Assembly: GCF_022557175.1 (NCBI RefSeq)
Contig: NZ_CP092915.1
Coordinates: 4,898,001-4,962,000 of the forward strand
DNA length: 64,000 bases
Reading direction: 5' to 3'
Source of the DNA: Mycolicibacterium sp. YH-1
Lineage (GTDB): Bacteria > Actinomycetota > Actinomycetes > Mycobacteriales > Mycobacteriaceae
Under the pieces are notes generated by a model, which was not told where the DNA came from, ran no database searches, and was given only the letters and a program-made list of their open reading frames with translations. The position numbers and the translations under genes are program-made. Below, one piece after another: positions 1 to 64,000 of the stretch (the stretch's first letter is position 1; each line of letters begins with the position of its first letter).

Positions 1-1
1 C

Positions 2-409
2 GAACTGCCCGGCGCGGCCTACTTCCACCACGCCGACTCCTTCGCGATGATGCGCGGCGGGCATCTCGACGTCTGCGTGCTCGGGGCATTCCAGGTGTCG
101 GCCACCGGCGACCTGGCCAACTGGCACACCGGAGCCCATGACGCGATTCCCGCTGTAGGCGGGGCCATGGACCTGGCTATCGGCGCCAAACAGGTGTTCG
201 TGATGATGACGCTGTTCGCCAAAGACGGCTCCGCAAAATTGGTGCCGTCGTGCACCTACCCGCTGACCGGCCTAGGGTGCGTCTCCCGCGTCTATACCGA
301 CCTGGCGGTCTTCGACATCACAGCCCACGGCGTCACCGTCAGGGACGCCTACGGCATCAGCCGCGCCGAACTGGCACAGCGCCTCGACGTGGCATTGATC
401 GACGGCTGA
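2..409 (+). CDS. pcaJ: 3-oxoacid/3-oxoadipate CoA-transferase, beta subunit (3' part only)
   Basis: This is the C-terminal 135 residues of a family I CoA-transferase B subunit; the 5' end lies before the window. Such enzymes move CoA from succinyl-CoA to a 3-oxoacid such as 3-oxoadipate, working as an A/B heterodimer in the cytoplasm. Family signatures seen here are RGGHLDVCVLGAFQVS, GDLANW, VGGAMDL and the SRVYTDLAVFDIT segment near the end. The catalytic Glu motif would lie upstream, outside the window. The A subunit is presumably just upstream. The choice between 3-oxoadipate and other 3-oxoacids cannot be made from this part, so the symbol is tentative. Confidence 0.8.
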   Translation, partial: ELPGAAYFHHADSFAMMRGGHLDVCVLGAFQVSATGDLANWHTGAHDAIPAVGGAMDLAIGAKQVFVMMTLFAKDGSAKLVPSCTYPLTGLGCVSRVYTDLAVFDITAHGVTVRDAYGISRAELAQRLDVALIDG

Positions 410-614
410 GGCCTGACCGGCGACATCAACGAGACCTCTCCCCTCAGTTTCGATCTGCTCATGAACGCACGGTAACGCCACCGAGCAGCACCGGGCCCAC
501 ACCGAAACGTGGTGAGCACCTGGTGCGTGAGACGGTGGTGTCTTCGGCCGACCTCACGTGTAAGCACGCATCGAATATCCGCTCCGGTCGGGCTCTGCGG
601 CAGCGGCCCACGAC

Positions 615-722
615 ATGTCGGCGCAGCTGCGCGAAGCGTACAAGCGAACCAGGCTCCTCAAGCAGGACGTCGAGGTGATGCTCCGCGCGGTCGGCTACAT
701 GTCTCACGACGCCAACCAAAAA
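615..722 (+). pseudogene. IS3-family transposase OrfA remnant
   Basis: A 36-codon stretch reads as the coiled-coil end of an IS3-type Orf[21 protein letters not shown] followed by [12 protein letters not shown] resembles the 'LREANRRNRLLEQENEVLRRAAAYLS' segment of actinobacterial IS3 transposases. Frame continuity is lost on both sides, with stops about 60 bases upstream, and no OrfB or inverted repeats remain. The rest of the interval 410-801 holds no other gene that I recognise. This is an old insertion scar between the CoA-transferase gene and the nuo operon. The match is from memory of the family, not from a search. Confidence 0.45.
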
Positions 723-801
723 TGCGTCGGGCCATCCGTTAACGAGACTAAGCTGTGTCGTAGCTCACATCGACAGCCCAACGAGGGAGCGACACGGCGG
801 T

Positions 802-1176
802 ATGAACTCATACATACCCATCCTGGTACTCGGTGCCATCGCGGCCGCGTTCGCGGTCGGCTCGGTCGGCATCGCGGTCCTCATCGGCCCGAGGCGCTAC
901 AACCGCGCCAAACTCGAGGCCTACGAGTGCGGTATCGAACCCATCGAACCGGGTTCGCCCAACAGCGAGGCCACCGGTCAACGGTTCCCGGTGAAGTACT
1001 ACCTGACCGCGATGTTGTTCATCGTCTTCGATATCGAGATCGTCTTCCTCTACCCGTGGGCGGTGTCCTTCGACTCCCTCGGACTGTTCGCCGTCATCGA
1101 GATGCTGCTGTTCATGCTGACCGTCTTCGTCGCGTACGCCTACGTCTGGCGCCGCGGCGGACTGAGCTGGGATTGA
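802..1176 (+). CDS. nuoA: NADH-quinone oxidoreductase subunit A
   Basis: First gene of the complex I operon. NuoA is a small membrane subunit at the junction of the membrane arm and the quinone channel. The 124-residue product has three membrane segments (about 4-28, 66-86, 94-114), the conserved loop YECGIEP (41-47) ahead of helix 2, and the acidic helix motif [11 protein letters not shown] (76-86). The ATG follows a weak purine-rich stretch (gagggagcgacacggcggt). nuoB starts 5 bases after its stop. A promoter must lie in 410-801, but I see no convincing -35/-10 pair there. Confidence 0.97.
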
Positions 1177-1181
1177 TCTGG

Positions 1182-1739
1182 ATGGGACTCGAAGAACGCC
1201 TGCCGGGTGGGATCCTGCTGTCGACCGTCGAGAAGGTCGCCGGCTACGTACGCAAGGGGTCACTATGGCCCGCCACCTTCGGCCTGGCGTGCTGCGCCAT
1301 CGAGATGATGGCCACCGCGGGGCCCAGATTCGACATCGCACGGTTCGGTATGGAGCGCTTCTCCGCCACCCCCCGCCAAGCCGACCTCATGATCGTCGCG
1401 GGCCGTGTCAGCCAGAAGATGGCGCCGGTGCTGCGGCAGGTGTACGACCAGATGGCCGAGCCCAAATGGGTTCTCGCGATGGGTGTCTGCGCATCGTCGG
1501 GCGGCATGTTCAACAACTACGCCGTCGTGCAGGGCGTCGACCACGTGGTGCCGGTCGACATCTACCTGCCGGGTTGCCCACCACGCCCGGAGATGCTGAT
1601 GAACGCCATCCTCATGCTGCACGCCAAGATCGCCGAGATGCCGCTGGGCGTCAACCGGGCCGAGGCCATCGCGGCCGCAGAGCAGGCCGCGCTCGCCTCC
1701 CGGCCGACCATCGAGTTCACGGGGTTGCTGCGGCCATGA
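1182..1739 (+). CDS. nuoB: NADH-quinone oxidoreductase subunit B
   Basis: NuoB carries the terminal iron-sulfur cluster N2 that passes electrons to quinone, at the membrane/peripheral arm interface. The 185-residue protein has the tandem-cysteine motif ACCAIEM (Cys37, Cys38) plus Cys103 (GVCASSGG) and Cys132 (PGCPPRP), the four cluster ligands. The start ATG at 1182 was chosen because [10 protein letters not shown] matches the family N-terminus; an upstream in-frame reading into nuoA is open but not plausible. The stop overlaps the nuoC ATG (ATGA), so translation is probably coupled. Confidence 0.97.
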
Positions 1740-2449
1740 CCGAGTCGAACGGCACTACCAACGGCACTGGCACCGGCAGCCGCGACGCCGCGGGACGCGA
1801 GGTGATCGACACGCGCCGAGGCATGTTCGGCGTGAGCGGCAGCGGTGACACGTCGGGCTACGGCAGGCTCGTCAGGGAGATCTCACTGCCCGGCAGTTCC
1901 CCTCGACCCTACGGCGGCTACTTCGACGAGGTGGTTGACGGACTCGCTGCAGCGCTCGGTGGCGACACCTTCGCGGCTGCCGTCGAGCGGGTTGTCGTGT
2001 TCCGCGACGAACTCACCCTCGAGGTGCGGCGCGAGCACCTCGTCGCCGTCGCGCGCACACTGCGCAACGATCCCGCACTGAGATTCGAACTATGCCTCGG
2101 TGTTTCGGGCGTGCACTACCCGAGTGACACCGATCGCGAACTCCACGCGGTGTACCCGTTGATGTCCATCACGCACAACCGCCGGATCCGCATCGAGGTG
2201 GCCGCGCCCGACGCGGACCCGCACATTCCGTCGCTGTACTCGGTGTACCCCACCACCGATTGGCACGAACGAGAGACCTACGACTTCTTCGGCATCGTCT
2301 TCGACGGCCACCCGGCGCTGACCCGAATCGAGATGCCCGACGACTGGGTCGGACACCCGCAACGCAAGGACTATCCGTTGGGCGGAATCCCGGTGGAGTA
2401 CCACGGCGCCGAGATACCCCCGCCCGACGAGCGGAGGGCCTACAACTGA
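1736..2449 (+). CDS. nuoC: NADH-quinone oxidoreductase subunit C
   Basis: Peripheral-arm 30-kDa subunit of complex I, 237 residues. The first 35 residues are a Thr/Gly/Asn-rich, probably flexible extension; the conserved core follows, ending in the family signature [17 protein letters not shown] and the terminal [15 protein letters not shown]. NuoC is separate from NuoD here, not fused as in E. coli. The gene starts inside the nuoB stop (ATGA) and its own TGA overlaps the nuoD ATG by one base. Confidence 0.97.
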
Positions 2450-3765
2450 TGACCACACACGACACAGACCGCGGCGAGACAGTCGTCACGGTCGGCGGAG
2501 AGGACTGGCAGGACGTTGTCGCCGCAGCCCGGGAAGCCTCGGTGGCCGGTGAGCGCATCGTGGTCAACATGGGTCCGCAGCACCCGTCCACCCATGGCGT
2601 GCTGCGACTGATCCTGGAGATCGAGGGCGAGACCATCACCGAGGCCCGGTGCGGAATCGGTTACCTACACACCGGGATCGAAAAGAACCTCGAATACCGG
2701 AACTGGACCCAGGGCGTGACGTTCGTGACGCGGATGGACTATCTGTCGCCGTTCTTCAACGAGACGGCCTACTGCCTCGGCGTCGAGAAGCTGCTGGGCG
2801 TGACCGACGACATCCCCGAGCGTGCCAACGTCATCCGCGTCCTACTCATGGAACTCAATCGGATATCCAGTCACTTGGTGGCACTGGCCACCGGCGGTAT
2901 GGAACTCGGCTCGATGTCGGCGATGTTCTTCGGGTTCCGTGAACGCGAGTTGGTTCTATCGGTCTTCGAGACCATCACCGGACTGCGGATGAACCACGCC
3001 TACATCAGGCCCGGCGGCCTGGCCTCGGACCTGCCCGACGAGGCGATCCCGCAGCTGCGGGAACTGATGGTGTTGTTGCCGAAACGTCTGCGGGACATGG
3101 AGAACCTGCTCAACGAGAACTACATCTGGAAGGCCCGCACCGTCGGCATCGGCTACCTCGACCTGACGGGGTGCATGGCGCTGGGCATCACCGGACCCGT
3201 GCTGCGCTCCACGGGGTTGCCGCACGATCTGCGCCGCGCCCAGCCCTACTGCGGCTACGAGAACTACGAGTTCGACGTCATCACCACCGACGAGTGCGAC
3301 TCCTACGGCCGGTACATGATCCGAGTCCGCGAGATGCGCGAGTCGATCAAGATTGTCGAGCAGTGCATGGACCGGCTCACGCCGGGGCCAGTGATGATCA
3401 CCGACAAGAAGCTGGCCTGGCCCGCCGATCTGAAACTGGGCCCCGACGGATTGGGCAACTCCCCCGATCACATCGCCAAGATCATGGGCTCCTCGATGGA
3501 GGCACTGATACACCACTTCAAACTCGTCACCGAGGGCATTCGCGTACCGGCAGGCCAGGTGTACGTCGCCGTCGAGTCCCCGCGCGGCGAGCTCGGAGTG
3601 CACATGGTCAGCGATGGCGGCACCCGTCCCTACCGGGTGCACTACCGCGATCCCTCGTTCACGAATCTGCAGGCGGTGGCGGCGATGTGCGAGGGCGGTA
3701 TGGTCGCCGACGCCATCGCGGCCGTGGCGTCGATAGACCCGGTGATGGGCGGGGTGGATCGCTGA
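2449..3765 (+). CDS. nuoD: NADH-quinone oxidoreductase subunit D
   Basis: NuoD is the 49-kDa subunit forming, with NuoB, the quinone-binding pocket. The 438-residue product has a short variable N-terminus, then [15 protein letters not shown] (about 40-54), whose His pair lines the quinone site, and the family C-terminus ending [12 protein letters not shown] overlaps the nuoC stop by one base. Length is normal for actinobacteria. Downstream, 28 bases separate it from nuoE. Confidence 0.97.
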
Positions 3766-3793
3766 TGAGCGCTTGCGCGAAGAGGAGACGGCC

Positions 3794-4636
3794 ATGACCG
3801 CAGTGGAACTTCGGCTTGGGCAACGACCCGACGAGGCCGGACCGCCGATCGGTGGTGGCACGCAGGCCTATCCGGCCGACGTCGCGGCGCGGCTGGCTGC
3901 GGACGCGGCGCAGATCATCGCCCGCTACCCCGAGGACCGATCAGCCCTGCTACCGCTACTGCACCTGGTCCAGTCCGAGGACGGCTACCTCACCCCCGCC
4001 GGAATCACCTTCTGTGCTGCACAATTGGATCTCAGCGCCGCGGAGGTCACCGCCGTCGCGACGTTCTACTCGATGTACCGGCGTACCCCCACCGGCGAGT
4101 ATCTGGTCGGAGTGTGCACCAACACGCTGTGCGCCGTGATGGGCGGTGACGCGATACTGGAGGTCCTCGAGTATCACCTGGGCGTGCATGCCGGCCAGAC
4201 CACCGCGGACGGCAAGGTCACCCTGGAGCACATCGAGTGCAACGCCGCGTGCGACTACGCCCCGGTGGTGATGGTCAACTGGGAGTTCTTCGACAACCAG
4301 ACACCTTCGTCGGCACGGGATCTCGTCGACGATCTGCGCTCGGACACCCCGGTGCGGCCGACCCGGGGTGCGCCACTGTGCACGTTCCGTCAGACGGCAA
4401 GGATTCTGGCCGGGTTCCCCGACGAGCGGCCGGGCGCCAATGACGGTGCGCCGGGTGCGGCCACGTTGGCGGGCCTTGAGGTGGCACGGCAGCGCGACAT
4501 GTCGGCCCCGGCCATCGGCGAAACCGGCGCCGTCGCAGCCGGTCCCGATGACGAGCGGATCACACGGGAGACGCTTCGCAATGAGCCCGCACCCGCGCCG
4601 TCGGCCATCGTGCCCCCGACGAACGGACAGTCGTAG
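3794..4636 (+). CDS. nuoE: NADH-quinone oxidoreductase subunit E
   Basis: NuoE is the thioredoxin-fold 24-kDa subunit of the NADH-dehydrogenase module and holds a [2Fe-2S] cluster (N1a). Ligands are visible as Cys108 and Cys113 (CTNTLCAVMGG) and Cys149 and Cys153 (ECNAACDY). The 280-residue protein has a long low-complexity C-terminal tail (about 215-280, Ala/Pro/Gly-rich), a feature of mycobacterial NuoE. ATG 3794 was preferred over TTG 3773 because GAGGAGACG lies just upstream. The TAG stop shares its last G with the GTG of nuoF. Confidence 0.96.
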   Translation: MTAVELRLGQRPDEAGPPIGGGTQAYPADVAARLAADAAQIIARYPEDRSALLPLLHLVQSEDGYLTPAGITFCAAQLDLSAAEVTAVATFYSMYRRTPTGEYLVGVCTNTLCAVMGGDAILEVLEYHLGVHAGQTTADGKVTLEHIECNAACDYAPVVMVNWEFFDNQTPSSARDLVDDLRSDTPVRPTRGAPLCTFRQTARILAGFPDERPGANDGAPGAATLAGLEVARQRDMSAPAIGETGAVAAGPDDERITRETLRNEPAPAPSAIVPPTNGQS

Positions 4637-5982
4637 TGACCCTGACCCCCGTCCTCAGCAGTTACTGGGATCAGCCATCGTCTTGGACGCTGGACACCTA
4701 CCGGCGCCACGATGGTTACCAGGCGCTCGACAAGGCACTGTCGATGGCACCCGATGACGTCATCGCCCTGGTGAAGGACTCCGGTCTGCGCGGCCGCGGC
4801 GGCGCAGGCTTTCCGACCGGGCAGAAGTGGTCCTTCATCCCGCAGGAGCGGAGCCCGCGGAGCGACCAGAAGGCACAGGGTGATGAGGGCGCCGGGGCCA
4901 AGCCGCACTACCTGGTGATCAATGCCGATGAGTCCGAGCCCGGGACGTGCAAGGACATGCCACTGATGATGGCGACACCGCACGTGCTGATCGAGGGCGC
5001 GATCATCGCCGCCTACGCGATCCGGGCACGGCACGCGTTCATCTACGTTCGCGGCGAGGTGGTTCCGGTGCTGCGACGGTTGCAGGTCGCCGTCGCCGAG
5101 GCATACGACGCCGGGTACCTCGGCAAGAACGTAGGCGGGTCGGGCTTCGACGTCGACCTCATCGTGCACGCCGGTGCGGGCGCCTACATCTGCGGTGAGG
5201 AGACCGCACTGCTCGACTCACTGGAGGGCAGGCGGGGCCAACCACGGCTGCGGCCGCCATTTCCCGCCGTCGCGGGCCTCTACGCCTGCCCGACGGTGGT
5301 CAACAACGTCGAGTCCATCGCCAGCGTGCCCGCAGTCGTGCGCGGCGGCGTCGACTGGTTCAAGTCGATGGGGTCGGAGAAGTCGCCGGGGTTCACGCTG
5401 TACTCGCTGTCGGGCCACGTCACCCGGCCCGGCCAGTACGAGGCGCCGCTGGGTGTCACACTGCGCGAGCTGCTGGACTGTGCGGGCGGTATCCGGGCCG
5501 GGCACGAACTGAAGTTCTGGACACCCGGGGGGTCGTCAACACCGCTGCTGACCGCCGAACATCTCGACGTGCCACTCGATTACGAGAACGTGGCCAAGGC
5601 CGGGTCGATGCTGGGCACCAAGGCGCTGCAGATCTTCGACGAGACCACCTGCGTGGTGCGTGCTGTCCGGCGCTGGACCCAGTTCTACGCCCACGAGTCG
5701 TGCGGTAAGTGCACACCGTGCCGCGAGGGCACCTATTGGCTGGCTCAGATCTACGCGCGGCTTGAGGAGGGGTCCGGCGGGCAGGCCGATATCGACAAGC
5801 TCCTCGACATCTCCGACGCGATCAACGGCAAGTCGTTCTGCGCGCTCGGTGACGGTGCAGCCAGCCCGATCCTGTCGTCGGTCAAGCACTTCCGCGACGA
5901 GTACCTCGCCCATCTCGACGGTGGGTGCCCGTTCGACCCATACGCGTCGATGCTCGAAGTGCCGGAAGGAGCTGGGGTGTGA
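4636..5982 (+). CDS. nuoF: NADH-quinone oxidoreductase subunit F
   Basis: NuoF binds NADH and FMN and carries cluster N3; it is the electron entry point. In the 448-residue protein, the NADH/FMN glycine loop is [16 protein letters not shown] (50-65), the FMN region [16 protein letters not shown] is at about 180-195, and the [4Fe-4S] ligands are Cys356, Cys359, Cys362 ([11 protein letters not shown]) and Cys402. Residues 71-88 form a charged Ser/Gln/Asp/Glu-rich loop that looks longer than the equivalent loop in the M. tuberculosis protein as I remember it. GTG start inside the nuoE stop. Confidence 0.97.
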
Positions 5983-8360
5983 CAACCGCGGAGAACAAGG
6001 CCGAGCCGACGACCGGCAAGGTCAACGAGGAGATGGTGTCGCTCACCATCGATGACCATCCGATCAGCGTGCCCAAGGGCACGTTGGTGATTCGGGCCGC
6101 CGAGTTGATGGGCATCCAGATCCCCCGCTTCTGTGACCACCCCCTGCTCGACCCCGTCGGAGCCTGCCGCCAGTGCCTGGTGGAGGTGGAGGGTCAGCGC
6201 AAGCCCATGGCGTCGTGCACCATCACCGTCACCCCCGACATGGTGGTGCGCACGCAGCTGACGTCGGAGGCGGCGGACAAGGCTCAACACGGTGTGATGG
6301 AACTGCTGCTCATCAACCATCCGCTGGACTGCCCGGTCTGCGACAAGGGCGGCGAGTGCCCACTGCAGAACCAGGCCATGTCCAACGGGCAGGCCGACTC
6401 GAGGTTCACCGACGTCAAACGCACGTTCCCCAAGCCCATCAACCTCTCGGCCCAGGTGCTGCTCGACCGCGAGCGCTGCGTGCTCTGCGCGCGGTGTACC
6501 CGATTCTCGAACCAAATCGCCGGCGACCCGTTCATCGAACTTCTGGAACGTGGTGCGCTACAACAGGTCGGCATCGCCTCAGACACCCCGTTCGACTCGT
6601 ACTTCTCCGGCAACACGGTGCAGATCTGTCCGGTCGGCGCGCTGACCGGTACCGCCTACCGATTCCGCGCCCGGCCGTTCGACCTGGTGTCCTCGCCGAG
6701 TGTGTGCGAGCACTGCGCGTCCGGCTGTGCACAGCGCACCGACCATCGCCGCGGAAAGGTGTTGCGCCGGCTCGCCGGTGACGACCCCGAGGTGAACGAG
6801 GAGTGGAACTGCGACAAGGGCCGCTGGGCGTTCACCTATGCCACGCAGGGTGACCGGATCGCCACTCCCCTGATCCGCGACGCCGACGGCAGCCAACGTC
6901 CGGCCTCGTGGTCGGAGGCCGTCGCGGTCGCGGTCCGCGGTCTGACGGCGGCCGGCGCGAGAACCGGTGTCCTTGTCGGTGGGCGCAGCACCGTCGAGGA
7001 CGCCTACGCCTACGCCAAGTTCGCCCGTATCGTGCTCGGCACCAACGACATCGACTTCCGCATCCGCGCGCACTCCGAGGAGGAGGCGCAGTTCCTGGCC
7101 GCCGCGGTCGCGGGCAGGCCGATGGCGGTCACCTACGCCGACCTCGATTCCGCGCCCGCCGTCCTGCTGGCCGGCCTCGAGCCGGAGGAGGAGTCGCCGA
7201 TCGTCTTCCTGCGGTTGCGCAAGGCGCACCGCAAGCGCGGACTGCCGGTGTCGGCGATCGCGCCGTTCCGCACGCGGGGCCTGGAGAAGATGGGCGGTCG
7301 TCTGATCGCGACGCCGCCCGGCGGTGAGGCGGACGCCCTGGACGCACTCGGCGAGGAACTCGTACCGGGCACGATAATCCTGGTCGGCGAGCGACTGGCA
7401 TCCGCGCCCGGCGCATACTCGGCGGCCCTTCGCCTGGCCGACGCGACGGGTGCCCGGCTGGGCTGGGTGCCGCGGCGCGCCGGTGACCGCGGTGCGCTGG
7501 AAGCCGGTGCCGCGCCCAACCTTCTACCGGGCGGCAGGCCCCTGGCCGACCCCCTCGCACGCGCCGAGACGGCCACTGGCTGGAACGTGGCGAGCCTGCC
7601 CGACGCGGACGGACGCGACACCGCCGGCATCCTCGCGGCCGCCTCTGACGGGACGTTGCAGGCACTGCTGGTTGGGGGTGTCGACCTCGACGACCTCCCC
7701 GATCGGGATGCCGCCGTCGCGGCAGTCGACGCCGCGCCGTTCGTGGTCAGTCTCGAACTGCGCAGGAGTGCGGTCACCGATCGCGCCGACGTCGTGTTCC
7801 CCGTCGCCCCCGTGACGGAGAAGGCGGGCGCGTTCGTCAACTGGGAGGGCCGGCCCCGCACGTTCGAGCCCGCGCTGCCCCCGAACGCCACCGCGGACAT
7901 GCGGGTGCTGGCCGCACTCGCCGACGAGGTGGGAGTCGACCTCGGCCTGCGCGACGCCGCCGCGGTGCGCGACGAGCTCGCGCGCCTCGGACCGTGGCAG
8001 GGCGCACCCGCCACGGCACCGCAGGTGCCCGCACCCGAGCCTGCGCGCCCCGCCGCGGGCACCGCGGTACTGGCGGGCTGGCGGATGTTGTTGGACCCCG
8101 GCCCCCGTCGGGGCAGGCTGCAGGACGGCGAGCCTCATCTCGCCGGAACCGCACGGCCGGCGCTGGTGCACCTGTCCTCGGCCACCGCAGCCGAGATCGG
8201 CGCTGTCGACGGTGATCTGGTGACCGTCGGCGAAGCGGCAACACTGCCGCTGGCCATCACCCCTGATATGCCCGACCGAGTTGTCTGGCTTCCGCTGGGT
8301 GCGTTGGACTCGCCCACCGGTTCCGTCGTGGGGATCGCACGCGGAGGTGGATCGGCGTGA
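5979..8360 (+). CDS. nuoG: NADH-quinone oxidoreductase subunit G
   Basis: Largest peripheral subunit (793 residues), carrying several Fe-S clusters between NuoF and NuoI. The N-terminal ferredoxin domain has the [2Fe-2S] ligands Cys52, Cys63, Cys66 and Cys80. The His-Cys cluster motif [18 protein letters not shown] follows, then [17 protein letters not shown], and a further four-Cys set starting CEHCASGC. A molybdopterin-oxidoreductase-like domain without obvious cofactor residues makes up the rest, with a Pro/Ala linker near residue 680. GTG start overlaps the nuoF stop by four bases (GTGA), with GGAAGGAG just upstream. Confidence 0.96.
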
Positions 8361-9583
8361 CGTATCCCGACCTGAGTTCGTTCGGCCACGACCCCTGGTG
8401 GTTGGTGCTGGCGAAGGCTCTTGGCATCTTCGTGTTCTGCCTGCTGACAGTCCTGGTGGCGATCCTCGTCGAACGGAAGGTGCTGGGCCGCATGCAGATG
8501 CGGTACGGCCCCAACCGCGTCGGCCCGTTCGGGTTGCTGCAGAGCCTGGCCGACGGCGTCAAGCTGGCCCTCAAAGAGGGTCTGATCCCCGCGGGTGTCG
8601 ACAAGCCGATCTATCTGATGGCACCGGTGATCGCGGTGATCCCCGCGATCATGGCCTTCGCCGTCATTCCGATGGGCGGCATGGTCAGCGTTTTCGGCCA
8701 CCAGACCCCGCTGCAGTTGACCGACCTTCCAGTCGCCGTCCTCTACGTGTTGGCGGTGACCTCGATCGGCGTCTACGGAATCATTCTGGCGGGCTGGGCA
8801 TCAGGGTCGACGTATCCGCTGTTGGGCGGCCTGCGCTCGACGGCGCAGGTGATCTCCTATGAGATCGCGATGGCGCTGTCCTTCGCCGCGGTGTTCCTCT
8901 ACTCCGGCACCATGTCCACCTCGGAGATCGTCGCCAGCCAGCAGGGCCTCTGGTACGTGTTCCTGCTGCTGCCCTCGTTCCTCATCTACGTCACGTCGAT
9001 GGTCGGCGAGACGAACCGGGCGCCGTTCGACCTTCCCGAGGCCGAGGGCGAACTCGTCGGCGGCTTCCACACCGAGTACTCGTCACTGAAGTTCGCGATG
9101 TTCATGCTCGCCGAGTACGTCAACATGACCACCGTCTCGGCGCTGGCCGCCACGCTGTTCCTCGGCGGCTGGCAGGCACCGTGGCCGCTGAGCATGATCG
9201 ACGGCGCCAACAGTGGCTGGTGGCCACTGCTGTGGTTCGTCGGCAAGGTGTGGGTGTTCATGTTCATCTTCATGTGGCTGCGCGCGACGCTGCCACGCAT
9301 GCGCTACGACCAGTTCATGAACATGGGATGGAAGGTCCTGATTCCCATCTCGCTGGCGTGGATCATGACAGTGGCGATCGTCCGGACGCTGCGCGTCGAG
9401 GGCTACGACGGGTGGGCGGTCGCCCTCGTCATCGCCAGCGCGGTGGTTGGTGTTGGCCTGTTGGCCTACCTGTCGAAGGTCCTGCGCCGCAGACAGACCC
9501 ACCATGACCCGGGCCCGGCGGCTGACACCGGCGCGTTCCCGACACCCCCGCTCCCCACCAAGGAGGTCACCCATGCCGGTTGA
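8357..9583 (+). CDS. nuoH: NADH-quinone oxidoreductase subunit H
   Basis: Membrane subunit (408 residues, about eight helices) that completes the quinone chamber and links redox chemistry to proton pumping. Signatures include [19 protein letters not shown] in the first loop and the strongly conserved [20 protein letters not shown] loop. The C-terminus after about residue 375 is a short polar Pro/Thr/His-rich tail. GTG start overlaps the nuoG TGA by four bases. The 3' end overlaps nuoI by 11 bases, and the nuoI ribosome site lies inside it. Confidence 0.97.
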
Positions 9584-10127
9584 CAAGCCCAACTTCGTCG
9601 ATGCGCTCGCCGGTTTCGGCGTCACCTTCAAGACGATGTTCCACAAACCGATCACCGAGCAGTATCCGGAGAAACCGGGCGCGACCGCGGCGAACTATCA
9701 CGGACGCCACCAGCTGAACCGGTATGAGGACGGCCTGGAGAAGTGCATCGGCTGTGAACTGTGCGCCTGGGCGTGTCCGGCCGACGCGATATTCGTCGAG
9801 GGTGCCGATAACACCGATGAGCAACGGTTCTCACCGGGTGAGCGTTACGGCCGGGTGTACCAGATCAACTACCTGCGCTGTATCGGCTGCGGGTTGTGCA
9901 TCGAGGCGTGCCCGACACGGGCGCTCACCATGACCAACGACTACGAAATGGCCGACGACAACCGGGCCGACCTGATCTACGGCAAGGACAAACTGCTCGC
10001 CCCGCTGCAACCCGAGATGACGCCACCGCCCCACGCGATGGCCGAGGGCAGCACCGATGAGGACTACTACCGCGGAAACGTCACATCGGATGGTCTGAAG
10101 ATCGCACCGAAGGAACCGATTCGGTGA
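9573..10127 (+). CDS. nuoI: NADH-quinone oxidoreductase subunit I
   Basis: Ferredoxin-like subunit with two [4Fe-4S] clusters (N6a, N6b), 184 residues. The two ligand sets are [12 protein letters not shown] (Cys58, 61, 64, 68) and [12 protein letters not shown] (Cys103, 106, 109, 113), each with the Pro after the last Cys. The start at ATG 9573 is supported by AAGGAGG at 9560-9566, an unusually good ribosome site for this operon, placed inside nuoH. The 3' end overlaps the GTG of nuoJ by four bases. Confidence 0.97.
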
Positions 10128-10867
10128 CAACCGAACTCGTCGCCATGGCCGCCGATGCGGCCTACCGCACCTCCACCGGCGAGGCCGTGCTGTTCTGGAC
10201 GCTGGGTACGCTCGCCGTGGTCGGTGCGATCGCCATGGTTGCCGCGCCGAAGGCCGTGTACTCAGCGATCTTCCTGGCGTCGACGATGATCATCCTGGCC
10301 GTGCTCTATATCGCGCAGGATGCGGTGTTCCTCGGCGTCGTCCAGATCGTCGTCTACACCGGTGCGGTGATGATGCTGTTTCTCTTCGTGCTCATGCTGA
10401 TCGGCGTCGACTCGTCTGACTCGCTGGTGGAAACCATTCGCGGCCAACGTCTTGCCGGCATCGCGGTGGGGATCGCGTTCGGCCTGCTGCTGATCGCCGG
10501 CATCGGCAACGTCAGCACCGCTGGATTCACGGGCCTGGCCCAGGCGAATGCGGGCGGCAACGTGGAGGGCCTGGCCGCGCTGATCTTCGTGCGGTACCTG
10601 TGGGCGTTCGAGTTGACCAGCGCACTGCTGATCACCGCTGCACTCGGCGCGATGGTACTGGCCCACCGCGAGCGGATCGAGCGCCGCAAGACACAACGCG
10701 AGATGTCCATCGAGCGCTTCGCCGAGGGCGGCCACCCCACACCCATGCCCAATCCCGGTGTCTACGCCCGACACAACGCCGTCGACGTCGCCGCCCGACT
10801 GCCCGACGGGTCGGACTCTGAGTTGTCGGTGAGCGCGATCCTGGAGCCGAGGAGCGGGACGCGGTGA
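10124..10867 (+). CDS. nuoJ: NADH-quinone oxidoreductase subunit J
   Basis: Membrane-arm subunit, 247 residues, with five hydrophobic helices up to about residue 190. It includes the family segment [20 protein letters not shown], whose helix has a pi-bulge important in coupling. A polar C-terminal extension of about 60 residues (from GERIERR onward) is presumably cytoplasmic and is longer than in E. coli. GTG start overlaps the nuoI stop. A gap of 22 bases leads to nuoK. Confidence 0.95.
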
Positions 10868-10889
10868 ATCCGCGGACGCGAGGAGCAGA

Positions 10890-11189
10890 ATGAATCCAGC
10901 GAACTATCTGTATCTCTCGGCGCTGTTGTTCACCATCGGCGGCGCGGGAGTGCTGTTGCGGCGCAATGCGATCGTCATGTTCATGTGCGTCGAGCTGATG
11001 CTGAATGCGTGCAACCTGGCGTTCGTCACGTTCTCCCGCATGCACGGTCACCTCGACGGGCAGGTGGTGGCGTTCTTCACGATGGTGGTTGCCGCGTGCG
11101 AGGTGGTGGTGGGTCTGGCGATCATCATGTCCATCTTCCGGGCGAGGCGGTCAGCCTCGGTCGACGCGGCGAACCTCCTGAGGAACTAG
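10890..11189 (+). CDS. nuoK: NADH-quinone oxidoreductase subunit K
   Basis: Small membrane subunit (99 residues, three helices), equivalent to ND4L and MrpC. Conserved intramembrane Glu residues of the proton path are visible in [17 protein letters not shown] and in [20 protein letters not shown] ribosome site precedes ATG 10890 by about 6 bases. Only three bases separate its TAG from the nuoL ATG. Confidence 0.97.
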
Positions 11190-11192
11190 GGC

Positions 11193-13079
11193 ATGACACT
11201 TCCCGTGTGGCTTCTGATCGCGCTCCCACTGGCCGGTGCGGCGGTCCTGTTGCTCGGTGGGCGGGCCACGAACGCGTGGGGACACATACTCGGCTGCCTC
11301 ACCGTGATCGCGTCGTTCGCCGTGGGTGTCGTGCTGTTCATCGATCTGCTCAACCGCGGCGCAGACGACCGGGTGCTGCACGAGACGCTGTTCTCCTGGG
11401 TTCCGGTCGCGCAACTACAAGTGGACTTCGGCCTGCAACTCGATCAACTCTCGGTGTGCTTCGTGCTGCTGATCACCGGTGTCGGCTCGCTGATCCACGT
11501 ATACTCGGTCGGCTACATGAAGGAGGACGCCGAACGCCGGCGGTTCTTCGGCTACCTCAACCTGTTCGTGGCCGCGATGCTGCTGCTGGTGCTCGCCGAC
11601 AATTTCCTCGGCCTCTACGTCGGCTGGGAGGGCGTCGGCCTGGCGTCGTATCTGCTGATCGGGTTCTGGTCGTTCAAGCCGTCGGCCGCGGCGGCCGCGA
11701 AGAAGGCGTTCGTCGTCAACCGCGTCGGAGACATCGGCCTCGCGTTGGCGCTTATGGTGATGTTCACCGAGGTCGGAAGTGTCTCGTACGAGGGCGTGTT
11801 CGGCGCCGCGAATGAGATGAGCCAGGGCACGCTCACCGCGATCGGCCTGCTCCTGCTGTTGGCGGCGTGCGGGAAGTCGGCACAGGTGCCGCTGCAGTCG
11901 TGGCTCGGCGACGCCATGGAGGGCCCGACCCCGGTGTCGGCGCTGATCCACGCGGCCACGATGGTCACCGCCGGTGTGTATCTGATCGTGCGGTCGGGAC
12001 CGATCTACGACCTGGCGCCCGACGCACGCACGGGCGTGGTGATCGTGGGCGCGGTGACGCTGCTGTTCGGCGCGATCATCGGGTGCGCCAAGGACGACAT
12101 CAAGAAGGCGCTTGCCGCCTCGACCATGAGCCAGATCGGCTACATGGTGATGGCGGCAGGCCTCGGGCCCGCGGGCTACGCGATCGCGATCATGCACCTG
12201 CTGACCCACGGCTTCTTCAAGGCCGGATTGTTCCTCGGTGCGGGTTCGGTGATGCACGGTACGAACGACGAGACCGACATGCGCCGGTACGGCGGGCTGC
12301 GCACGTTCATGCCGATAACGTTCGTGACATTCGGGCTCGGCTACCTCGCCATCATCGGTGTGCCGCCGTTCGCCGGGTTCTTCTCCAAGGACGCCATCAT
12401 CGAAACCGCCTTCGCCGCAGGCGGAGTCCGGGGCCTGCTGCTCGGTGGCGCCGCCCTGCTGGGCGCGGGCATCACGGCCTTCTACATGACGCGGGTGATG
12501 CTGATGACGTTCTTCGGGGAGAGGCGCTGGAAGGACCCCACCGTGCATCCGCACGAGTCACCGGGCGTGATGACGGGCCCCATGGTGGTCTTGGCCATCG
12601 GCTCGGTGGGGGCGGGTGCGCTGCTGACCATCGGCGGAACCCTCGAGCACTGGCTGGAACCCGTCGTGGGCAGCCAGGAGGTACACCACGCGGTCCCGGT
12701 GTGGGTGATGACGATCATCACGCTGTCGGTGGTCGCGATCGGCGTCGGCATCGCCTACCGCATGTACGCCACCAGCCCGATCCCCGAGACCGCGCCCGAG
12801 GACGTCTCCGCGCTCACCGTCGCCGCGCGCAACGATCTCTACGGTGACGCGTTCAACGAGGACGTGTTGATGCGCCCTGGCCAGCACGTCACCGCGGGGC
12901 TCGTCGAGATCGACGATGACGCCATCGACGGTGTCTCGCGGGGCCTCGGCGCGGTGGTGGGCGGCGCCTCGCGCCGGTTGGGTCTGCTGCAGACCGGTTA
13001 CGCCCGCTCCTACGCCCTGTCGATGTTCGCCGGCGCCGCCGTCGTGGTGGCCGCGATTCTGGCGGTGAGGGTCTGGTGA
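11193..13079 (+). CDS. nuoL: NADH-quinone oxidoreductase subunit L
   Basis: Distal antiporter-like proton-pumping subunit, 628 residues and highly hydrophobic. Family marks include [16 protein letters not shown], the broken-helix segment [20 protein letters not shown] with pumping Lys/His residues nearby, and the long C-terminal lateral helix region near the end. It starts three bases after nuoK, and its stop overlaps the GTG of nuoM by four bases. Confidence 0.97.
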
Positions 13080-14653
13080 CCGGCATGCCGTGGCTGACCG
13101 TGTTGTGGGCTGTGCCGATGATCGGCGCCGCCGTGGTGATGTTGTTGCCCTCGGCTGCAAGGCATCTCGCGAAGTACGCGGCGCTGGGTTTCTCGCTGGT
13201 GGTCCTCGTCGTCGCCGTGCTGCTGGCGGTCGAGTTCGACCCCGCGGGCGCGCAGTACCAGTTCGTCGAGGACCACGAGTGGATCCCCTCGTTCGGAACG
13301 GGTTACATCCTGGGCCTGGATGGGATCGCTCTGGCACTGGTCGTGTTGACCGCGGTACTGGTGCCGCTGCTCATCATCGCGGGCTGGAACGACAGCGGTG
13401 ATCAGCCCCGTTCGGCGCACACGTACATGGCGTTGACGCTGGCCGTCGAGGGCATGGTGCTGATCTCGCTGACAGCGTTGGACGTGCTGCTGTTCTACGT
13501 GTTCTTCGAGGCGATGCTCATCCCGCTGTACTTCCTCATCGGCGGATTCGGCGCCGGGGCCGCACAGGGCCGATCGAGGGCGGCGGTGAAGTTCCTGCTG
13601 TACAACCTCTTCGGCGGCCTGATCATGCTGGCCGCGGTCATCGGGTTGTACGTGGCGACCGCGACCAGCGGTGCGTTCGACGCGGGCACGTTCGACTTCC
13701 GCGCCATCGTGGCCGCCGTCTCCAGTGGTGAACTCGGCATCAGCCCCACCGTGCTCAACGCGCTCTTCCTCGGCTTCATGTTCGCCTTCGCCGTCAAGGC
13801 ACCGCTGTGGCCGTTCCACCGCTGGTTGCCCGACGCGGCGGTGGAGTCCACACCCGCGACCGCCGTGCTGATGATGGCGGTGGTCGACAAGGTCGGCACG
13901 TTCGGCATGCTGCGGTACTGCCTGCAGCTGTTCCCCGACGCATCGATGACGTTCCGGCCCCTGATCATCACGCTCGCGGTGATCGGCATCATCTACGGTG
14001 CCGTCGTCGCGATCGGCCAGACCGATGTGATGCGACTGATCGCCTACACGTCGATATCGCACTTCGGGTTCATCATCCTCGGCATCTTCGTGATGAACAG
14101 CCAGGGCCAGTCCGGCTCGACGTTGTACATGGTCAACCACGGCATATCGACCGCCGCGCTGTTCCTCATCGCGGGATTCCTGGTGTCGCGCAGGGGAACC
14201 CGAGCCATCGCCGCCTACGGCGGCGTCCAGAGAGTGGCGCCGGTGCTGGCTGGCACGTTCCTCGTCGCCGGCCTGGCCACGCTGTCACTACCGGGCCTGG
14301 CACCGTTCATCAGCGAGTTCCTGGTGCTGATCGGCACATTCACCGCCTATCCCGCCTTCGCGGTGTTCGCGGCATTGGCGCTGGTGCTGTCGGCCATCTA
14401 CATCCTGTGGGCGTATCAGCGGATGATGACCGGTCCCGTCACCGACGGCAACGAGAAGCTGCACGACCTGGTCCCCCGCGAGCTGCTGGTGGTCACCCCG
14501 TTGATCGCGATTCTGCTGGTTCTCGGGATCTATCCGAAGCTCGCGCTTGACGTGATCAACCCGGCGGTGAACCACACGTTGACCACGATCGACCAGCAGG
14601 ATCCCGTGCCACGCGTGGCGGATGGCGGACTCAGGGAAGGAGCAGCGGAATGA
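13076..14653 (+). CDS. nuoM: NADH-quinone oxidoreductase subunit M
   Basis: Antiporter-like membrane subunit, 525 residues. Conserved features are [18 protein letters not shown] with its key Glu, [19 protein letters not shown] with the Lys of the proton path, and the [19 protein letters not shown] helix. GTG 13076 gives the four-base overlap with nuoL usual in this operon; ATG 13085 three codons later is an alternative. The 3' end overlaps the nuoN ATG. Confidence 0.97.
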
Positions 14654-16227
14654 CCCTGACCCCACCGACCGTCGAGTACGGTCTGGTCTCGCCGATGCTC
14701 ATCGTGCTCGGCGCGGCCATCGTCGGCGTGCTGGTCGAGGCGTTCCTGCCCCGGCGCATGCGCTACCCGGTGCAACTCGTGGTCGCCGTCGGCGCACAGG
14801 TCGCCGCGCTGATCGCCGTGGGCAAGGAGTGGATCGACCTCGGCGCCTCTGCCGGCCAGACAACGGTCATGGGTGCCGTCGCCATCGACAAGCCGACACT
14901 GTTCCTGCAGGGCACCCTGCTGGCGGTTGGCATCCTCGGCACACTGCTGATCGCCGAACGCAGGATCGCCTCCGAGGTCGATGCGGATGACGGGGCGACG
15001 GGCCTGGACGCGTTCACCCCGCAGGCATCGACCGTGCCGGGCAGCGTCGCCGAGAAGCTCGCCACCAAAGCCGGTGTGGCACAGACTGAGGTCTTCCCGC
15101 TGACGATGTTCGCGCTGAGCGGCATGATGCTGTTCGGCGCCTCCGAGGACCTCCTCACGATGTTCATCGCGCTTGAGGTCTTCTCGTTGCCGCTGTACCT
15201 GCTGTGCGGGATGGCGCGACGACGCCGACTCCTGTCTCAGGAGGCCGCACTCAAGTACTTCCTGCTGGGTGCGTTCTCCTCCGCGTTCTTCCTCTACGGC
15301 ATAGCGCTGCTGTACGGCTACTCCGGCGGGTTGAGCCTGCGCGGTATCAACGACGCGGTCGCGACGAACCCCGACAACACCGCCCTCGCGCTGGTCGGCG
15401 TGGGCTTGCTCTCGGTCGGTGTGCTGTTCAAAGTCGGTGCCGTCCCGTTCCATTCGTGGATTCCCGATGTCTATCAGGGTGCGCCCACACCCGTCACCGC
15501 GTTCATGGCCGCCGCCACGAAGATCGCCGCATTCGGTGCGATGCTGCGGATCTTCTACGTCGCGCTGCCCGGGTTGGAGGACGACTGGCGGCCCCTGATG
15601 TGGGCCATCGCGATCCTCACCATGGTGGTGGGCACCGTGGCCGCCGTGTCCCAGAACAACGTCAAGCGGATGCTGGCGTACTCATCGGTGTCGCATGCCG
15701 GATTCGTCTTGACCGGCGTCATCGCCTTGAACGACAGCGGATTGTCGGCCACCCTCTTCTACCTCGCGGCCTACGGCTTCAGCACGCTCGGCGCGTTCGC
15801 GGTCGTCAGCCTCGTGCGCAACTCCCACGACGAGGAGGAGACCGACATGTTGCGCTGGGCCGGTCTCGGGCGGCGTCATCCGCTGGTGGGCGTGGTGTTC
15901 TCGCTGTTCCTGCTGGCCTTCGCCGGCATCCCACTGACAAGTGGTTTCGTCAGCAAGTTCGCGGTGTTCAAGGCCGCCGCCGAGGGCGGTGCGGTGCCGC
16001 TGGTGATCGTCGGTGTCTGTGCCAGCGCGGTGGCCGCCTACTTCTACGTGCGCGTCATCGTGCTGATGTTCTTCACCGAGCCGCCCGAGGATCCGCCCAC
16101 CGTGGTGGTGCCGAGTGCGTTGAGTATGGCGACGGTGACGTTGTCCGCGGCCATCACGCTGGCCCTCGGCGCGCTGCCCCAGCCGCTGCTGGACCTGGCC
16201 AACAGCGCCGCCGAGTTCGTCCGCTAG
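14650..16227 (+). CDS. nuoN: NADH-quinone oxidoreductase subunit N
   Basis: Third antiporter-like subunit, 525 residues and last of the 14 nuo genes. It shows ALEVFSLPLYLLCGMARR and GVLFKVGAVPFHSWIPDVYQ, the Glu and Lys motifs of the proton channel. A hydrophilic loop of about 40 residues (near 108-150) separates the first helices from the core, as in mycobacterial homologues. AAGGAGCAGCGG precedes ATG 14650. All 14 genes are present in the usual order, so the complex is predicted to be complete. Confidence 0.97.
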   Translation: MTLTPPTVEYGLVSPMLIVLGAAIVGVLVEAFLPRRMRYPVQLVVAVGAQVAALIAVGKEWIDLGASAGQTTVMGAVAIDKPTLFLQGTLLAVGILGTLLIAERRIASEVDADDGATGLDAFTPQASTVPGSVAEKLATKAGVAQTEVFPLTMFALSGMMLFGASEDLLTMFIALEVFSLPLYLLCGMARRRRLLSQEAALKYFLLGAFSSAFFLYGIALLYGYSGGLSLRGINDAVATNPDNTALALVGVGLLSVGVLFKVGAVPFHSWIPDVYQGAPTPVTAFMAAATKIAAFGAMLRIFYVALPGLEDDWRPLMWAIAILTMVVGTVAAVSQNNVKRMLAYSSVSHAGFVLTGVIALNDSGLSATLFYLAAYGFSTLGAFAVVSLVRNSHDEEETDMLRWAGLGRRHPLVGVVFSLFLLAFAGIPLTSGFVSKFAVFKAAAEGGAVPLVIVGVCASAVAAYFYVRVIVLMFFTEPPEDPPTVVVPSALSMATVTLSAAITLALGALPQPLLDLANSAAEFVR

Positions 16228-16236
16228 CGTCCGGAC

Positions 16237-17052
16237 ATGAGCGATTCGGTTATCCGCACCGACCACGGACCGGTGCGCACGCTGACCCTGAACCGGCCGG
16301 ACGCGCGAAATGCGCTCAACCGCGACCTGATCCGCGCCCTGTATGCCGCGCTCAAGGAGGCCGACGACGACGAATCGGTACGCGCCGTCGTGCTCACGGG
16401 TACCGACCCCGCGTTCTGTGCGGGTGTCGACCTCAAGGAGGCGGCCCGCGACGGGATGAAGTACTTCGAGGAGTTCAAGTCGCGCAGCTGCATTACCGCC
16501 GTCGCCGAGATGCGCACGCCCATCATCGGCGCCATCAATGGGGCGACGTTCACGGGAGGTCTGGAGCTGGCGCTGGGTTGTGACTTCCTGATCGCCTCGG
16601 AGCGTGCGGTATTCGCCGACACCCACGCCCGGGTCGGAATCCTGCCCGGTGGCGGGATGACCGCGCGGCTGCCGCAGGTCGTCGGCGCGGCGATGGCACG
16701 TCGCCTGTCGATGACCGGCGAGGTGGTCAGCGCCGCGCACGCCGAGCGCATCGGGCTGGTCACCGAGGTGGTCGCCCACGCTGACCTGATAACGCGGGCC
16801 ATCGAACTAGCGGGTCACGTCGCGGAGGTTCCCGGCCCGATCATGTTGGGCCTCAAGGAGATCTACGTACGTGGCACGTCGGCGGCTGTCGATCCGGCAC
16901 TCGCCGCCGAGCGCGATATCGCAGGGTCCCAGGAACACGACCTCGCAGGTCTGGGTGATCGCTTCGGCGAGGTCTCGGCACGCAACAAGTCGCAGCTCAC
17001 CGCGGCGTCGAGCTCGCAGCTCGATACGGCGTCAAGCGACGACGCGACTTAG
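16237..17052 (+). CDS. Enoyl-CoA hydratase/isomerase-family (crotonase-fold) protein
   Basis: Crotonase-superfamily protein of 271 residues, nine bases after nuoN and possibly read through from it. The CoA-binding/oxyanion loops are CAGVDLKEA and GATFTGGLELAL. The Glu of GGLELAL aligns with the first catalytic Glu of enoyl-CoA hydratase, but the second catalytic Glu position (QPE in the rat enzyme) is His here (ADTHARVG). Simple crotonyl-CoA hydration is therefore uncertain. The last 25 residues are Ser/Thr/Asp-rich and probably disordered. Its stop overlaps the convergent PIG-L gene's stop by four bases, with no terminator between. Confidence 0.85.
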   Translation: MSDSVIRTDHGPVRTLTLNRPDARNALNRDLIRALYAALKEADDDESVRAVVLTGTDPAFCAGVDLKEAARDGMKYFEEFKSRSCITAVAEMRTPIIGAINGATFTGGLELALGCDFLIASERAVFADTHARVGILPGGGMTARLPQVVGAAMARRLSMTGEVVSAAHAERIGLVTEVVAHADLITRAIELAGHVAEVPGPIMLGLKEIYVRGTSAAVDPALAAERDIAGSQEHDLAGLGDRFGEVSARNKSQLTAASSSQLDTASSDDAT

Positions 17053-17738
17053 GCCTGGCGCCGCAGGATGAACTCCACCGTCGGTCGGCCACCGAAGTCC
17101 GGGTGCGGCGCCGTGGACATATCGACCTGGGCGCGTGCCTGCTCGACGACCGGCGTGTCGGGGTCCAGCACCGTCAGGTAGGTCTCGTGCGCGGTCAGCG
17201 ATGCGACCGCCACCTCGACGAAGCCGTCGACCGTCTCACCGTGGGTGCCATCCGGACCGTGCTCGAACAGCCACCGCGGCTTGGCCGGCTGCTCGGCTCC
17301 GATGGCGTCGTACGCGTCGACGACGGCGTTGGCGAACTCGATGTGATCGCGCTGATTCGGTAATCCCGGCGCCCACTGCGGCCCGCTGTAGATGGTGATC
17401 ACGACGTCGGGCACGCACTCGGCGATGGTCTCGGTGATGCGGGCACGCAGCGCGGCGGTGTTGCGAATGTCGCTGTCAGGGAAGTCCCAGAACCGCACGT
17501 CGTCGACGCCGACGACGGCGGCCGATCGGATCTGCTCACCCTCACGCAGCGGGCCCGCCTGCTCGGGCGACATCCCCTCGATACCCCGCTCACCCCGCGA
17601 TGCGAGCGCGTAGGTGACCGTGCGGCCCTGCGCGGTCCACTTCGCGACGGCGGCACCGGTGCCGTACTCGGGATCGTCGGGGTGCGGAACGAGGACCAGC
17701 GCGGAGTGCCAGTCGGAGGGAAATGGCTGCAGGCTCAT
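17049..17738 (-). CDS. PIG-L family LmbE-like deacetylase
   Basis: Zinc-dependent N-deacetylase fold of 229 residues. The metal motif PHPDDPEYG is at about residues 16-24 and a further His lies in RDHIEFANAV. Family members remove acetyl from GlcNAc-linked substrates; MshB and Mca of mycothiol metabolism are relatives, but the sequence does not tell me the substrate. The start MSLQPFPSD (ATG at 17738) was chosen because it overlaps the TetR stop as ATGA, implying a two-gene operon. An upstream in-frame start would run into the regulator. Confidence 0.85.
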   Translation of the reverse strand: MSLQPFPSDWHSALVLVPHPDDPEYGTGAAVAKWTAQGRTVTYALASRGERGIEGMSPEQAGPLREGEQIRSAAVVGVDDVRFWDFPDSDIRNTAALRARITETIAECVPDVVITIYSGPQWAPGLPNQRDHIEFANAVVDAYDAIGAEQPAKPRWLFEHGPDGTHGETVDGFVEVAVASLTAHETYLTVLDPDTPVVEQARAQVDMSTAPHPDFGGRPTVEFILRRQA

Positions 17739-18364
17739 GCGAGTACTCCATGGATGACGATGGCCGTGGTCTGATCGACCCAAGCCTCGTCGAGTTCGCG
17801 GTCGGGCTGCAACAGAAGCCGCAGCATCGTCGCGCCGCCAATGATCTCGATGAGCCGCTCGGGGTCGACGTCGGCGTGCACCTCCCCGCGCTCCACGGCG
17901 TGGCGCAGGCGATCCCGCACGACCTCGAACAGGCCGACGAAGCGGCTCATGACACGGGCGTTGAGATCGGAGTCGGCCGCCATGTCGGCGATCAGACCCG
18001 GTAGCGCCGCGCGCACCACGGGGCTGATGAACACGTCGCGGGCGGCGGAGATCATGGCTCGCACATCGCCGGCGATGTCACCCTCGGGCATTGCCAGTGC
18101 CGACGGCGCGATCGGGAAGGCCGCCTCGTGCACCAGTTCGGCCTTGCTCGACCACCGACGGTAGAGCGCGGTCTTGGTGGTTCCGGCCCGCTCGGCGACC
18201 GCGGCCATCGTGAGGTTGGCATAACCGATTTCGACGAGAAGGTCCGTCGTGGCGGCAACTATGGCAGCGTCGATCCGAGGGTCGCGTGGGCGGCCCGCAG
18301 TCGGGATTTGCCTCTGCTCATCGCGGCCGCGGGTCTTGTCATCCGCAGGTGCGTCTGCTTTCAT
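17735..18364 (-). CDS. TetR/AcrR-family transcriptional regulator
   Basis: Repressor-type regulator of 209 residues. The N-terminal helix-turn-helix is at about 30-75 (ATTDLLVEIGYANLTMAAVA, then ERAGTTKTALYRRW), preceded by a basic GRPRDPR lead-in. The C-terminal ligand domain matches the TetR_C group with PGLIADMAADSDLNARVMSR. The PIG-L deacetylase follows in the same operon and a phosphotransferase gene runs divergently 41 bases away, with a palindrome over this gene's start. GTG 18376 is an alternative start. Autoregulation and control of both flanks are inferred from layout. Confidence 0.88.
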   Translation of the reverse strand: MKADAPADDKTRGRDEQRQIPTAGRPRDPRIDAAIVAATTDLLVEIGYANLTMAAVAERAGTTKTALYRRWSSKAELVHEAAFPIAPSALAMPEGDIAGDVRAMISAARDVFISPVVRAALPGLIADMAADSDLNARVMSRFVGLFEVVRDRLRHAVERGEVHADVDPERLIEIIGGATMLRLLLQPDRELDEAWVDQTTAIVIHGVLA

Positions 18365-18386
18365 AACGCTACTCACCGTATCGTAA
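18364..18386. promoter_or_regulatory. Palindromic operator between tetR and the phosphotransferase gene
   Basis: Inverted repeat taacgctac-tcacc-gtatcgtaa: 9-base arms with 7 matching positions around a 5-base centre. It lies in the 41-base gap between divergent genes and touches the first base of the TetR start codon. Size and placement fit a TetR dimer site. Confidence 0.55.
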
Positions 18387-18393
18387 TTTCTGA

Positions 18394-19544
<1,151 letters not shown>

Positions 19545-19545
<1 letters not shown>

Positions 19546-20660
19546 TGCTCGGCCCCATGGACGAATTCCCCGTCCACCAGCTTCCGCAGCCGATCGCCTG
19601 GCCGGGATCCTCGGACCGCAACTTCTACGACCGCTCGTATTTCAACGCCCATGACCGCACCGGCGACATCTTCGTCATCACCGGCCTCGGCTACTACCCC
19701 AACCTCGGGGTAAAGGACGCGTACTTCCTGGTACGACGCGGGAATGAGCAGACGGCCGTGCATCTGTCCGACGCGATCGATCAGGACCGGCTCAACCAGC
19801 ACGTCGGTGGTTATCGGGTCGAGGTCACCGAGCCGCTCAAGAAGCTGCGCATCGTGCTCGACGAAACCGAGGGCGTCGCAGCGGATCTCACCTGGGACGG
19901 ACTGTTCGACGTGGTGCAGGAGCAGCCACACCTGATGCGTCAGGGCACCCGGGTGACCCTAGACGCCCAGCGGTTCGCTCAATTGGGTTCCTGGAGTGGC
20001 TATCTGGAGATCGACGGCGAGCGTATCGACGTCGATCCTGCCACCTGGGTCGGCTCCCGCGACCGGTCCTGGGGCATCCGGCCGATCGGTGAGGCCGAAC
20101 CGGCAGGCCGGCCCGCCGACCCGCCGTTCGAAGGCATGTGGTGGCTGTACGTGCCGATGGCATTCGACGACTTCGCGCTGGTCCTCATCATCCAGGAGGA
20201 GCCCAACGGCTTCCGCTCACTGAACGACTGCTCGCGGATCTGGAAGGACGGCCGCGTCGAGCAGCTCGGCTGGCCCAGGATCAAGATCCACTACCGATCC
20301 GGCACTCGCATCCCGACCGGCGCCACCATCGACGCCACCGCCCTCGACGGCACCCCCGTCCGGTTCGACGTGGAATCCAAACTGCCCGTGCCGATCCACG
20401 TCGGCGGCGGTTATGGCGGCGACGCCGACTGGATCCACGGCGTATGGAAGGGCGAGAAGTTCACCGAACGGCTCACCTACGACATGACCGATCCGGCAGT
20501 CATCGGCAGGACCGCGTTCGGCGTGATCGACCACGTCGGCCGTGCCGTCTGCACCGAGGGCACCGCGGCACCCGTCGAGGGATGGGGTCTGTTCGAGCAC
20601 GGCGCATTGGGCCGTCACGATCCCTCCGGCTTCGCCGACTGGCTCACCGTCGCGGAGTAG
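19545..20660 (+). CDS. Conserved hypothetical protein (DUF7064/DUF7065-like, lipocalin-like beta fold)
   Basis: A 371-residue protein rich in beta strands and aromatic residues with no signal peptide or membrane segment. Repeated blocks such as WVGSRDRSWGIRPIGE and WWLYVPMAFDDFALVLIIQE are typical of a widespread actinobacterial family of unknown function, which I recall as DUF7064/7065. It is translationally coupled to the phosphotransferase gene, so the two probably act on the same substrate. No catalytic motif is recognised. Confidence 0.7.
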
Positions 20661-20662
20661 CT

Positions 20663-20713
20663 CACACGACAGAAGGGGCACCCGCGCGGCGCGGGTGCCC
20701 CTTCTGTCGTGTG
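20663..20713. terminator. Long perfect hairpin, bidirectional terminator
   Basis: A perfect 23-base-pair stem (cacacgacagaaggggcacc...) with a 5-base loop gcggc. It starts three bases after the + strand gene's stop and ends three bases before the stop of the minus-strand small gene. The AGAAGGGG/CCCCTTCT arms place T-rich DNA on either 3' side. It serves two convergent genes. Confidence 0.85.
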
Positions 20714-20715
20714 GG

Positions 20716-20883
20716 TCAGCGTCCGTTGCCGACGGTCGAGGTGACGGCACCGACGGTGGCCTGCTGCTGGATGTCCTGGATCCAGCCGTGGTGGGTCGAG
20801 TCGGCGGCGGCGGGGCCGGCCAAGCCCAACAGAGCGGCGGCGAAACCGGTGGCAATGATGCTGGCGAATCCGAACTTCTTCAT
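20716..20883 (-). CDS. Small secreted protein
   Basis: A 55-residue protein starting MKKFGFASII, with a typical Sec signal peptide: basic n-region KK, hydrophobic core to about residue 20, and a likely signal-peptidase site after AGPAAA. The mature part is about 30 residues: DSTHHGWIQDIQQQATVGAV and a short tail. ATG 20883 was chosen because GGAAGAGGG lies 6-8 bases upstream. Small exported proteins of this layout are common in mycobacteria and their function is unknown. Confidence 0.75.
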   Translation of the reverse strand: MKKFGFASIIATGFAAALLGLAGPAAADSTHHGWIQDIQQQATVGAVTSTVGNGR

Positions 20884-21010
20884 GATGATCCCTCTTCCTT
20901 GACTGCTTCTGCGGTTGTCTGACACGTAGAACTAGCAGGTCAAGGGATCCATTTCCGTTGGCAGCAATTGACCGACGGCTGGCAGGAATCAACCGCGCCG
21001 GGGGTAATCC

Positions 21011-21382
21011 TCACGCCACGGTCAGCGCCAGTACCGCTGCGCCGACCGCCTCGACGAGGAAGTAGAACCAGTTGGGATAGAACGACGTCCGGTCGCCAAG
21101 AAGCACGGACACGATGCGCCCGAACGCCATCCCGGCCAGCGCGGCGGCGACGGTGATCACGATGCCCACGCGCACGTCACCCGTGCGTGTCGCGGCCAGC
21201 GTCAGGATCGCCGCGATGGCGAGCCCGAAGCCGCCGTAGACGGCGCGGACCTCAGCCCGTGACGCGGGTCCGGGCAGTACCGTGCCGAACGGCCGCACCA
21301 ACGCCGCCGGCGCGGCCAATCCGTACAGACCCATGCCGAGGAACAACACAGCGACGACCACTACGACGATGGTGCCGGTCAC
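21011..21382 (-). CDS. DUF4345-like small integral membrane protein
   Basis: A 123-residue protein with four predicted membrane helices (about 3-25, 45-65, 70-90, 100-122). The segment RAVYGGFGLAIAAIL is characteristic of DUF4345-type membrane proteins. GTG start preceded by AAGGAGG at ideal distance. It is divergent from the AraC regulator with 33 bases between starts, so that regulator may control it. Function unknown. Confidence 0.7.
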   Translation of the reverse strand: MTGTIVVVVVAVLFLGMGLYGLAAPAALVRPFGTVLPGPASRAEVRAVYGGFGLAIAAILTLAATRTGDVRVGIVITVAAALAGMAFGRIVSVLLGDRTSFYPNWFYFLVEAVGAAVLALTVA

Positions 21383-21415
21383 GATAGCCTCCTTGAGAAA
21401 TGGCAGGAGGCCAGC

Positions 21416-22171
21416 ATGCCAAGCGAATCAGGCGCGACGCTTCCACAAACCTGCTGCCCCACGGTGTGGTTACGCCCCGGGGAGGCGCTGTACGCCGGGC
21501 CGGGACTGAATCTGTCGGCCCACTCGGGCTCGGTGTGGTGCCTCGCGGTCGGGGTCGACGCTCCGCTGACAGTGACCCTCGACGACGGCGCACGTGCGGT
21601 CTCGCGCAGCGTGCTGATCCCGCCCCGACTCACCCATCACCTCGCCTCCGACGGCCGCATCGTGTCGCTCTACTTCGAGCACGGATCGCGGTGCGCGCGA
21701 GACTCGTTCACCGACGGTGTGGGGCCGCTCGCGGTCGACCACATCGAGGAGACCGGCCTCGTCGTGCCGCCGACCGACGACGCCTCGGCGCAGCGGTGGC
21801 GTGAACTCGCCGCACCGGCGGGCGGCGGCACCGTGGATCCACGAATCGCCGCTGCGTGCAAGCTGATTCGCGAGGATCCCGCCGTGGCGGTGAGCACCCT
21901 GGAGCTGGCAGCCCACGCGGCGCTGTCCGAATCCCGGTTCCTGCACCTGTTTCGGCAGGAGGTCGGAACCAGCGTGCGGCGCTATCGGATGTGGGTTCGC
22001 CTGGTACACGCCGGCTCGGCGATCGCACGGGGCGACAACCTGACCGCCGCCGCCGCGAGCGCGGGCTTCGCCAGCCCGTCGCATCTCTCCGACCGCTTCA
22101 AGTCCACGTTCGGCCTGACCGCCACACAGCTGCTGGGCACCGGGGTGACCGTCCGCACCTACGCGGTCTGA
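21416..22171 (+). CDS. AraC-family transcriptional regulator
   Basis: A 251-residue regulator. The N-terminal cupin-like sensor region (about 1-110) contains HSGSVWCLAVG and a Cys-rich start. The C-terminal tandem HTH (about 145-245) is shown by LELAAHAALSESRFLHLFRQ and AAASAGFASPSHLSDRFKST. GGAGG precedes ATG 21416. Its likely target is the divergent membrane protein. The last 13 bases overlap the 3' end of the convergent monooxygenase gene. Confidence 0.88.
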   Translation: MPSESGATLPQTCCPTVWLRPGEALYAGPGLNLSAHSGSVWCLAVGVDAPLTVTLDDGARAVSRSVLIPPRLTHHLASDGRIVSLYFEHGSRCARDSFTDGVGPLAVDHIEETGLVVPPTDDASAQRWRELAAPAGGGTVDPRIAAACKLIREDPAVAVSTLELAAHAALSESRFLHLFRQEVGTSVRRYRMWVRLVHAGSAIARGDNLTAAAASAGFASPSHLSDRFKSTFGLTATQLLGTGVTVRTYAV

Positions 22172-23706
22172 ATCTCGCTCTCCACCGCAGCGGGCGGGGC
22201 GACCCTGGTCGCCACGCGACCGAACACCATCGACTCCTCGATCCGGTCGAACCGGTGATCGATGAGGTCGAGCACGTAGTTGTGTCGGACGTGCCACGGC
22301 CGCTTGGTGCCCGACCTGGGAAGCGCATGCGGGGCACGCTTGATGTAGCCGGCGTCGAGGTCGAACGTCGGCTTCTCCTTCATCGGCACATTGCCGAGGT
22401 GCGGATAGGCGTGGGTGTAGCCGTGTTCGCCCATATAGGCCAACAGCTTGGCGACCGCGCGGGCGGTCATGTCGGCGCGCAGCGTCCAGGACGCATTGGT
22501 GTAGCCGATGCACCATGCCATGTTCGGCACGTCCTCGAGCAGGTACTCCTTGTAGACGAAGCGATCGGTCGGCTTGATCTCGGCACCGTCCATGCTCAGT
22601 GAGATGCCGCCGAGCGCCTGAAGCTGCAGGCCCGTCGCGGTGACGATCACATCGGCATCGATGCGGTTCCCCGACTTCAGGACTATGCCCGAGGCGTCGA
22701 TGTGGTCCACGTGGTCGGTCACCACCTCGACGCGGCCCTCGGCAATCCCCTTGTACAGATCGCCGTCGAGGATGACGCACAAGCGCTGGTCCCACGGCTT
22801 GTAACGCGGCTTGAAGTGGGTATCGATGTCATAGCCCGCGGGCAGGTAGCGCAACGCGGTGCGCCGAACCAGGTCGGTGAAGGTCTCCGGCGCCTTGCGC
22901 GCGACGACGAAGTTCAGCACGGTGATCACTGAGAACAGGAAACGGGCAATCGCGTGAGAGACGCTGCGCGGCAGCACCCTTCGGATGAAATCGAGGACCG
23001 GATTGATCCGCGACATGGACAACATGTAGGTGGGTGAGCGCTGCAGCATCGTGACGTGTGCGGCCTTCTCGGCAAGCGAGGGGATCATGCTGATCGCCGT
23101 GGCCCCACTGCCGATGACGACGATGCTCTTGTCGGTGTAATCCAGTGACTCGGGCCAGAACTGCGGATGCACGACGTCGCCGCGGAACTGCTCGATACCG
23201 GGGAACTCGGGCGCGTAGGGCTCGTCGTAGTTGTAGTAGCCGGTGCCGAAGAACAGGAAGCGGCCGCGGTAGACCTTCTCGGTTGAACCGTCTGGGCCAC
23301 CCTGGATGGTGCGAACGGTCCAGGTGTCGGTGGTTGAGTCCCAGTCCGCGGACTTGACGTGGGTCTCGAACCGGATGTGATCGTCGATGCCGTACTTGCG
23401 CGCCGTACCGGCCAGGTACTCGCGGATATCGGCACCGTCGGCCATGTTCTCGCGCCGCTTCCACGGCTCATACGCATAGCTCAGCGTGAAGATGTCGCTG
23501 TCCGACCGGATGCCCGGGTAGCGGAACAGGTCCCACGTGCCGCCGACGCGCGCGCGGCGCTCCAGGATGGCGTAGCGCAGCCTCGGGTTCTTCTCGTGAA
23601 TTCGGTACGCAGCCCCGATACCCGAGATACCGGCACCGATGATCAACACGTCCACCGTCTCCGCTGCCTCAGTGGCCTCGGCATCCCGTCGCTCAGTGGC
23701 GTCCAT
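22159..23706 (-). CDS. FAD-containing monooxygenase (EthA/Baeyer-Villiger type)
   Basis: NADPH- and O2-dependent flavoprotein of 515 residues. The FAD Rossmann motif is IIGAGISGIGAA (about 22-33), the Baeyer-Villiger fingerprint is FRGDVVHPQFWP, and the NADPH Rossmann motif is VIGSGATAIS. Members turn ketones into esters or oxidise sulfur; mycobacterial EthA is the best-known relative. Substrate unknown. The start at 23706 (MDATERR) was chosen for the GAGGAGG 8-10 bases upstream; an earlier in-frame ATG lacks one. Confidence 0.9.
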   Translation of the reverse strand: MDATERRDAEATEAAETVDVLIIGAGISGIGAAYRIHEKNPRLRYAILERRARVGGTWDLFRYPGIRSDSDIFTLSYAYEPWKRRENMADGADIREYLAGTARKYGIDDHIRFETHVKSADWDSTTDTWTVRTIQGGPDGSTEKVYRGRFLFFGTGYYNYDEPYAPEFPGIEQFRGDVVHPQFWPESLDYTDKSIVVIGSGATAISMIPSLAEKAAHVTMLQRSPTYMLSMSRINPVLDFIRRVLPRSVSHAIARFLFSVITVLNFVVARKAPETFTDLVRRTALRYLPAGYDIDTHFKPRYKPWDQRLCVILDGDLYKGIAEGRVEVVTDHVDHIDASGIVLKSGNRIDADVIVTATGLQLQALGGISLSMDGAEIKPTDRFVYKEYLLEDVPNMAWCIGYTNASWTLRADMTARAVAKLLAYMGEHGYTHAYPHLGNVPMKEKPTFDLDAGYIKRAPHALPRSGTKRPWHVRHNYVLDLIDHRFDRIEESMVFGRVATRVAPPAAVESEIQTA

Positions 23707-23786
23707 GGCGAACCTCCTCATCGTGGTCCAGTGTCGCCGCCGGGGCGGCTCCTGGTCCCGCGGCGTACCACCCCCACGATAGGGCG

Positions 23787-24770
23787 TCAGCCCGCGAGGG
23801 CGTCAACGATCTGCGCCAACGAGTCGGCCTCGATGGGCCCTGGCTGGTAGATGCACACCTGATCGGCGACACCGTCGATGCGATCGACGATGTGCGCCGC
23901 CACCTCCTTGGGCGTGCCGCAGGCGGCGATGGTGTGCAGCACGTCGTCGTCGATCAGGGTGCCCATCTCCTGCCAGCGGCCCTGCTTCGACAGCGCACGC
24001 AGTTCGGGCTGCAGGTCACCCCAGCCGTGCACGTCCAGTACTGGCTTGTAGGCCGGCGTCGAGCCGTAGAAGGCCAGCAGCTGGCGGGTCGAGGCGTGGT
24101 CCGGGTTCTCGTCGCTGACGACCGACACGATGACCTCGGGAACGATGGCCAGATCCTCGCGAGACCGCCCCGCCGCACTCAGCCCGTCGTCCACACCGAG
24201 CATCGTCACCTCGTGCAGGAATCGCTTCGACCCGAACGGCATGACCAGCAGCCCGTCGGCCACCGCGGCGGTGGCCCGCGTCAGCCGGGGCCCCAGCGCG
24301 CCCAGGTAGATCGGCGGCAGCTTCTCGGGCATGGTCCGTGGCGCGAACGTGGGTGTCATCAGGGTGTGGCGGTAGTACTCGCCCTGGAAGTTCAGCGGCT
24401 CGCCGGTACTCCACGCCGCGAAGATGGCCCGCAGGGCACCGACGAGTTCGGTCATGCGGTGCACCGGTCGGTCGAACTCGGCGCCGAAGCGCTTCTCGAT
24501 CTGCGTGCGGATCTGGGTGCCCAGCCCCAAGGTGAAGCGGCCCCCGGAGAGCAGCTGGTGGTCGATGGCCTGATGGGCGAGATGAATCGGGTTGCGGGGA
24601 AAGGCGATCGCCACATTGGTCATCAGGTCCAGCCCGCCGACCGTCGACGCCAGGGTCAACGGCGCGAACACGTCGTGCGGCCCCTCGAAGGTGAACACCC
24701 CGCTCGCACCCGCGTCGCGCAGCACCCGGGCCCTCTCGATGGCATCGGTCGGGCCGAACAACGCTGTCAT
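23787..24770 (-). CDS. LLM-class (F420-type) oxidoreductase
   Basis: TIM-barrel luciferase-like oxidoreductase of 327 residues. Family marks are ALFGPTDAIERARVLRDAGA at the start, LMTNVAIAFPRNPIHLAHQA, GGRFTLGLGTQIRTQIEKRF, and PPIYLGALGPRLTRATAAVADG. Many mycobacterial members use cofactor F420 instead of FMN; which applies here is not certain. The likely start is MTALFGPTD at 24770; an earlier ATG at 24806 would overlap the divergent amine-oxidase start. Substrate unknown. Confidence 0.85.
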   Translation of the reverse strand: MTALFGPTDAIERARVLRDAGASGVFTFEGPHDVFAPLTLASTVGGLDLMTNVAIAFPRNPIHLAHQAIDHQLLSGGRFTLGLGTQIRTQIEKRFGAEFDRPVHRMTELVGALRAIFAAWSTGEPLNFQGEYYRHTLMTPTFAPRTMPEKLPPIYLGALGPRLTRATAAVADGLLVMPFGSKRFLHEVTMLGVDDGLSAAGRSREDLAIVPEVIVSVVSDENPDHASTRQLLAFYGSTPAYKPVLDVHGWGDLQPELRALSKQGRWQEMGTLIDDDVLHTIAACGTPKEVAAHIVDRIDGVADQVCIYQPGPIEADSLAQIVDALAG

Positions 24771-24798
24771 CACCTTCACACCATGAGAGCCTAGTGAG

Positions 24799-26154
24799 GT
24801 GAACATCCCAGCCAGGGCAGAGGTGGTCGTGGTGGGCGCGGGTTTCGCCGGATTGTCGGCGGCGCGCGCACTGGACCGGCGAGGTCACGACGTGCTGGTG
24901 CTCGAGGGCCGCGACCGGGTTGGCGGCAGGGCACACACGACGACCGTCGCCGGTGTTCCGGTTGACCTGGGCGCCACTTTCGTCGGACCGACGCAGGACG
25001 CCGTCACGACACTGGCCGCCGAGCTGGGATGCCAGACGGTGCCCACCTACAGCCAGGGCAAGAACCTGATCCGCTGGCGAGGCCGGGTGCGCTCCTACCG
25101 CAGCACCATCCCGAAACTGTCCATCCTTGAGCTGCTTGATGTCTCACGCATCCAATGGCGGTTCGAGCGGCTCAGCCGACAGGTGCCGTTGGCGGATCCA
25201 TGGACGTCGCCGATCGCGAGCCGACTGGACGACGGGACGCTGGAGGATTGGCTGCGCTCGGTGCACGCCAGCGCCGCGACCCGCGACCTGATGGCGGTCA
25301 TGTCCAGGGTGACATGGGGGTGCGAGCCCGATCAGGTGTCGATGCTGCACGCCGTGCGCTACGTCAAGGCCGCCGGGGGCATCGGCCCGATGCTCGACGT
25401 CGAGAGCGGCGCACAGCAGGACCGGTTTCCCGAGGGCACGCAGCAGATCGCCACACGCATGGCCGAGGCCCTTGGTGAGCGTGTGCATCTGGGCACACCT
25501 GTGCGGCGTATCGAGCGCACCCCCGACGGCGTCGTCGTGCACTACGACGGCGGCGTGACGACGGCGCGGGCCGTCGTGGTCGCAATCCCGCCGCAGCACC
25601 GCGGTGCGATCGACTTCGATCCGGCGCTGCCCGACGAGTACGCCCTGCTGGCGAAGAACTGGCCGCAGGGCAATCTGAGCAAGGCGTACGCCGCATACGA
25701 TAAACCGTTCTGGCGCAATGACGGACGGTCTGGGGAGGCCCTCTCCGACGAGGGGCCGGTGTTCATCACATTCGACGTCAGCCCCGGCCGTGACGGTCCC
25801 GGCATCCTGCTCGGCTTCACCGACGCGCGCACGTTCGACCCGCTGCCCGCCGATCAACGCCGCGAGCAGGCGCTGGCGTGCTTCGCAACGCTGTTCGGCG
25901 AGCAGGCCCGCCACCCCATCGACTACGTCGATCACCGGTGGGGAACCGAGGAGTTCTCACCCGGCGGGCCGACCGCGGCAGTGCCCCCGGGTTCCTGGAC
26001 GCGGTACGGGCGCTGGCTGCGCGCACCGGTCGACGGCATCTTCTGGGCTGGTACCGAGACGGCCGACACCTGGACCGGATTCCTCGACGGCGCGGTGCGC
26101 TCCGGACACCGCGCGGCCGCCGAGGTCGAAGGCTATCTGTCGACTACGAGCTGA
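24799..26154 (+). CDS. Flavin-dependent amine oxidase family protein
   Basis: FAD amine oxidase fold of 451 residues. The dinucleotide-binding motif [16 protein letters not shown] is at about 9-24 with [12 protein letters not shown] behind it. The C-terminal FAD signature is [20 protein letters not shown]. It could oxidise a primary or secondary amine, or act as a polyamine or amino-acid oxidase; the sequence does not decide. GTG start, 28 bases from the divergent LLM start. The last 11 bases overlap the convergent hydrolase gene. Confidence 0.85.
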
Positions 26155-27097
26155 GCCGGGTCTGGCGCACCGAGTCGACCAGGCCGCGCAGGTGCGCGTT
26201 GACCTCGTCGGGGCACTCGAGGATTGAGCAGTGCCCGCCGGGCATCTCGACGAACGCCGCCAGGTTCGGCGCGTCGGCGGCGATGCGGCGCGACGCGCCG
26301 ATGGGCAGCAGCCGATCCCTGCGGCTGCCGATCACCAGTGTCGGCACGACGAGGTTGGCCAACGAGATGTGCTTGCTGCCAAGCCCATCGACGAGTACTC
26401 GGGCCCAGCCGCCCCGCCCCGCGGGCGGCGTCTCGGCAAACAACTGAAAGATGAAGTCGGTGACCGACGGGTCGGCGTCACGCCCGACCGCCAGCGCGGC
26501 AACGAACCGCCGGCTCTGCTGCACCGACCCGGGCAGCAGCGGTGCGGAACCGAGTCGCTTGAGCAGTAGACCCCCCGCGGCCACGCGACTCGTCGCCAGC
26601 GGCCGCGGCACCGGAATGAACTGCACGTCGCGGAGCAGGTCACCGGTCGTCGTGTTGATGAGGGCGACCGCGTCGGCGCAGTGTCGGACACGCGCCGGGT
26701 ATCGCTGCGACCACGACGTGATCGCGATACCTCCCATCGAGTGGCCCGCGATGACGGCGCGCTCCCCCGGCGCGAGCGTCGCGTCCAGGACCGCGTCGAG
26801 ATCGGCGGCCAGGAAGTCCAGGCTGTAGTTGCTGCGATCACCCCGGCGTGGCGGCACGCCGCTGCGACCGTGGCCGCGGTGGTCATAGGCGATGACGCGG
26901 TAGTCCCGGGACAGGTCGGTGATCTGATTGGCCCATACCCGGATAGCGCACGTTATGCCGTGGGCCAGCACGATCGGATAACCGTCCTCGGGGCCGAAGA
27001 CCTCGGCGTGCAGTCGGGTGCCGTCCGCCGAGCGGACCAGCACGGGCCTGCCCTTTGGCAACGCGTCCACCGGGGCGTACGGCAGCAGATGCCTCAC
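26144..27097 (-). CDS. Alpha/beta hydrolase
   Basis: Serine hydrolase of 317 residues. Visible elements are the oxyanion-side motif [13 protein letters not shown], the nucleophile elbow [10 protein letters not shown] (Ser in GHSMG), a late Asp in [10 protein letters not shown] and the catalytic His in [10 protein letters not shown], so the catalytic triad is complete. Substrate unknown; it is not coupled to a particular enzyme. It starts 354 bases from the divergent secreted-protein gene and may be driven by the promoter candidate at 27130-27174. Confidence 0.87.
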
Positions 27098-27129
27098 CAG
27101 GGATCCTCCGATCTGCCGCAGCGCCCTTG

Positions 27130-27174
27130 CCGCGGCCCGAGAAGTCTAACTAGGTCGACTTGACGTGTGTCAAG
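27130..27174 (-). promoter_or_regulatory. Candidate promoter with overlapping palindrome upstream of the hydrolase gene
   Basis: On the minus strand TTGACA is followed after about 18 bases by TTAGAC, a plausible -35/-10 pair pointing at the hydrolase. The -35 lies inside the palindrome CTTGAC-GTGT-GTCAAG (27159-27174, 6-base arms, perfect), which could be an operator. The rest of 27098-27450 shows nothing else I recognise. Confidence 0.35.
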
Positions 27175-27450
27175 AGTGTGCCGACTTTGCGGAGCCCCGC
27201 ATCCGACAGATGCCGTTGGGCTACCGGCAATGCCTGGTTCATCCGGCGAGTCGCACCTCCGGGCAGGGCGTTCGGCATCCAGCCGGTGAATTCTTGGAGA
27301 CCAATGGACTCTCGACTCCACCAATTGCCTGCTCGCCGATCCCACGGCCCTAAAGTGCCTCTGCCACCGGGACTTTGGTGGCTAGTCGAGGGGGTACTCC
27401 TCAGCTATCTTCTGCCTGTCATTCTTTCCTGCCGAGCCCCGGGGGCCACG

Positions 27451-28902
27451 TTGAAACTCCGCACATCCACTTCGCTGACTGCCGCGGCCTGCACGCTGTG
27501 CATCGTCGCCGCGTCGGGCACCATGGCGCCACAGGCGATCGCCGCGACGCCCGTGGGGTCGGCCGTCACACCGACGGTGTCCCGCAGCTACGAGCTGACC
27601 GCTCTGCCGAGCCCGCTTCTGCTCGCCAGCCTCTCGCTGGGTTCGGCGGGCGCTCCACCCGTCATGGCGCTGGGACGTGCCGCCGCACCCTCGGTTCAGT
27701 CGTTTGCGGCACCCGCCGCCACCGTCAACGAAGTCCTCGCGCTGGCCAGCCTGCCGGTGCAGAACCTGTGGACCGTCCTGACCACCCTCGGGCAGCTGAC
27801 CAACTTCGTCACGCCGCTCAACAAGGCCATGGCACTGGTCGCCACCGGTCTGACCACCGGCAACTGGAACGTCGACGCGATCACCGCTCAGGTGCAGGCC
27901 GCCATCAACGTCACCATCACGGCCATCCGCAACATCATCAACCTGCCGGCCACGATCATCAACACTGACATCCAGGCCATCAGGGACGTCCTCAACCCGA
28001 CGGCGCAGGCGGGGCTCGCCCCGTTCGCGGCGGTTGCGGCTGCACCGAACGTCATGGCCGTCCAGGCGAGCAACCCCATCAACGACTTCCTCAAGGTGGC
28101 GAGCCTGCCCGCGCAGAACGCGTGGACGGTCGTGACGACCTTCGGACAGCTGACCAACTTCGTCACACCGCTCAACAAGGCCATGGCTCTGGTCGCCACC
28201 GGGCTGACCACCGGCAACTGGAATGTCGACGCCATCGGCGCCCAGGTGCGGGCCGCGATCGACGTCACGGTGACCGCGGTCCGCAACATCGTCAACCTGC
28301 CGGCCACGATCATCAAGCACGACATCGACACCATCGGCGCCATCTTCAACCCGCCGGCACAGGTGACGGCGAGGTCGGCCGTGCAGACACTGCGGACGAC
28401 GACCACGCTCGAGGCGCCGCCGTCCGGTGCCGCCGACGGCGTCGCTGCCGACGATGCCGCCGCCGCGGGCAAGGAGAAGCACAGCTGGGAGTCCTTGCAG
28501 AATGCGGTGCGCTCGGCCTTCGCATCGGAGGTCGCCGCGTTCGACGGGACCCTGCCGGCGGCAGTCCAGACCCCCGCAGAGGACGCTCCCGCCAAGGACG
28601 CCCCGGCCGAGGGGACTCCCGCCAAGGATGCCCCGGCCAAGGACACCGAGGCGAAGGACCCCAACAAGGGCGAGACGACCAAGGACACCCCCGCCAAGGA
28701 CGCCGATAAAGATCAGGCGGCCAAGGACGGCAAGGATTCCAGCGGCGACAAGAAGGCCGACGACAAGAAGGACACGGCGAAGAAGGCGGACGAGAAGGAC
28801 ACCGCCAAGAAGGACACCGCCAAGCACGACACCGCCAAGCACGACACCGCCAAGAAGGACGGCAGCAAGGACAAGGACTCCGAGAAGTCTGCTGCTGCCT
28901 GA
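27451..28902 (+). CDS. Secreted repeat protein with Lys/Asp/Ala-rich tail
   Basis: Exported protein of 483 residues, not assigned to a named family. From TTG 27451 it begins with a clear signal peptide (KLRTSTSLTAAACTLCIVAA, cleavage probably after QAIAA). Two 95-residue repeats without gaps, at about 93-187 and 211-305, share QLTNFVTPLNKAMALVATGL and NLPATII; about 71 of 95 positions match by eye. From about residue 370 the chain becomes hydrophilic, built of PAKDAPA and then DTAKKD/DTAKHD units. The repeats look amphipathic-helical. The tail may bind wall polymers or DNA, but that is a guess. Earlier in-frame starts lack a signal peptide at the terminus. A terminator follows. Confidence 0.72.
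   Translation: MKLRTSTSLTAAACTLCIVAASGTMAPQAIAATPVGSAVTPTVSRSYELTALPSPLLLASLSLGSAGAPPVMALGRAAAPSVQSFAAPAATVNEVLALASLPVQNLWTVLTTLGQLTNFVTPLNKAMALVATGLTTGNWNVDAITAQVQAAINVTITAIRNIINLPATIINTDIQAIRDVLNPTAQAGLAPFAAVAAAPNVMAVQASNPINDFLKVASLPAQNAWTVVTTFGQLTNFVTPLNKAMALVATGLTTGNWNVDAIGAQVRAAIDVTVTAVRNIVNLPATIIKHDIDTIGAIFNPPAQVTARSAVQTLRTTTTLEAPPSGAADGVAADDAAAAGKEKHSWESLQNAVRSAFASEVAAFDGTLPAAVQTPAEDAPAKDAPAEGTPAKDAPAKDTEAKDPNKGETTKDTPAKDADKDQAAKDGKDSSGDKKADDKKDTAKKADEKDTAKKDTAKHDTAKHDTAKKDGSKDKDSEKSAAA
27727..28011 (+). repeat. Intragenic repeat, copy 1 (95 codons)
   Basis: First of two same-length in-frame repeats within the secreted-protein gene; the second is at 28081-28365. The 354-base period and lack of gaps indicate a tandem duplication of a coding unit followed by point divergence. 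Confidence 0.85.
28081..28365 (+). repeat. Intragenic repeat, copy 2 (95 codons)
   Basis: Second copy of the 285-base unit. The central stretch encoding NFVTPLNKAMALVATGLTTG is unchanged at the protein level, so this part is probably under the strongest constraint. Confidence 0.85.
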
Positions 28903-28918
28903 TCGAACCGACGAGAAG

Positions 28919-28949
28919 CGGCCCCCGGCAACAGCGCCGGGGGCCGTTT
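28919..28949 (+). terminator. Rho-independent terminator of the secreted-protein gene
   Basis: Stem cggcccccggc / gccgggggccg (11 base pairs, perfect), loop aacagc, followed by TTT. It begins 17 bases after the stop codon. Confidence 0.85.
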
Positions 28950-28951
28950 CG

Positions 28952-29140
28952 ACGTCTGGAGCCGATGCGGATCGTGATCGTCGCGAGCAGCCTGCCTTCG
29001 TCTAGCGCCGCCTCCCGGTCGGACACATAGCCGTCGAGCCGGATGAGATAGGCCACCGGCGTCGTAGCGACATCGCCGAAACCGTGTGCGGTGGCGAGGT
29101 TCCCGTCCGCATCGACCAGCGTCGCGCCGAACACCGCTGG
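28952..29140 (-). pseudogene. 3'-end fragment of the FAD hydroxylase gene (left copy of a direct repeat)
   Basis: Read leftward this encodes AVFGATLVDADGNLATAHGF and then GDVATTPVAYLIRLDGYVSD, ending EAALDEGRLLAT. It aligns almost residue for residue with the C-terminus of the intact hydroxylase at 56443-58083 (AVFGATLVDADGNLATAYGF and so on). A deletion of about 9 bases and loss of the stop codon near 28950 show decay. Nothing of the first 480 or so residues is present. It lies directly after a terminator and marks the left edge of the island. Confidence 0.85.
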
Positions 29141-29375
29141 GTAATGAACGCCACACTATGTGCCCATCACCCAATCATCCCATGTTTGGCAGTATATCCT
29201 CATGAGCCTCCACGACCGACCTGCATTCCTTGGCGGTATCTCGACGCGCCAGGCAGCTCAGTCGTGCTCGCCGCCCGAGCCACACGGACCTACACCATCT
29301 GAGGCGGCCCCCGCCTTGTCGCCGAACAGCTCGATCCGCGCCTTCCTCCCCCATCGCACACCCAAGGAGTCGGCC

Positions 29376-30050
29376 ATGACTATCACCAACGCCGATCCGA
29401 GCGTCCATCGCTTGGACGGCGAACACGAGACTCCCAACGTTGCAAAGCTATCCGCACGTTTCGTGCACGAGGCCATGCCGTTCGCCGACGAACTAAGCCG
29501 CAAAGCCCGATCCTTGACCCACAACAACGCCGATGCCGAGGATCTAATGCAGGAGACGCTGCTCAGGGCATACGCCGGCTTCGCCAACTTCCAGAGCGGC
29601 AGCAACATACGCGCCTGGCTATACCGCATCCAGATCAACACGTGGATTAACCTCTACCGGATCCGCACCCGTCGCCCCGACGAATGGCCGACCGACATGA
29701 TCACCGACGCCCAGATGGCGCGTGAGCCCCGGTGCGGTTCATCGCGGACGCGTTCGGCGGAGGACGCCGCCCTCGAGGAACTGCCCGACGACGAAGTTAC
29801 GGCCGCTTTGCAGCAGCTCCACGATCACCAACGAGTCGTCGTCTATCTCGCCGACGTCGAAGGATTGCCCTACAAGGAGATCGCCAGCATCACCGGGACA
29901 CCGATAGGCACCGTCATGTCCCGAATACACCGCGGACGCAAGGCCTTGCGCGTACTGCTCGACGATTTCGCCCACCACCAGGGCCACCTGCGCAACATTG
30001 CGACGCCGTCGACCCCGACACCACCAGGTACTGCGATCCGCACCCAGTGA
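29376..30050 (+). CDS. ECF sigma factor, SigH-like
   Basis: Extracytoplasmic-function sigma factor of 224 residues. Region 2 (about 30-100) has the core-binding motif AEDLMQETLLRAYAGF and the promoter-melting segment GSNIRAWLYRIQINTWINLY. Region 4 (about 135-195) has VVVYLADVEGLPYKEIASIT and GTPIGTVMSRIHRGRKALR. These resemble mycobacterial SigH, which responds to thiol/heat stress with the anti-sigma RshA, but no anti-sigma gene follows. The start at 29376 is supported by AAGGAG about 9 bases upstream; the long in-frame extension upstream has no conserved content. Confidence 0.88.
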   Translation: MTITNADPSVHRLDGEHETPNVAKLSARFVHEAMPFADELSRKARSLTHNNADAEDLMQETLLRAYAGFANFQSGSNIRAWLYRIQINTWINLYRIRTRRPDEWPTDMITDAQMAREPRCGSSRTRSAEDAALEELPDDEVTAALQQLHDHQRVVVYLADVEGLPYKEIASITGTPIGTVMSRIHRGRKALRVLLDDFAHHQGHLRNIATPSTPTPPGTAIRTQ

Positions 30051-30091
30051 CCCACCGACCGAGTGTCACCCCGCACCGCTAAGGCGCCAGC

Positions 30092-30342
30092 CTACTGACC
30101 GAAACTGCCTTCCAATGCATGCGTTATCCAATCCAGCAGCGTCTCTGCTGCCTCGGCAGCGGCCTGCGGGCTGCCGACCCGAATGGCCTCAGCAAGGTCG
30201 ACGTGCACGCGCAACCCGCGCGGCCTCGCGCTCGAGCCCCCGACGCGCCTCCAATACGTAGTGCGCATCCACCCGCTCGAATATCCGGACAGCGGTGTTG
30301 CGTTTGCTTCGCAGAACACCACGTCCGGGCCAGATGAGGAGT
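30092..30342 (-). pseudogene. GntR-family (FCD) regulator, internally deleted remnant
   Basis: Two pieces of a GntR/FCD regulator in different frames. The first reads PGRGVLRSKRNTAVRIFERV and then DAHYVLEARRGLEREAARVA: the DNA-binding wing and the first FCD helices. It hits a stop, and the reading then resumes one frame over with DLAEAIRVGSPQAAAEAAET, the last FCD helix. The HTH and most of the effector domain are gone. It cannot be functional. Recognition is by family pattern only. Confidence 0.55.
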
Positions 30343-30651
30343 AGCGACGCGGTCAACCTGAACGCTTGTCGCCTGTCACTTCGCCCTCAGAGTCGACTCC
30401 CGGGGCGTATCGAGGGGCTTCGGACTCTTTGAAACCCTCTCTCCTACAGCAGGTTATGACCTCCAGCACGGCCGTCGTCACGCAGAGCCTGATAACCCTG
30501 ATAGACCCGCTTGCGATTTGGGGTGTTGGTGATCAGGTCGGCGGCGCCGACGGGACGGCGACGAGCTTCACCGGACACAAATCGATGGCGCACTGGAAAT
30601 TCGACTGTCGACTGTTTCTCGCCCCGAGGCTCGACGTCGTCGCGAGTGACG
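30343..30651. other. Intergenic stretch with no recognised gene
   Basis: About 310 bases between the GntR remnant and the acyl-CoA dehydrogenase gene. Short open frames occur on both strands, but none has a recognised motif or convincing ribosome site. It may hold more decayed sequence. Confidence 0.4.
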
Positions 30652-31817
30652 TCAGCGAAGGAGCGCACGACTCATCACCACGCGTTGGATCTGGTTGGTG
30701 CCCTCGTATATCTGAGTGATCTTGGCGTCGCGCATCATGCGTTCGACGGGGAAGTCAGTGGTGTAGCCGGCACCGCCGAACAGCTGCACGGCATCGGTGG
30801 TGACCTCCATGGCGACATCGGAGGCGAAACACTTGCTCGCCGACGAGATGAACCCCAGATCGCCCTCCCCTCGCTCGGCCCGAGCGGCAGCGCTGTAGAC
30901 CATCAACCGCGCTGCCTCGACCTTCATCGCCATGTCCGCGAGCATGAATTGCACACCCTGGAAGTCGCTGATCGCCCTGCCGAATTGCCGACGGCCCTTG
31001 GTGTAGGCGATCGCAGCGTCAAGCGCTCCCTGGGCGATACCGACAGCTTGGGCGCCGATGGTGGCCCTGGTGTGGTCCAGCGTGGCCAGCGCGGTCTTGA
31101 AGCCCGTTCCCCGCGCACCGATGATCCGGTCTCCCGGGATGCGGCAGTTCTCGAAGTACAGCTCAGTGGTCGGCGATCCCTTGATTCCCATCTTGCGCTC
31201 CTCGGGCCCAACGGTGAATCCCTCGTCGTCGATGTGAACGGCGAACGCCGAAATACCGTTGGCACCCTCGTCGGGGTCGGTCACCGCCATCACCGTGTAC
31301 CAGGAGGACCTGCCACCGTGGGTGATCCACGCCTTAGAGCCGGTGAGGATCCAGTCATCGCCGTGCGACTTTGCCCGGGTCTTCATGCTGGCGGCGTCGC
31401 TTCCGGCCTCACGCTCGGACAGCGCGTACGAAGCCATCGCCCCATCGACGAGGTCGGCCAATATCCTCTTTTGAGCTCCTCGGATCCACGCAGGATCAAG
31501 CCCATGGTGCCCAGCTTGTTGACTATTGGAATCAGCGAAGCCGAGGCGTCGACGCGCGCCACCTCTTCGATGACGATGCAGACAGCCACCGAGTCTGCGC
31601 CCTGACCGCCGTACTCCTCGGGCACGTGCACTGCGTTGAAGCCCGAGGTGTTCAGCGCGTCGAGGGCCTCCTGCGGGAAGCGCGCGTTCTCATCGACGTC
31701 GAAAGCGTGTGGTGCGATGTGCCTCTCCGCCAGAGCGCGAATTGCTGAACGCAGGTCCTGATGTTCCTTCGGCAACTGGAACAGATCGAAGGTCGATCCG
31801 TTTGACGTGGTGCTCAT
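30652..31817 (-). pseudogene. Acyl-CoA dehydrogenase, frameshifted
   Basis: Both halves of a normal acyl-CoA dehydrogenase (about 388 residues) are present but in different frames. The N-terminal part (31817 down to about 31470) ends correctly at LGTMGLILRGSEELKR; the rest continues from ILADLVDGAMASYALSEREA in another frame to the C-terminus, with the FAD/substrate segment ITHGGRSSWYTVMAV and the catalytic-Glu loop QIYEGTNQIQRVV. Loss of one base in an AGAAGG-like run at about 31463-31470 would explain it. It is either a real inactivation or a sequencing error. It is last in the left operon, after the RibBA-like gene. Confidence 0.85.
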
Positions 31818-31854
31818 GGTCTCTTTCTCGCGTCTGAGTGTCTCGTAAGCGGGG

Positions 31855-32970
31855 TCACAGCAGGGCCGTCACAAGTTGTCGTAGTTCGCGTGTAACGCAG
31901 GGCGACGCGACCATCAGATCGCACGTTGCGGCAAGATCGTCGCCGCTGGTCCACTTGGGCAGAGTCTCCGCTGCAAAACCAAGCTGAGCGAGCATCGAGA
32001 CGATGCGTCCCTGCACGAGTTCTGCCTCCCGCACGGCGACCTTCGTCGCCGACGGCGGTTCGGCCCGCAGATAGACGATGACTCCGCCGTCGGTCGTGAT
32101 GCACTCACGGCACTTGTCGAACGTCAGTTGGCATTGGCAGTCGCACGCGAGAAGTGGGTCCCGGTGCGGACATTCGTTCAAGACGTACACCTTGGGGCTC
32201 GCGTCGGGGGTAGCGACGCCGATGTAGACCGTATGCCGTCCACCGGTCAGCCGGTCTTCGAAGTCGACTGCTCGGATAGCGCGTGCGGGGGCTTCGACCA
32301 CTCTCGACAGTGTCTGCCTTATCCTGTCGCCCCGTACGCCACCGTGGTACAGGCAGTAGTGAACGACGTCATCTACGTGCACCACCGGCAGTCCATTGGC
32401 ATGAGCGAAGGCATCGACCTCGTGCCCTCGAAGGACGTCGCCGTCATCGGCAAGCACTGCAGCGGTCAACCCCACCGGCGGGAGCCCGGCAATGCCGCAG
32501 AGGTCGACCCCCGCTTCGGCGCTACCCGGGTGTTCCAGTACCCCCCATCGAGCTGTCCGAACTGGGAGTAGGTGACCAGGCCGCACCAGATCCTCTGGCC
32601 GCGAACTCGCACTTGCCAAGACGCGCGCCGTGCGGGCTCGGTCGGTCGCACTGATGCCGGTACCGACTCCGCGCGCCGCGTCCACCGCGACCGCGAATGA
32701 CGCTGATACATCGTCATCCTCATCGTTACGTACCATAGCTGGCAGATCTAGTTGGTCTGCTCGACGTCCGGGCAGGGCCGCGCACAGCAGTCCAGAAGTG
32801 ACCCTGACCAACCACGCCGTCCAATGCGGTGTGGCATGAGCAGCCGCGATCAGCGCATCGGCCACGACCTGATCGCCAGTTCCGCTGACAACGAGCACCG
32901 GGTTGCCGCTGGCGAGCGCACCAGCCGCTCGTTCGACCGCTTTTCTAGCCGCGCATCCCTGGTCCATCAT
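31855..32970 (-). CDS. RibBA-like protein (DHBP synthase/GTP cyclohydrolase II fold) with eroded active sites
   Basis: A 371-residue protein with the two-domain layout of bifunctional RibBA. The N-terminal half follows DHBP synthase (VRVTSGLLCAALPG, GVGTGISATDRARTARVL at 101-118, RPGHLLPV at 130-137), but the acidic metal/substrate loop (usually DDEDRENEGD) is replaced by SGTGDQVVAD (29-38). The C-terminal half keeps the GTP cyclohydrolase II zinc cysteines (Cys267, Cys276, Cys278, in NECPHRDPLLACDCQCQL), but the catalytic RGHEGRGIG-type loop is RAEPPSATK. It sits beside a flavin reductase and an LLM monooxygenase, so a flavin-linked or repurposed role is possible. ATG overlaps the flavin-reductase stop. 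Confidence 0.75.
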   Translation of the reverse strand: MMDQGCAARKAVERAAGALASGNPVLVVSGTGDQVVADALIAAAHATPHWTAWLVRVTSGLLCAALPGRRADQLDLPAMVRNDEDDDVSASFAVAVDAARGVGTGISATDRARTARVLASASSRPEDLVRPGHLLPVRTARWGVLEHPGSAEAGVDLCGIAGLPPVGLTAAVLADDGDVLRGHEVDAFAHANGLPVVHVDDVVHYCLYHGGVRGDRIRQTLSRVVEAPARAIRAVDFEDRLTGGRHTVYIGVATPDASPKVYVLNECPHRDPLLACDCQCQLTFDKCRECITTDGGVIVYLRAEPPSATKVAVREAELVQGRIVSMLAQLGFAAETLPKWTSGDDLAATCDLMVASPCVTRELRQLVTALL

Positions 32971-33488
32971 GATTCACCACCCTGCGCAAGCACACGAAAG
33001 CGACTGTTGTGGAATACAAGCGGTGACGACTCACCATTGACCGCCGCGGCCTTGACCTCCAGGAGGACGACATCGTGATCTCCGGCGGGGATGGACGTAG
33101 AGATCTCGCAGTCGAGCCAGGCCGAGGCGTCGGCGAGCAATACTGCGTCGGATTCCGTGGCGAACCAGGAGACCCCGGCGAACCGGTCGGCATTCTTGGC
33201 TGCAATCTGGCGGCAGGTGGCCTCGTGCGTCGACGCCAGGATCGAGACTCCGAGGTGCCGGCCACTCGACAGCGATGGCCAGGTCGTCGACGTGTGCTGC
33301 ACACAGATCGACACCAGTGGGGGGTCCATGGATACCGGTGTGAACGAGGTGGCAACGATTCCGACTGGATGCCTTTCCCGCAGTGCGCATATCGCTGCGA
33401 CGCCGGTCGGATAACGTCCGTACAGTTTGCGCAGCGTCGATGAATCCCGGTCCGGGTCGCCGGAGTGCACCGGATCGAGCTTGGTCAT
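32967..33488 (-). CDS. Flavin reductase-like (FMN-binding split-barrel) protein
   Basis: A 173-residue member of the flavin reductase/HpaC-like family that supplies reduced FMN or FAD to two-component monooxygenases. Visible family marks are YPTGVAAICALRERHPVGIV, ATSFTPVSMDPPLVSICVQH, LGVSILASTHEATCRQIA and the Ala-Trp-Leu-Asp-Cys segment later on. Its probable partner is the LLM monooxygenase at 37250-38449 in the same direction. Start ATG 33488; an ATG three codons earlier is also possible. Its stop overlaps the RibBA-like ATG (ATGA). Confidence 0.85.
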   Translation of the reverse strand: MTKLDPVHSGDPDRDSSTLRKLYGRYPTGVAAICALRERHPVGIVATSFTPVSMDPPLVSICVQHTSTTWPSLSSGRHLGVSILASTHEATCRQIAAKNADRFAGVSWFATESDAVLLADASAWLDCEISTSIPAGDHDVVLLEVKAAAVNGESSPLVFHNSRFRVLAQGGES

Positions 33489-33619
33489 GGCGCGCACCGC
33501 AGCTCGATATGGCCTTGCGTGCGCGGACCTTGCGGCAGTGGCCTGGTCACCGGGCCAGCGCTGACGTGGCGCGAAATCGCTGGAGGACTCGGCATGTCGA
33601 TTCTCCGTTCTAGTGAATG

Positions 33620-33658
33620 TCAGGCACTGGTCATGACCTCGAGCCGGACCTCGTTCAT
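33620..33658 (-). pseudogene. Creatininase-family gene stub (first 12 codons only)
   Basis: Reads MNEVRLEVMTSA then stop, 13 bases after the acyl-CoA ligase stop. The intact creatininase gene (47263-48018) begins MNEIRVEYMTSA and lies 8 bases after the paralogous ligase. The matching sequence and position show this is the 5' scrap of a lost creatininase gene in the left operon copy. Confidence 0.7.
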
Positions 33659-33671
33659 CGCGTCAGCTACC

Positions 33672-35564
33672 TCAGATGCCGTCAAAGCGCGCCTGCCGGG
33701 CGATTTCACCCTGTTCGCCCGCGTCGTACATTTCGTTGGCGAGGTCGCTGAATGAGGCAAGGACAGCGGAGCGCCGGATGGTGCCCTTGAGCGTCAACTC
33801 TCCTTCCGCGACTGATAGCGCACGCGGCAGGACACGAAACTTCTTCAACTGCAGGGGCCGGGCTAGACCGGAGTTGACCTCGTTGATCCAGGCGGCGAGA
33901 GCGGCATCGCGGTCCCGCTCAGACATGCCCCGTGCCTTCTCGCTGGGACCGATGAGCACGGTCAGGTACTTCCGGCCCTCTCCGACGACGATGGCCTCCT
34001 CGATGAGCGAACTTGCCATGAGCTGCGTCTCGATCGGCTGCGGGCTGACGGTCTTGCCTCCGCTGGTCTTCAGAACGTCCTTGAGCCGGCCAACGATCTT
34101 CACTTCTCCGTCAGCGGCAATCTCGACCAGATCGCCAGTGCGATACCAGCCGTCTTCCGTCGCCGCCGCAGTCGCGTCGAGATCGTTCACGTAGCCGTCG
34201 AACACAGAAGGGGCGCTGAGTTGTAGCTCGCCTTCGTGAGAAATCCGTATGGCCCATCGAGGGTCGGGCATGCTCTTGCCGATCGTTCCGGGCGCTGGAA
34301 AAGCCCGGTCCCATTGGGCAATCACGGAGCCGCAGGTCTCCGTCGTTCCGTACAGTTCTCGAAGGTCCAGTCCCCACATCTGCCAGAGGGCGGCCACGTC
34401 GGCAGACATGCTGCCCGAGGCAGTCCAGGTGACCCTGATGCGGTCCATGCCCACTCGTGCACGAAATGGGAGGAACACATGCTTGACGCAGATGCCGTGG
34501 AGACGGTCAAGTAACCAAGGGATCTCATGCCCCCGCCAATGCCTTTCGCCGACCCTGCGGGCGACCTTCATCGCCATCGAGTATTCGAGACGGAAGACGA
34601 GGCCAGATTCGGACAACAGCTGCAGCAGCTCACTGGCGAGCTTCTCATGCATTCTCGGCGGCCAAAGAGCGGCTGTCGGCCGCACTCCGACAAGCGCTTC
34701 GAGGCGTTGATCCATGGTGCAATACGTGACGACAAGCCTCGTCATGATCGGAGCGAAGACACCGATCAGAGCCGGGGCCACATGCGACAGACCGAGGAAG
34801 GCCACCAGGTCGTGCTTGACCCTGCCGATGTCCGGGTAGGACATGGCGAACGCAAGCACCGAGTACTGGAGAGTGCGGTGCGTGTGAATCACACCTTTCG
34901 GCGCACCGGTGGATCCCGAGGTGTAGAACAGCGCCGCCGGCTGGTCGACGTCGCCGGCCTCGACGAGATTTGCAAACAGCGCAGGTTCAATCAGAGCCCT
35001 AGCTCGACCGATATGGCGCAGTTTGTCCCAGCTCACGGCTCGGACGGTTGGCGGAAAGTTCTCGGGTTCGGCATCGACGCAGACCGCCGCACGCAGCCGC
35101 GGGAGGTCGGCCGCCACGGAGACCACCTTGGCCACGTCGGCCGCGGTCTCTGCGAAGACGACCGTTGCCTCAGAAGTTTCGAGTGCGTGCTTGATCTCTG
35201 AGGCCGAACTCGTGGGATACACGCCCACTGGGACGCCGCCCACACTCAGGATCGACAGGGCCGCCACCACCCATTCCCTGCGGGTCGAGGACACAATGGC
35301 CACCCGATCGCCGGGTTCGGCGCCGAGCGCGTAGAGGCCCAGCGTTGCCTGCCGTACCTCCTCGAGGTATTCACTCCAGGTGGTCGGGCGCGCGGCGCCG
35401 TCGACCCAGCTACAAAACGCGACGGTGCCCCCTTCACGCTCGGCTCGGTCGCACAACATCTGGGCGAAGGTCCGATTCACCGCTTCGAATCCCGACGTGC
35501 TTGTCAGCACGGGCACCGTGGCGTCCCTGCCGGGCGGAGAAGTTGACGCTTTCGAGTTACCCAC
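33672..35564 (-). CDS. Long-chain acyl-CoA synthetase-type AMP-dependent ligase (left paralogue)
   Basis: ATP-dependent CoA ligase of 630 residues (FadD15/ACSBG-like branch). The adenylate motif YTSGSTGAPKGV is followed by THRTLQYSVLAFAMSYPDIG, the LYGTTETCGS motif, YRTGDLVEI, and the hinge/Lys region GRLKDVLKTSGGKTVSPQPI. It activates a carboxylate as its CoA thioester; the chain type is unknown. About three-quarters identical by eye to the ligase at 48027-49934. It sits after the two crotonase genes and is followed by the creatininase stub. Confidence 0.9.
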   Translation of the reverse strand: MGNSKASTSPPGRDATVPVLTSTSGFEAVNRTFAQMLCDRAEREGGTVAFCSWVDGAARPTTWSEYLEEVRQATLGLYALGAEPGDRVAIVSSTRREWVVAALSILSVGGVPVGVYPTSSASEIKHALETSEATVVFAETAADVAKVVSVAADLPRLRAAVCVDAEPENFPPTVRAVSWDKLRHIGRARALIEPALFANLVEAGDVDQPAALFYTSGSTGAPKGVIHTHRTLQYSVLAFAMSYPDIGRVKHDLVAFLGLSHVAPALIGVFAPIMTRLVVTYCTMDQRLEALVGVRPTAALWPPRMHEKLASELLQLLSESGLVFRLEYSMAMKVARRVGERHWRGHEIPWLLDRLHGICVKHVFLPFRARVGMDRIRVTWTASGSMSADVAALWQMWGLDLRELYGTTETCGSVIAQWDRAFPAPGTIGKSMPDPRWAIRISHEGELQLSAPSVFDGYVNDLDATAAATEDGWYRTGDLVEIAADGEVKIVGRLKDVLKTSGGKTVSPQPIETQLMASSLIEEAIVVGEGRKYLTVLIGPSEKARGMSERDRDAALAAWINEVNSGLARPLQLKKFRVLPRALSVAEGELTLKGTIRRSAVLASFSDLANEMYDAGEQGEIARQARFDGI

Positions 35565-35573
35565 GGGCTACGA

Positions 35574-36386
35574 CTATGCTGGACACGAATTCTCCTTGGT
35601 CGCGGACGCTCTTCTACCACTCCACTGTTCACGTAATTCGCGGGCAGTGGGATCATCGAAGTACTCAGCGGCTGCCATCAGCGTGCGTTGCAGGGAGATG
35701 TCGTCGCGCGCATCGTCTTGATCGTTGATGCTGCGCTTCAAAGCGCCGTACAGCACAGGCGCCTTCGCGCCGGCGCTGCGCGCGGTAGCGACCGCCGATT
35801 CGATCAACGCTTCGTGGTCTGTGGCAAGTTCGTCGACGAGGCCAATATCCAAGGCGTGCTGCGCATCAAAGAGTTCACCCGACAACACGATCCGCCGGGT
35901 GGCGCGGATACCGAGCATCCGGGATGCGCGCTGAAGGCCCTTGTCGGCGGGTAACAACCCATGATTGATCTCCGGAAAGCCGAACCGTGCCGAACCAACG
36001 GCCAGTACCGCGTCCGAGAAGAGCGCTATCTCCATGCCGCCACCGACACAGTGGCCGTTGATCGCACTGACCACCGGTCGAGGGTAGCCGTCGATGGCGA
36101 CCAGCAGCGCATGGAACTCCCGCATGCGGGCGTCAATGGCGTCCGCCGGTACCCCTTCGAGTTCCTTGATGTCGCCACCAGCGCTGAAGAACCGCTCGCC
36201 CCGGCCGGTGAGCACGATCGGCGGTGCGTCTCGCCTCTCCGTGAGTTCGGCGAACAGCACGGCTAGGTCGTGGATGATTTGGCGGTTCAGCGCATTTGCG
36301 GGCGGCCTGTCTAACGTGACGACCAGCACGCCATCGCGGTCGGCGGCGCTGAGGGTGGCTGACTGGCCGGGCTGCAGTTCTGTCAT
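35574..36386 (-). CDS. Enoyl-CoA hydratase (canonical catalytic residues)
   Basis: Crotonase-fold protein of 270 residues. The oxyanion loops are FSAGGDIKELEG and NGHCVGGGMEIAL. Both catalytic Glu positions are kept: Glu in GGGMEIAL and Glu in GFPEINHGLLPADKG. It is therefore the best candidate in the island for true 2-enoyl-CoA hydration. It lies three bases after the non-canonical crotonase and nine bases before the ligase, so it is part of the left operon; the right copy has the Liv transporter genes in this place. Confidence 0.9.
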   Translation of the reverse strand: MTELQPGQSATLSAADRDGVLVVTLDRPPANALNRQIIHDLAVLFAELTERRDAPPIVLTGRGERFFSAGGDIKELEGVPADAIDARMREFHALLVAIDGYPRPVVSAINGHCVGGGMEIALFSDAVLAVGSARFGFPEINHGLLPADKGLQRASRMLGIRATRRIVLSGELFDAQHALDIGLVDELATDHEALIESAVATARSAGAKAPVLYGALKRSINDQDDARDDISLQRTLMAAAEYFDDPTARELREQWSGRRASATKENSCPA

Positions 36387-36389
36387 GTG

Positions 36390-37253
36390 TCACCCGGCTG
36401 CGTTCGCCGGCCGAGGCCCTAGGACGGAGTGGGCTTCGCCCCGAGCAGATGGATACTCGGGCGGTCGGCCTTCGCGGAAGGCCTGCCGGGCCTCAAAATA
36501 GTCGGCGCTCGCGAAACCGATGACCTCCAGCGCGGCAGACAACTCGTGCTGGGGTAGAGCATTGGTGAGCCACCCGGTGTTCAGGGAACGCTTCGTCCAG
36601 CGAATCGCCTGTTGAGAACCTTGAGCTAGGTCGTCGGCGATGGACAGAGCGCGATCTAGCACCCTTTCCCTGGGCTCGGTGAGACTCACCAAGCCGATTC
36701 GTTCAGCCTCCAAGCCCGTCAAGCTCGCCGAAGTCAACTGGTAGTACTTCGTCTTGGCCATTCCGACGAGCAGTGGCCAGATGAGGGAGGAGTGGTCACC
36801 GGCGACCACACCGACGCGGGTATGACCGTCGCGAAGCAGGGCATCCTCCGCGGCCACGCTGATGTCCGCCAGCAGGGCCATCGACAACCCCCAGCCCACG
36901 GCGGGACCGTTGATTGCCGAGATGAGGGGTTTGTCCATGTTGAGGATGGCCGCGATCCGTCGGCGCTCCCACTCCATGAGTGCCACCGCTTCGTCCAGCG
37001 TCGGTTCCGGCTGGCGCACGTCCATACCCGTGCAGAAGCCACGACCGGCACCCGTGATGACGGCGACCCGCGTTTGGGGGTCTCGGTCGACGTCCACCCA
37101 GATGTCCGACAGATACTCGAACATCGGCATCGTCAAGGCGTTGAGCCGGTCGGGTTGGTTGATGGTGATGAGCAGAACCCCGTTTGGCCTGCGTTCGACC
37201 AACACTTCCTCCGGGTAACGACTGAAAAGGTCATTCTCGGCCAGCCTGCTCAT
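36390..37253 (-). CDS. Crotonase-fold protein lacking both hydratase glutamates (left paralogue)
   Basis: A 287-residue crotonase homologue. The CoA/oxyanion loop [15 protein letters not shown] is present. In [20 protein letters not shown] the first catalytic Glu is replaced (GLSMAL for GCELAM), and in [20 protein letters not shown] the second Glu is His. It probably carries out another crotonase reaction (hydrolysis, C-C cleavage, isomerisation), not hydration. Near-identical layout to 54790-55656. Its ATG overlaps the LLM stop (ATGA). Confidence 0.85.
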   Translation of the reverse strand: MSRLAENDLFSRYPEEVLVERRPNGVLLITINQPDRLNALTMPMFEYLSDIWVDVDRDPQTRVAVITGAGRGFCTGMDVRQPEPTLDEAVALMEWERRRIAAILNMDKPLISAINGPAVGWGLSMALLADISVAAEDALLRDGHTRVGVVAGDHSSLIWPLLVGMAKTKYYQLTSASLTGLEAERIGLVSLTEPRERVLDRALSIADDLAQGSQQAIRWTKRSLNTGWLTNALPQHELSAALEVIGFASADYFEARQAFREGRPPEYPSARGEAHSVLGPRPANAAG

Positions 37254-38449
37254 CGCGCATCTCCTACTGTGGCGACCTGCATGGCTGAATTCCCTTGTGT
37301 AATCGTCTTTTCAAACGATTCAAGTTCCGCGTAGTGGGCAGGTCGCGCAGCACGGATGTCGGTCAGGACAGCTTCGGCGGGGCGGACCACGGCCCGCGGG
37401 TTCTTGAACTTCGGGATGACGTACTTGCCGAACAGCTCGATGGATTTCATCAGTTCCCTGTGGGGAAGCCCATCGATTCGCATGACGATGGCATCCGCGC
37501 CCAGATCTACGAACCGCTGCACCTGCGCCACACAGTCGTCGGGATCTCCGACGATGAATCCCGAGGAGTCCTCGAACATGTATCGCTCATCGTCGAAGTC
37601 GATGTTCTTGACTGCGCCCATGTACTGATAGTCGGCAGACAGCTTGGATAAGCGGTCGTACGCGTCTGTCGAGAGCCCGACGGTCTCCTTGAGATGCCGC
37701 GCCCACTTGAAGGCTTCGTCGCGGGTCTCGGCACAGTGCATTCCGCCGCCAACCGCGACGAGCTTCTCCGCTTGTAGCGGATAGGAGTGCGTCGCGCCAT
37801 CGAGGGCGTCGTCATAGATGCGCAACATGCTCTCTAGGAAGTCAAAGCCGAGATAGAAGCCACCGACGATGGCTCCGATGCCCAACTCTGCCGCCTTCCG
37901 AACGGAGTCTGGGCTGCCGGCGGCCATAGAGATGGGTGGATACGGCAGTTGAATCCCCCTGGGGACCAGGCTGCGTGGCGGAATCTTGTAGTGCTCGCCG
38001 ACGTATGAGAACACGTCATTGTGAAGCGCGCGGCGGATCACCTCCAAGCCTTCGATGAGCTGCGCCTTGTTCTCGGTTGGGTCGACCTCGAAGGCCCGCA
38101 ACGCAAGTGTCGTGTTCCCCCGCCCGACCCCGAGTTCCACTCGACCGTTGGACAGGATGTCTTCAGTCGCCAACCGCTCCGCTACGCGAAGAGCGTGGTT
38201 GATCCGCGTGGGCAGGAGCGTGACCAGGTGGATGAACCGAATGCGCGTGGTCAGAGCCATGAGGTAGGGATAGATGACCTCTGGCGCGGAGGTCGTCGCT
38301 GTGCCGATTGCGACGTGCTGCTCGGATGTTCCGAATGCGTCAAATCCCACCTCCTCCGCGAGCAGGACTTCGTCCACGAGTTCCCGGTAGCGATGCTCGT
38401 GGGTATGCCCCGGAAGCGTCTCGCCTTCGCTCATGAATATGAATCGCAT
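37250..38449 (-). CDS. LLM-class flavin-dependent monooxygenase (left copy, intact)
   Basis: Luciferase-like TIM-barrel enzyme of 399 residues: MRFIFMSEGETLPGHTHEHR at the start, FGTSEQHVAIGTATTSAPEV, GRVELGVGRGNTTLALRAF, and PPISMAAGSPDSVRKAAELG. The length and the EQH motif fit FMN-dependent monooxygenases of the bacterial luciferase group, which need a separate reductase; one lies at 32967-33488. Likely the committed oxygenation step of the left operon and its first gene. Start ATG 38449 was chosen over an upstream in-frame ATG because the matching remnant at 55864 begins at the same point. Confidence 0.88.
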   Translation of the reverse strand: MRFIFMSEGETLPGHTHEHRYRELVDEVLLAEEVGFDAFGTSEQHVAIGTATTSAPEVIYPYLMALTTRIRFIHLVTLLPTRINHALRVAERLATEDILSNGRVELGVGRGNTTLALRAFEVDPTENKAQLIEGLEVIRRALHNDVFSYVGEHYKIPPRSLVPRGIQLPYPPISMAAGSPDSVRKAAELGIGAIVGGFYLGFDFLESMLRIYDDALDGATHSYPLQAEKLVAVGGGMHCAETRDEAFKWARHLKETVGLSTDAYDRLSKLSADYQYMGAVKNIDFDDERYMFEDSSGFIVGDPDDCVAQVQRFVDLGADAIVMRIDGLPHRELMKSIELFGKYVIPKFKNPRAVVRPAEAVLTDIRAARPAHYAELESFEKTITQGNSAMQVATVGDAR

Positions 38450-38483
38450 GGTCACACCACTTTCCACTAGGTGAATGCTCCCT

Positions 38484-38513
38484 AACCTAGAGGCGAATGG
38501 CATCGTTTGTCAA
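38484..38513 (-). promoter_or_regulatory. Promoter of the left catabolic operon
   Basis: Minus-strand TTGACA, 18-base spacer, TAGGTT (followed by A). The -10 lies 35 bases before the LLM ATG. The same TTGACA and TAGGTTA elements stand upstream of the LLM remnant at 55886-55914 with a 17-base spacer, which supports both. Confidence 0.6.
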
Positions 38514-38645
38514 CGCCCCCTTGCATCTCGAATCACCAGCGAAAGATCGCCAATAGATTGGCCCTGGCCTGCACATATTGGCGTTTGGGCTGAGCTTGCA
38601 CCGCCAAGCCGACGACCAAGGCACTACCGACGAGTGGTGAAAAAC

Positions 38646-38661
38646 ATTAATCACGATTAAT
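38646..38661. promoter_or_regulatory. Palindromic operator, site 1 (perfect)
   Basis: ATTAATC-AC-GATTAAT, a perfect 7-2-7 palindrome between the divergent LLM operon and the TetR gene, about 100 bases from the TetR ATG. Three further sites of the same pattern occur in the island. Confidence 0.6.
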
Positions 38662-38762
38662 CTCGACGGGATGGCACACCCGGCTTCCGCAGGTCCAACT
38701 CCGCCGATGGGGACAGTCCTCGCCTCGGAGGCGACGACCGACGCTGGCTATCGTGGTTAGCC

Positions 38763-39362
38763 ATGGCCACTAACCACCTGCCGCGCGAGTCCTCCGTAGG
38801 CACCTCACGCCGGGATCGACTGCTCGAAGTCGCCGCCGACCTGTTCTTGCGTCACTCCTATGACACGGTGACAGTGGAAATGGTCTGCGCGAAAGCCGGG
38901 ATTTCCGGGCCTGGGCTCTACAACCACTTCGAGAACAAACAGGCCCTCCTCATCGCGGTGGTGGAGAGTCCCTTGGCGGCCCTCCATCGATTCGCCCGAG
39001 ACACCGCAGAAGCGGAGCCGGATCCACACACCGCGCTCGAGATCTTGGTCGACTTCCATATCAGGAGCGTGGTGGGCACCGCTCCGACGACGCTCATCTT
39101 CATGAAGAATGAACACGCCCTGCCGGAAACGGATCGGCGCCGCATCCGACGCGAGATGAATCTCTACGCTGAGGAATGGATCTCGATTGTCTCAGCATTG
39201 CGGCCCGACCTATCCGAACCGGAGATTCGACTGCTCACACAGGCGGTGTTCTCGATGCTCAACGCCGTGGCAACTCTCAACAAAGGCCTGGACCAGGAGT
39301 CCATCGTCAAGACGATGTCGACCGCGGCCATCAAAGCGCTCACCTCACCTCGCGAGGAATGA
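38763..39362 (+). CDS. TetR/AcrR-family transcriptional regulator (island)
   Basis: A 199-residue regulator. The N-terminal HTH (about 17-62) includes RRDRLLEVAADLFLRHSYDT and CAKAGISGPGLYNHFENKQA; the C-terminal domain is of the TetR_C type seen in KstR2-like proteins. It is divergent from the left operon with operator site 1 between. Probable controller of the left operon and, through sites 2-4, of neighbouring genes; the IclR protein is the alternative owner of those sites. Confidence 0.88.
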   Translation: MATNHLPRESSVGTSRRDRLLEVAADLFLRHSYDTVTVEMVCAKAGISGPGLYNHFENKQALLIAVVESPLAALHRFARDTAEAEPDPHTALEILVDFHIRSVVGTAPTTLIFMKNEHALPETDRRRIRREMNLYAEEWISIVSALRPDLSEPEIRLLTQAVFSMLNAVATLNKGLDQESIVKTMSTAAIKALTSPREE

Positions 39363-39511
39363 TGCCCGGGAGGCCCGTATCCGAACGGTACGGTTTGGGC
39401 GGCATAGCGATTCATTGATTCACTCGGCGTGTGGAGCCGATGACCCTCATCGCATCGCCGGCCGAATAATCGATGTCCACCGAGACGAGCGGCCGGTGCC
39501 GCAGCTGTCCG

Positions 39512-39814
39512 TCAGGTGACGTGTGCGCGCACGTACCTGCCGTCGTCACTGACCCAGCCCCTGCTTCGGGCGTAGGCGATCATCGCCGTGAAATCGGCGT
39601 CCCACTCGGACGAGCGAGATCCGACAGCACGCATGCACTCCACATCGAGCATCACATGCGAGACCGTTTCGGCGGTTGGACTCGTCCCACTCGCCCGCTC
39701 CAGCGCCATAGGATCGCTGGACAGCCCATCGACCGATAAAGACGTCAGGTCATCGGAGTCGCGGGCGGCGAGTTTGGTTGACCCGTCCTCGGCGAGGTGC
39801 AGCGTGACGATCAT
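39512..39814 (-). CDS. Hypothetical protein
   Basis: A 100-residue acidic soluble protein, not recognised. The start MIVTLHLAEDGS was chosen because GGAGG lies 6 bases upstream; it ends GWVSDDGRYVRAHVT. No membrane segment, signal peptide or known motif. Codon use and the ribosome site suggest a real gene. It sits between the TetR and IclR regulators and its upstream region contains operator site 2, so it may belong to the same regulon. Confidence 0.5.
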   Translation of the reverse strand: MIVTLHLAEDGSTKLAARDSDDLTSLSVDGLSSDPMALERASGTSPTAETVSHVMLDVECMRAVGSRSSEWDADFTAMIAYARSRGWVSDDGRYVRAHVT

Positions 39815-39968
39815 CGTCGGCCTCCGTGATAGCGGTGGTGGGGTGCACCACTCTACCCGCGGCCACCCCACGGCGCCCCCACTGTCGACAATTCACTTGT
39901 GCGCCAACATGTTAACGAATCGGACCAACCGCCGTGCAGCCGCCTTGACTGACATCCAAGCCGACTAG

Positions 39969-39984
39969 ATTAATAGGAATTAAC
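39969..39984. promoter_or_regulatory. Palindromic operator, site 2 (imperfect)
   Basis: ATTAATA-GG-AATTAAC: 5 of 7 arm positions pair. It lies in the long gap (39815-40347) upstream of the hypothetical gene and of the IclR gene. Confidence 0.35.
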
Positions 39985-40125
39985 ATTGACGGCCCTCGGG
40001 CCGAGGGGGTGGCACCGCCCACCAAGCGGCTCCGGAATGGCGCCGAAAAGCCTCGTAACTCCCATACTAATAGCATGTTTGCATGGCCTAGACCCTTGCG
40101 CACGCAACCCTCATCGCGCGTTTGA

Positions 40126-40167
40126 TTGACAATACCAAGTTATCGTCCTACATTAATCATGATTCAT
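40126..40167 (+). promoter_or_regulatory. Consensus-like promoter overlapped by palindromic operator, site 3
   Basis: TTGACA (40126-40131), 17-base spacer, TACATT (40149-40154). The palindrome ATTAATC-AT-GATTCAT (40152-40167, 6 of 7 arm positions pairing) begins inside the -10, so a bound protein should block this promoter. It points at the IclR gene through a leader of about 180 bases containing an 11-codon ORF (ATG 40171, no clear ribosome site). Confidence 0.6.
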
Positions 40168-40347
40168 ACCATGACGGAGGATGTGGCGATGCGGTCTGCC
40201 GTCTGACAAAGCCAAAGACACCGCAAGGGCGTACCACGAAGCGCCACCGGCGTTTCGGGTGCGCTGTGAGGAGTGACTGCTTCACGGTCGGTGTACGGAT
40301 ACATCGAGACGGACCTGTGATCCCCACTGACACGTGAGGCCGGCGAC

Positions 40348-41088
40348 TTGCTGAATACCATCGATCGCACCGGGAAGGTGCTGAATCTCTTCACGGCAGA
40401 GACACCCGAGTGGGGTGTCACCGAGGTGGCGACAACACTGCGGGTGCCAAAGTCAACGACTTTCGACGTCATGGCCAGTCTCGCCGCGATTGGCCTGCTG
40501 CAGCGGACTTCAGAGGACCGATACCGACTCGGCTGGCGTGTTCTGCTCATCAGTCGCCGGCTGATGAGTTCCACTTGCTTCAACGCGCATACGCACCGCT
40601 GTGTGGCCGACCTGGCCAATCAGCTGTCGGCCATCGTCACCATCGGAGCGTGGGATGGCCAAGGAGTCGTCTGCATCGCCAATGCGTCAGCAAGTCGAGC
40701 CGAGCCAATTGTCGCTGACGGAACCCATATCTCAGACCACACATCGGCGCTCGGCAAGCTGCTCATGGCACAACTCCCCTGGCCGAAGGTACAAGAGCGT
40801 ATCGACCGATACGGCCTTCCACATCTGACGGAGAACTCGGTATCCGACGTCAATGCCTTTCGTGCGCAGCTCATATCAGCGCGCCGTGACGGTGCCGCGA
40901 CCGAACACGGCGAGACCTTTGTCGGACAGTCGTGTACTGCAGTGGGCATCTACCAGCGCGAACGCCAAGCGATTGCCGCGTTATCGATCAGCATGCCAAC
41001 AGAGCGAATGCAGAATCGTGGCGAAGAGTGCCTTCGCATCGCCCGGCGGTCGGCGCGCATTCTGCTCCAGCAGGGCATTTCGCGGTAA
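40348..41088 (+). CDS. IclR-family transcriptional regulator
   Basis: A 246-residue IclR regulator. The N-terminal winged HTH (about 5-62) includes VTEVATTLRVPKSTTFDVMA and AAIGLLQRTSEDRYRLGWRV; the C-terminal effector domain has HTSALGKLLMAQLPW and a Cys in FVGQSCTAVGIY. TTG 40348 is preceded by GAGG; CTG 40327 is another possible start. It is the nearest regulator upstream of the E1/E2 genes and probably controls them and itself. Confidence 0.85.
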   Translation: MLNTIDRTGKVLNLFTAETPEWGVTEVATTLRVPKSTTFDVMASLAAIGLLQRTSEDRYRLGWRVLLISRRLMSSTCFNAHTHRCVADLANQLSAIVTIGAWDGQGVVCIANASASRAEPIVADGTHISDHTSALGKLLMAQLPWPKVQERIDRYGLPHLTENSVSDVNAFRAQLISARRDGAATEHGETFVGQSCTAVGIYQRERQAIAALSISMPTERMQNRGEECLRIARRSARILLQQGISR

Positions 41089-41168
41089 GACCTTCGGGCC
41101 GCGTAACGGCCATGCCGGCCATCGTGCGCTGCTTTGGCGCACACCTTGATATGTGGGTAGGCAGCGCG

Positions 41169-41432
41169 CTAGCAGGGCATGGTCGCTCTCGCGGCACACA
41201 GCTTCGCGGTGTGAGTCGGTCGGGCAAACGACGTTGCCAATTCCTTCGGGGCCGTTGACCGCGTCACCGTGGCGACCAACGGCGGATTGTCGCTGCGCGC
41301 TGCGCTTTCGCTGGCCGCGTCGCTTTCATGGGTGGCGGACACTGCGCCCATCGCAATCGCGGCTCCCGCGCCCATCACGGCAGCCATCAACTTGAGACTT
41401 GGAAAGACGCGGCCAAAAACGTTGTTCCCCAT
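41169..41432 (-). CDS. Small secreted protein
   Basis: An 87-residue protein starting MGNNVFGRVFPSLKLMAAVM with a hydrophobic signal core (MAAVMGAGAAIAMGAVSA) and a likely signal-peptidase site after AVSA. The mature part is Ser/Thr/Ala-rich with two late Cys residues. ATG 41432 has GGAGAAGGT immediately upstream. Not recognised beyond resemblance to small exported mycobacterial proteins. Confidence 0.6.
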   Translation of the reverse strand: MGNNVFGRVFPSLKLMAAVMGAGAAIAMGAVSATHESDAASESAARSDNPPLVATVTRSTAPKELATSFARPTHTAKLCAARATMPC

Positions 41433-41678
41433 ACCTTCTCCTATCGAATATGAACAGTCTGGCGATACCATCACCCCAACCCGGACGTGACTGCCGCCAC
41501 ACTGCATGCGAAACTTGTTGTGCGTCACTGGGCGTCCGACTATTTCGGATACAGATCGTGGGCACGCAACCTGGGATCGCCTCGCCGGCAACCAATCCCT
41601 CGACGGTCAGTCGGTACGGCAGTGACTGCGTCCAGAACACGACCGCGCCGATTGTGTTGCGCCAAAGTCATATTGGTT

Positions 41679-41691
41679 GATCATTCTGATC
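41679..41691. promoter_or_regulatory. Short palindrome upstream of the E1 gene
   Basis: GATCA-TTC-TGATC, perfect 5-3-5, about 175 bases before the E1 start. It could be an IclR site. The remaining sequence in 41433-41867 shows no gene; E1 has GGAG 7 bases before its ATG. Confidence 0.3.
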
Positions 41692-41867
41692 GTGTTCCAA
41701 CGTCCTACACGGAAGGTCGGTGTGCAACGTGCGCAACCGTGACAACGGCGCTTGCTTCGAATGCGACGCCGTGATGCGCTTAGCAGTGCATTCTGCGATC
41801 TGGATGTGAGTTCTCCTGACCTTGACGGTCGGCACTCATCCGCGCGCTACGCCACCAGGGAGTCACC

Positions 41868-44204
41868 ATGACCATTACTCATTCATTCGGACTCGCGCCG
41901 TCCACGCAGAGTCGACAGGAATCTCAGGCACTTGATGTCATCGCCGCTCGAGTCTTGTGGCTTTCGACGGCAATGATTCACCACGCCAACCGTGTCCGCC
42001 CCAATCCCAGCGGTCTAAAGGTGGGCGGACATCAAGCGTCGTCTGCCTCGATGGTGGCCATCATGACCTCGTTGTATTTCGAGCATCTTCGATCCTCCGA
42101 CCGGGTCTCAGTGAAACCCCATGCGTCCCCGGTGCTGCATAGCATCAATTATCTGCTGGGGTCGCTTGACGAGCGGTATATGACGACGTTGCGGGAATTC
42201 GGTGGCCTGCAAAGTTATCCGAGCCGCTCCAAGGACCCAGATCCGGTGGACTATTCCACTGGATCAGTGGGAATTGGTGCCACAGCTCCCATTTGGGGTT
42301 CGGTTGCGCGCCGATACGTGGACACGGTGTACGGCAACGCCGGCACTGGTCGGCAGTACTCCTTGCTCGGGGACGCCGAACTCGACGAGGGTGCAGTGTG
42401 GGAAGCCATCCTGGATCCCTCAGTTCGGGAACTCGGCGAGATCGTGTGGATTGTCGATATGAACCGCCAGTCCCTCGACCGCGTGGTACCTCACATAGCG
42501 ACCGATCGGCTGCACGACATGTTCGATGCGGCGGGCTGGCAGGTCATTACGGTCAGGTTCGGCAGACTCCTCGAAGGCCTTTTTGCCAAGCCTGGCGGAG
42601 AGCAGCTGCGCAGCAGGATTCTCAATATGCCGAACCCGGAGTATCAGCGTCTACTGCGGTGTACTGCGGAGCAGTTGCGCACGCGCCTGCCCGGGGATGG
42701 CGACGGCGCCGCGGCCATCGCCACCCTGATTGGAGACCTGGACGACGCGACTCTGCTCCGGGCCATCGGAAATCTCGGCGGCCATGACATGGAGACGCTG
42801 CGGGACGCGTACTCCCAGATCGATGACTCGCGCCCGACAGTGATCATCGCCTACACCGTCAAGGGCTACGGGTTGCCGATCCAAGGGCATCCGCAGAATC
42901 ACTCGTCGCTGCTCAGCAACGAGCAGTTCACTGCGCTCGCGGCGATGCTCGACGAGGATCCCGAGCATCCTTTCCGGCGATTCGATGAGGACAGCCCGGC
43001 GGGCAGCCTATGCCGGCAGGCGGCCGAACGACTTCGCCGTGACGAGTTCACCGAGATCGTGCCGCCGCGGGTGCCTACCGACATCGGACGCACTCCCCCG
43101 GCAGTCTCCAACACCCAGAGCGCACTCGGACGCACGCTGCTCGACTTGACTCGAGACGCACCCGAAGTCGCGAAACGGGTCATTACCGTGAGCCCGGACG
43201 TGAGTTCGAGCACCAACCTCGCCGGGTGGCTCAACAAAGTTGGCGTTTGGTCGCCCACCGAGCGGCGCAACTGGTTCGACGACGACGACGAGACGATCAT
43301 GCACTGGCGCGAACGCCCCACGGGGCAGCACATGGAACTCGGCATCGCAGAAGTAAACCTGGTCGGACTCATCAGCGAGCTGGGCGCAACCTGGAGCCGT
43401 TGGGGACAGCCGCTGTTCCCGATCGGAGTGCTCTACGACCCGTTCGTCGAACGCGCCCTCGAACCCTGGTCCTACGGCATCTACGCGGGCGGCCAATCGA
43501 TCCTCGTCGGTACACCCGCCGGGGTCACATTGGCGGCCGAGGGCGGTGCGCACCAATCGATTAAGACACCGTCGATTGGACTCGAACAGCCCGGGTGCAT
43601 CAGCTACGAGCCTGCGTTCGCCACAGAGGTCGAGTGGATCCTGCTGCACTGCATCAGCCAGTTGGGACGCTCCAACGGCACATCGTCGTACCTGCGCCTG
43701 TCCACCAGGCCGGTGCAGCAGGTACTGGCAAACGTGCCTGATGATCCCGCGGCCAGGGAACGCCGACGCCGCCATGTGCTGGCCGGTGCATACTCGCTTC
43801 GGCATTCGACCACGCCGGCGGTGTGCATCGTCACCATGGGAGCCATGGCAACCGAGGCAACCGAGGCCGCGGCCCGGCTCAGCGAGATAGGTGTGAGCGC
43901 CGAGGTGATCTGTGTGACCAGCCCGGACCTGCTCTTCCGCGCTTTACAGGGGCGAGAAGGCCTAAGTGAGTCCCCCTCGTGGATCCTGGATCAGGTCTTT
44001 CCTGCTGAGCGGGCTGCGCCGATGGTCACTGTGCTCGACGGGCACCCCCACACGTTGGCGTTCCTGGCGACCATCAACCACGTCCGCTGTAAGTCACTGG
44101 GCGTCAGCATGTTCGGACAAGCGGGCGACCTCGATGCCGTGTACCGCTACCACGGCATCGACACCGACAGCATCGTGCGCGCCGCGCTCGATGTGGCCAA
44201 ATGA
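41868..44204 (+). CDS. AceE-like 2-oxoacid dehydrogenase E1 (transketolase-like)
   Basis: Thiamin-diphosphate-dependent homodimeric-type E1 of 778 residues, shorter than typical AceE (about 890-930). His55 (GGHQAS) and His85 (KPHASP) fit the cofactor/substrate site; the ThDP motif runs GDAELDEG (168-175) to Asn199. The second half has GQHMELGIAEVNLVGLISEL, with the Glu that activates ThDP, and EGGAHQSIKTPSIG. It decarboxylates a 2-oxoacid and passes the acyl group to a lipoyl domain; pyruvate or a related short 2-oxoacid is plausible. The E2 gene follows after 12 bases; no E3 gene is near. Confidence 0.85.
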   Translation: MTITHSFGLAPSTQSRQESQALDVIAARVLWLSTAMIHHANRVRPNPSGLKVGGHQASSASMVAIMTSLYFEHLRSSDRVSVKPHASPVLHSINYLLGSLDERYMTTLREFGGLQSYPSRSKDPDPVDYSTGSVGIGATAPIWGSVARRYVDTVYGNAGTGRQYSLLGDAELDEGAVWEAILDPSVRELGEIVWIVDMNRQSLDRVVPHIATDRLHDMFDAAGWQVITVRFGRLLEGLFAKPGGEQLRSRILNMPNPEYQRLLRCTAEQLRTRLPGDGDGAAAIATLIGDLDDATLLRAIGNLGGHDMETLRDAYSQIDDSRPTVIIAYTVKGYGLPIQGHPQNHSSLLSNEQFTALAAMLDEDPEHPFRRFDEDSPAGSLCRQAAERLRRDEFTEIVPPRVPTDIGRTPPAVSNTQSALGRTLLDLTRDAPEVAKRVITVSPDVSSSTNLAGWLNKVGVWSPTERRNWFDDDDETIMHWRERPTGQHMELGIAEVNLVGLISELGATWSRWGQPLFPIGVLYDPFVERALEPWSYGIYAGGQSILVGTPAGVTLAAEGGAHQSIKTPSIGLEQPGCISYEPAFATEVEWILLHCISQLGRSNGTSSYLRLSTRPVQQVLANVPDDPAARERRRRHVLAGAYSLRHSTTPAVCIVTMGAMATEATEAAARLSEIGVSAEVICVTSPDLLFRALQGREGLSESPSWILDQVFPAERAAPMVTVLDGHPHTLAFLATINHVRCKSLGVSMFGQAGDLDAVYRYHGIDTDSIVRAALDVAK

Positions 44205-44216
44205 GACGGAGTGACG

Positions 44217-45365
44217 ATGAGCGAAACACGAGTGACCATTTCACTTCCCACCCTGGGCGAGGACATCACCGAGGCCACCATCAGCCGGTGGCTCGTCAGC
44301 GTCGGTGATGACATCGATACTGACGAACCCCTGCTGGAGGTGGCCACCGACAAGGTCGACACCGAGATCCCGTCTCCGGTGACAGGCACCGTTGTGGAGG
44401 TCCTCGTCGAAGAGGACGAAAGCGTCGAGGTGGGGGCCCGCCTGGCTGTCATCGCCGTGGCGGTGACGCCCAGCCAAACGCCGCCCGCCCCAACCGAGAC
44501 CCCGTCCACGGCACCACCATCTCCGGCAGTGGTGCCCTTGGCCCCACAGCCCTCCGGTCCTGACCGAATCGCATCCGCGACGCCGAGCACGGCGGCCGCC
44601 GCGATCATTCCCGCCCCTGGCACGGTCTCAGGCTCACCGCAACGGTTGCCGCGGATCCGGCAGATCATCGCGGCACGCATGCTCGAGTCCCTGCAGACAT
44701 CAGCGCAATTGACCTCGGTAGTCGAGGTCGACGTCACCGCCATCGGTCGGCTCCGTGCAGCGAGCAAGTCGCAGTTCCTCGAGCGCACGGGGGTCAAGTT
44801 GTCATTCCTGCCGTTCTTCGCCAGGGCCGTGATCGAAGCGCTCGCGGAGCACCCGGTGCTCAGTGCCACGGTGAATCCGGAGTGCACGGAGATCACCTAC
44901 TTCGACGGCGTCGATCTTGGGATAGCCGTCGATAGCCCGAAAGGACTAATGGTGCCCGTCGTTCGTGGTGCCCACCAACTCGGCATCCCGGACCTTTCGG
45001 TCGAGATCGCGGCACTCGCAGATCAGGTTCGTGTCGGTTCGATCCCACCCGATGCTCTTGTCGGCGGAACCTTCACCTTGACCAATACCGGCAGCCGCGG
45101 AGCACTGTTCGACACCCCCATCCTCAACGCTCCCCAGTCGGGCATCCTCGGGACCGGTGCCGTCGTCGACCGCGTCGTTCCCCAGCGTGACGCGGACGGG
45201 AATCTCTCCATCGGGGTGCGCTCCATGGTGTATCTCGCGCTGACCTACGACCACCGCATCGTCGACGGCGCCGACGCAGCGCGATTCCTGACCACGATCA
45301 AGGATCGGCTCGAGTCCGGTTTCACCGCCGAGGAAGTGTTCGCCACCACTGCGACCCGTCCGTGA
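44217..45365 (+). CDS. Dihydrolipoamide acyltransferase (E2) without subunit-binding domain
   Basis: A 382-residue E2. A single lipoyl domain occupies residues 1-82, with Lys46 in EVATDKVDTEIPSP as the lipoyl site. A Pro/Thr/Ala linker (83-140) leads directly to the catalytic domain (141-382), whose active site is YDHRIVDG (His346, Asp350). The peripheral subunit-binding domain normally found between linker and core is not visible. ATG 44217 was preferred to GTG 44211 because GGAG lies 5 bases upstream. Works with the adjacent E1; E3 must come from elsewhere. Confidence 0.85.
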   Translation: MSETRVTISLPTLGEDITEATISRWLVSVGDDIDTDEPLLEVATDKVDTEIPSPVTGTVVEVLVEEDESVEVGARLAVIAVAVTPSQTPPAPTETPSTAPPSPAVVPLAPQPSGPDRIASATPSTAAAAIIPAPGTVSGSPQRLPRIRQIIAARMLESLQTSAQLTSVVEVDVTAIGRLRAASKSQFLERTGVKLSFLPFFARAVIEALAEHPVLSATVNPECTEITYFDGVDLGIAVDSPKGLMVPVVRGAHQLGIPDLSVEIAALADQVRVGSIPPDALVGGTFTLTNTGSRGALFDTPILNAPQSGILGTGAVVDRVVPQRDADGNLSIGVRSMVYLALTYDHRIVDGADAARFLTTIKDRLESGFTAEEVFATTATRP

Positions 45366-45485
45366 GCGACGCTCGCTCTGCGACTGCCGAGCTAGTCAGG
45401 CCGCCACCACATCCGATGCCCGCGCTCCATTGAGTAGAGGCCGCCTGAAGGCGGACGCCATCCCGTCATTGTGCGAGTGAGAGTG

Positions 45486-45551
45486 CCCAGGGACACCGCG
45501 TGGCCGCGTCCCACGCGGTGCTGGGTCACTACCGGCACTGTACTGTGCCGG
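45486..45551. terminator. Two hairpins between convergent operons
   Basis: Hairpin one has arms caccgcgtgg / ccacgcggtg (10 base pairs, loop ccgcgtc, 45494-45520), extended by cccag/ctggg across a bulge. Hairpin two has arms ccggcac / gtgccgg with loop tgtact (45532-45551). They lie between the E2 stop and the stop of the convergent ligase gene. No T-run follows, so strength is uncertain. The rest of 45366-45556 shows nothing else. Confidence 0.55.
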
Positions 45552-45556
45552 AGCCT

Positions 45557-47179
45557 TCAACCGTTGATCATGAGCGGCCGTGAACTCCACTCCGCATCAC
45601 GCAATTCGTTCTTGCGGATCTTTCCGGTTGAAGTCTTGGGAAGCTCGTTGACGAACTCGACTGAACGTGGTGCCTTAAACGACGCGAGACGCGACTTCAC
45701 GTGTGCGATGACCTCGGTCTCGTGGAGCTGCGCTCCACTGGCGGTGACCACGAACGCTTTTGGCCGTTCGCCCCACTTATCATCGGGTACGCCTACGACG
45801 GCAGCCTCGAGTATCTCCGGATGCGACAGAATGGCGTGCTCGACCTCGATTGTCGAGATGTTCTCTCCTCCGGAGATCACCACGTCCTTCGCCCGGTCGA
45901 GGAGTTGCACGTATCCGTCGGGATGCATGACGCCCAGGTCACCCGAGTGAAACCAGCCGCCCTCGGTTGCCTTCCGCGTACCGTCTTCGTCGCCGTAATA
46001 TCCTTTCATCACGCTGTTGCCGCACATCACAATCTCGCCCATCTCTGCCCCATCGGCGGCGACATCAATCAACTCGCCCTCCGGTGAAAGCACGGGCCGC
46101 ACGACCCGCAGACGATTGGCAGTGATCATGCCAACACCCTGGCGTGCCATGAGTTCCGCGTGGTGTTCGGTGTCGAGTTCGTTCCACTCGGGCTTGGGTT
46201 CGCAGATGGAATAGGGTCCGTAGGTTTCAGTGAGGCCGTAGACGTGGACGATCGACGCGCCGAGACCGCGGATTGCGGCAATGATGCTGGGGCTGGGGGG
46301 TGCGCCGCCGTTGGTTATGGTCAACGGTGCGGTAAGGAGATGGGCCTGCTCGGCGTTGGCGAGCATGGTCAGAACCGTCGGTGCTCCGTTGAGGTGCGAA
46401 ATCTGATGCTCGTCGATCAACGACCACATGCTTTCGGCGCGCACCGCCCGAAGGCAGACGTGCGTACCGAGAGCGCCAGTGACCGCCCAGGTCGTGCACC
46501 ATCCGTTGCAATGGAACATCGGTAGAGTCCACAGATACTTGGTCTCCTGGCCAAATCCCGAATGGTGTATCCCGCCGAGCGCGCTGAGGTAGGCACCACG
46601 GTGGGAGTACATGACTCCTTTGGGACGGCCCGTAGTGCCGGATGTGTAGTTGATTGCCAGCGTCCGGGTCTCGTCGTCGATCTCCCACCGGAGGTCGCCT
46701 CCCCTGCCGCGGGTCAGGAACGCGTCATAGCTGTGAAACTCGCTCGGTACCGTGAAGAGGCCATCCACGGCCGGTAGTTCGATCCAATCATCGATCGTGG
46801 CGAATTCGCATCCGGCGTCGCGGAGTGACCGCAGGAGTTCAATTTCGCCAACTATCATGCGCGCACCTGAATGCCCGCAGATGTACTCGACCTCGGCCGC
46901 TGACAAGCGCGTGTTGACCGTGACAAGCACACCGCGCGCCAGGGGGACTGCGTAATGAGCGATGAGCATCTCGGCGGAGTTGCTGGCCAGATAGGCGACT
47001 CGTTCGCCATCCGAGATACCGGTGGCGCGAAGCGCTTTCGCGAGAGCCTGCACTGCTGCGGCGAACTCACGGTAGCTCCATTGACGTTGGCCGTCGATGA
47101 TCGCGATCTTGTCGGGCATGATCTCGACTGCACGCTCGAGGAAACGGAGGGGTGTCAAAGGAACATCAAGACCAGTCAT
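45557..47179 (-). CDS. AMP-dependent acyl-CoA synthetase (medium/aromatic-acid type)
   Basis: CoA ligase of 540 residues from a branch different from the two 630-residue ligases. Motifs: NYTSGTTGRPKGVMYSHRGA, the ProMet-Phe-His-Cys-Asn-Gly-Trp segment, VYGLTETYGPYSICE, WFHSGDLGVMHPDGY, and the terminal catalytic Lys in LPKTSTGKIRKNELR. Close to the plant-peroxisomal-like and dicarboxylate-type ligases used for short or aromatic acids. GGAGGATCC precedes the ATG. Last gene of the right operon. Confidence 0.9.
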   Translation of the reverse strand: MTGLDVPLTPLRFLERAVEIMPDKIAIIDGQRQWSYREFAAAVQALAKALRATGISDGERVAYLASNSAEMLIAHYAVPLARGVLVTVNTRLSAAEVEYICGHSGARMIVGEIELLRSLRDAGCEFATIDDWIELPAVDGLFTVPSEFHSYDAFLTRGRGGDLRWEIDDETRTLAINYTSGTTGRPKGVMYSHRGAYLSALGGIHHSGFGQETKYLWTLPMFHCNGWCTTWAVTGALGTHVCLRAVRAESMWSLIDEHQISHLNGAPTVLTMLANAEQAHLLTAPLTITNGGAPPSPSIIAAIRGLGASIVHVYGLTETYGPYSICEPKPEWNELDTEHHAELMARQGVGMITANRLRVVRPVLSPEGELIDVAADGAEMGEIVMCGNSVMKGYYGDEDGTRKATEGGWFHSGDLGVMHPDGYVQLLDRAKDVVISGGENISTIEVEHAILSHPEILEAAVVGVPDDKWGERPKAFVVTASGAQLHETEVIAHVKSRLASFKAPRSVEFVNELPKTSTGKIRKNELRDAEWSSRPLMING

Positions 47180-47262
47180 GGATCCTCCAGTTGAAGCAAC
47201 GCTTCCTGCCGAAGCGCTGAAATCGGTTTCTAGTAGAACGATTGGGCGGGGCCATCACGTTC

Positions 47263-48018
47263 TCAGGCGCCGCGGGCTCGCGCATGCTGAACGATGAGGG
47301 AGGTGACGGCCTCGAGGCATGCTGTCCCGATGGACTCGGACGCGCCTGCTGGATCACCCAGGACACCGTTGGGCGATACCGCAGCGATGCCCTCGCTGAA
47401 GGCGCGAGCGAGGAACTCCTCGTCAACAGTGCCCGAGTATCCGCGGGCACAGCGTTCGACGCGCACCTTATCCGGATGTAGCACGAGCATCACGGAGGTT
47501 TCCGCGATGTCTGCGTGCCCCCCGACGTTGCCGCCCAGGGAAGCCACGTCCTCGGCGGCCCGGCGCCATGCATCGAGGATCGCCTCACTGTCTGTAAAGA
47601 CGATGACCGACAGTGGGGCCAACTTAGCCTTCAGACGCAACTCGAAGTCGCGCATGACGGGATGGTTTCCGATGTGGCCTGAGAACAGGACCAAACGCTC
47701 AAATCCGTAACCAGCGAGGTTTGCGCCGTAGTCTTCGCAGATGGCTTCAAGAGTCGACGCTCGAAGCGACAGTGTGCCAGGGAATCCGAGGTGATGCGGC
47801 GAGTATCCGACGCGGACGGTGGGCAGGACGAGCGCACCACCGAGGTCTTGCGCAATCCGCACCGCGAGTTCGTCAGCGTGGTCGGCGTCCACGGATAGCG
47901 GCAGGTGACCACCGTGCTGCTCGACTGCGGCGAGGGGCAGGATCGCCGTGCGCGCTCCCCCTGCGATCGCCTCACCGATTTCGGCACTCGTCATGTACTC
48001 GACCCGAATCTCGTTCAT
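47263..48018 (-). CDS. Creatininase-family amidohydrolase
   Basis: A 251-residue creatininase/MftE-like protein. Metal-binding elements are AAVEQHGGHLPLSVDADHAD, FSGHIGNHPV (a variant of the usual NGHGGN) and GGHADIAETSVML. Family members hydrolyse cyclic or backbone amides; creatinine itself is only one case. Start ATG 48018 lies 8 bases after the ligase stop and matches the vestigial 12-codon stub at 33620-33658. In the right operon it may open a lactam or release an amide from the imported substrate. Confidence 0.85.
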   Translation of the reverse strand: MNEIRVEYMTSAEIGEAIAGGARTAILPLAAVEQHGGHLPLSVDADHADELAVRIAQDLGGALVLPTVRVGYSPHHLGFPGTLSLRASTLEAICEDYGANLAGYGFERLVLFSGHIGNHPVMRDFELRLKAKLAPLSVIVFTDSEAILDAWRRAAEDVASLGGNVGGHADIAETSVMLVLHPDKVRVERCARGYSGTVDEEFLARAFSEGIAAVSPNGVLGDPAGASESIGTACLEAVTSLIVQHARARGA

Positions 48019-48026
48019 TGCGGCAC

Positions 48027-49934
48027 CTACTTGCGTTCTGTCCTGGCGAAGCGAGCTTGGCGGACGATCTCGTCCTGCTCGCCGGCGTCGTACATGTCGT
48101 CGACGAAATCGGCAAAGGAGGCAAGGATGTTGGAACGCCGGATGGTGGCCTTTGGCGTCAACTCCCCTGCCGCCGGTGACAGGGCACGCGGCAGGATCCG
48201 GTAGGTTTTCAGCTGTAGTGGGCGGGCGAGTTCGGAGTTGACCTCGTCGATCCAGCCGGTTAGAGCATCGTCCCGTTCGTGCGGAGTCATCGCTCGCGCC
48301 ACGTCGCTGACGCATAGCAGCACCGCGAGGTACTTCCGACCTTCGCCCACGACGATCGCCTCATCAATGAGCGGGCTCGCCTTTAGCCGTACCTCTATCG
48401 GCTGCGGGCTAACCATCTTGCCACCGCTGGTCTTGAGGACATCCTTCATTCGCCCGATGATCTTCACCTCGCCGTCGCGGTTCAGCTCGACCAGATCGCC
48501 TGTCCGGTACCACCCGTCCTCCATGACGGAGGCTGTCGCCTCAGGATTGCGCCAGTAACCTTTGAACAAGCATGGGCTGCGCAGCTGTAGCTCTCCTTCA
48601 GCAGAGACACGGATGGCCCACCGGGGATCGGGCATGCACTTGCCGATGGTCCCTGGCGCCGGAAACGCACGGTCCCATTGGGCGAGCACGGAGCCACAAG
48701 TTTCAGTCGTACCGAAAAGCTCGCGAAGATCGAGGCCCCACATGTGCCAAAGCGCGGCCACGTCGGGGGTCATGCTTCCGGACGCAGTCCAGCTGACCTT
48801 GATGCGGTCGATGCCGACCGTCGCCCGCAATGGTAGGAACACGCTTTTCATGCAGAAGCCGTAAAGCGCGTTGAGGTGCTTCGGCACCTGACGCCCCCGC
48901 CAGCGTAGAACGCTGATCCTTCGGGCGACCCTCATTGCAATCGAATATGCAAAGCGGAAGGCTCTCCCAGACTCGGAAAGCGCCTGCAGCATTTCGCTGG
49001 CGAGCTTCTCGTGCATCCTCGGCGGCCATACGACAGCAGTTGGCCGCACCCCGATGAGCGCTTCGCGACGCTGATCCATGGTGCAGTACGTGACGACGAG
49101 CCTCGTCATTATCGGCGCGAAGACTCCGATCAGCGCCGGCGCGACGTGTGATAGTCCGAGGAATCCAACGAGATCGTGCCTAGTCCTGCCGATCTCGGGG
49201 TAGGACATGGCGAAAGCAAGCACCGAGTACTGGAGTGTGCGGTGTGTGTGCATCACACCCTTTGGGGCGCCCGTAGAGCCTGACGTATAAAACAGCGCAG
49301 CCAGCTGGTCGATGTCGCCGGCTTCGACAAGAACGGTAAACAACTCCGGCTCCGCCAGGGCTCGCGCCCTACCGACAGCACGCAATGACGCCCAATGCAC
49401 CGCCTTCACGGTCGGAGGCAGGTCCGCTGGTTCGGTATCGAACCCGATGGTCGCACACAAGTGCGGCAGCCCGGGGGCGGCCGCTGCCACCTTGGCGATG
49501 TCAGACGCACTCTCGGCGAAAATAGCTGTTGCCCCGCTACTTTCGAGCGCTTGCTCAACCTCGGCGCCTGAGCTTGTGGGATAGACTCCAACAGGGACGC
49601 CGCCCATGCTCAGGATCGCGAGGGCCGCCACTACCCACTCCCGGCGGGTAGAGGACATGATGGCCACCCGGTCGCCCGGCGCCACCCCGAGATTATGGAG
49701 GCCCAGTGTGGTCTCCCGCACTTCGTCTAGGTACTCGCTCCAACTGGTCGGGCGGGCAGCACCACCTGCCCAACTGCAGAAAGCGACCGTGTCCGGCTCG
49801 CGCTCGGCGCGGTCGCACAACATCTGCGCGAAGGTGCGATGCACCGCCTCGAACCCTGACACGCTGTGCAACACGGGGATCCCGTCCTTGCCGCAACCAG
49901 GCGAACTCGTGGAAACAACTCTCTCCATCTCCAT
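48027..49934 (-). CDS. Long-chain acyl-CoA synthetase-type AMP-dependent ligase (right paralogue)
   Basis: CoA ligase of 635 residues, paralogue of 33672-35564. It has YTSGSTGAPKGVMHTHRTLQ, LFGTTETCGSVLAQWDRAF, WYRTGDLVELNRDGEVKIIG and LKTSGGKMVSPQPIEVRL, so all catalytic elements are kept. The two differ mainly at the N-terminus and in the C-terminal domain, which suggests different substrate preference. It starts two bases after the stop of the substrate-binding protein gene and is followed by the creatininase. The ATG two codons later is an alternative start. Confidence 0.9.
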   Translation of the reverse strand: MEMERVVSTSSPGCGKDGIPVLHSVSGFEAVHRTFAQMLCDRAEREPDTVAFCSWAGGAARPTSWSEYLDEVRETTLGLHNLGVAPGDRVAIMSSTRREWVVAALAILSMGGVPVGVYPTSSGAEVEQALESSGATAIFAESASDIAKVAAAAPGLPHLCATIGFDTEPADLPPTVKAVHWASLRAVGRARALAEPELFTVLVEAGDIDQLAALFYTSGSTGAPKGVMHTHRTLQYSVLAFAMSYPEIGRTRHDLVGFLGLSHVAPALIGVFAPIMTRLVVTYCTMDQRREALIGVRPTAVVWPPRMHEKLASEMLQALSESGRAFRFAYSIAMRVARRISVLRWRGRQVPKHLNALYGFCMKSVFLPLRATVGIDRIKVSWTASGSMTPDVAALWHMWGLDLRELFGTTETCGSVLAQWDRAFPAPGTIGKCMPDPRWAIRVSAEGELQLRSPCLFKGYWRNPEATASVMEDGWYRTGDLVELNRDGEVKIIGRMKDVLKTSGGKMVSPQPIEVRLKASPLIDEAIVVGEGRKYLAVLLCVSDVARAMTPHERDDALTGWIDEVNSELARPLQLKTYRILPRALSPAAGELTPKATIRRSNILASFADFVDDMYDAGEQDEIVRQARFARTERK

Positions 49935-49936
49935 GG

Positions 49937-51211
49937 TCAGCCCAATTCCTCAGCCAGATCGCTAATCTCGACGCCCGTGTAGCGCTTGACTACCTGCCAC
50001 TTCCCGTCGACCACCTGGTAAACACCGTAGTCGGGTGCTGCCGTGTTCGTCGAGCTGAAATCGACTGGGCCACTGGCACCTTGATAGTCGATCCTCTCAT
50101 TCTTGGCCAATAGTTCAAGGCCTTCATCCAGGGAGAACACCGGCGTGCCACCGGAATCAGTCACGTTGTGAAGATTGTCGGCAATCGCTGTGCCTGTGGC
50201 CGCGCCACCGGCCGCCATCGCCAAGAGTCCCGAAACGATCGCATCGTAGGCCATCGCAGCCGTCGGCTGCTGAGCGATGGCCATGCCCTTCTCTTCGCCA
50301 TACTCCTCGATCAACACATCACGCATCCCCGCGACGGCCGGTGAGTCTGCTGCGAAAGCGGACTGCCCGTAAGCACCTTCAAGGTATTGGGCACCGACCT
50401 CGTTGAGCAGCACGGGGTAGGTCAACTCGGCGATAAACGACCATTTGCCAGGAATTCCCAGCCGCGCCCACTCGCGCACGATCGGTATCGCGGGCTCGAC
50501 GGAGCCGGCGAGGAACACCATATCGGGCTTGGGCTCAAAGGCACTGCGAACCTCCGGCAGGTAGGAGCTCTGCCCCCCGTTGTACGCCACCTTTGCCACC
50601 ACCGTGCCACCAAGCTTCGTGTAGTAGTCCTCCAACCAGCTCGACGTGCTTCGCGCCGAGTCGGAGTTCTCGTAGAGTATCGACAGCGTCTTGAAACCGT
50701 TGTCCCAGATGTTCTTTGCGACCGCCAGCCCATCGAAGGTATCCGGGCCGATTGTACGAAAGGTATAGGGGTTGGCCTGGTCGTCGTACTCCACGATGCC
50801 CGCATACGGCGATGCGATAGCAACCTCGCTGCGTTCTGCCTGACTGAGCGTCGCCATGAACGTCGAGGAGGTCGGACCCACGATGAATTGCGCGTTGTCT
50901 TTGTTGATGAGCTTGGTGACTGCGCGGACTCCATCCTCGGCGTTGAACTTCTCGTCCTCGCTGACCACCTCGAACGTGATCCCGTTGATGCCGCCGCGTT
51001 CGTTGACATGGTTCACCACTGCTCGGGTGATCGAATCGACAGCCCCGCCGAAGACGGCCGCCTCGCCCGATAGCGGCGCGGCCACACCGATCACGGAGGT
51101 TCCGTCGGAGGCCCCTCCACCGTTGTTACCGCAACCTGTGAGCACCGCCCCGGTCGCCATAACGACGCACGCAACTGCCACCTTGTGCGTTGTTGCTCTG
51201 AAAATTGTCAT
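49937..51211 (-). CDS. ABC transporter substrate-binding lipoprotein (LivK/amide type)
   Basis: Type I periplasmic-binding-protein fold of 424 residues. The N-terminal signal ends in a lipobox LTGC with Cys27 as the lipidated residue, followed by a Gly/Asn linker. Family marks: IGVAAPLSGEAAVFGGAVDS, NERGGINGITFEVVSEDEKF and the central FIVGPTSSTFMATLSQAERS. It captures the transported compound outside the membrane; Liv-type receptors take branched amino acids, amides, or aromatic and fatty carboxylates. AGGAGATC precedes the ATG. It follows the four other transporter genes. Confidence 0.92.
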   Translation of the reverse strand: MTIFRATTHKVAVACVVMATGAVLTGCGNNGGGASDGTSVIGVAAPLSGEAAVFGGAVDSITRAVVNHVNERGGINGITFEVVSEDEKFNAEDGVRAVTKLINKDNAQFIVGPTSSTFMATLSQAERSEVAIASPYAGIVEYDDQANPYTFRTIGPDTFDGLAVAKNIWDNGFKTLSILYENSDSARSTSSWLEDYYTKLGGTVVAKVAYNGGQSSYLPEVRSAFEPKPDMVFLAGSVEPAIPIVREWARLGIPGKWSFIAELTYPVLLNEVGAQYLEGAYGQSAFAADSPAVAGMRDVLIEEYGEEKGMAIAQQPTAAMAYDAIVSGLLAMAAGGAATGTAIADNLHNVTDSGGTPVFSLDEGLELLAKNERIDYQGASGPVDFSSTNTAAPDYGVYQVVDGKWQVVKRYTGVEISDLAEELG

Positions 51212-51324
51212 AGTTCAGATCTCCTAAATGGCATTTGCGTTGGGCTGGTGGATCTTTCCTTGCTGAAGCTGGGTGAGCCAGACCTGCAACTAGCTCTACG
51301 CGTGCGGGTGAGCATGCGTGGCAC

Positions 51325-52044
51325 CTATGCCTGTGAGATTCGAGCACCCAGGAACATCTCGGCGAAGCCTGGATCGGCGAGCAGTTGCGGCCCGTTTGCC
51401 TCGTGATGGACCTGGCCGGATTCCATGAGAAATACGCGTCCGCACAGCGGCAGGATTTGACTGGGATGCTCCTCAATGACCCATAGGACGCCGGTCCCGC
51501 TGCGTTCGATGACACAGATCTGCTCGATGAGCGAATCGACAATCTGGGGTGCTAGGCCGGTAGTCGGTTCGTCGAGGATCAAGAGCCTTGGCCGCATGAG
51601 CAGTGAGGAGGCGATCGCGAGCTGCTGGCGTTGCCCGCCTGAAAGCGTTCCAGCTCGCTGCTTCCGGCGCTCGGCTAGGATCGGGAACAGTTCCAAAACC
51701 TCAGCCATGCGATCATGAGGTAGTCGCATCGCGCGGGTCACAACTTCCAGATTGTCTTCGACTGAGAGTGCGCCAAAGACGTTTCGTAACTGAGGCGTAT
51801 AGCCAAGTCCACCGCGGGCCCGCTCGCGAGGGGACATCCCGTCGAGTGTCTCTCCATCGAGTTTGACGCTCCCACTGCGCGCATCCACAACCCCGGCGAT
51901 GGTCTGCACGAGGGTCGTCTTGCCGGCGCCATTAGGGCCGATGATGGCTGTGATGGCCCCTTCGTCAGCAGCAAGTGAAATACCACGGATGATGTTGTTT
52001 CGACCGTAGCCGCTGGTCAGGTTCTCGACGTCAAGTAGTGGCAC
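51325..52044 (-). CDS. livF: Branched-chain-type ABC transporter ATPase
   Basis: A 239-residue ATPase. Walker A is GPNGAGKTT (36-44), the signature is LSGGQRQQLAIA, Walker B is RLLILDEPT, and the switch His is in EEHPSQIL. LivF grouping follows from length and order. It overlaps livG by 14 bases; 113 bases without a gene separate it from the binding-protein gene. The symbol denotes family, not proven leucine transport. Confidence 0.9.
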   Translation of the reverse strand: MPLLDVENLTSGYGRNNIIRGISLAADEGAITAIIGPNGAGKTTLVQTIAGVVDARSGSVKLDGETLDGMSPRERARGGLGYTPQLRNVFGALSVEDNLEVVTRAMRLPHDRMAEVLELFPILAERRKQRAGTLSGGQRQQLAIASSLLMRPRLLILDEPTTGLAPQIVDSLIEQICVIERSGTGVLWVIEEHPSQILPLCGRVFLMESGQVHHEANGPQLLADPGFAEMFLGARISQA

Positions 52045-52816
52045 GGCGGACTCCCAAATAGGTTTCGATCACTAGGGGGTCTCGGATGACCTCCGCCGGT
52101 GGACCGTTGGCGATGACATGACCGTCGTGCATGACGTACAGCGCATCGGAGATCGCGTTGATGAAGGACATGTTGTGCTCGATGACGAGCACCGTCACGT
52201 CCTCGGCGTCGCGGAGTTGACGCACGGTCTTCGATAGACGGTGCTGATCGTCGGGGTTGAGCCCCGAGGAAGGTTCATCGAGCATCAACAGCGACGGCGG
52301 TTCCATGAGCAGACGGGCGATCTGGAGCAGGCGCCCCTGGCCGATCGACAGATCCCCCGCCCGGGTGTTGGCCAGTTCGGCCAACCCCATGCGATCAAGC
52401 AGTTTCCATGCACGGTCGACCAACACCTGTTCACTCGCTGACACCTTGCGCGGCGAGGTGAATAGCTGCGATAGTCGCTCGCCTGGCACTGTGCGCGCGG
52501 CGGTGAGCAGATTCTGCATGACCGACATGCCAGTGAAATCCGCTGTGTTCTGAAATGTGCGCTTCAGACCCATCCGCGCAAGTTGATACGTCGGAGCACC
52601 CGTGACGATGCGACCGTTGAACACCACTGTTCCAGCATCTGGCTTGAGGAAACCGGACACCGCGTTGAACAGCGTCGTCTTACCAGAGCCGTTTGGCCCG
52701 ATGAGACCGGTGACTTTGCTCCGTCCAACCGCCATATTGACACCATCGAGTGCTCGGAGCTGACCAAAACTCTTCACGACGCCGCGCACTTCGAGTAACG
52801 GATCTGCTGCGTCCAT
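52031..52816 (-). CDS. livG: Branched-chain-type ABC transporter ATPase
   Basis: A 261-residue ATPase. Walker A is GPNGSGKTT, the signature is LSIGQGRLLQIARLL (variant LSxGQ), and Walker B is SLLMLDEPSSGLNP. A GMSVMQNLLTAAR segment typical of LivG precedes the signature. The ATG at 52816 is favoured over GTG 52819 by AGGAGG six bases upstream. It overlaps the livM stop by one base. Confidence 0.9.
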   Translation of the reverse strand: MDAADPLLEVRGVVKSFGQLRALDGVNMAVGRSKVTGLIGPNGSGKTTLFNAVSGFLKPDAGTVVFNGRIVTGAPTYQLARMGLKRTFQNTADFTGMSVMQNLLTAARTVPGERLSQLFTSPRKVSASEQVLVDRAWKLLDRMGLAELANTRAGDLSIGQGRLLQIARLLMEPPSLLMLDEPSSGLNPDDQHRLSKTVRQLRDAEDVTVLVIEHNMSFINAISDALYVMHDGHVIANGPPAEVIRDPLVIETYLGVRRATT

Positions 52817-53805
52817 CACCGACCTCCTGCCGTAGAAGCGGCCAGCACAGCAGGTGCCACGAAGGCTGTGCCGGGCGACGGGTAGATGGCCAGTCGGGGC
52901 TTAAAGAGGCCTCCCGGCCAGAAAAGCAGGATCACGATGAGGACCAAACCCTGTAGCGCGTCCTGAAGACTGGCCATCAGCTCCGACGAAATGAAGCCCA
53001 CCTGAACGTATGTGAGGCCTTCGCGCAGCCCCAGCAGAACGACCGCACCAAGGACCGCACCGGCATTGCTGCCCATTCCGCCGATGATCAGAGCAATGAA
53101 GACCGTGAACGTGATGTTCACGTTGAAGAATGCCGGAGTGAGGATCGACAGGTACCACACGTACATGACCCCGGCCAGGCCCATGAAGAACGCGGCAAAA
53201 ACAAACGCCTTGAGCTTCACGGCGTAGACGTTCACCCCCAGCGAACGTGCAACCGCTTCGTTTTGGTTGATTGCGAGCAGGCTTCGGCCGAACGCCGACC
53301 GCGTGACACGCCGGAAGAGGAGGAAGGTCACACCCAGGACGGCCACAACAATCGCTGCAATGAACAACCCCTGCGCTCGCCCCGGGATGAAATCAACGCT
53401 CGGCACCGGCGCGTCGAGTAGCCCGCGCGCTCCATTAGCGATCGCCGGCTGGTTGATGAACAGCTGACGAGTCATCTCGGCAAGCGCAAGCGCGACCACA
53501 GCCAGGTAGTCACCACCAACCCTCAGCAGGCCGCTTCCGACAATGAGTGCGAGCAGCGCTGATGCAAGACCACCGATGATTGCCCCAGACCACCACGGTA
53601 AGCCCAGTCCGAGAATATATGTGTATGAACCAGTTTGAGCCGGCATGACAGTCAGCGCGTAGGCGTAGGCTCCGACACCGAAAAACGCCGCGACACCGAA
53701 GTTCACCATCCCGCCAACGCCGAACTGGAGGTTCAACGCTAGGGCTGCGACGGCGTAGATCCCCATAAGAGTGATCAGTCCGCCAAGAATCAGCAGAGTA
53801 CTCAT
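52816..53805 (-). CDS. livM: Branched-chain-type ABC transporter permease
   Basis: Integral membrane permease of 329 residues with about nine helices. The LivM motif LNLQFGVGGMVNFGVAAFFGVG is near residue 24, and SLGVNVYAVKLKAFVFAAFF is the ATPase-contacting EAA-like loop. ATG overlaps the livH stop (ATGA). It pairs with LivH to form the translocation path. Confidence 0.92.
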   Translation of the reverse strand: MSTLLILGGLITLMGIYAVAALALNLQFGVGGMVNFGVAAFFGVGAYAYALTVMPAQTGSYTYILGLGLPWWSGAIIGGLASALLALIVGSGLLRVGGDYLAVVALALAEMTRQLFINQPAIANGARGLLDAPVPSVDFIPGRAQGLFIAAIVVAVLGVTFLLFRRVTRSAFGRSLLAINQNEAVARSLGVNVYAVKLKAFVFAAFFMGLAGVMYVWYLSILTPAFFNVNITFTVFIALIIGGMGSNAGAVLGAVVLLGLREGLTYVQVGFISSELMASLQDALQGLVLIVILLFWPGGLFKPRLAIYPSPGTAFVAPAVLAASTAGGR

Positions 53806-54692
53806 GCGACGCGCTCCTTCGGACCGCTGAAGAGGCCCTCAGGCCGAAAGAAGACGACCAATGCGATGACCGCGAACACCACCATCTGGGTGTATTCGGA
53901 CGGGATGACGAGGGTTGCGAGACTTGATGTGAGACCAACCAGGACGGCTGCGAGCATCACGCCATAGATGCTGCCGAGTCCACCGATAATGGCCGCGGCG
54001 GAGATGATCAGCACCTGATCCCAGCCGAGCTCAGGGTAGATGCGTGCGGTAAAGGCAATGAGCGTTCCCGCCAGCGCAGCCAACGCGCTCGCGACCGCCC
54101 ATGTGACGTACTGCAGATAGGAGGTGTTGACACCGCGAATCTGAGCCAGCTCCTGGTTGTTGGCCATCGCGCGCAATGCCCGGCCGCTGTAGGAGTTCGA
54201 CAGCCAAAAGTGCAGTGCCACAACCACCAGAGTCGCGATGCCGATGACAGCGATCTGATCAACGCTGGCCACTGCGGTCTCACCGATGCGCAAGGTCTCT
54301 TGCAGAGGTACGTTGAGCGTCTTCACCCCGTACCCGGTGAACACCTCGACCATTGCGTGAATGAAGAACGCAAGACCGACTGATGCGATCATGGGGATAT
54401 GGTGCGGACGTCCGCGCATCGGCCAGAAGATGAGCCGAGCCGATACGACGCCCGCCACCGTCGTGACCACGATCGCCGCGAGACAGGAGGCTACCCAGTG
54501 CATCCCCAGCAGCACATTGAAGCCGTACGCACTGAACCCGCTGAGGACGATGAGTTGGGGATGCGCGATATTGAGGAAGCCCTCCACCCGGCGCACGAGT
54601 TCGAAGCCCACCGTGGCCAGCAACAGAACCGCACCGCTGACCAGGCCAGCAGCAACGACGACTAGCACGAATCCCCCTTCATGCCCTTGCAC
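53802..54692 (-). CDS. livH: Branched-chain-type ABC transporter permease
   Basis: Integral membrane permease of up to 296 residues. Typical LivH segments are VEGFLNIAHPQLIVLSGFSA and RALRAMANNQELAQIRGVNT. The start is uncertain: GTG 54692 gives the full length, but GTG 54668 has a better ribosome site (AAGGGGG) and a family-like N-terminus. It is the first transporter gene after the right crotonase; the 97 bases between hold no gene. Confidence 0.88.
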   Translation of the reverse strand: MQGHEGGFVLVVVAAGLVSGAVLLLATVGFELVRRVEGFLNIAHPQLIVLSGFSAYGFNVLLGMHWVASCLAAIVVTTVAGVVSARLIFWPMRGRPHHIPMIASVGLAFFIHAMVEVFTGYGVKTLNVPLQETLRIGETAVASVDQIAVIGIATLVVVALHFWLSNSYSGRALRAMANNQELAQIRGVNTSYLQYVTWAVASALAALAGTLIAFTARIYPELGWDQVLIISAAAIIGGLGSIYGVMLAAVLVGLTSSLATLVIPSEYTQMVVFAVIALVVFFRPEGLFSGPKERVA

Positions 54693-54789
54693 GCCGAGAT
54701 CTATTGCTGTTACCGCACTCTCGCAGGCAACGGGAGGCTGGATCGTCGAAGTTCCGGGCGCCCTTGCCGATTTCAGGTTCTGTCATGAT

Positions 54790-55656
54790 TCACCGTGCAA
54801 CTTCTTGCGTTGCCGGAGAGCTAGGGACGAGGTGGCCATCGCCACGTGCAGAGGGGAATTCGGCCGGCCGACCCTCGCGGAAGGCTTGTCGGGCCTCGCG
54901 GTAGTCCGCGCTCGCGAAACCTAGGGTCTCCAACGCCGCGGACAACTCCTGCTGAGGAAGGGCATTGGTCAGCCAACCTGAGTTCAGCGATCGCTTTGTC
55001 CAGCGGATTGCCTGCTGTGAGCCCTGCGCAAGATCGTCGGCGATCGCCAAGGCGCGATCGAGCACCGCCTCCTTCGGCTCGGTGACGCTCACCAGACCCA
55101 TACGCTCAGCCTCAGCGCCAGTCAGGCTTGCTGAAGTTAGTTGGTAATACTTAGCTTTGGCCATGCCGACGAGCAGCGGCCAAATCAGGGAGGAGTGGTC
55201 GCCCGCGACCACTCCTACACGAGTGTGGCCGTCCCGAAGCAAAGCGTCCTCAGCAGCGACACTGATGTCCGCGAGCAACGCCATTGACAGACCCCAGCCC
55301 ACCGCGGGCCCGTTGATCGCCGAGATGAGGGGCTTATCCATGTTCAGGAGCGCCGTGATCCGTCGCCGCTCACCCTCCATGAGCGCGATCGCGTCATCCA
55401 GGGTGGGGTCTGGTTGGCTCACATCCATGCCTGTGCAGAACCCGCGGCCGGCGCCAGTGATAACAGCGACCCGCGTTTGGGGGTCACGGTCGACATCAAG
55501 CCAAATTTCGGTCATATGCTCGAACATCGGCATCGTGAGGGAGTTCAGTCGCTCGGGACGATTGAGGGTGATGAGGAGTACCCCGTTTGGTTTGCGCTCG
55601 ATCAAGATCTCCTTCGGGTAGCGGCTAAAGACGTCATCCGCGGCCAGTGTGTTCAT
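54790..55656 (-). CDS. Crotonase-fold protein lacking both hydratase glutamates (right paralogue)
   Basis: A 288-residue paralogue of 36390-37253, roughly 85% identical by eye. It keeps [40 protein letters not shown] and [20 protein letters not shown], so the same two catalytic Glu positions are replaced in both copies. This shared pattern in two diverged genes argues for a selected, non-hydratase activity. AGGAGAAGCGCG precedes the ATG, as in the left copy (AGGAGATGCGCG). Its ATG overlaps the stop of the LLM remnant. Confidence 0.87.
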
Positions 55657-55864
55657 CGCGCTTCTCCTACCTCGACACAATTTTCGGTTGTTTCCTGCTG
55701 GGACACTGCTTTCGAACGCTTCGAACTCGACGTAGCAGGCGGCCGCTCGGCGCGAACACCATCCAGAATCGCCGCTGAGGTGCGCCCCGGTAACGGCGCT
55801 CATGCGTATGCGCTGGTGTCGTCTCGACTTCGCCCATATAGGTGAATCGCCCGTCGCATCCCAT
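55653..55864 (-). pseudogene. LLM monooxygenase remnant, interior deleted
   Basis: Read leftward it starts RFTYMGEVETTPAHTHERRY, matching residues 2-22 of the intact LLM enzyme (RFIFMSEGETLPGHTHEHRY). It then jumps to AILDGVRAERPPA and, after a frameshift, YVEFEAFESSV, matching the intact C-terminus (AVLTDIRAARPAHYAELESF). It finishes VGEAR-stop against VGDAR-stop, still overlapping the crotonase ATG. About 340 residues are missing. Confidence 0.8.
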
Positions 55865-55885
55865 CGGCCTCTGTGAATGCGCATT

Positions 55886-55914
55886 AACCTATGGCCCGAG
55901 TGTGATCCTGTCAA
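55886..55914 (-). promoter_or_regulatory. Promoter of the right catabolic operon
   Basis: Minus-strand TTGACA, 17-base spacer, TAGGTT(A), homologous to 38484-38513. With the LLM reading frame dead, transcripts from here would serve the crotonase, Liv, ligase and creatininase genes. Confidence 0.55.
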
Positions 55915-56050
55915 CACTTTCTGTAGAACCACGGGCATTTCCGTGGGTTTCACCTGCATACCGTTGCGCAGCGCCACAGGTGGAACCGCCTGTCCATCGG
56001 ATTAAGGGCCCCAAATGGCACCCGTAGGCGGCCGATCCAACCTTTTGTGG

Positions 56051-56066
56051 ATTAATGCTCGTTAAT
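56051..56066. promoter_or_regulatory. Palindromic operator, site 4
   Basis: ATTAATG-CT-CGTTAAT: 6 of 7 arm positions pair. It lies about 187 bases upstream of the LLM remnant start, against about 197 bases for site 1 and the intact LLM gene. The following stretch 56067-56442 holds no recognised gene and contains the right island edge. Confidence 0.5.
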
Positions 56067-56442
56067 AACGACACACGCGCTGATCACCGCGGATGCGCGT
56101 TATGCCTTTAGCCGGCGTGCCCACGCTCTCCTGACCACACAGACCGCAGCCCAATGCGACCGCGGGTACGGCAACCCACGCTGAACTGGCTGAGTGTCAA
56201 CGAGTTTGGCACACCATTCGACGCCGTGATCCTGGCCCTTTACACCATCGCAGGCCGCATCCTCAACTGGTCCCATTGGCTCGACTGTGTGGTGCCGTGG
56301 CGCTTCCGCCGTCCCGGCATGCGGTACCGCCGTCACCGATGCGCCGGCTATGCGAACCGCGCGCACGGCGACCGTCAGCTAAGAGGACGGGACCAGATCC
56401 CCGCTACCATCGACGCCGGCCTGGCCCCTAGGTCCTGTCGCG

Positions 56443-56638
56443 TCAGGCGTCCGGCAGCTGCAGCGTGGTCGTCGCGAGGTGCGCGAGCAGACGGCCCTCA
56501 TCGACCGCCGCCGAGCGGTAGGACACGTAGCCGTCGGGTCGGATGAGACAGGCCGCCGGCGTCGTGGCGGCATCGCCGAAACCGTATGCAGTGGCAAGGT
56601 TCCCGTCCGCGTCGACCAACGTCGCGCCGAACACCGCG
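56443..56638 (-). repeat. Right copy of the island-flanking direct repeat
   Basis: Intact 3' end of the FAD hydroxylase gene, matching the decayed copy at 28952-29140 in the same orientation. The match starts at about the stop codon and ends at the codons for TAVFGATL, beyond which the left copy has unrelated sequence. Confidence 0.8.
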
Positions 56639-58083
56639 GTATCCGAGAGCCCCTCGGGCACCACGACGACAGCACGCAGGCGCCCGGCCGACCGAGCGAT
56701 CACATCCTCGGCGACCTCCATCGCCTCGCCCCACGCCGCCTCCGATGTCGCCCACAGCAGCAGGGTGTGGCCGGTGTGGCGGAACAACTCGTGACAGCGA
56801 ATGGGGCCGGTCACTGCGCTGCGACGAAGGCCGGTGGCGTCCGGCGCCCGCTCCCCTGGACGTGGTCCGGCGGCGGGACCCGGTGCGTCCGGATCGTCGC
56901 CGACGATGGGGCTGTCGGCGTAGTGCACCAGGAGTTGCGCTGTGCGCAGCACCGTCGTCTGCAAGTCGTCGCCGCCGCCGATTCCCTCCCGGGCTGCACG
57001 CACCGTCCGGCCAACCACCTCCTCCCCCACGGGATGGCGTTCGGCGTGGTAACTGTCCAGCAGGTGCGGCGCCGCCGCGCCCTGCACGGCGAGCGCGAGT
57101 TTCCAGCCCAGGTTGTAGGCGTCCTGGATACCGGTGTTCATGCCCTGCGCGCCTGTGGGCGGATGGATGTGGGCGGTATCGCCCGCCAGGAACGCCCGGC
57201 CCTGCTGATACCGGTTGACCAACCGGTGACTGATGCGGAAGACCGATGACCAACGCATGTTTGTCGCCGTCGTCGGCTCGGGCGCCAATCGATCGAGAAC
57301 CGCCTGCACGTGGCGCAGCGCCGGCTTCGGCGCATCGGCCTGGATCCCGTGTGTGACAACGTCTTCCACGCGGGTGGCCGCAGACAGCTCGTCGGGCACC
57401 AGCATCGAGATTCGATAGCGGCACCGGCCGGGCAGCGGGATGCACACCAGCAAATCGTCGACGACGCCGTCGGTCACATGCGAGCTGCGCACAGACAGGC
57501 CAGTCGGAAGGCCCCAGTCGAGCTCGACGTCGGCCAGCATGTACTCCTCGGGGAACGCGTCGCCCTCGAACGTCAGCCCCAGCGTCTTGCGCACCACGCT
57601 GTGCGCGCCCTCGGCGGCCACCAGATACTCGGCTGACACCTCGCGTTCGCCGTCGGCGTCGCGCAGGGTCGCCTTCACACCGGCGTCGTCGGCGGTGAAG
57701 GCGACCAGTTCCACGCCGCGGCGAACTGCGGTGCCGAGCCCCGCCAGATGCGCACCGAGAATCTCCTCGGTGGTGTACTGCGGCAGGCAGACGAATCCGT
57801 ACGGCACCTCATCAGGTATTGGGAAGACGAGTTCTCCGGTGCGCTCACCGTTGACGTACATGACCTGCCCGCGCATCGTGATCGACGCGTCGAGCGCGGT
57901 GTCGACGATGCCGATCTGATCCCAGATCTCGAGGGTGCGGGGTTGGATCCCTACGGCCTTCGCCCACGGCGCCACGCTGTCGCGTTTGTCGATGATGAGA
58001 ACGTCAACTCCCCGGCGCGCCAACTCAATAGCAGCTGTGAGCCCCACCGGGCCGGCTCCGACGACGATCACCTGTGCGTCCAT
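56443..58083 (-). CDS. FAD-dependent aromatic-type hydroxylase (PheA/MhpA-like)
   Basis: Class A flavoprotein monooxygenase of 546 residues. The FAD motif VVGAGPVGLTAAIEL is at about 6-20, and the second FAD motif GDTAHIHPPTGAQGMNTGIQ is near residue 300. A C-terminal thioredoxin-like domain (about 410-546) is typical of phenol hydroxylase-like enzymes. It uses NAD(P)H and O2 to hydroxylate a phenolic or polyketide ring; substrate unknown. The 3' end is duplicated at 28952-29140. The MDR dehydrogenase gene starting at 59197 lies just upstream and may be cotranscribed with it (10 bases). Confidence 0.9.
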   Translation of the reverse strand: MDAQVIVVGAGPVGLTAAIELARRGVDVLIIDKRDSVAPWAKAVGIQPRTLEIWDQIGIVDTALDASITMRGQVMYVNGERTGELVFPIPDEVPYGFVCLPQYTTEEILGAHLAGLGTAVRRGVELVAFTADDAGVKATLRDADGEREVSAEYLVAAEGAHSVVRKTLGLTFEGDAFPEEYMLADVELDWGLPTGLSVRSSHVTDGVVDDLLVCIPLPGRCRYRISMLVPDELSAATRVEDVVTHGIQADAPKPALRHVQAVLDRLAPEPTTATNMRWSSVFRISHRLVNRYQQGRAFLAGDTAHIHPPTGAQGMNTGIQDAYNLGWKLALAVQGAAAPHLLDSYHAERHPVGEEVVGRTVRAAREGIGGGDDLQTTVLRTAQLLVHYADSPIVGDDPDAPGPAAGPRPGERAPDATGLRRSAVTGPIRCHELFRHTGHTLLLWATSEAAWGEAMEVAEDVIARSAGRLRAVVVVPEGLSDTAVFGATLVDADGNLATAYGFGDAATTPAACLIRPDGYVSYRSAAVDEGRLLAHLATTTLQLPDA

Positions 58084-58093
58084 GTGCGGGACT

Positions 58094-59197
58094 CTAGCGA
58101 TCAGGACGCATTACGAGAACGGGTTTCACCGCGCCACCCGTCGTCGCGGAATGCCATGCGTCGCCGAAGTCGTCGAACGAGAAGGTGGTCACCAGCTCCT
58201 CCAGCGGCAGGTCGCCGCGGCGCCACATCTGCGCCAGTTGCGGGATGAACACGTGCGGGTCGCTGTCGCCCTCGACGACACCGCGCACGCGAAGGCCACG
58301 ACCCATGATCAATCCGACCGGAAGCGCCGCGCTCAACGCGCCCAGACCGACCAGCGCAAGAGTGCCGCGGGCACGCAGGCAGGTCAGTGCCGTCGCTATG
58401 ACGTCGGGTAGCGCGGTCGTGTCGATCGCCGCCGTCGCTCCCCCACCGGTCACCTCGATGAGGTGCGCCGCGACATCGCCGTCGACCGGGTCGATGACGG
58501 CGGTGGCGCCCAGACGCATCGCCAAGGCCCGTCGCTGCGCCACCGGATCGACGGCGACAATGGCCCGGCATCCCGCGATCCGCCCACCCATCACCGCCGA
58601 GAGCCCCACCGCACCCGCGCCGAAGACGGCCAGCACGTCGGCGGCAGCCAGAGCCAGGGCGTTGAGCACAGTGCCGACACCGGTCTGGACGCTGCAACCC
58701 AACGGCGCCGCCAGCTCGGGGGGCATGGGTTCGGGCAGCACGACGGTGTTGGCCGGCCGCGAGATGGCGTGGGTGGCGAAGCTGGACTGCCCGAAGAACC
58801 CGCCGGCCACCGGTGTGCCGTGCAGGCGCAGGGCGCTGGTCTCGTCACCGCGATCACCGCGCATGTTCAGGCCGGTCGAGTGGTCACAGTAGGCGGGGGC
58901 GCCCTCGGAGCAGTTCGCGCATTCGCCGCAACTGGCGAACGTCAGGACCACCTGTTGGCCCATTGCCGCCGTTGCGTCGGGGCCGGCCTCGACAACGGTG
59001 CCGGTGCCCTCGTGGCCGAATGTCATCGGCAGCCTCGCGGCCGGAAACCGGGCGGAGACGCTGACGTCGGTGTGACAGATGCCGACCGCGGCGATGCGCA
59101 CCAGCACCTCATCGCCGACGGGCGGCCGGATCTGGACGTCGGTCAGTTGCGGAACCGCTCCCGGCTCGAGCACGACCGCGGCACGTGCGTCTATCAC
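58094..59197 (-). CDS. Zinc-type alcohol dehydrogenase (MDR, aryl-alcohol-like)
   Basis: A 367-residue MDR dehydrogenase. Catalytic zinc residues are in GICHTDVSV and FGHEGTGTVVEAG; structural zinc cysteines are in CGECANCSEGAPAYC; the NAD motif is VFGAGAVGLSAVMGG. Resembles aryl/benzyl-alcohol dehydrogenases. GTG start, only 13 bases from the start of the divergent quinone-oxidoreductase-like gene, so promoters must overlap coding sequence or be shared. It probably forms an operon with the hydroxylase. Confidence 0.88.
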   Translation of the reverse strand: MIDARAAVVLEPGAVPQLTDVQIRPPVGDEVLVRIAAVGICHTDVSVSARFPAARLPMTFGHEGTGTVVEAGPDATAAMGQQVVLTFASCGECANCSEGAPAYCDHSTGLNMRGDRGDETSALRLHGTPVAGGFFGQSSFATHAISRPANTVVLPEPMPPELAAPLGCSVQTGVGTVLNALALAAADVLAVFGAGAVGLSAVMGGRIAGCRAIVAVDPVAQRRALAMRLGATAVIDPVDGDVAAHLIEVTGGGATAAIDTTALPDVIATALTCLRARGTLALVGLGALSAALPVGLIMGRGLRVRGVVEGDSDPHVFIPQLAQMWRRGDLPLEELVTTFSFDDFGDAWHSATTGGAVKPVLVMRPDR

Positions 59198-59210
59198 CCT
59201 GGGATGTTAA

Positions 59211-60191
59211 ATGGTCTGGATGCGAGCCATACAGGTACCACAGTTGGACGGTCCACACGCCGCGGAATTGGTGGACATCGACGAGCCGACATCGGCCGAC
59301 GGCGTCGTCATCGACGTGTACGCCGCCGGCGTCGCCTTCCCCGATGCGCTACAGACCCGCGGGCTCTACCAGCACAAGGCGGAGCTGCCCTACGTGCCGG
59401 GAGCCGAGATCGCGGGCGTGGTGCGTAGCGCGCCCGCCGGCGCGCACGTGTCCGCAGGCGACCGGGTGGCCGGCCTGACGATGCTGACGGGTGGCATGGC
59501 CGAAGTCGTTGCGTTACCGGCAGATCGGGTGTTCGCGCTGCCGGACTCGGTGTCCTTCGAGGCGGGTGCTGGCCTGCTCTTCAATGATCTGACGGTGCAC
59601 TGCGCATTGCGAACCCGGGGCCGGTTGGTTCCCGGCGAGACGGTCCTCGTGCACGGTGCCGCTGGCGGCATCGGAACATCTACGCTGCGCCTGGCCGCGG
59701 CGTGGGGTGCCTCGCGCATCATCGCCGTGGTCAGTACCGAGGACAAGGCGGCCGTCGCCAGGGCCGCCGGCGCCACCGACGTGGTGTTGGCCGACCACTT
59801 CAAGGACGCGGTCAAGGAACTGACCGGCGGACGCGGCGTCGAACTCATCGTCGACCCGGTGGGCGGCGACCGCTTCACTGACTCGCTGCGATCATTGGCA
59901 CCGGGCGGACGCCTGCTCGTCGTCGGATTCACCGGCGGCGAGATCCCAACCGTCAAGGTCAACCGGCTGCTGCTGAACAACGTCGACGTGATCGGTGTCG
60001 GGTGGGGCGCTTGGGCCGCAACGCATCCCGGCTATCTACACGAGCAGTGGGCCGAACTCGAACCGCTGCTGGCCTCGGGCCTGATCACCGCACCCGATCC
60101 GGTCGTCTACCCGCTGGAGCGCGCCGGTGACGCCATCGCCTCGCTGGAGGACCGGTCGGCCAAGGGCAAGGTCGTGGTGAGGGTGCGCTGA
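59211..60191 (+). CDS. NADPH:quinone oxidoreductase family (MDR without zinc)
   Basis: A 326-residue MDR-family reductase. No zinc ligands are seen. The NADPH motif is VLVHGAAGGIGTSTLRLAAA, followed by GRGVELIVDPVGGDRFTDSL. Members reduce quinones or activated enones. ATG 59211 and ATG 59220 are both possible starts. Confidence 0.87.
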   Translation: MVWMRAIQVPQLDGPHAAELVDIDEPTSADGVVIDVYAAGVAFPDALQTRGLYQHKAELPYVPGAEIAGVVRSAPAGAHVSAGDRVAGLTMLTGGMAEVVALPADRVFALPDSVSFEAGAGLLFNDLTVHCALRTRGRLVPGETVLVHGAAGGIGTSTLRLAAAWGASRIIAVVSTEDKAAVARAAGATDVVLADHFKDAVKELTGGRGVELIVDPVGGDRFTDSLRSLAPGGRLLVVGFTGGEIPTVKVNRLLLNNVDVIGVGWGAWAATHPGYLHEQWAELEPLLASGLITAPDPVVYPLERAGDAIASLEDRSAKGKVVVRVR

Positions 60192-60279
60192 GCGCAAGGT
60201 CGTCGTGAAGGGGCGGTGTCGGTTTCGCGGTCCCTGACAGAGGGCACTCCGGACTTCAAACGGAGCGAGGAGACCACAC

Positions 60280-60570
60280 ATGGCCAAGAAGACGAGCAAA
60301 TCAGCTGCGCTCCTGTATCGCCCCATAGGCCTGGCCAGCTCGCTGGTGGGCGGACTCATCGCCGGGCTCGTGTTCAAGCAGGTGTGGCGACTGGCGGCTC
60401 CCGGCCCGCAGTCCAATCCGCCGAAGGCCCTGGAGACCGAGTACCCCTTCAAGCAGATTCTGCTGGCCGCCGTCATACAGGGCGCGATCTTCTCGGCGGT
60501 CAAGACCATCATCGACCGGCAGGGCGCCCGACTCTTCGAGAAGGCGACCGGCGAGTGGCCGGGTAGCTGA
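60280..60570 (+). CDS. DUF4235 membrane protein
   Basis: A 96-residue protein with a basic N-terminus (MAKKTSKSA), two hydrophobic segments (about 16-34 and 60-80) and the YRPIGLASSLVGGLIAG motif of the actinobacterial DUF4235 family. GGAG lies 9 bases before the ATG. Function unknown. Confidence 0.85.
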   Translation: MAKKTSKSAALLYRPIGLASSLVGGLIAGLVFKQVWRLAAPGPQSNPPKALETEYPFKQILLAAVIQGAIFSAVKTIIDRQGARLFEKATGEWPGS

Positions 60571-60583
60571 GCGCTTTGTGCGT

Positions 60584-60610
60584 GCTGACGTTCGCTCAGC
60601 GAGCGTCAGC
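60584..60610. terminator. Hairpin between convergent genes
   Basis: Near-perfect inverted repeat gctgacgttcgct-c-agcgagcgtcagc (12 of 13 pairs), 14 bases after the DUF4235 stop. No T-run. The remainder of 60611-60763 contains nothing I recognise. Confidence 0.5.
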
Positions 60611-60763
60611 GCTCATGATTCGCAGAGTTCGGCCGCGTTCGACGTCCTCTTCCTAAGGCCCGAGTCTCCGAGCGTCCCAAGTTCGACGAGAGGATGCTCG
60701 CCGACCGACGAATGGTGCTACGGATCGCGGTGACCCGCGTCTACGGTCTGCACCATCCCGCCC

Positions 60764-61789
60764 TCAGGTCGTCAGCACCACCTTGACGCAGTCGGCATCC
60801 CTGGCCGCAACTGCGGCGTAGGCGGCGGGCGCCTCGGCCAGCGGCATGGTGTGGGTGAAGATGTTGCTGACGTCGAGCCGGCCTGATTGCAGCAGGGGGA
60901 CGAGTTCGGGCCAGGTGCGCTGCACGGGCGCCGTGGTGAACCGCAACGAGATGCTCCGAATCAGACTGAGTGTGGCGGGCAGCGGGAACGGGTTGAGGTC
61001 GTGCACACCCACCACCGACACCGTGCCACCGGCCCGCACGCAGGCCAGCGCATCGTTCATCGACCCATCGCTGCCGACGGCATCGATCACCGACACCGCA
61101 CCGCGACCGTCGGTCGCATCCAACACCGCCTGCAGTGCCGGTGGCGCCAACCCGACGGCCCCGGCCTGCTCGGCGCGCTGCCGTCGACCCTCGACGGGAT
61201 CGATGGCGAAGACGGTGCCCGCGCCGAGCGCGATGGCGCTGTGTACCGCGCACAGTCCGACCGCACCCAGACCGATGACCACGACGGTGCCGCCGGGCGG
61301 GATGTCGGCACGCTGCGCACCCGCCCACCCCGTGGCGAGATTGTCGGTCAACAGCAGGGCTTCCTCGGTGTGAATGTCCTCGGGCAGCGCCAACAGCTGG
61401 AAGTCCGCGACGGGAACCGCCAGCAGTTCGGACTGCGCGCCGCCGAGTACACCGGCGCCGAAGATCCGAGGCCCACCGACGCACGTCACCGGATCGTGTG
61501 TCGCACAACCGGCGCACGACCCGCAGCCGGCGACCGAGGAGACCAGCACGTCGTCACCTACCTTCACGGTCGTCACATCGGGTCCGACCTCGACCACCGT
61601 GCCGACCGCCTCGTGGCCAAGGGCAACCGGCGCGGCGAGCGGGTAGTCGCCCTCGTAGAAGTGAAGATCGGAACCGCAGATCGCGGTCGACCGCACCTCG
61701 ATGATGGCGCCGTCCGCGCCGGGCAGCGTCGGATCGGGCACCGTCTCGACCCGAACCTGACCCGGAGTATCGATCACGACGCTCTTCAT
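60764..61789 (-). CDS. Zinc-type alcohol dehydrogenase (MDR)
   Basis: A 341-residue dehydrogenase of the threonine/sorbitol-dehydrogenase-like branch. Catalytic zinc ligands are in AICGSDLHFYEGD and LGHEAVGTVVEVG; structural zinc cysteines in CGSCAGCATHDPVTC; NAD motif VIGLGAVGLCAVHSA. It lies 6 bases after nagA in the same direction and may be co-transcribed with the amino-sugar genes, though a metabolic link is not evident. Confidence 0.88.
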   Translation of the reverse strand: MKSVVIDTPGQVRVETVPDPTLPGADGAIIEVRSTAICGSDLHFYEGDYPLAAPVALGHEAVGTVVEVGPDVTTVKVGDDVLVSSVAGCGSCAGCATHDPVTCVGGPRIFGAGVLGGAQSELLAVPVADFQLLALPEDIHTEEALLLTDNLATGWAGAQRADIPPGGTVVVIGLGAVGLCAVHSAIALGAGTVFAIDPVEGRRQRAEQAGAVGLAPPALQAVLDATDGRGAVSVIDAVGSDGSMNDALACVRAGGTVSVVGVHDLNPFPLPATLSLIRSISLRFTTAPVQRTWPELVPLLQSGRLDVSNIFTHTMPLAEAPAAYAAVAARDADCVKVVLTT

Positions 61790-61795
61790 CTGAAC

Positions 61796-62935
61796 TCACT
61801 CTCCATAGATCCACTGCCCCCGACGCAGCACACCGCGCACCGCGAGGTCACCATCCAGAACTACCAGGTCGGCATATGCACCCGGCGTCAGGCCATCTGA
61901 CGGTAGTCCCAGTGCCCGCGCCGGATTGATCGAGGACTGCCGCACGGCCTGCAGCAGCGCCGCCTCCGGCGGCAGTCCGGCGTGCGTGACAGCGAACCGG
62001 AACACCCTGTCCATCGTCGCGGTGCTGCCTGCGATGGTGTCGGAGCCCCCGACACGCGCAACGCCCGCGACGACGTCGACGGCGATCGGACCGAGGCGGT
62101 ACCTCCCGTCGGGCATCCCGGTGGCCGCCATCGCGTCGGTGATCAACGAGACCCGGTCTCGTCCGGCACTCATCGCGACATGTCGGTAAATGGCGGGCGC
62201 GATGTGCACGCCATCGGTGATGAGTTCGACGGTCACACTGGGATCTTCGAGCAGTGCGATGGCGGGCCCTGGCTCCCGCCGATCGATCGGGCGCATCGCG
62301 TTGAACAGATGCGTGCCCACCGTCGCACCCGCCGCGATCGCCGCACGCGTCTGTTCGTAGGTGGCCTCGGTGTGCCCTACCGCGACAACGACTCCTGCAT
62401 CGACGAACTGCCCGATCGCCGCGAGTCCACCGTCCCGCTCGGGTGCGATGGTGACCATCCGAATCGTTCCGGCGCCCGCCTCGAGCACACGGTCGATCTC
62501 GGCTGGGTTGGGGTCGCGCATCAGCGATGGCTGATGCGCACCACAGCGACTGGCCGACAACCAGGGTCCCTCCAGGTGGATACCGTCGACCAGTCCGGCG
62601 CGCACGTCGTCGGCCAATCCGTATACCTGGCGCAGCAATTCGTCCGGCCCGGCGGTCACCAGGGACGCGACCATCGCGGTCGTGCCGAATCGGCGGTGAT
62701 ACGCCACCGCGGTGGCGGTCTCGGACGCGACGGCGGCGGAGAAGTTCGCACCGGCCCCGCCGTGCAGATGGGTGTCGACGAATCCGGGCACCACCGTCAC
62801 CGCCCCGAGGTCGCGGTCCGCGGGCCGCGAGGGAACTCCCCTGCCGACTGCCGCCACGGTGTCCTGGTCTACCTCGATCCACCCGGGCCGCAACAGTTCT
62901 GAGCCCGTGGCGATGGTGTCTGCCGTCAGTAACAA
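61796..62935 (-). CDS. nagA: N-acetylglucosamine-6-phosphate deacetylase
   Basis: Amidohydrolase of 379 residues converting GlcNAc-6-P to GlcN-6-P and acetate. Motifs: VPGFVDTHLHGGAGANF (metal His pair), GIHLEGPWLSASRCGAHQPS (metal Glu), VVVAVGHTEATYEQT, GTHLFNAMRPI and LITDAMAATGMPDGRY (catalytic Asp). The TTG start sits one base after the nagB stop, a coupled arrangement. Confidence 0.93.
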   Translation of the reverse strand: MLLTADTIATGSELLRPGWIEVDQDTVAAVGRGVPSRPADRDLGAVTVVPGFVDTHLHGGAGANFSAAVASETATAVAYHRRFGTTAMVASLVTAGPDELLRQVYGLADDVRAGLVDGIHLEGPWLSASRCGAHQPSLMRDPNPAEIDRVLEAGAGTIRMVTIAPERDGGLAAIGQFVDAGVVVAVGHTEATYEQTRAAIAAGATVGTHLFNAMRPIDRREPGPAIALLEDPSVTVELITDGVHIAPAIYRHVAMSAGRDRVSLITDAMAATGMPDGRYRLGPIAVDVVAGVARVGGSDTIAGSTATMDRVFRFAVTHAGLPPEAALLQAVRQSSINPARALGLPSDGLTPGAYADLVVLDGDLAVRGVLRRGQWIYGE

Positions 62936-62936
62936 C

Positions 62937-63722
62937 TCAGATGCCCTGCCAGTCCGGCTTGGCGCGGTAGGTCTCGCGGTAGTAGTCGACGAGCTGGAGG
63001 CGGCGTGCGGCGGCGTCGTCGAGCAGCACGGTCACGTGGGGGTGGTGTTGCAGAATGGTCGCGGGCCACATCGCGCTGACCGCGCCCTCGACCAGGTGGT
63101 GCACGGCCTCGGCCTTGCTGCTGCTGGTGGCGACCAGGATCACATGCCGGGCCGCCATGATGGTGGCGAGGCCCTGCGTGAGGCAGTGGGTCGGCACCGC
63201 GTCGATGTCGTCGCCGAAGAAGCGCGCGTTATCGCGGCGCGTCTGCATGGTGAGCGTCTTGATCCGGGTCCGTGACGCCAGCGACGATCCCGGCTCGTTG
63301 AAGGCGACGTGTCCGTCGGTGCCGATGCCGAGGATCTGCAGATCGACGCCACCCGCATCACGAATCGCGTTCTCGTACTGCTCGCATGCCGCCGGGATGT
63401 CGGCGGCCAGACCGTCGGGGCTCTGCACCGCTCCTGGCGCGAAGTCCACCCGCGACACGAAAACGTTGTCGATGACCGTGCTGTACCGCTCGGGATGGTC
63501 GGCGGGCAGGCCCACATACTCGTCGAGGGTGAAACCCCGTGCCGAGGCGAAGGAGATGAGGCCCGCATCGCAGCGCGCCGCGAGTTGGTCGTAGATCGCC
63601 AGCGGCGACGATCCGGTGGCCAGCCCCAGGACCGCCGTCGGTTTGCGAGCCAGCAGTGCGCCTATCGCGTCCGCGGCGAGGGCGCCGATCTCCTCGGCGT
63701 CGGCCAGGGTGATGACTTCCAT
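62937..63722 (-). CDS. nagB: Glucosamine-6-phosphate deaminase
   Basis: A 261-residue deaminase/isomerase forming fructose-6-P and ammonia. Signature segments are GLATGSSPLAIYDQL, FTLDEYVGLPADHPERY (catalytic Asp region), ILGIGTDGHVAFNEPGSSLA (catalytic His) and TLTMQTRRDNARFFG. It directly follows the EIIA gene and precedes nagA, forming a GlcNAc-use operon. Confidence 0.95.
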   Translation of the reverse strand: MEVITLADAEEIGALAADAIGALLARKPTAVLGLATGSSPLAIYDQLAARCDAGLISFASARGFTLDEYVGLPADHPERYSTVIDNVFVSRVDFAPGAVQSPDGLAADIPAACEQYENAIRDAGGVDLQILGIGTDGHVAFNEPGSSLASRTRIKTLTMQTRRDNARFFGDDIDAVPTHCLTQGLATIMAARHVILVATSSSKAEAVHHLVEGAVSAMWPATILQHHPHVTVLLDDAAARRLQLVDYYRETYRAKPDWQGI

Positions 63723-64000
63723 CTACTTGGTCGCGGTGAAAAGGGTGGCACCGTAGTCGATCTCGGAGCCGGTGCTGACCGCGTCGGACGGCGTGACATT
63801 GTCGGATTCGCGTTCGTCCATGACCACGACGGGCACGATGGGATTGAGGCCCTTGGCCACGATGGCCGGAACGTCGTAGGTGATGACGGTCTGGCCCGCG
63901 ACGACGTCGTCGCCCTGGCTGACATGAGAGATGAAGCCCTCGCCGGCCAACGCCACGGTGTCCAGGCCGAGATGGACCAGCACGCCGACATTGTCCGGTG
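63723..64000 (-). CDS. PTS glucose-type EIIA domain (C-terminal part, gene continues beyond the window)
   Basis: The visible 91 residues read PDNVGVLVHLGLDTVALAGE then GFISHVSQGDDVVAGQ, ending LFTATK. VLVHLGLDTV contains the phosphorylated His of the EIIA-Glc fold. It could be a free-standing EIIA or the end of a multidomain GlcNAc permease; the 5' part is outside the window. Its stop is directly next to the nagB ATG, supporting a role in PTS uptake of GlcNAc. Confidence 0.9.
   Translation of the reverse strand, partial: PDNVGVLVHLGLDTVALAGEGFISHVSQGDDVVAGQTVITYDVPAIVAKGLNPIVPVVVMDERESDNVTPSDAVSTGSEIDYGATLFTATK

Follow-up and report, generated by a model that had tools for sequence, protein, structure and literature searches.

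The window is a 64,000-nucleotide stretch of the genome of Mycolicibacterium sp. YH-1, which is a single contig. It contains two homologous operons, a left one spanning 30652–38452 and a right one spanning 45557–55850, which lie together in one probable genomic island. The genes and features are as follows, LLM denoting luciferase-like monooxygenase.

27156–56459, strand not applicable: genomic island of 29.3 kb containing both operons (blastn against genome G090, and GC)
28982–29137, minus: 156-bp piece of a FAD monooxygenase gene, from its C-terminal end (86% match to 56482–56637)
30652–31817, minus: left acyl-CoA dehydrogenase, in two frames, 31383–31817 and 30652–31461 (ORFs and Pfam)
31855–32970, minus: left RibBA-like protein (PF00926; weak PF00925 below cut-off; closest solved structure 4i14 RibBA)
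32967–33497, minus: left flavin reductase, intact (PF01613)
33620–33658, minus: left creatininase stub, 12 codons and TGA
33672–35564, minus: left acyl-CoA ligase, FadD11-like, intact (PF00501 and PF23562)
35561–35600, minus: ech2/ligase junction with a tentative livH start remnant (local alignment, short and picked post hoc, 0/1000 shuffles)
35574–36386, minus: left hydratase ech2, intact (PF00378; 57–79% to actinobacterial relatives)
36390–37253, minus: left crotonase ech1, PRK07327-like, intact
37250–38452, minus: left LLM, intact (PF00296)
38471–38486, minus: left promoter-proximal operator (19.8 bits)
38646–38661, strand not applicable: left distal operator ATTAATCACGATTAAT (12.2 bits)
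38763–39362, plus: TetR-family regulator (PF00440; all 23 relatives have a homologue in their stretch)
39969–39984, strand not applicable: distal operator of a third pair (12.2 bits)
40152–40167, plus: proximal operator of the third pair, before iclR (14.6 bits)
40348–41088, plus: IclR-family regulator (PF01614, PF09339)
41868–44204, plus: E1, pyruvate-dehydrogenase-E1-like
44211–45365, plus: E2, lipoyl acyltransferase
45557–47179, minus: right second acyl-CoA ligase lig2, intact (PF00501; 76% to Nocardia fusca and N. carnea)
47263–48018, minus: right creatininase-family hydrolase, intact (PF02633)
48027–49934, minus: right acyl-CoA ligase, intact (nearest named relative [Mycobacterium] appelbergii, 82%)
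49937–54692, minus: right Liv uptake system LivHMGFK (ORFs and Pfam), with livK 49937–51211, livF 51325–52044, livG 52031–52819, livM 52816–53805 and livH 53802–54692, all minus
54693–54789, minus: right ech2 remnant, start fused to C-terminal part (shuffle test)
54790–55656, minus: right crotonase ech1, intact
55657–55850, minus: right LLM remnant, about 1 kb of the middle gone and both ends kept (tblastn and shuffles)
55873–55888, minus: right promoter-proximal operator (24.1 bits)
56051–56066, strand not applicable: right distal operator (17.2 bits)

ORFs, Pfam and pairwise alignment bear out the gene order and coordinates given for both blocks in the initial annotation. Ech1 and the ligase are the sole genes that both copies keep intact. 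The ligases are 73% identical in amino acids and 74% in nucleotides over 1,917 nt, and the nucleotide match extends into the start of the creatininase gene. The crotonases are 85% identical in amino acids and 78% in nucleotides. Both retained duplicates appear constrained, with pairwise dN/dS between left and right of 0.16 for the ligase and 0.08 for the crotonase. Among its structural matches, chains of the 6-oxocamphor-hydrolase type stand far down the list and EchA15 is closest, so the crotonase was not assigned to the former type.

The remnants were compared with shuffled sequences. The 12-codon left creatininase stub is real; it aligns with the beginning of the gene kept intact on the right, at a score reached by 0/1000 shuffles, and no further creatininase sequence 3′ of the stub rises above shuffles (173/1000). 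The deleted right LLM is likewise genuine, both ends scoring above all 1000 shuffles. Its 5′ part matches the LLMs of seven relatives by tblastn (E 1e-5 to 2.5e-4), and its 3′ part does so weakly (E 0.04–0.34). Two losses are additions to the earlier description. One is the right ech2 remnant, whose score was reached by 1/1000 shuffles against the gene of relative L016 and by 15/1000 against the left copy. The other is the left acyl-CoA dehydrogenase, which appears to be broken by a frameshift, unless this is a sequencing error; by match coordinates, relatives L019, L022 and L049 have the gene in a single frame, and two open paralogues (86% and 79%) lie elsewhere in the genome. Between the right creatininase and lig2, neither flavin reductase nor RibBA has left a trace that rises above shuffles (233/300 and 280/300 reach the score), so their loss from the right copy is deduced from the relatives.

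All 23 distinct actinobacterial relatives have LLM, ech1, ech2, creatininase and flavin reductase within a single operon, and each copy in the window is therefore an exceptional partial. The left copy is without creatininase and the right without three of the five; only both together hold the full set. A gene was counted as present if its match covered at least 60%, and the creatininase of M. litorale (two frames) and the LLM of L046 (two pieces) were so counted. Three Bradyrhizobium loci were left out of this count and of the AU tests, L027–L042, L092 and L094–L096 were dropped as repeats of genomes already in the set, and iclR was left out of the operon comparison. The search for relatives with an undivided operon thus succeeded, and a fuller form is known among them: LLM-ech1-ech2-[LivHMGFK]-ligase-creatininase-flavin reductase-RibBA-[second ligase]. 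The lig2 type is missing from the clade of the left copy, which mostly carries another ligase at that place. The acyl-CoA dehydrogenase is in the operon of only 3/23 relatives. No TetR-LLM-crotonase-ligase-creatininase operon was described in the title or abstract start of any paper among the matches listed.

The operon is split, with complementary retention. The claim that each copy has lost what the other retains stands for most genes, as remnants and the 23 relatives show, but fails for the acyl-CoA dehydrogenase, which is intact in neither; with this exception the union is complete. For nine units, three lost on the left and four on the right, the chance that losses do not overlap is 15/126, or 12%. 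Because non-overlap alone is not rare, the weight of the complementarity comes from conservation in the relatives. The cell would need both halves, to judge from the LLM and the creatininase, neither of which has another close copy (the next best in the genome is 37% for each).

The promoters are homologous, as had been proposed. In both copies TTGACA is followed after 17 or 18 bases by TAGGTTA and then by an overlapping 16-bp operator, a layout common to 25/25 relatives, with a −10 variant in the three Bradyrhizobium. A matrix built from the relatives' proximal sites (n=20, trained without L023, L049 and Bradyrhizobium) placed the six sites of the window at the top, in three pairs spaced 175–183 bp apart. 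Against random maxima (n=100), only the 24.1-bit site lies above all, three sites lie above the 95% point of 16.5, and the sites of 14.6, 12.2 and 12.2 bits lie below it. Genome-wide, the operator pattern occurs exactly at four places, all of them in the window, the pattern having been written after the sites were seen. Operators at lone ligases and MFS genes come from an earlier matrix that included one distal site matching no relative, and no MFS remnant was found at the third operator pair. Both halves share the promoter and a predicted operator pair, near one TetR gene, and the putative control by TetR would cover both units and the iclR promoter.

The two copies are not sisters. The ligase and crotonase of the left copy cluster with M. 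litorale and the wolinskyi/peregrinum group (support 100/99 in both trees), and those of the right copy fall outside that clade in both trees. In the concatenated tree, which was made without the lone ligases, the left operon groups with M. litorale and the right does not. Stops in the fetched ech1 of L024 and L047 and ech2 of L048 were read as X. E1 and E2 are each sister of their M. litorale counterpart (100/100). When the two are cut into sixths, 11 of the 12 pieces have M. litorale as their closest match by identity, all but the opening sixth of E1. The idea that the copies were joined by recombination within E1-E2 was considered and rejected; there is no clear breakpoint, as these sixths and both trees point to M. 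litorale. Beyond 56 kb, the right part of the window has no match longer than 150 bp in the M. litorale stretches L057, L011 and L058.

The copies nevertheless agree in gene family, order and promoter. The descent of both blocks from one ancestral operon, as initially proposed, thus holds, and independent assembly from unrelated clades, named there as the contrary outcome, is not what was found. The locus appears to hold two lineages of one operon and not the products of a recent duplication.

Both operons sit in the insert. In the relative G090, whose genome is outside the set with a ligase match, the matches to window positions 27155 and 56460 are only 35 bp apart, forming an empty site (blastn of the window against L129: 22146–27155 to 4905–9844, and 56460–60178 to 9880–13592). 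The empty site is seen in this one genome and could also be explained by deletion there. The composition of the insert differs from its surroundings, with GC of 0.61–0.63 within blocks and 0.67–0.69 in the flanks. No integrase or transposase was found among its Pfam-scanned ORFs, small ORFs being left out, and at E 1e-5 the genome holds no copy of the FAD monooxygenase fragment beyond itself and 56482–56637. Both operon lineages are paired only in G000 among 396 genomes of the genus; the genome samples used for the ligase surveys overlap one another.

The locus is probably a composite that was acquired, its two xenologous operons having decayed in complementary fashion to leave a single split regulon. 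Transfer may have been the source of the second lineage. The initial annotation assumed duplication within the present genome. A recent duplication followed by complementary degeneration agrees with the like order, promoter and operator spacing, yet it is highly improbable: the copies are not sisters, the AU test rejects a left-plus-right clade (p 6e-7 for the ligase, 6e-4 for the crotonase), and M. litorale is the partner of the left operon, E1 and E2 but not of the right operon. Only gene conversion or an incorrect model could save this explanation. An older duplication, before the left clade radiated, with both copies inherited here and one lost in other species, fits the shape of the trees, and ligase duplicates with one-sided loss occur in another group (L020, L021, L044–L048). 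It is unlikely, however, since both lineages occur in 0/20 other ligase-bearing genomes among the 396, the two ligases of G234 and G377 are of other lineages, and the block sits in an insert.

The complementarity might also be only apparent, the right unit with its uptake system, two ligases and hydrolase feeding another pathway. That the retained ligases differ by 27% while both are constrained, and that the left clade lacks the lig2 type, would suit different substrates. The paired operators common to both halves, and the presence of LLM, ech2, creatininase and flavin reductase together in every one of the 23 relatives, make this doubtful. An assembly or sequencing artefact could account for the dehydrogenase frameshift, but as an explanation of the locus it is extremely improbable, given the single-contig genome, the difference of 15–27% in protein between the copies, and the occurrence of ligases 99% like each half in other assemblies.

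For the acquired composite, the following course is proposed. An M. litorale-like lineage and a lineage of a separate clade would have come to flank one E1-E2 pair in the island. Redundancy would then have let each copy lose genes kept by the other. The left would have lost creatininase, and presumably lig2 and Liv; the right would have lost LLM and ech2, and presumably flavin reductase, RibBA and its own TetR. The outcome would be one pathway in two transcription units. The stronger reading, that two separately inherited lineages were pared down to mutually dependent half-operons controlled by one TetR with paired operators, a xenologous subfunctionalisation without duplication, is evenly poised between right and wrong.

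The split pathway might work as follows, judged from gene content. The TetR at 38763 would repress both units and the iclR promoter through the paired operators. With substrate present, LivHMGFK from the right unit would import an acid, and the ligases of both halves would form its CoA ester. LLM, flavin reductase and a RibBA-fed flavin pool, all from the left, would oxygenate the ester. The creatininase-family hydrolase from the right would open an amide-type bond, the crotonases would hydrate or cleave, and E1-E2 would deal with a 2-oxo acid product. Two-component LLM (type II Baeyer-Villiger) monooxygenases, for example the LLM of the pdc cluster of Caenibius tardaugens, are described as requiring a flavin reductase (PMC12239570). 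As far as that description goes, the LLM fold is common to both systems; here the reductase gene lies inside the operon.

The locus shares genes, order, promoter and operator with the TetR-LLM-crotonase-ligase-creatininase operon of Mycolicibacterium, Nocardia, Rhodococcoides and, in diverged form, Bradyrhizobium. The five core genes are undivided in all 23 actinobacterial relatives, whereas here they are split over two operons. In the M. canariasense / MBM group (L020, L021, L044–L047) a second ligase likewise stands under its own predicted operator, and the operon ligase is lost or a remnant in 4/6; there only one gene is duplicated, compared with half an operon here.

Duplication-degeneration-complementation is the subfunctionalisation of duplicate genes. 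The present case is alike in its two copies, complementary losses and near-complete union. It differs in that whole operons of old separate lineages are involved, not duplicated in this genome; origin by duplication within the lineage is contradicted by the AU rejection as regards a recent event, which leaves an ancient duplication as an unlikely alternative. On complementary loss in paired operons, no matching title stood among the matches listed, and absence from print is not claimed.

The readable remnants show how redundant operons can be cut back to a single functional set once two versions share a cell. They suggest that complementary loss need not begin with duplication. The locus offers two transcription units whose putative interdependence can be tested, and it draws attention to an operon that has its own regulator and occurs in mycobacteria, nocardias and rhodococci.

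The window spans bases 4,898,001–4,962,000 of the source genome, a single contig of 7.27 Mb with Mycolicibacterium species among its same-genus relatives, and carries two partial copies of a catabolic operon. The left copy (30652–38452) is transcribed leftward in the order luciferase-like monooxygenase (LLM), crotonase ech1, hydratase ech2, ligase, creatininase, flavin reductase, RibBA-like gene and acyl-CoA dehydrogenase; its creatininase is a stub of 12 codons, and its acyl-CoA dehydrogenase is split over two frames. The right copy (45557–55850) reads LLM remnant, ech1, ech2 remnant, LivHMGFK (Liv), ligase, creatininase and a second acyl-CoA ligase, lig2. The stretch separating them holds TetR and IclR genes and two predicted 2-oxo acid dehydrogenase components, E1 and E2. 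Left and right share three DNA matches at E 1e-3: ligase with the creatininase start, ech1, and the LLM start. Gene content and order, the stub and the LLM remnant are as given in the initial annotation, to which the ech2 remnant on the right is added.

Scanning of the reference genomes with both ligases yielded 18 loci. The ligase is present in 16/297 and 21/396 same-genus genomes (overlapping samples) and in 4/397 genomes of the order, the source genome being counted each time. The comparison set comprises 23 actinobacterial loci, repeats removed; a gene was scored present if the match covered at least 60%, whereby the two-frame creatininase of M. litorale was counted. The search for relatives with one full ancestral operon was successful: LLM, ech1, ech2, creatininase and flavin reductase stand in a single operon at all 23 loci. 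Within it the ligase occurs at 19, RibBA at 16, Liv at 6 (L009, L010, L012, L014, L016 and L093) and acyl-CoA dehydrogenase at 3; lig2 of the window type is found at 6, and a different ligase in its position at 9. In M. litorale, the nearest named relative of the left copy, the creatininase (L011, 11850–12589) lies in two frames near a G run, which is either a genuine loss or a sequencing error. A diverged version of the operon exists in Bradyrhizobium (L024–L026), with a LivK-like protein, conjugation genes and a molybdenum hydroxylase in its neighbourhood in L025.

The initial annotation proposed that the copies arose by duplication. As sister copies, left and right are rejected by AU tests in both the ligase tree (29 rows) and the crotonase tree (27 rows); with Bradyrhizobium excluded, forcing them together costs 71.7 lnL units (AU p 6.4e-7) for the ligase and 39.4 (AU p 6.0e-4) for the crotonase. 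The left copy lies inside a ten-row clade with support of 100/99 in both trees, and the right copy lies outside. In a six-gene concatenation the left copy joins M. litorale (99/96); its right counterpart adjoins the ten-row clade but stays outside. The two ligases stay apart after addition of 15 database ligases, of which those nearest the right ligase stand at 99%, 86%, 82% and then 82% ([Mycobacterium] appelbergii). The contig of the latter measures 449,757 bases, and an LLM of Mycobacterium sp. 21AC1 (86%) lies on a contig of equal size; this suggests, but does not prove, that an intact right-type operon exists. E1 and E2 each pair with M. litorale (100/100). Because of the trees, the AU tests and the M. 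litorale pairing, we infer that the left operon and E1–E2 have one history and the right operon another.

In G090, a relative with no ligase match, the sequence corresponding to the window as far as 27155 and that corresponding to it from 56460 onward are separated by 35 bp. The 29.3 kb between these positions have GC below that of the flanks. A 156-bp fragment of a FAD-monooxygenase C-terminus (28982–29137) is 86% identical to the end of the intact gene (56482–56637); this direct repeat, close to both insert edges and without a further copy in the genome, is plausibly the footprint of the block's entry. The scanned ORFs of the insert yielded no integrase. Close FAD-monooxygenase relatives are rare, occurring at the cut used only in the source genome and G090 among 248 genomes, so the empty site is supported by one genome. 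Judged from its GC content and this empty site, the block is probably a genomic island.

Just inside the left insert edge lies a 580-aa ORF (27160–28902) without a Pfam match, which has an internal repeat (27722–28009 versus 28076–28363, 84%) and a tail rich in lysine, alanine and aspartate. A sigma-70-like factor (29160–30050) adjoins the left operon, and M. litorale too has a 538-bp match (71%) downstream of its operon.

The promoters are homologous in both copies, as had been claimed: TTGACA and a -10 box overlapped by a 16-bp inverted repeat are common to both and to 25/25 loci, three Bradyrhizobium having a variant -10. An operator matrix made from 20 sites of relatives, with the window left out of training, ranks exactly six window sites at the top, and these form three pairs by matrix scan:

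38471–38661, operator pair of the left promoter, 175 bp apart
55873–56066, operator pair of the right promoter, 178 bp apart
39969–40167, operator pair before iclR, 183 bp apart

The best scores in 100 random 64-kb sequences have a median of 11.0, a 95% point of 16.5 and a maximum of 20.3. One window operator exceeds the maximum and three exceed the 95% point; the other three would not stand out by themselves, and the operator evidence is therefore the pairing. A pair lies upstream of LLM in 16/23 relatives (L009–L019, L022, L023, L043, L049 and L093), with one site on the -10 box and the other upstream, spaced 152–182 bp, mostly 174–182; the other seven, L020, L021 and L044–L048, lack such a pair. 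The near-constant spacing hints at DNA looping. The pattern RTTAATNNNNATTMAY, composed post hoc from the window's own sites, has 4 mismatch-free places genome-wide, all in the window locus, and 11 with at most one mismatch, 5 of them in the locus. No TetR gene was seen beside the right unit. The TetR at 38763 is the natural candidate for regulator of all three promoters, which form one predicted regulon.

Relatives that carry Liv have it between ech2 and the ligase, and its place in the right copy, between ech2 remnant and ligase, corresponds to this. Liv losses within the clade of these relatives leave scars: L013 keeps livH residues 4–44 and, by eye, the livK end, and L043 and L023 show apparent livK ends by eye. 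The left ech2/ligase junction holds a short stretch resembling the livH start (0/1000 shuffles), tentatively a remnant of it. In the fetched stretches an MFS transporter lies near the operon at 12/23 loci (L017–L022, L044–L049), preceded in L019 by an operator pair of its own; no locus has both MFS and Liv, and 5/23 have neither.

Between left and right, dN/dS is 0.158 for the ligase and 0.082 for ech1, comparable to values between orthologues, though rough (pairwise counting, dS > 1); by this measure the two duplicates that were kept are both under constraint. For neither LLM nor creatininase does the genome contain a close second copy (next best 37% each). Redundancy would leave either copy free to lose any gene, and after a loss in one the gene of the other would be retained. 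Non-overlapping losses are expected at random in 12% (nine units, three and four lost), and the pattern is therefore consistent with selection, not proof of it. Comparable trimming is seen in another group of seven relatives (L020, L021 and L044–L048); there the ligase is in duplicate, once within the operon and once standing alone behind a separate operator, whereas the window has operon halves. The operon copy is lost in four of the seven, with scars or remnants in L044 and L046; both are kept in two, and one has the operon copy only.

LLMs act elsewhere as Baeyer–Villiger enzymes and are thought to require a flavin reductase, according to PMC12239570. Membership of the creatininase family is the sole pointer to a possible amide- or lactam-bearing substrate. 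The predicted LLM, flavin reductase, RibBA-like protein, two crotonases, ligases, creatininase-family hydrolase, E1/E2 and Liv or MFS transport suggest a CoA-dependent catabolic pathway that would include an oxygenase step.
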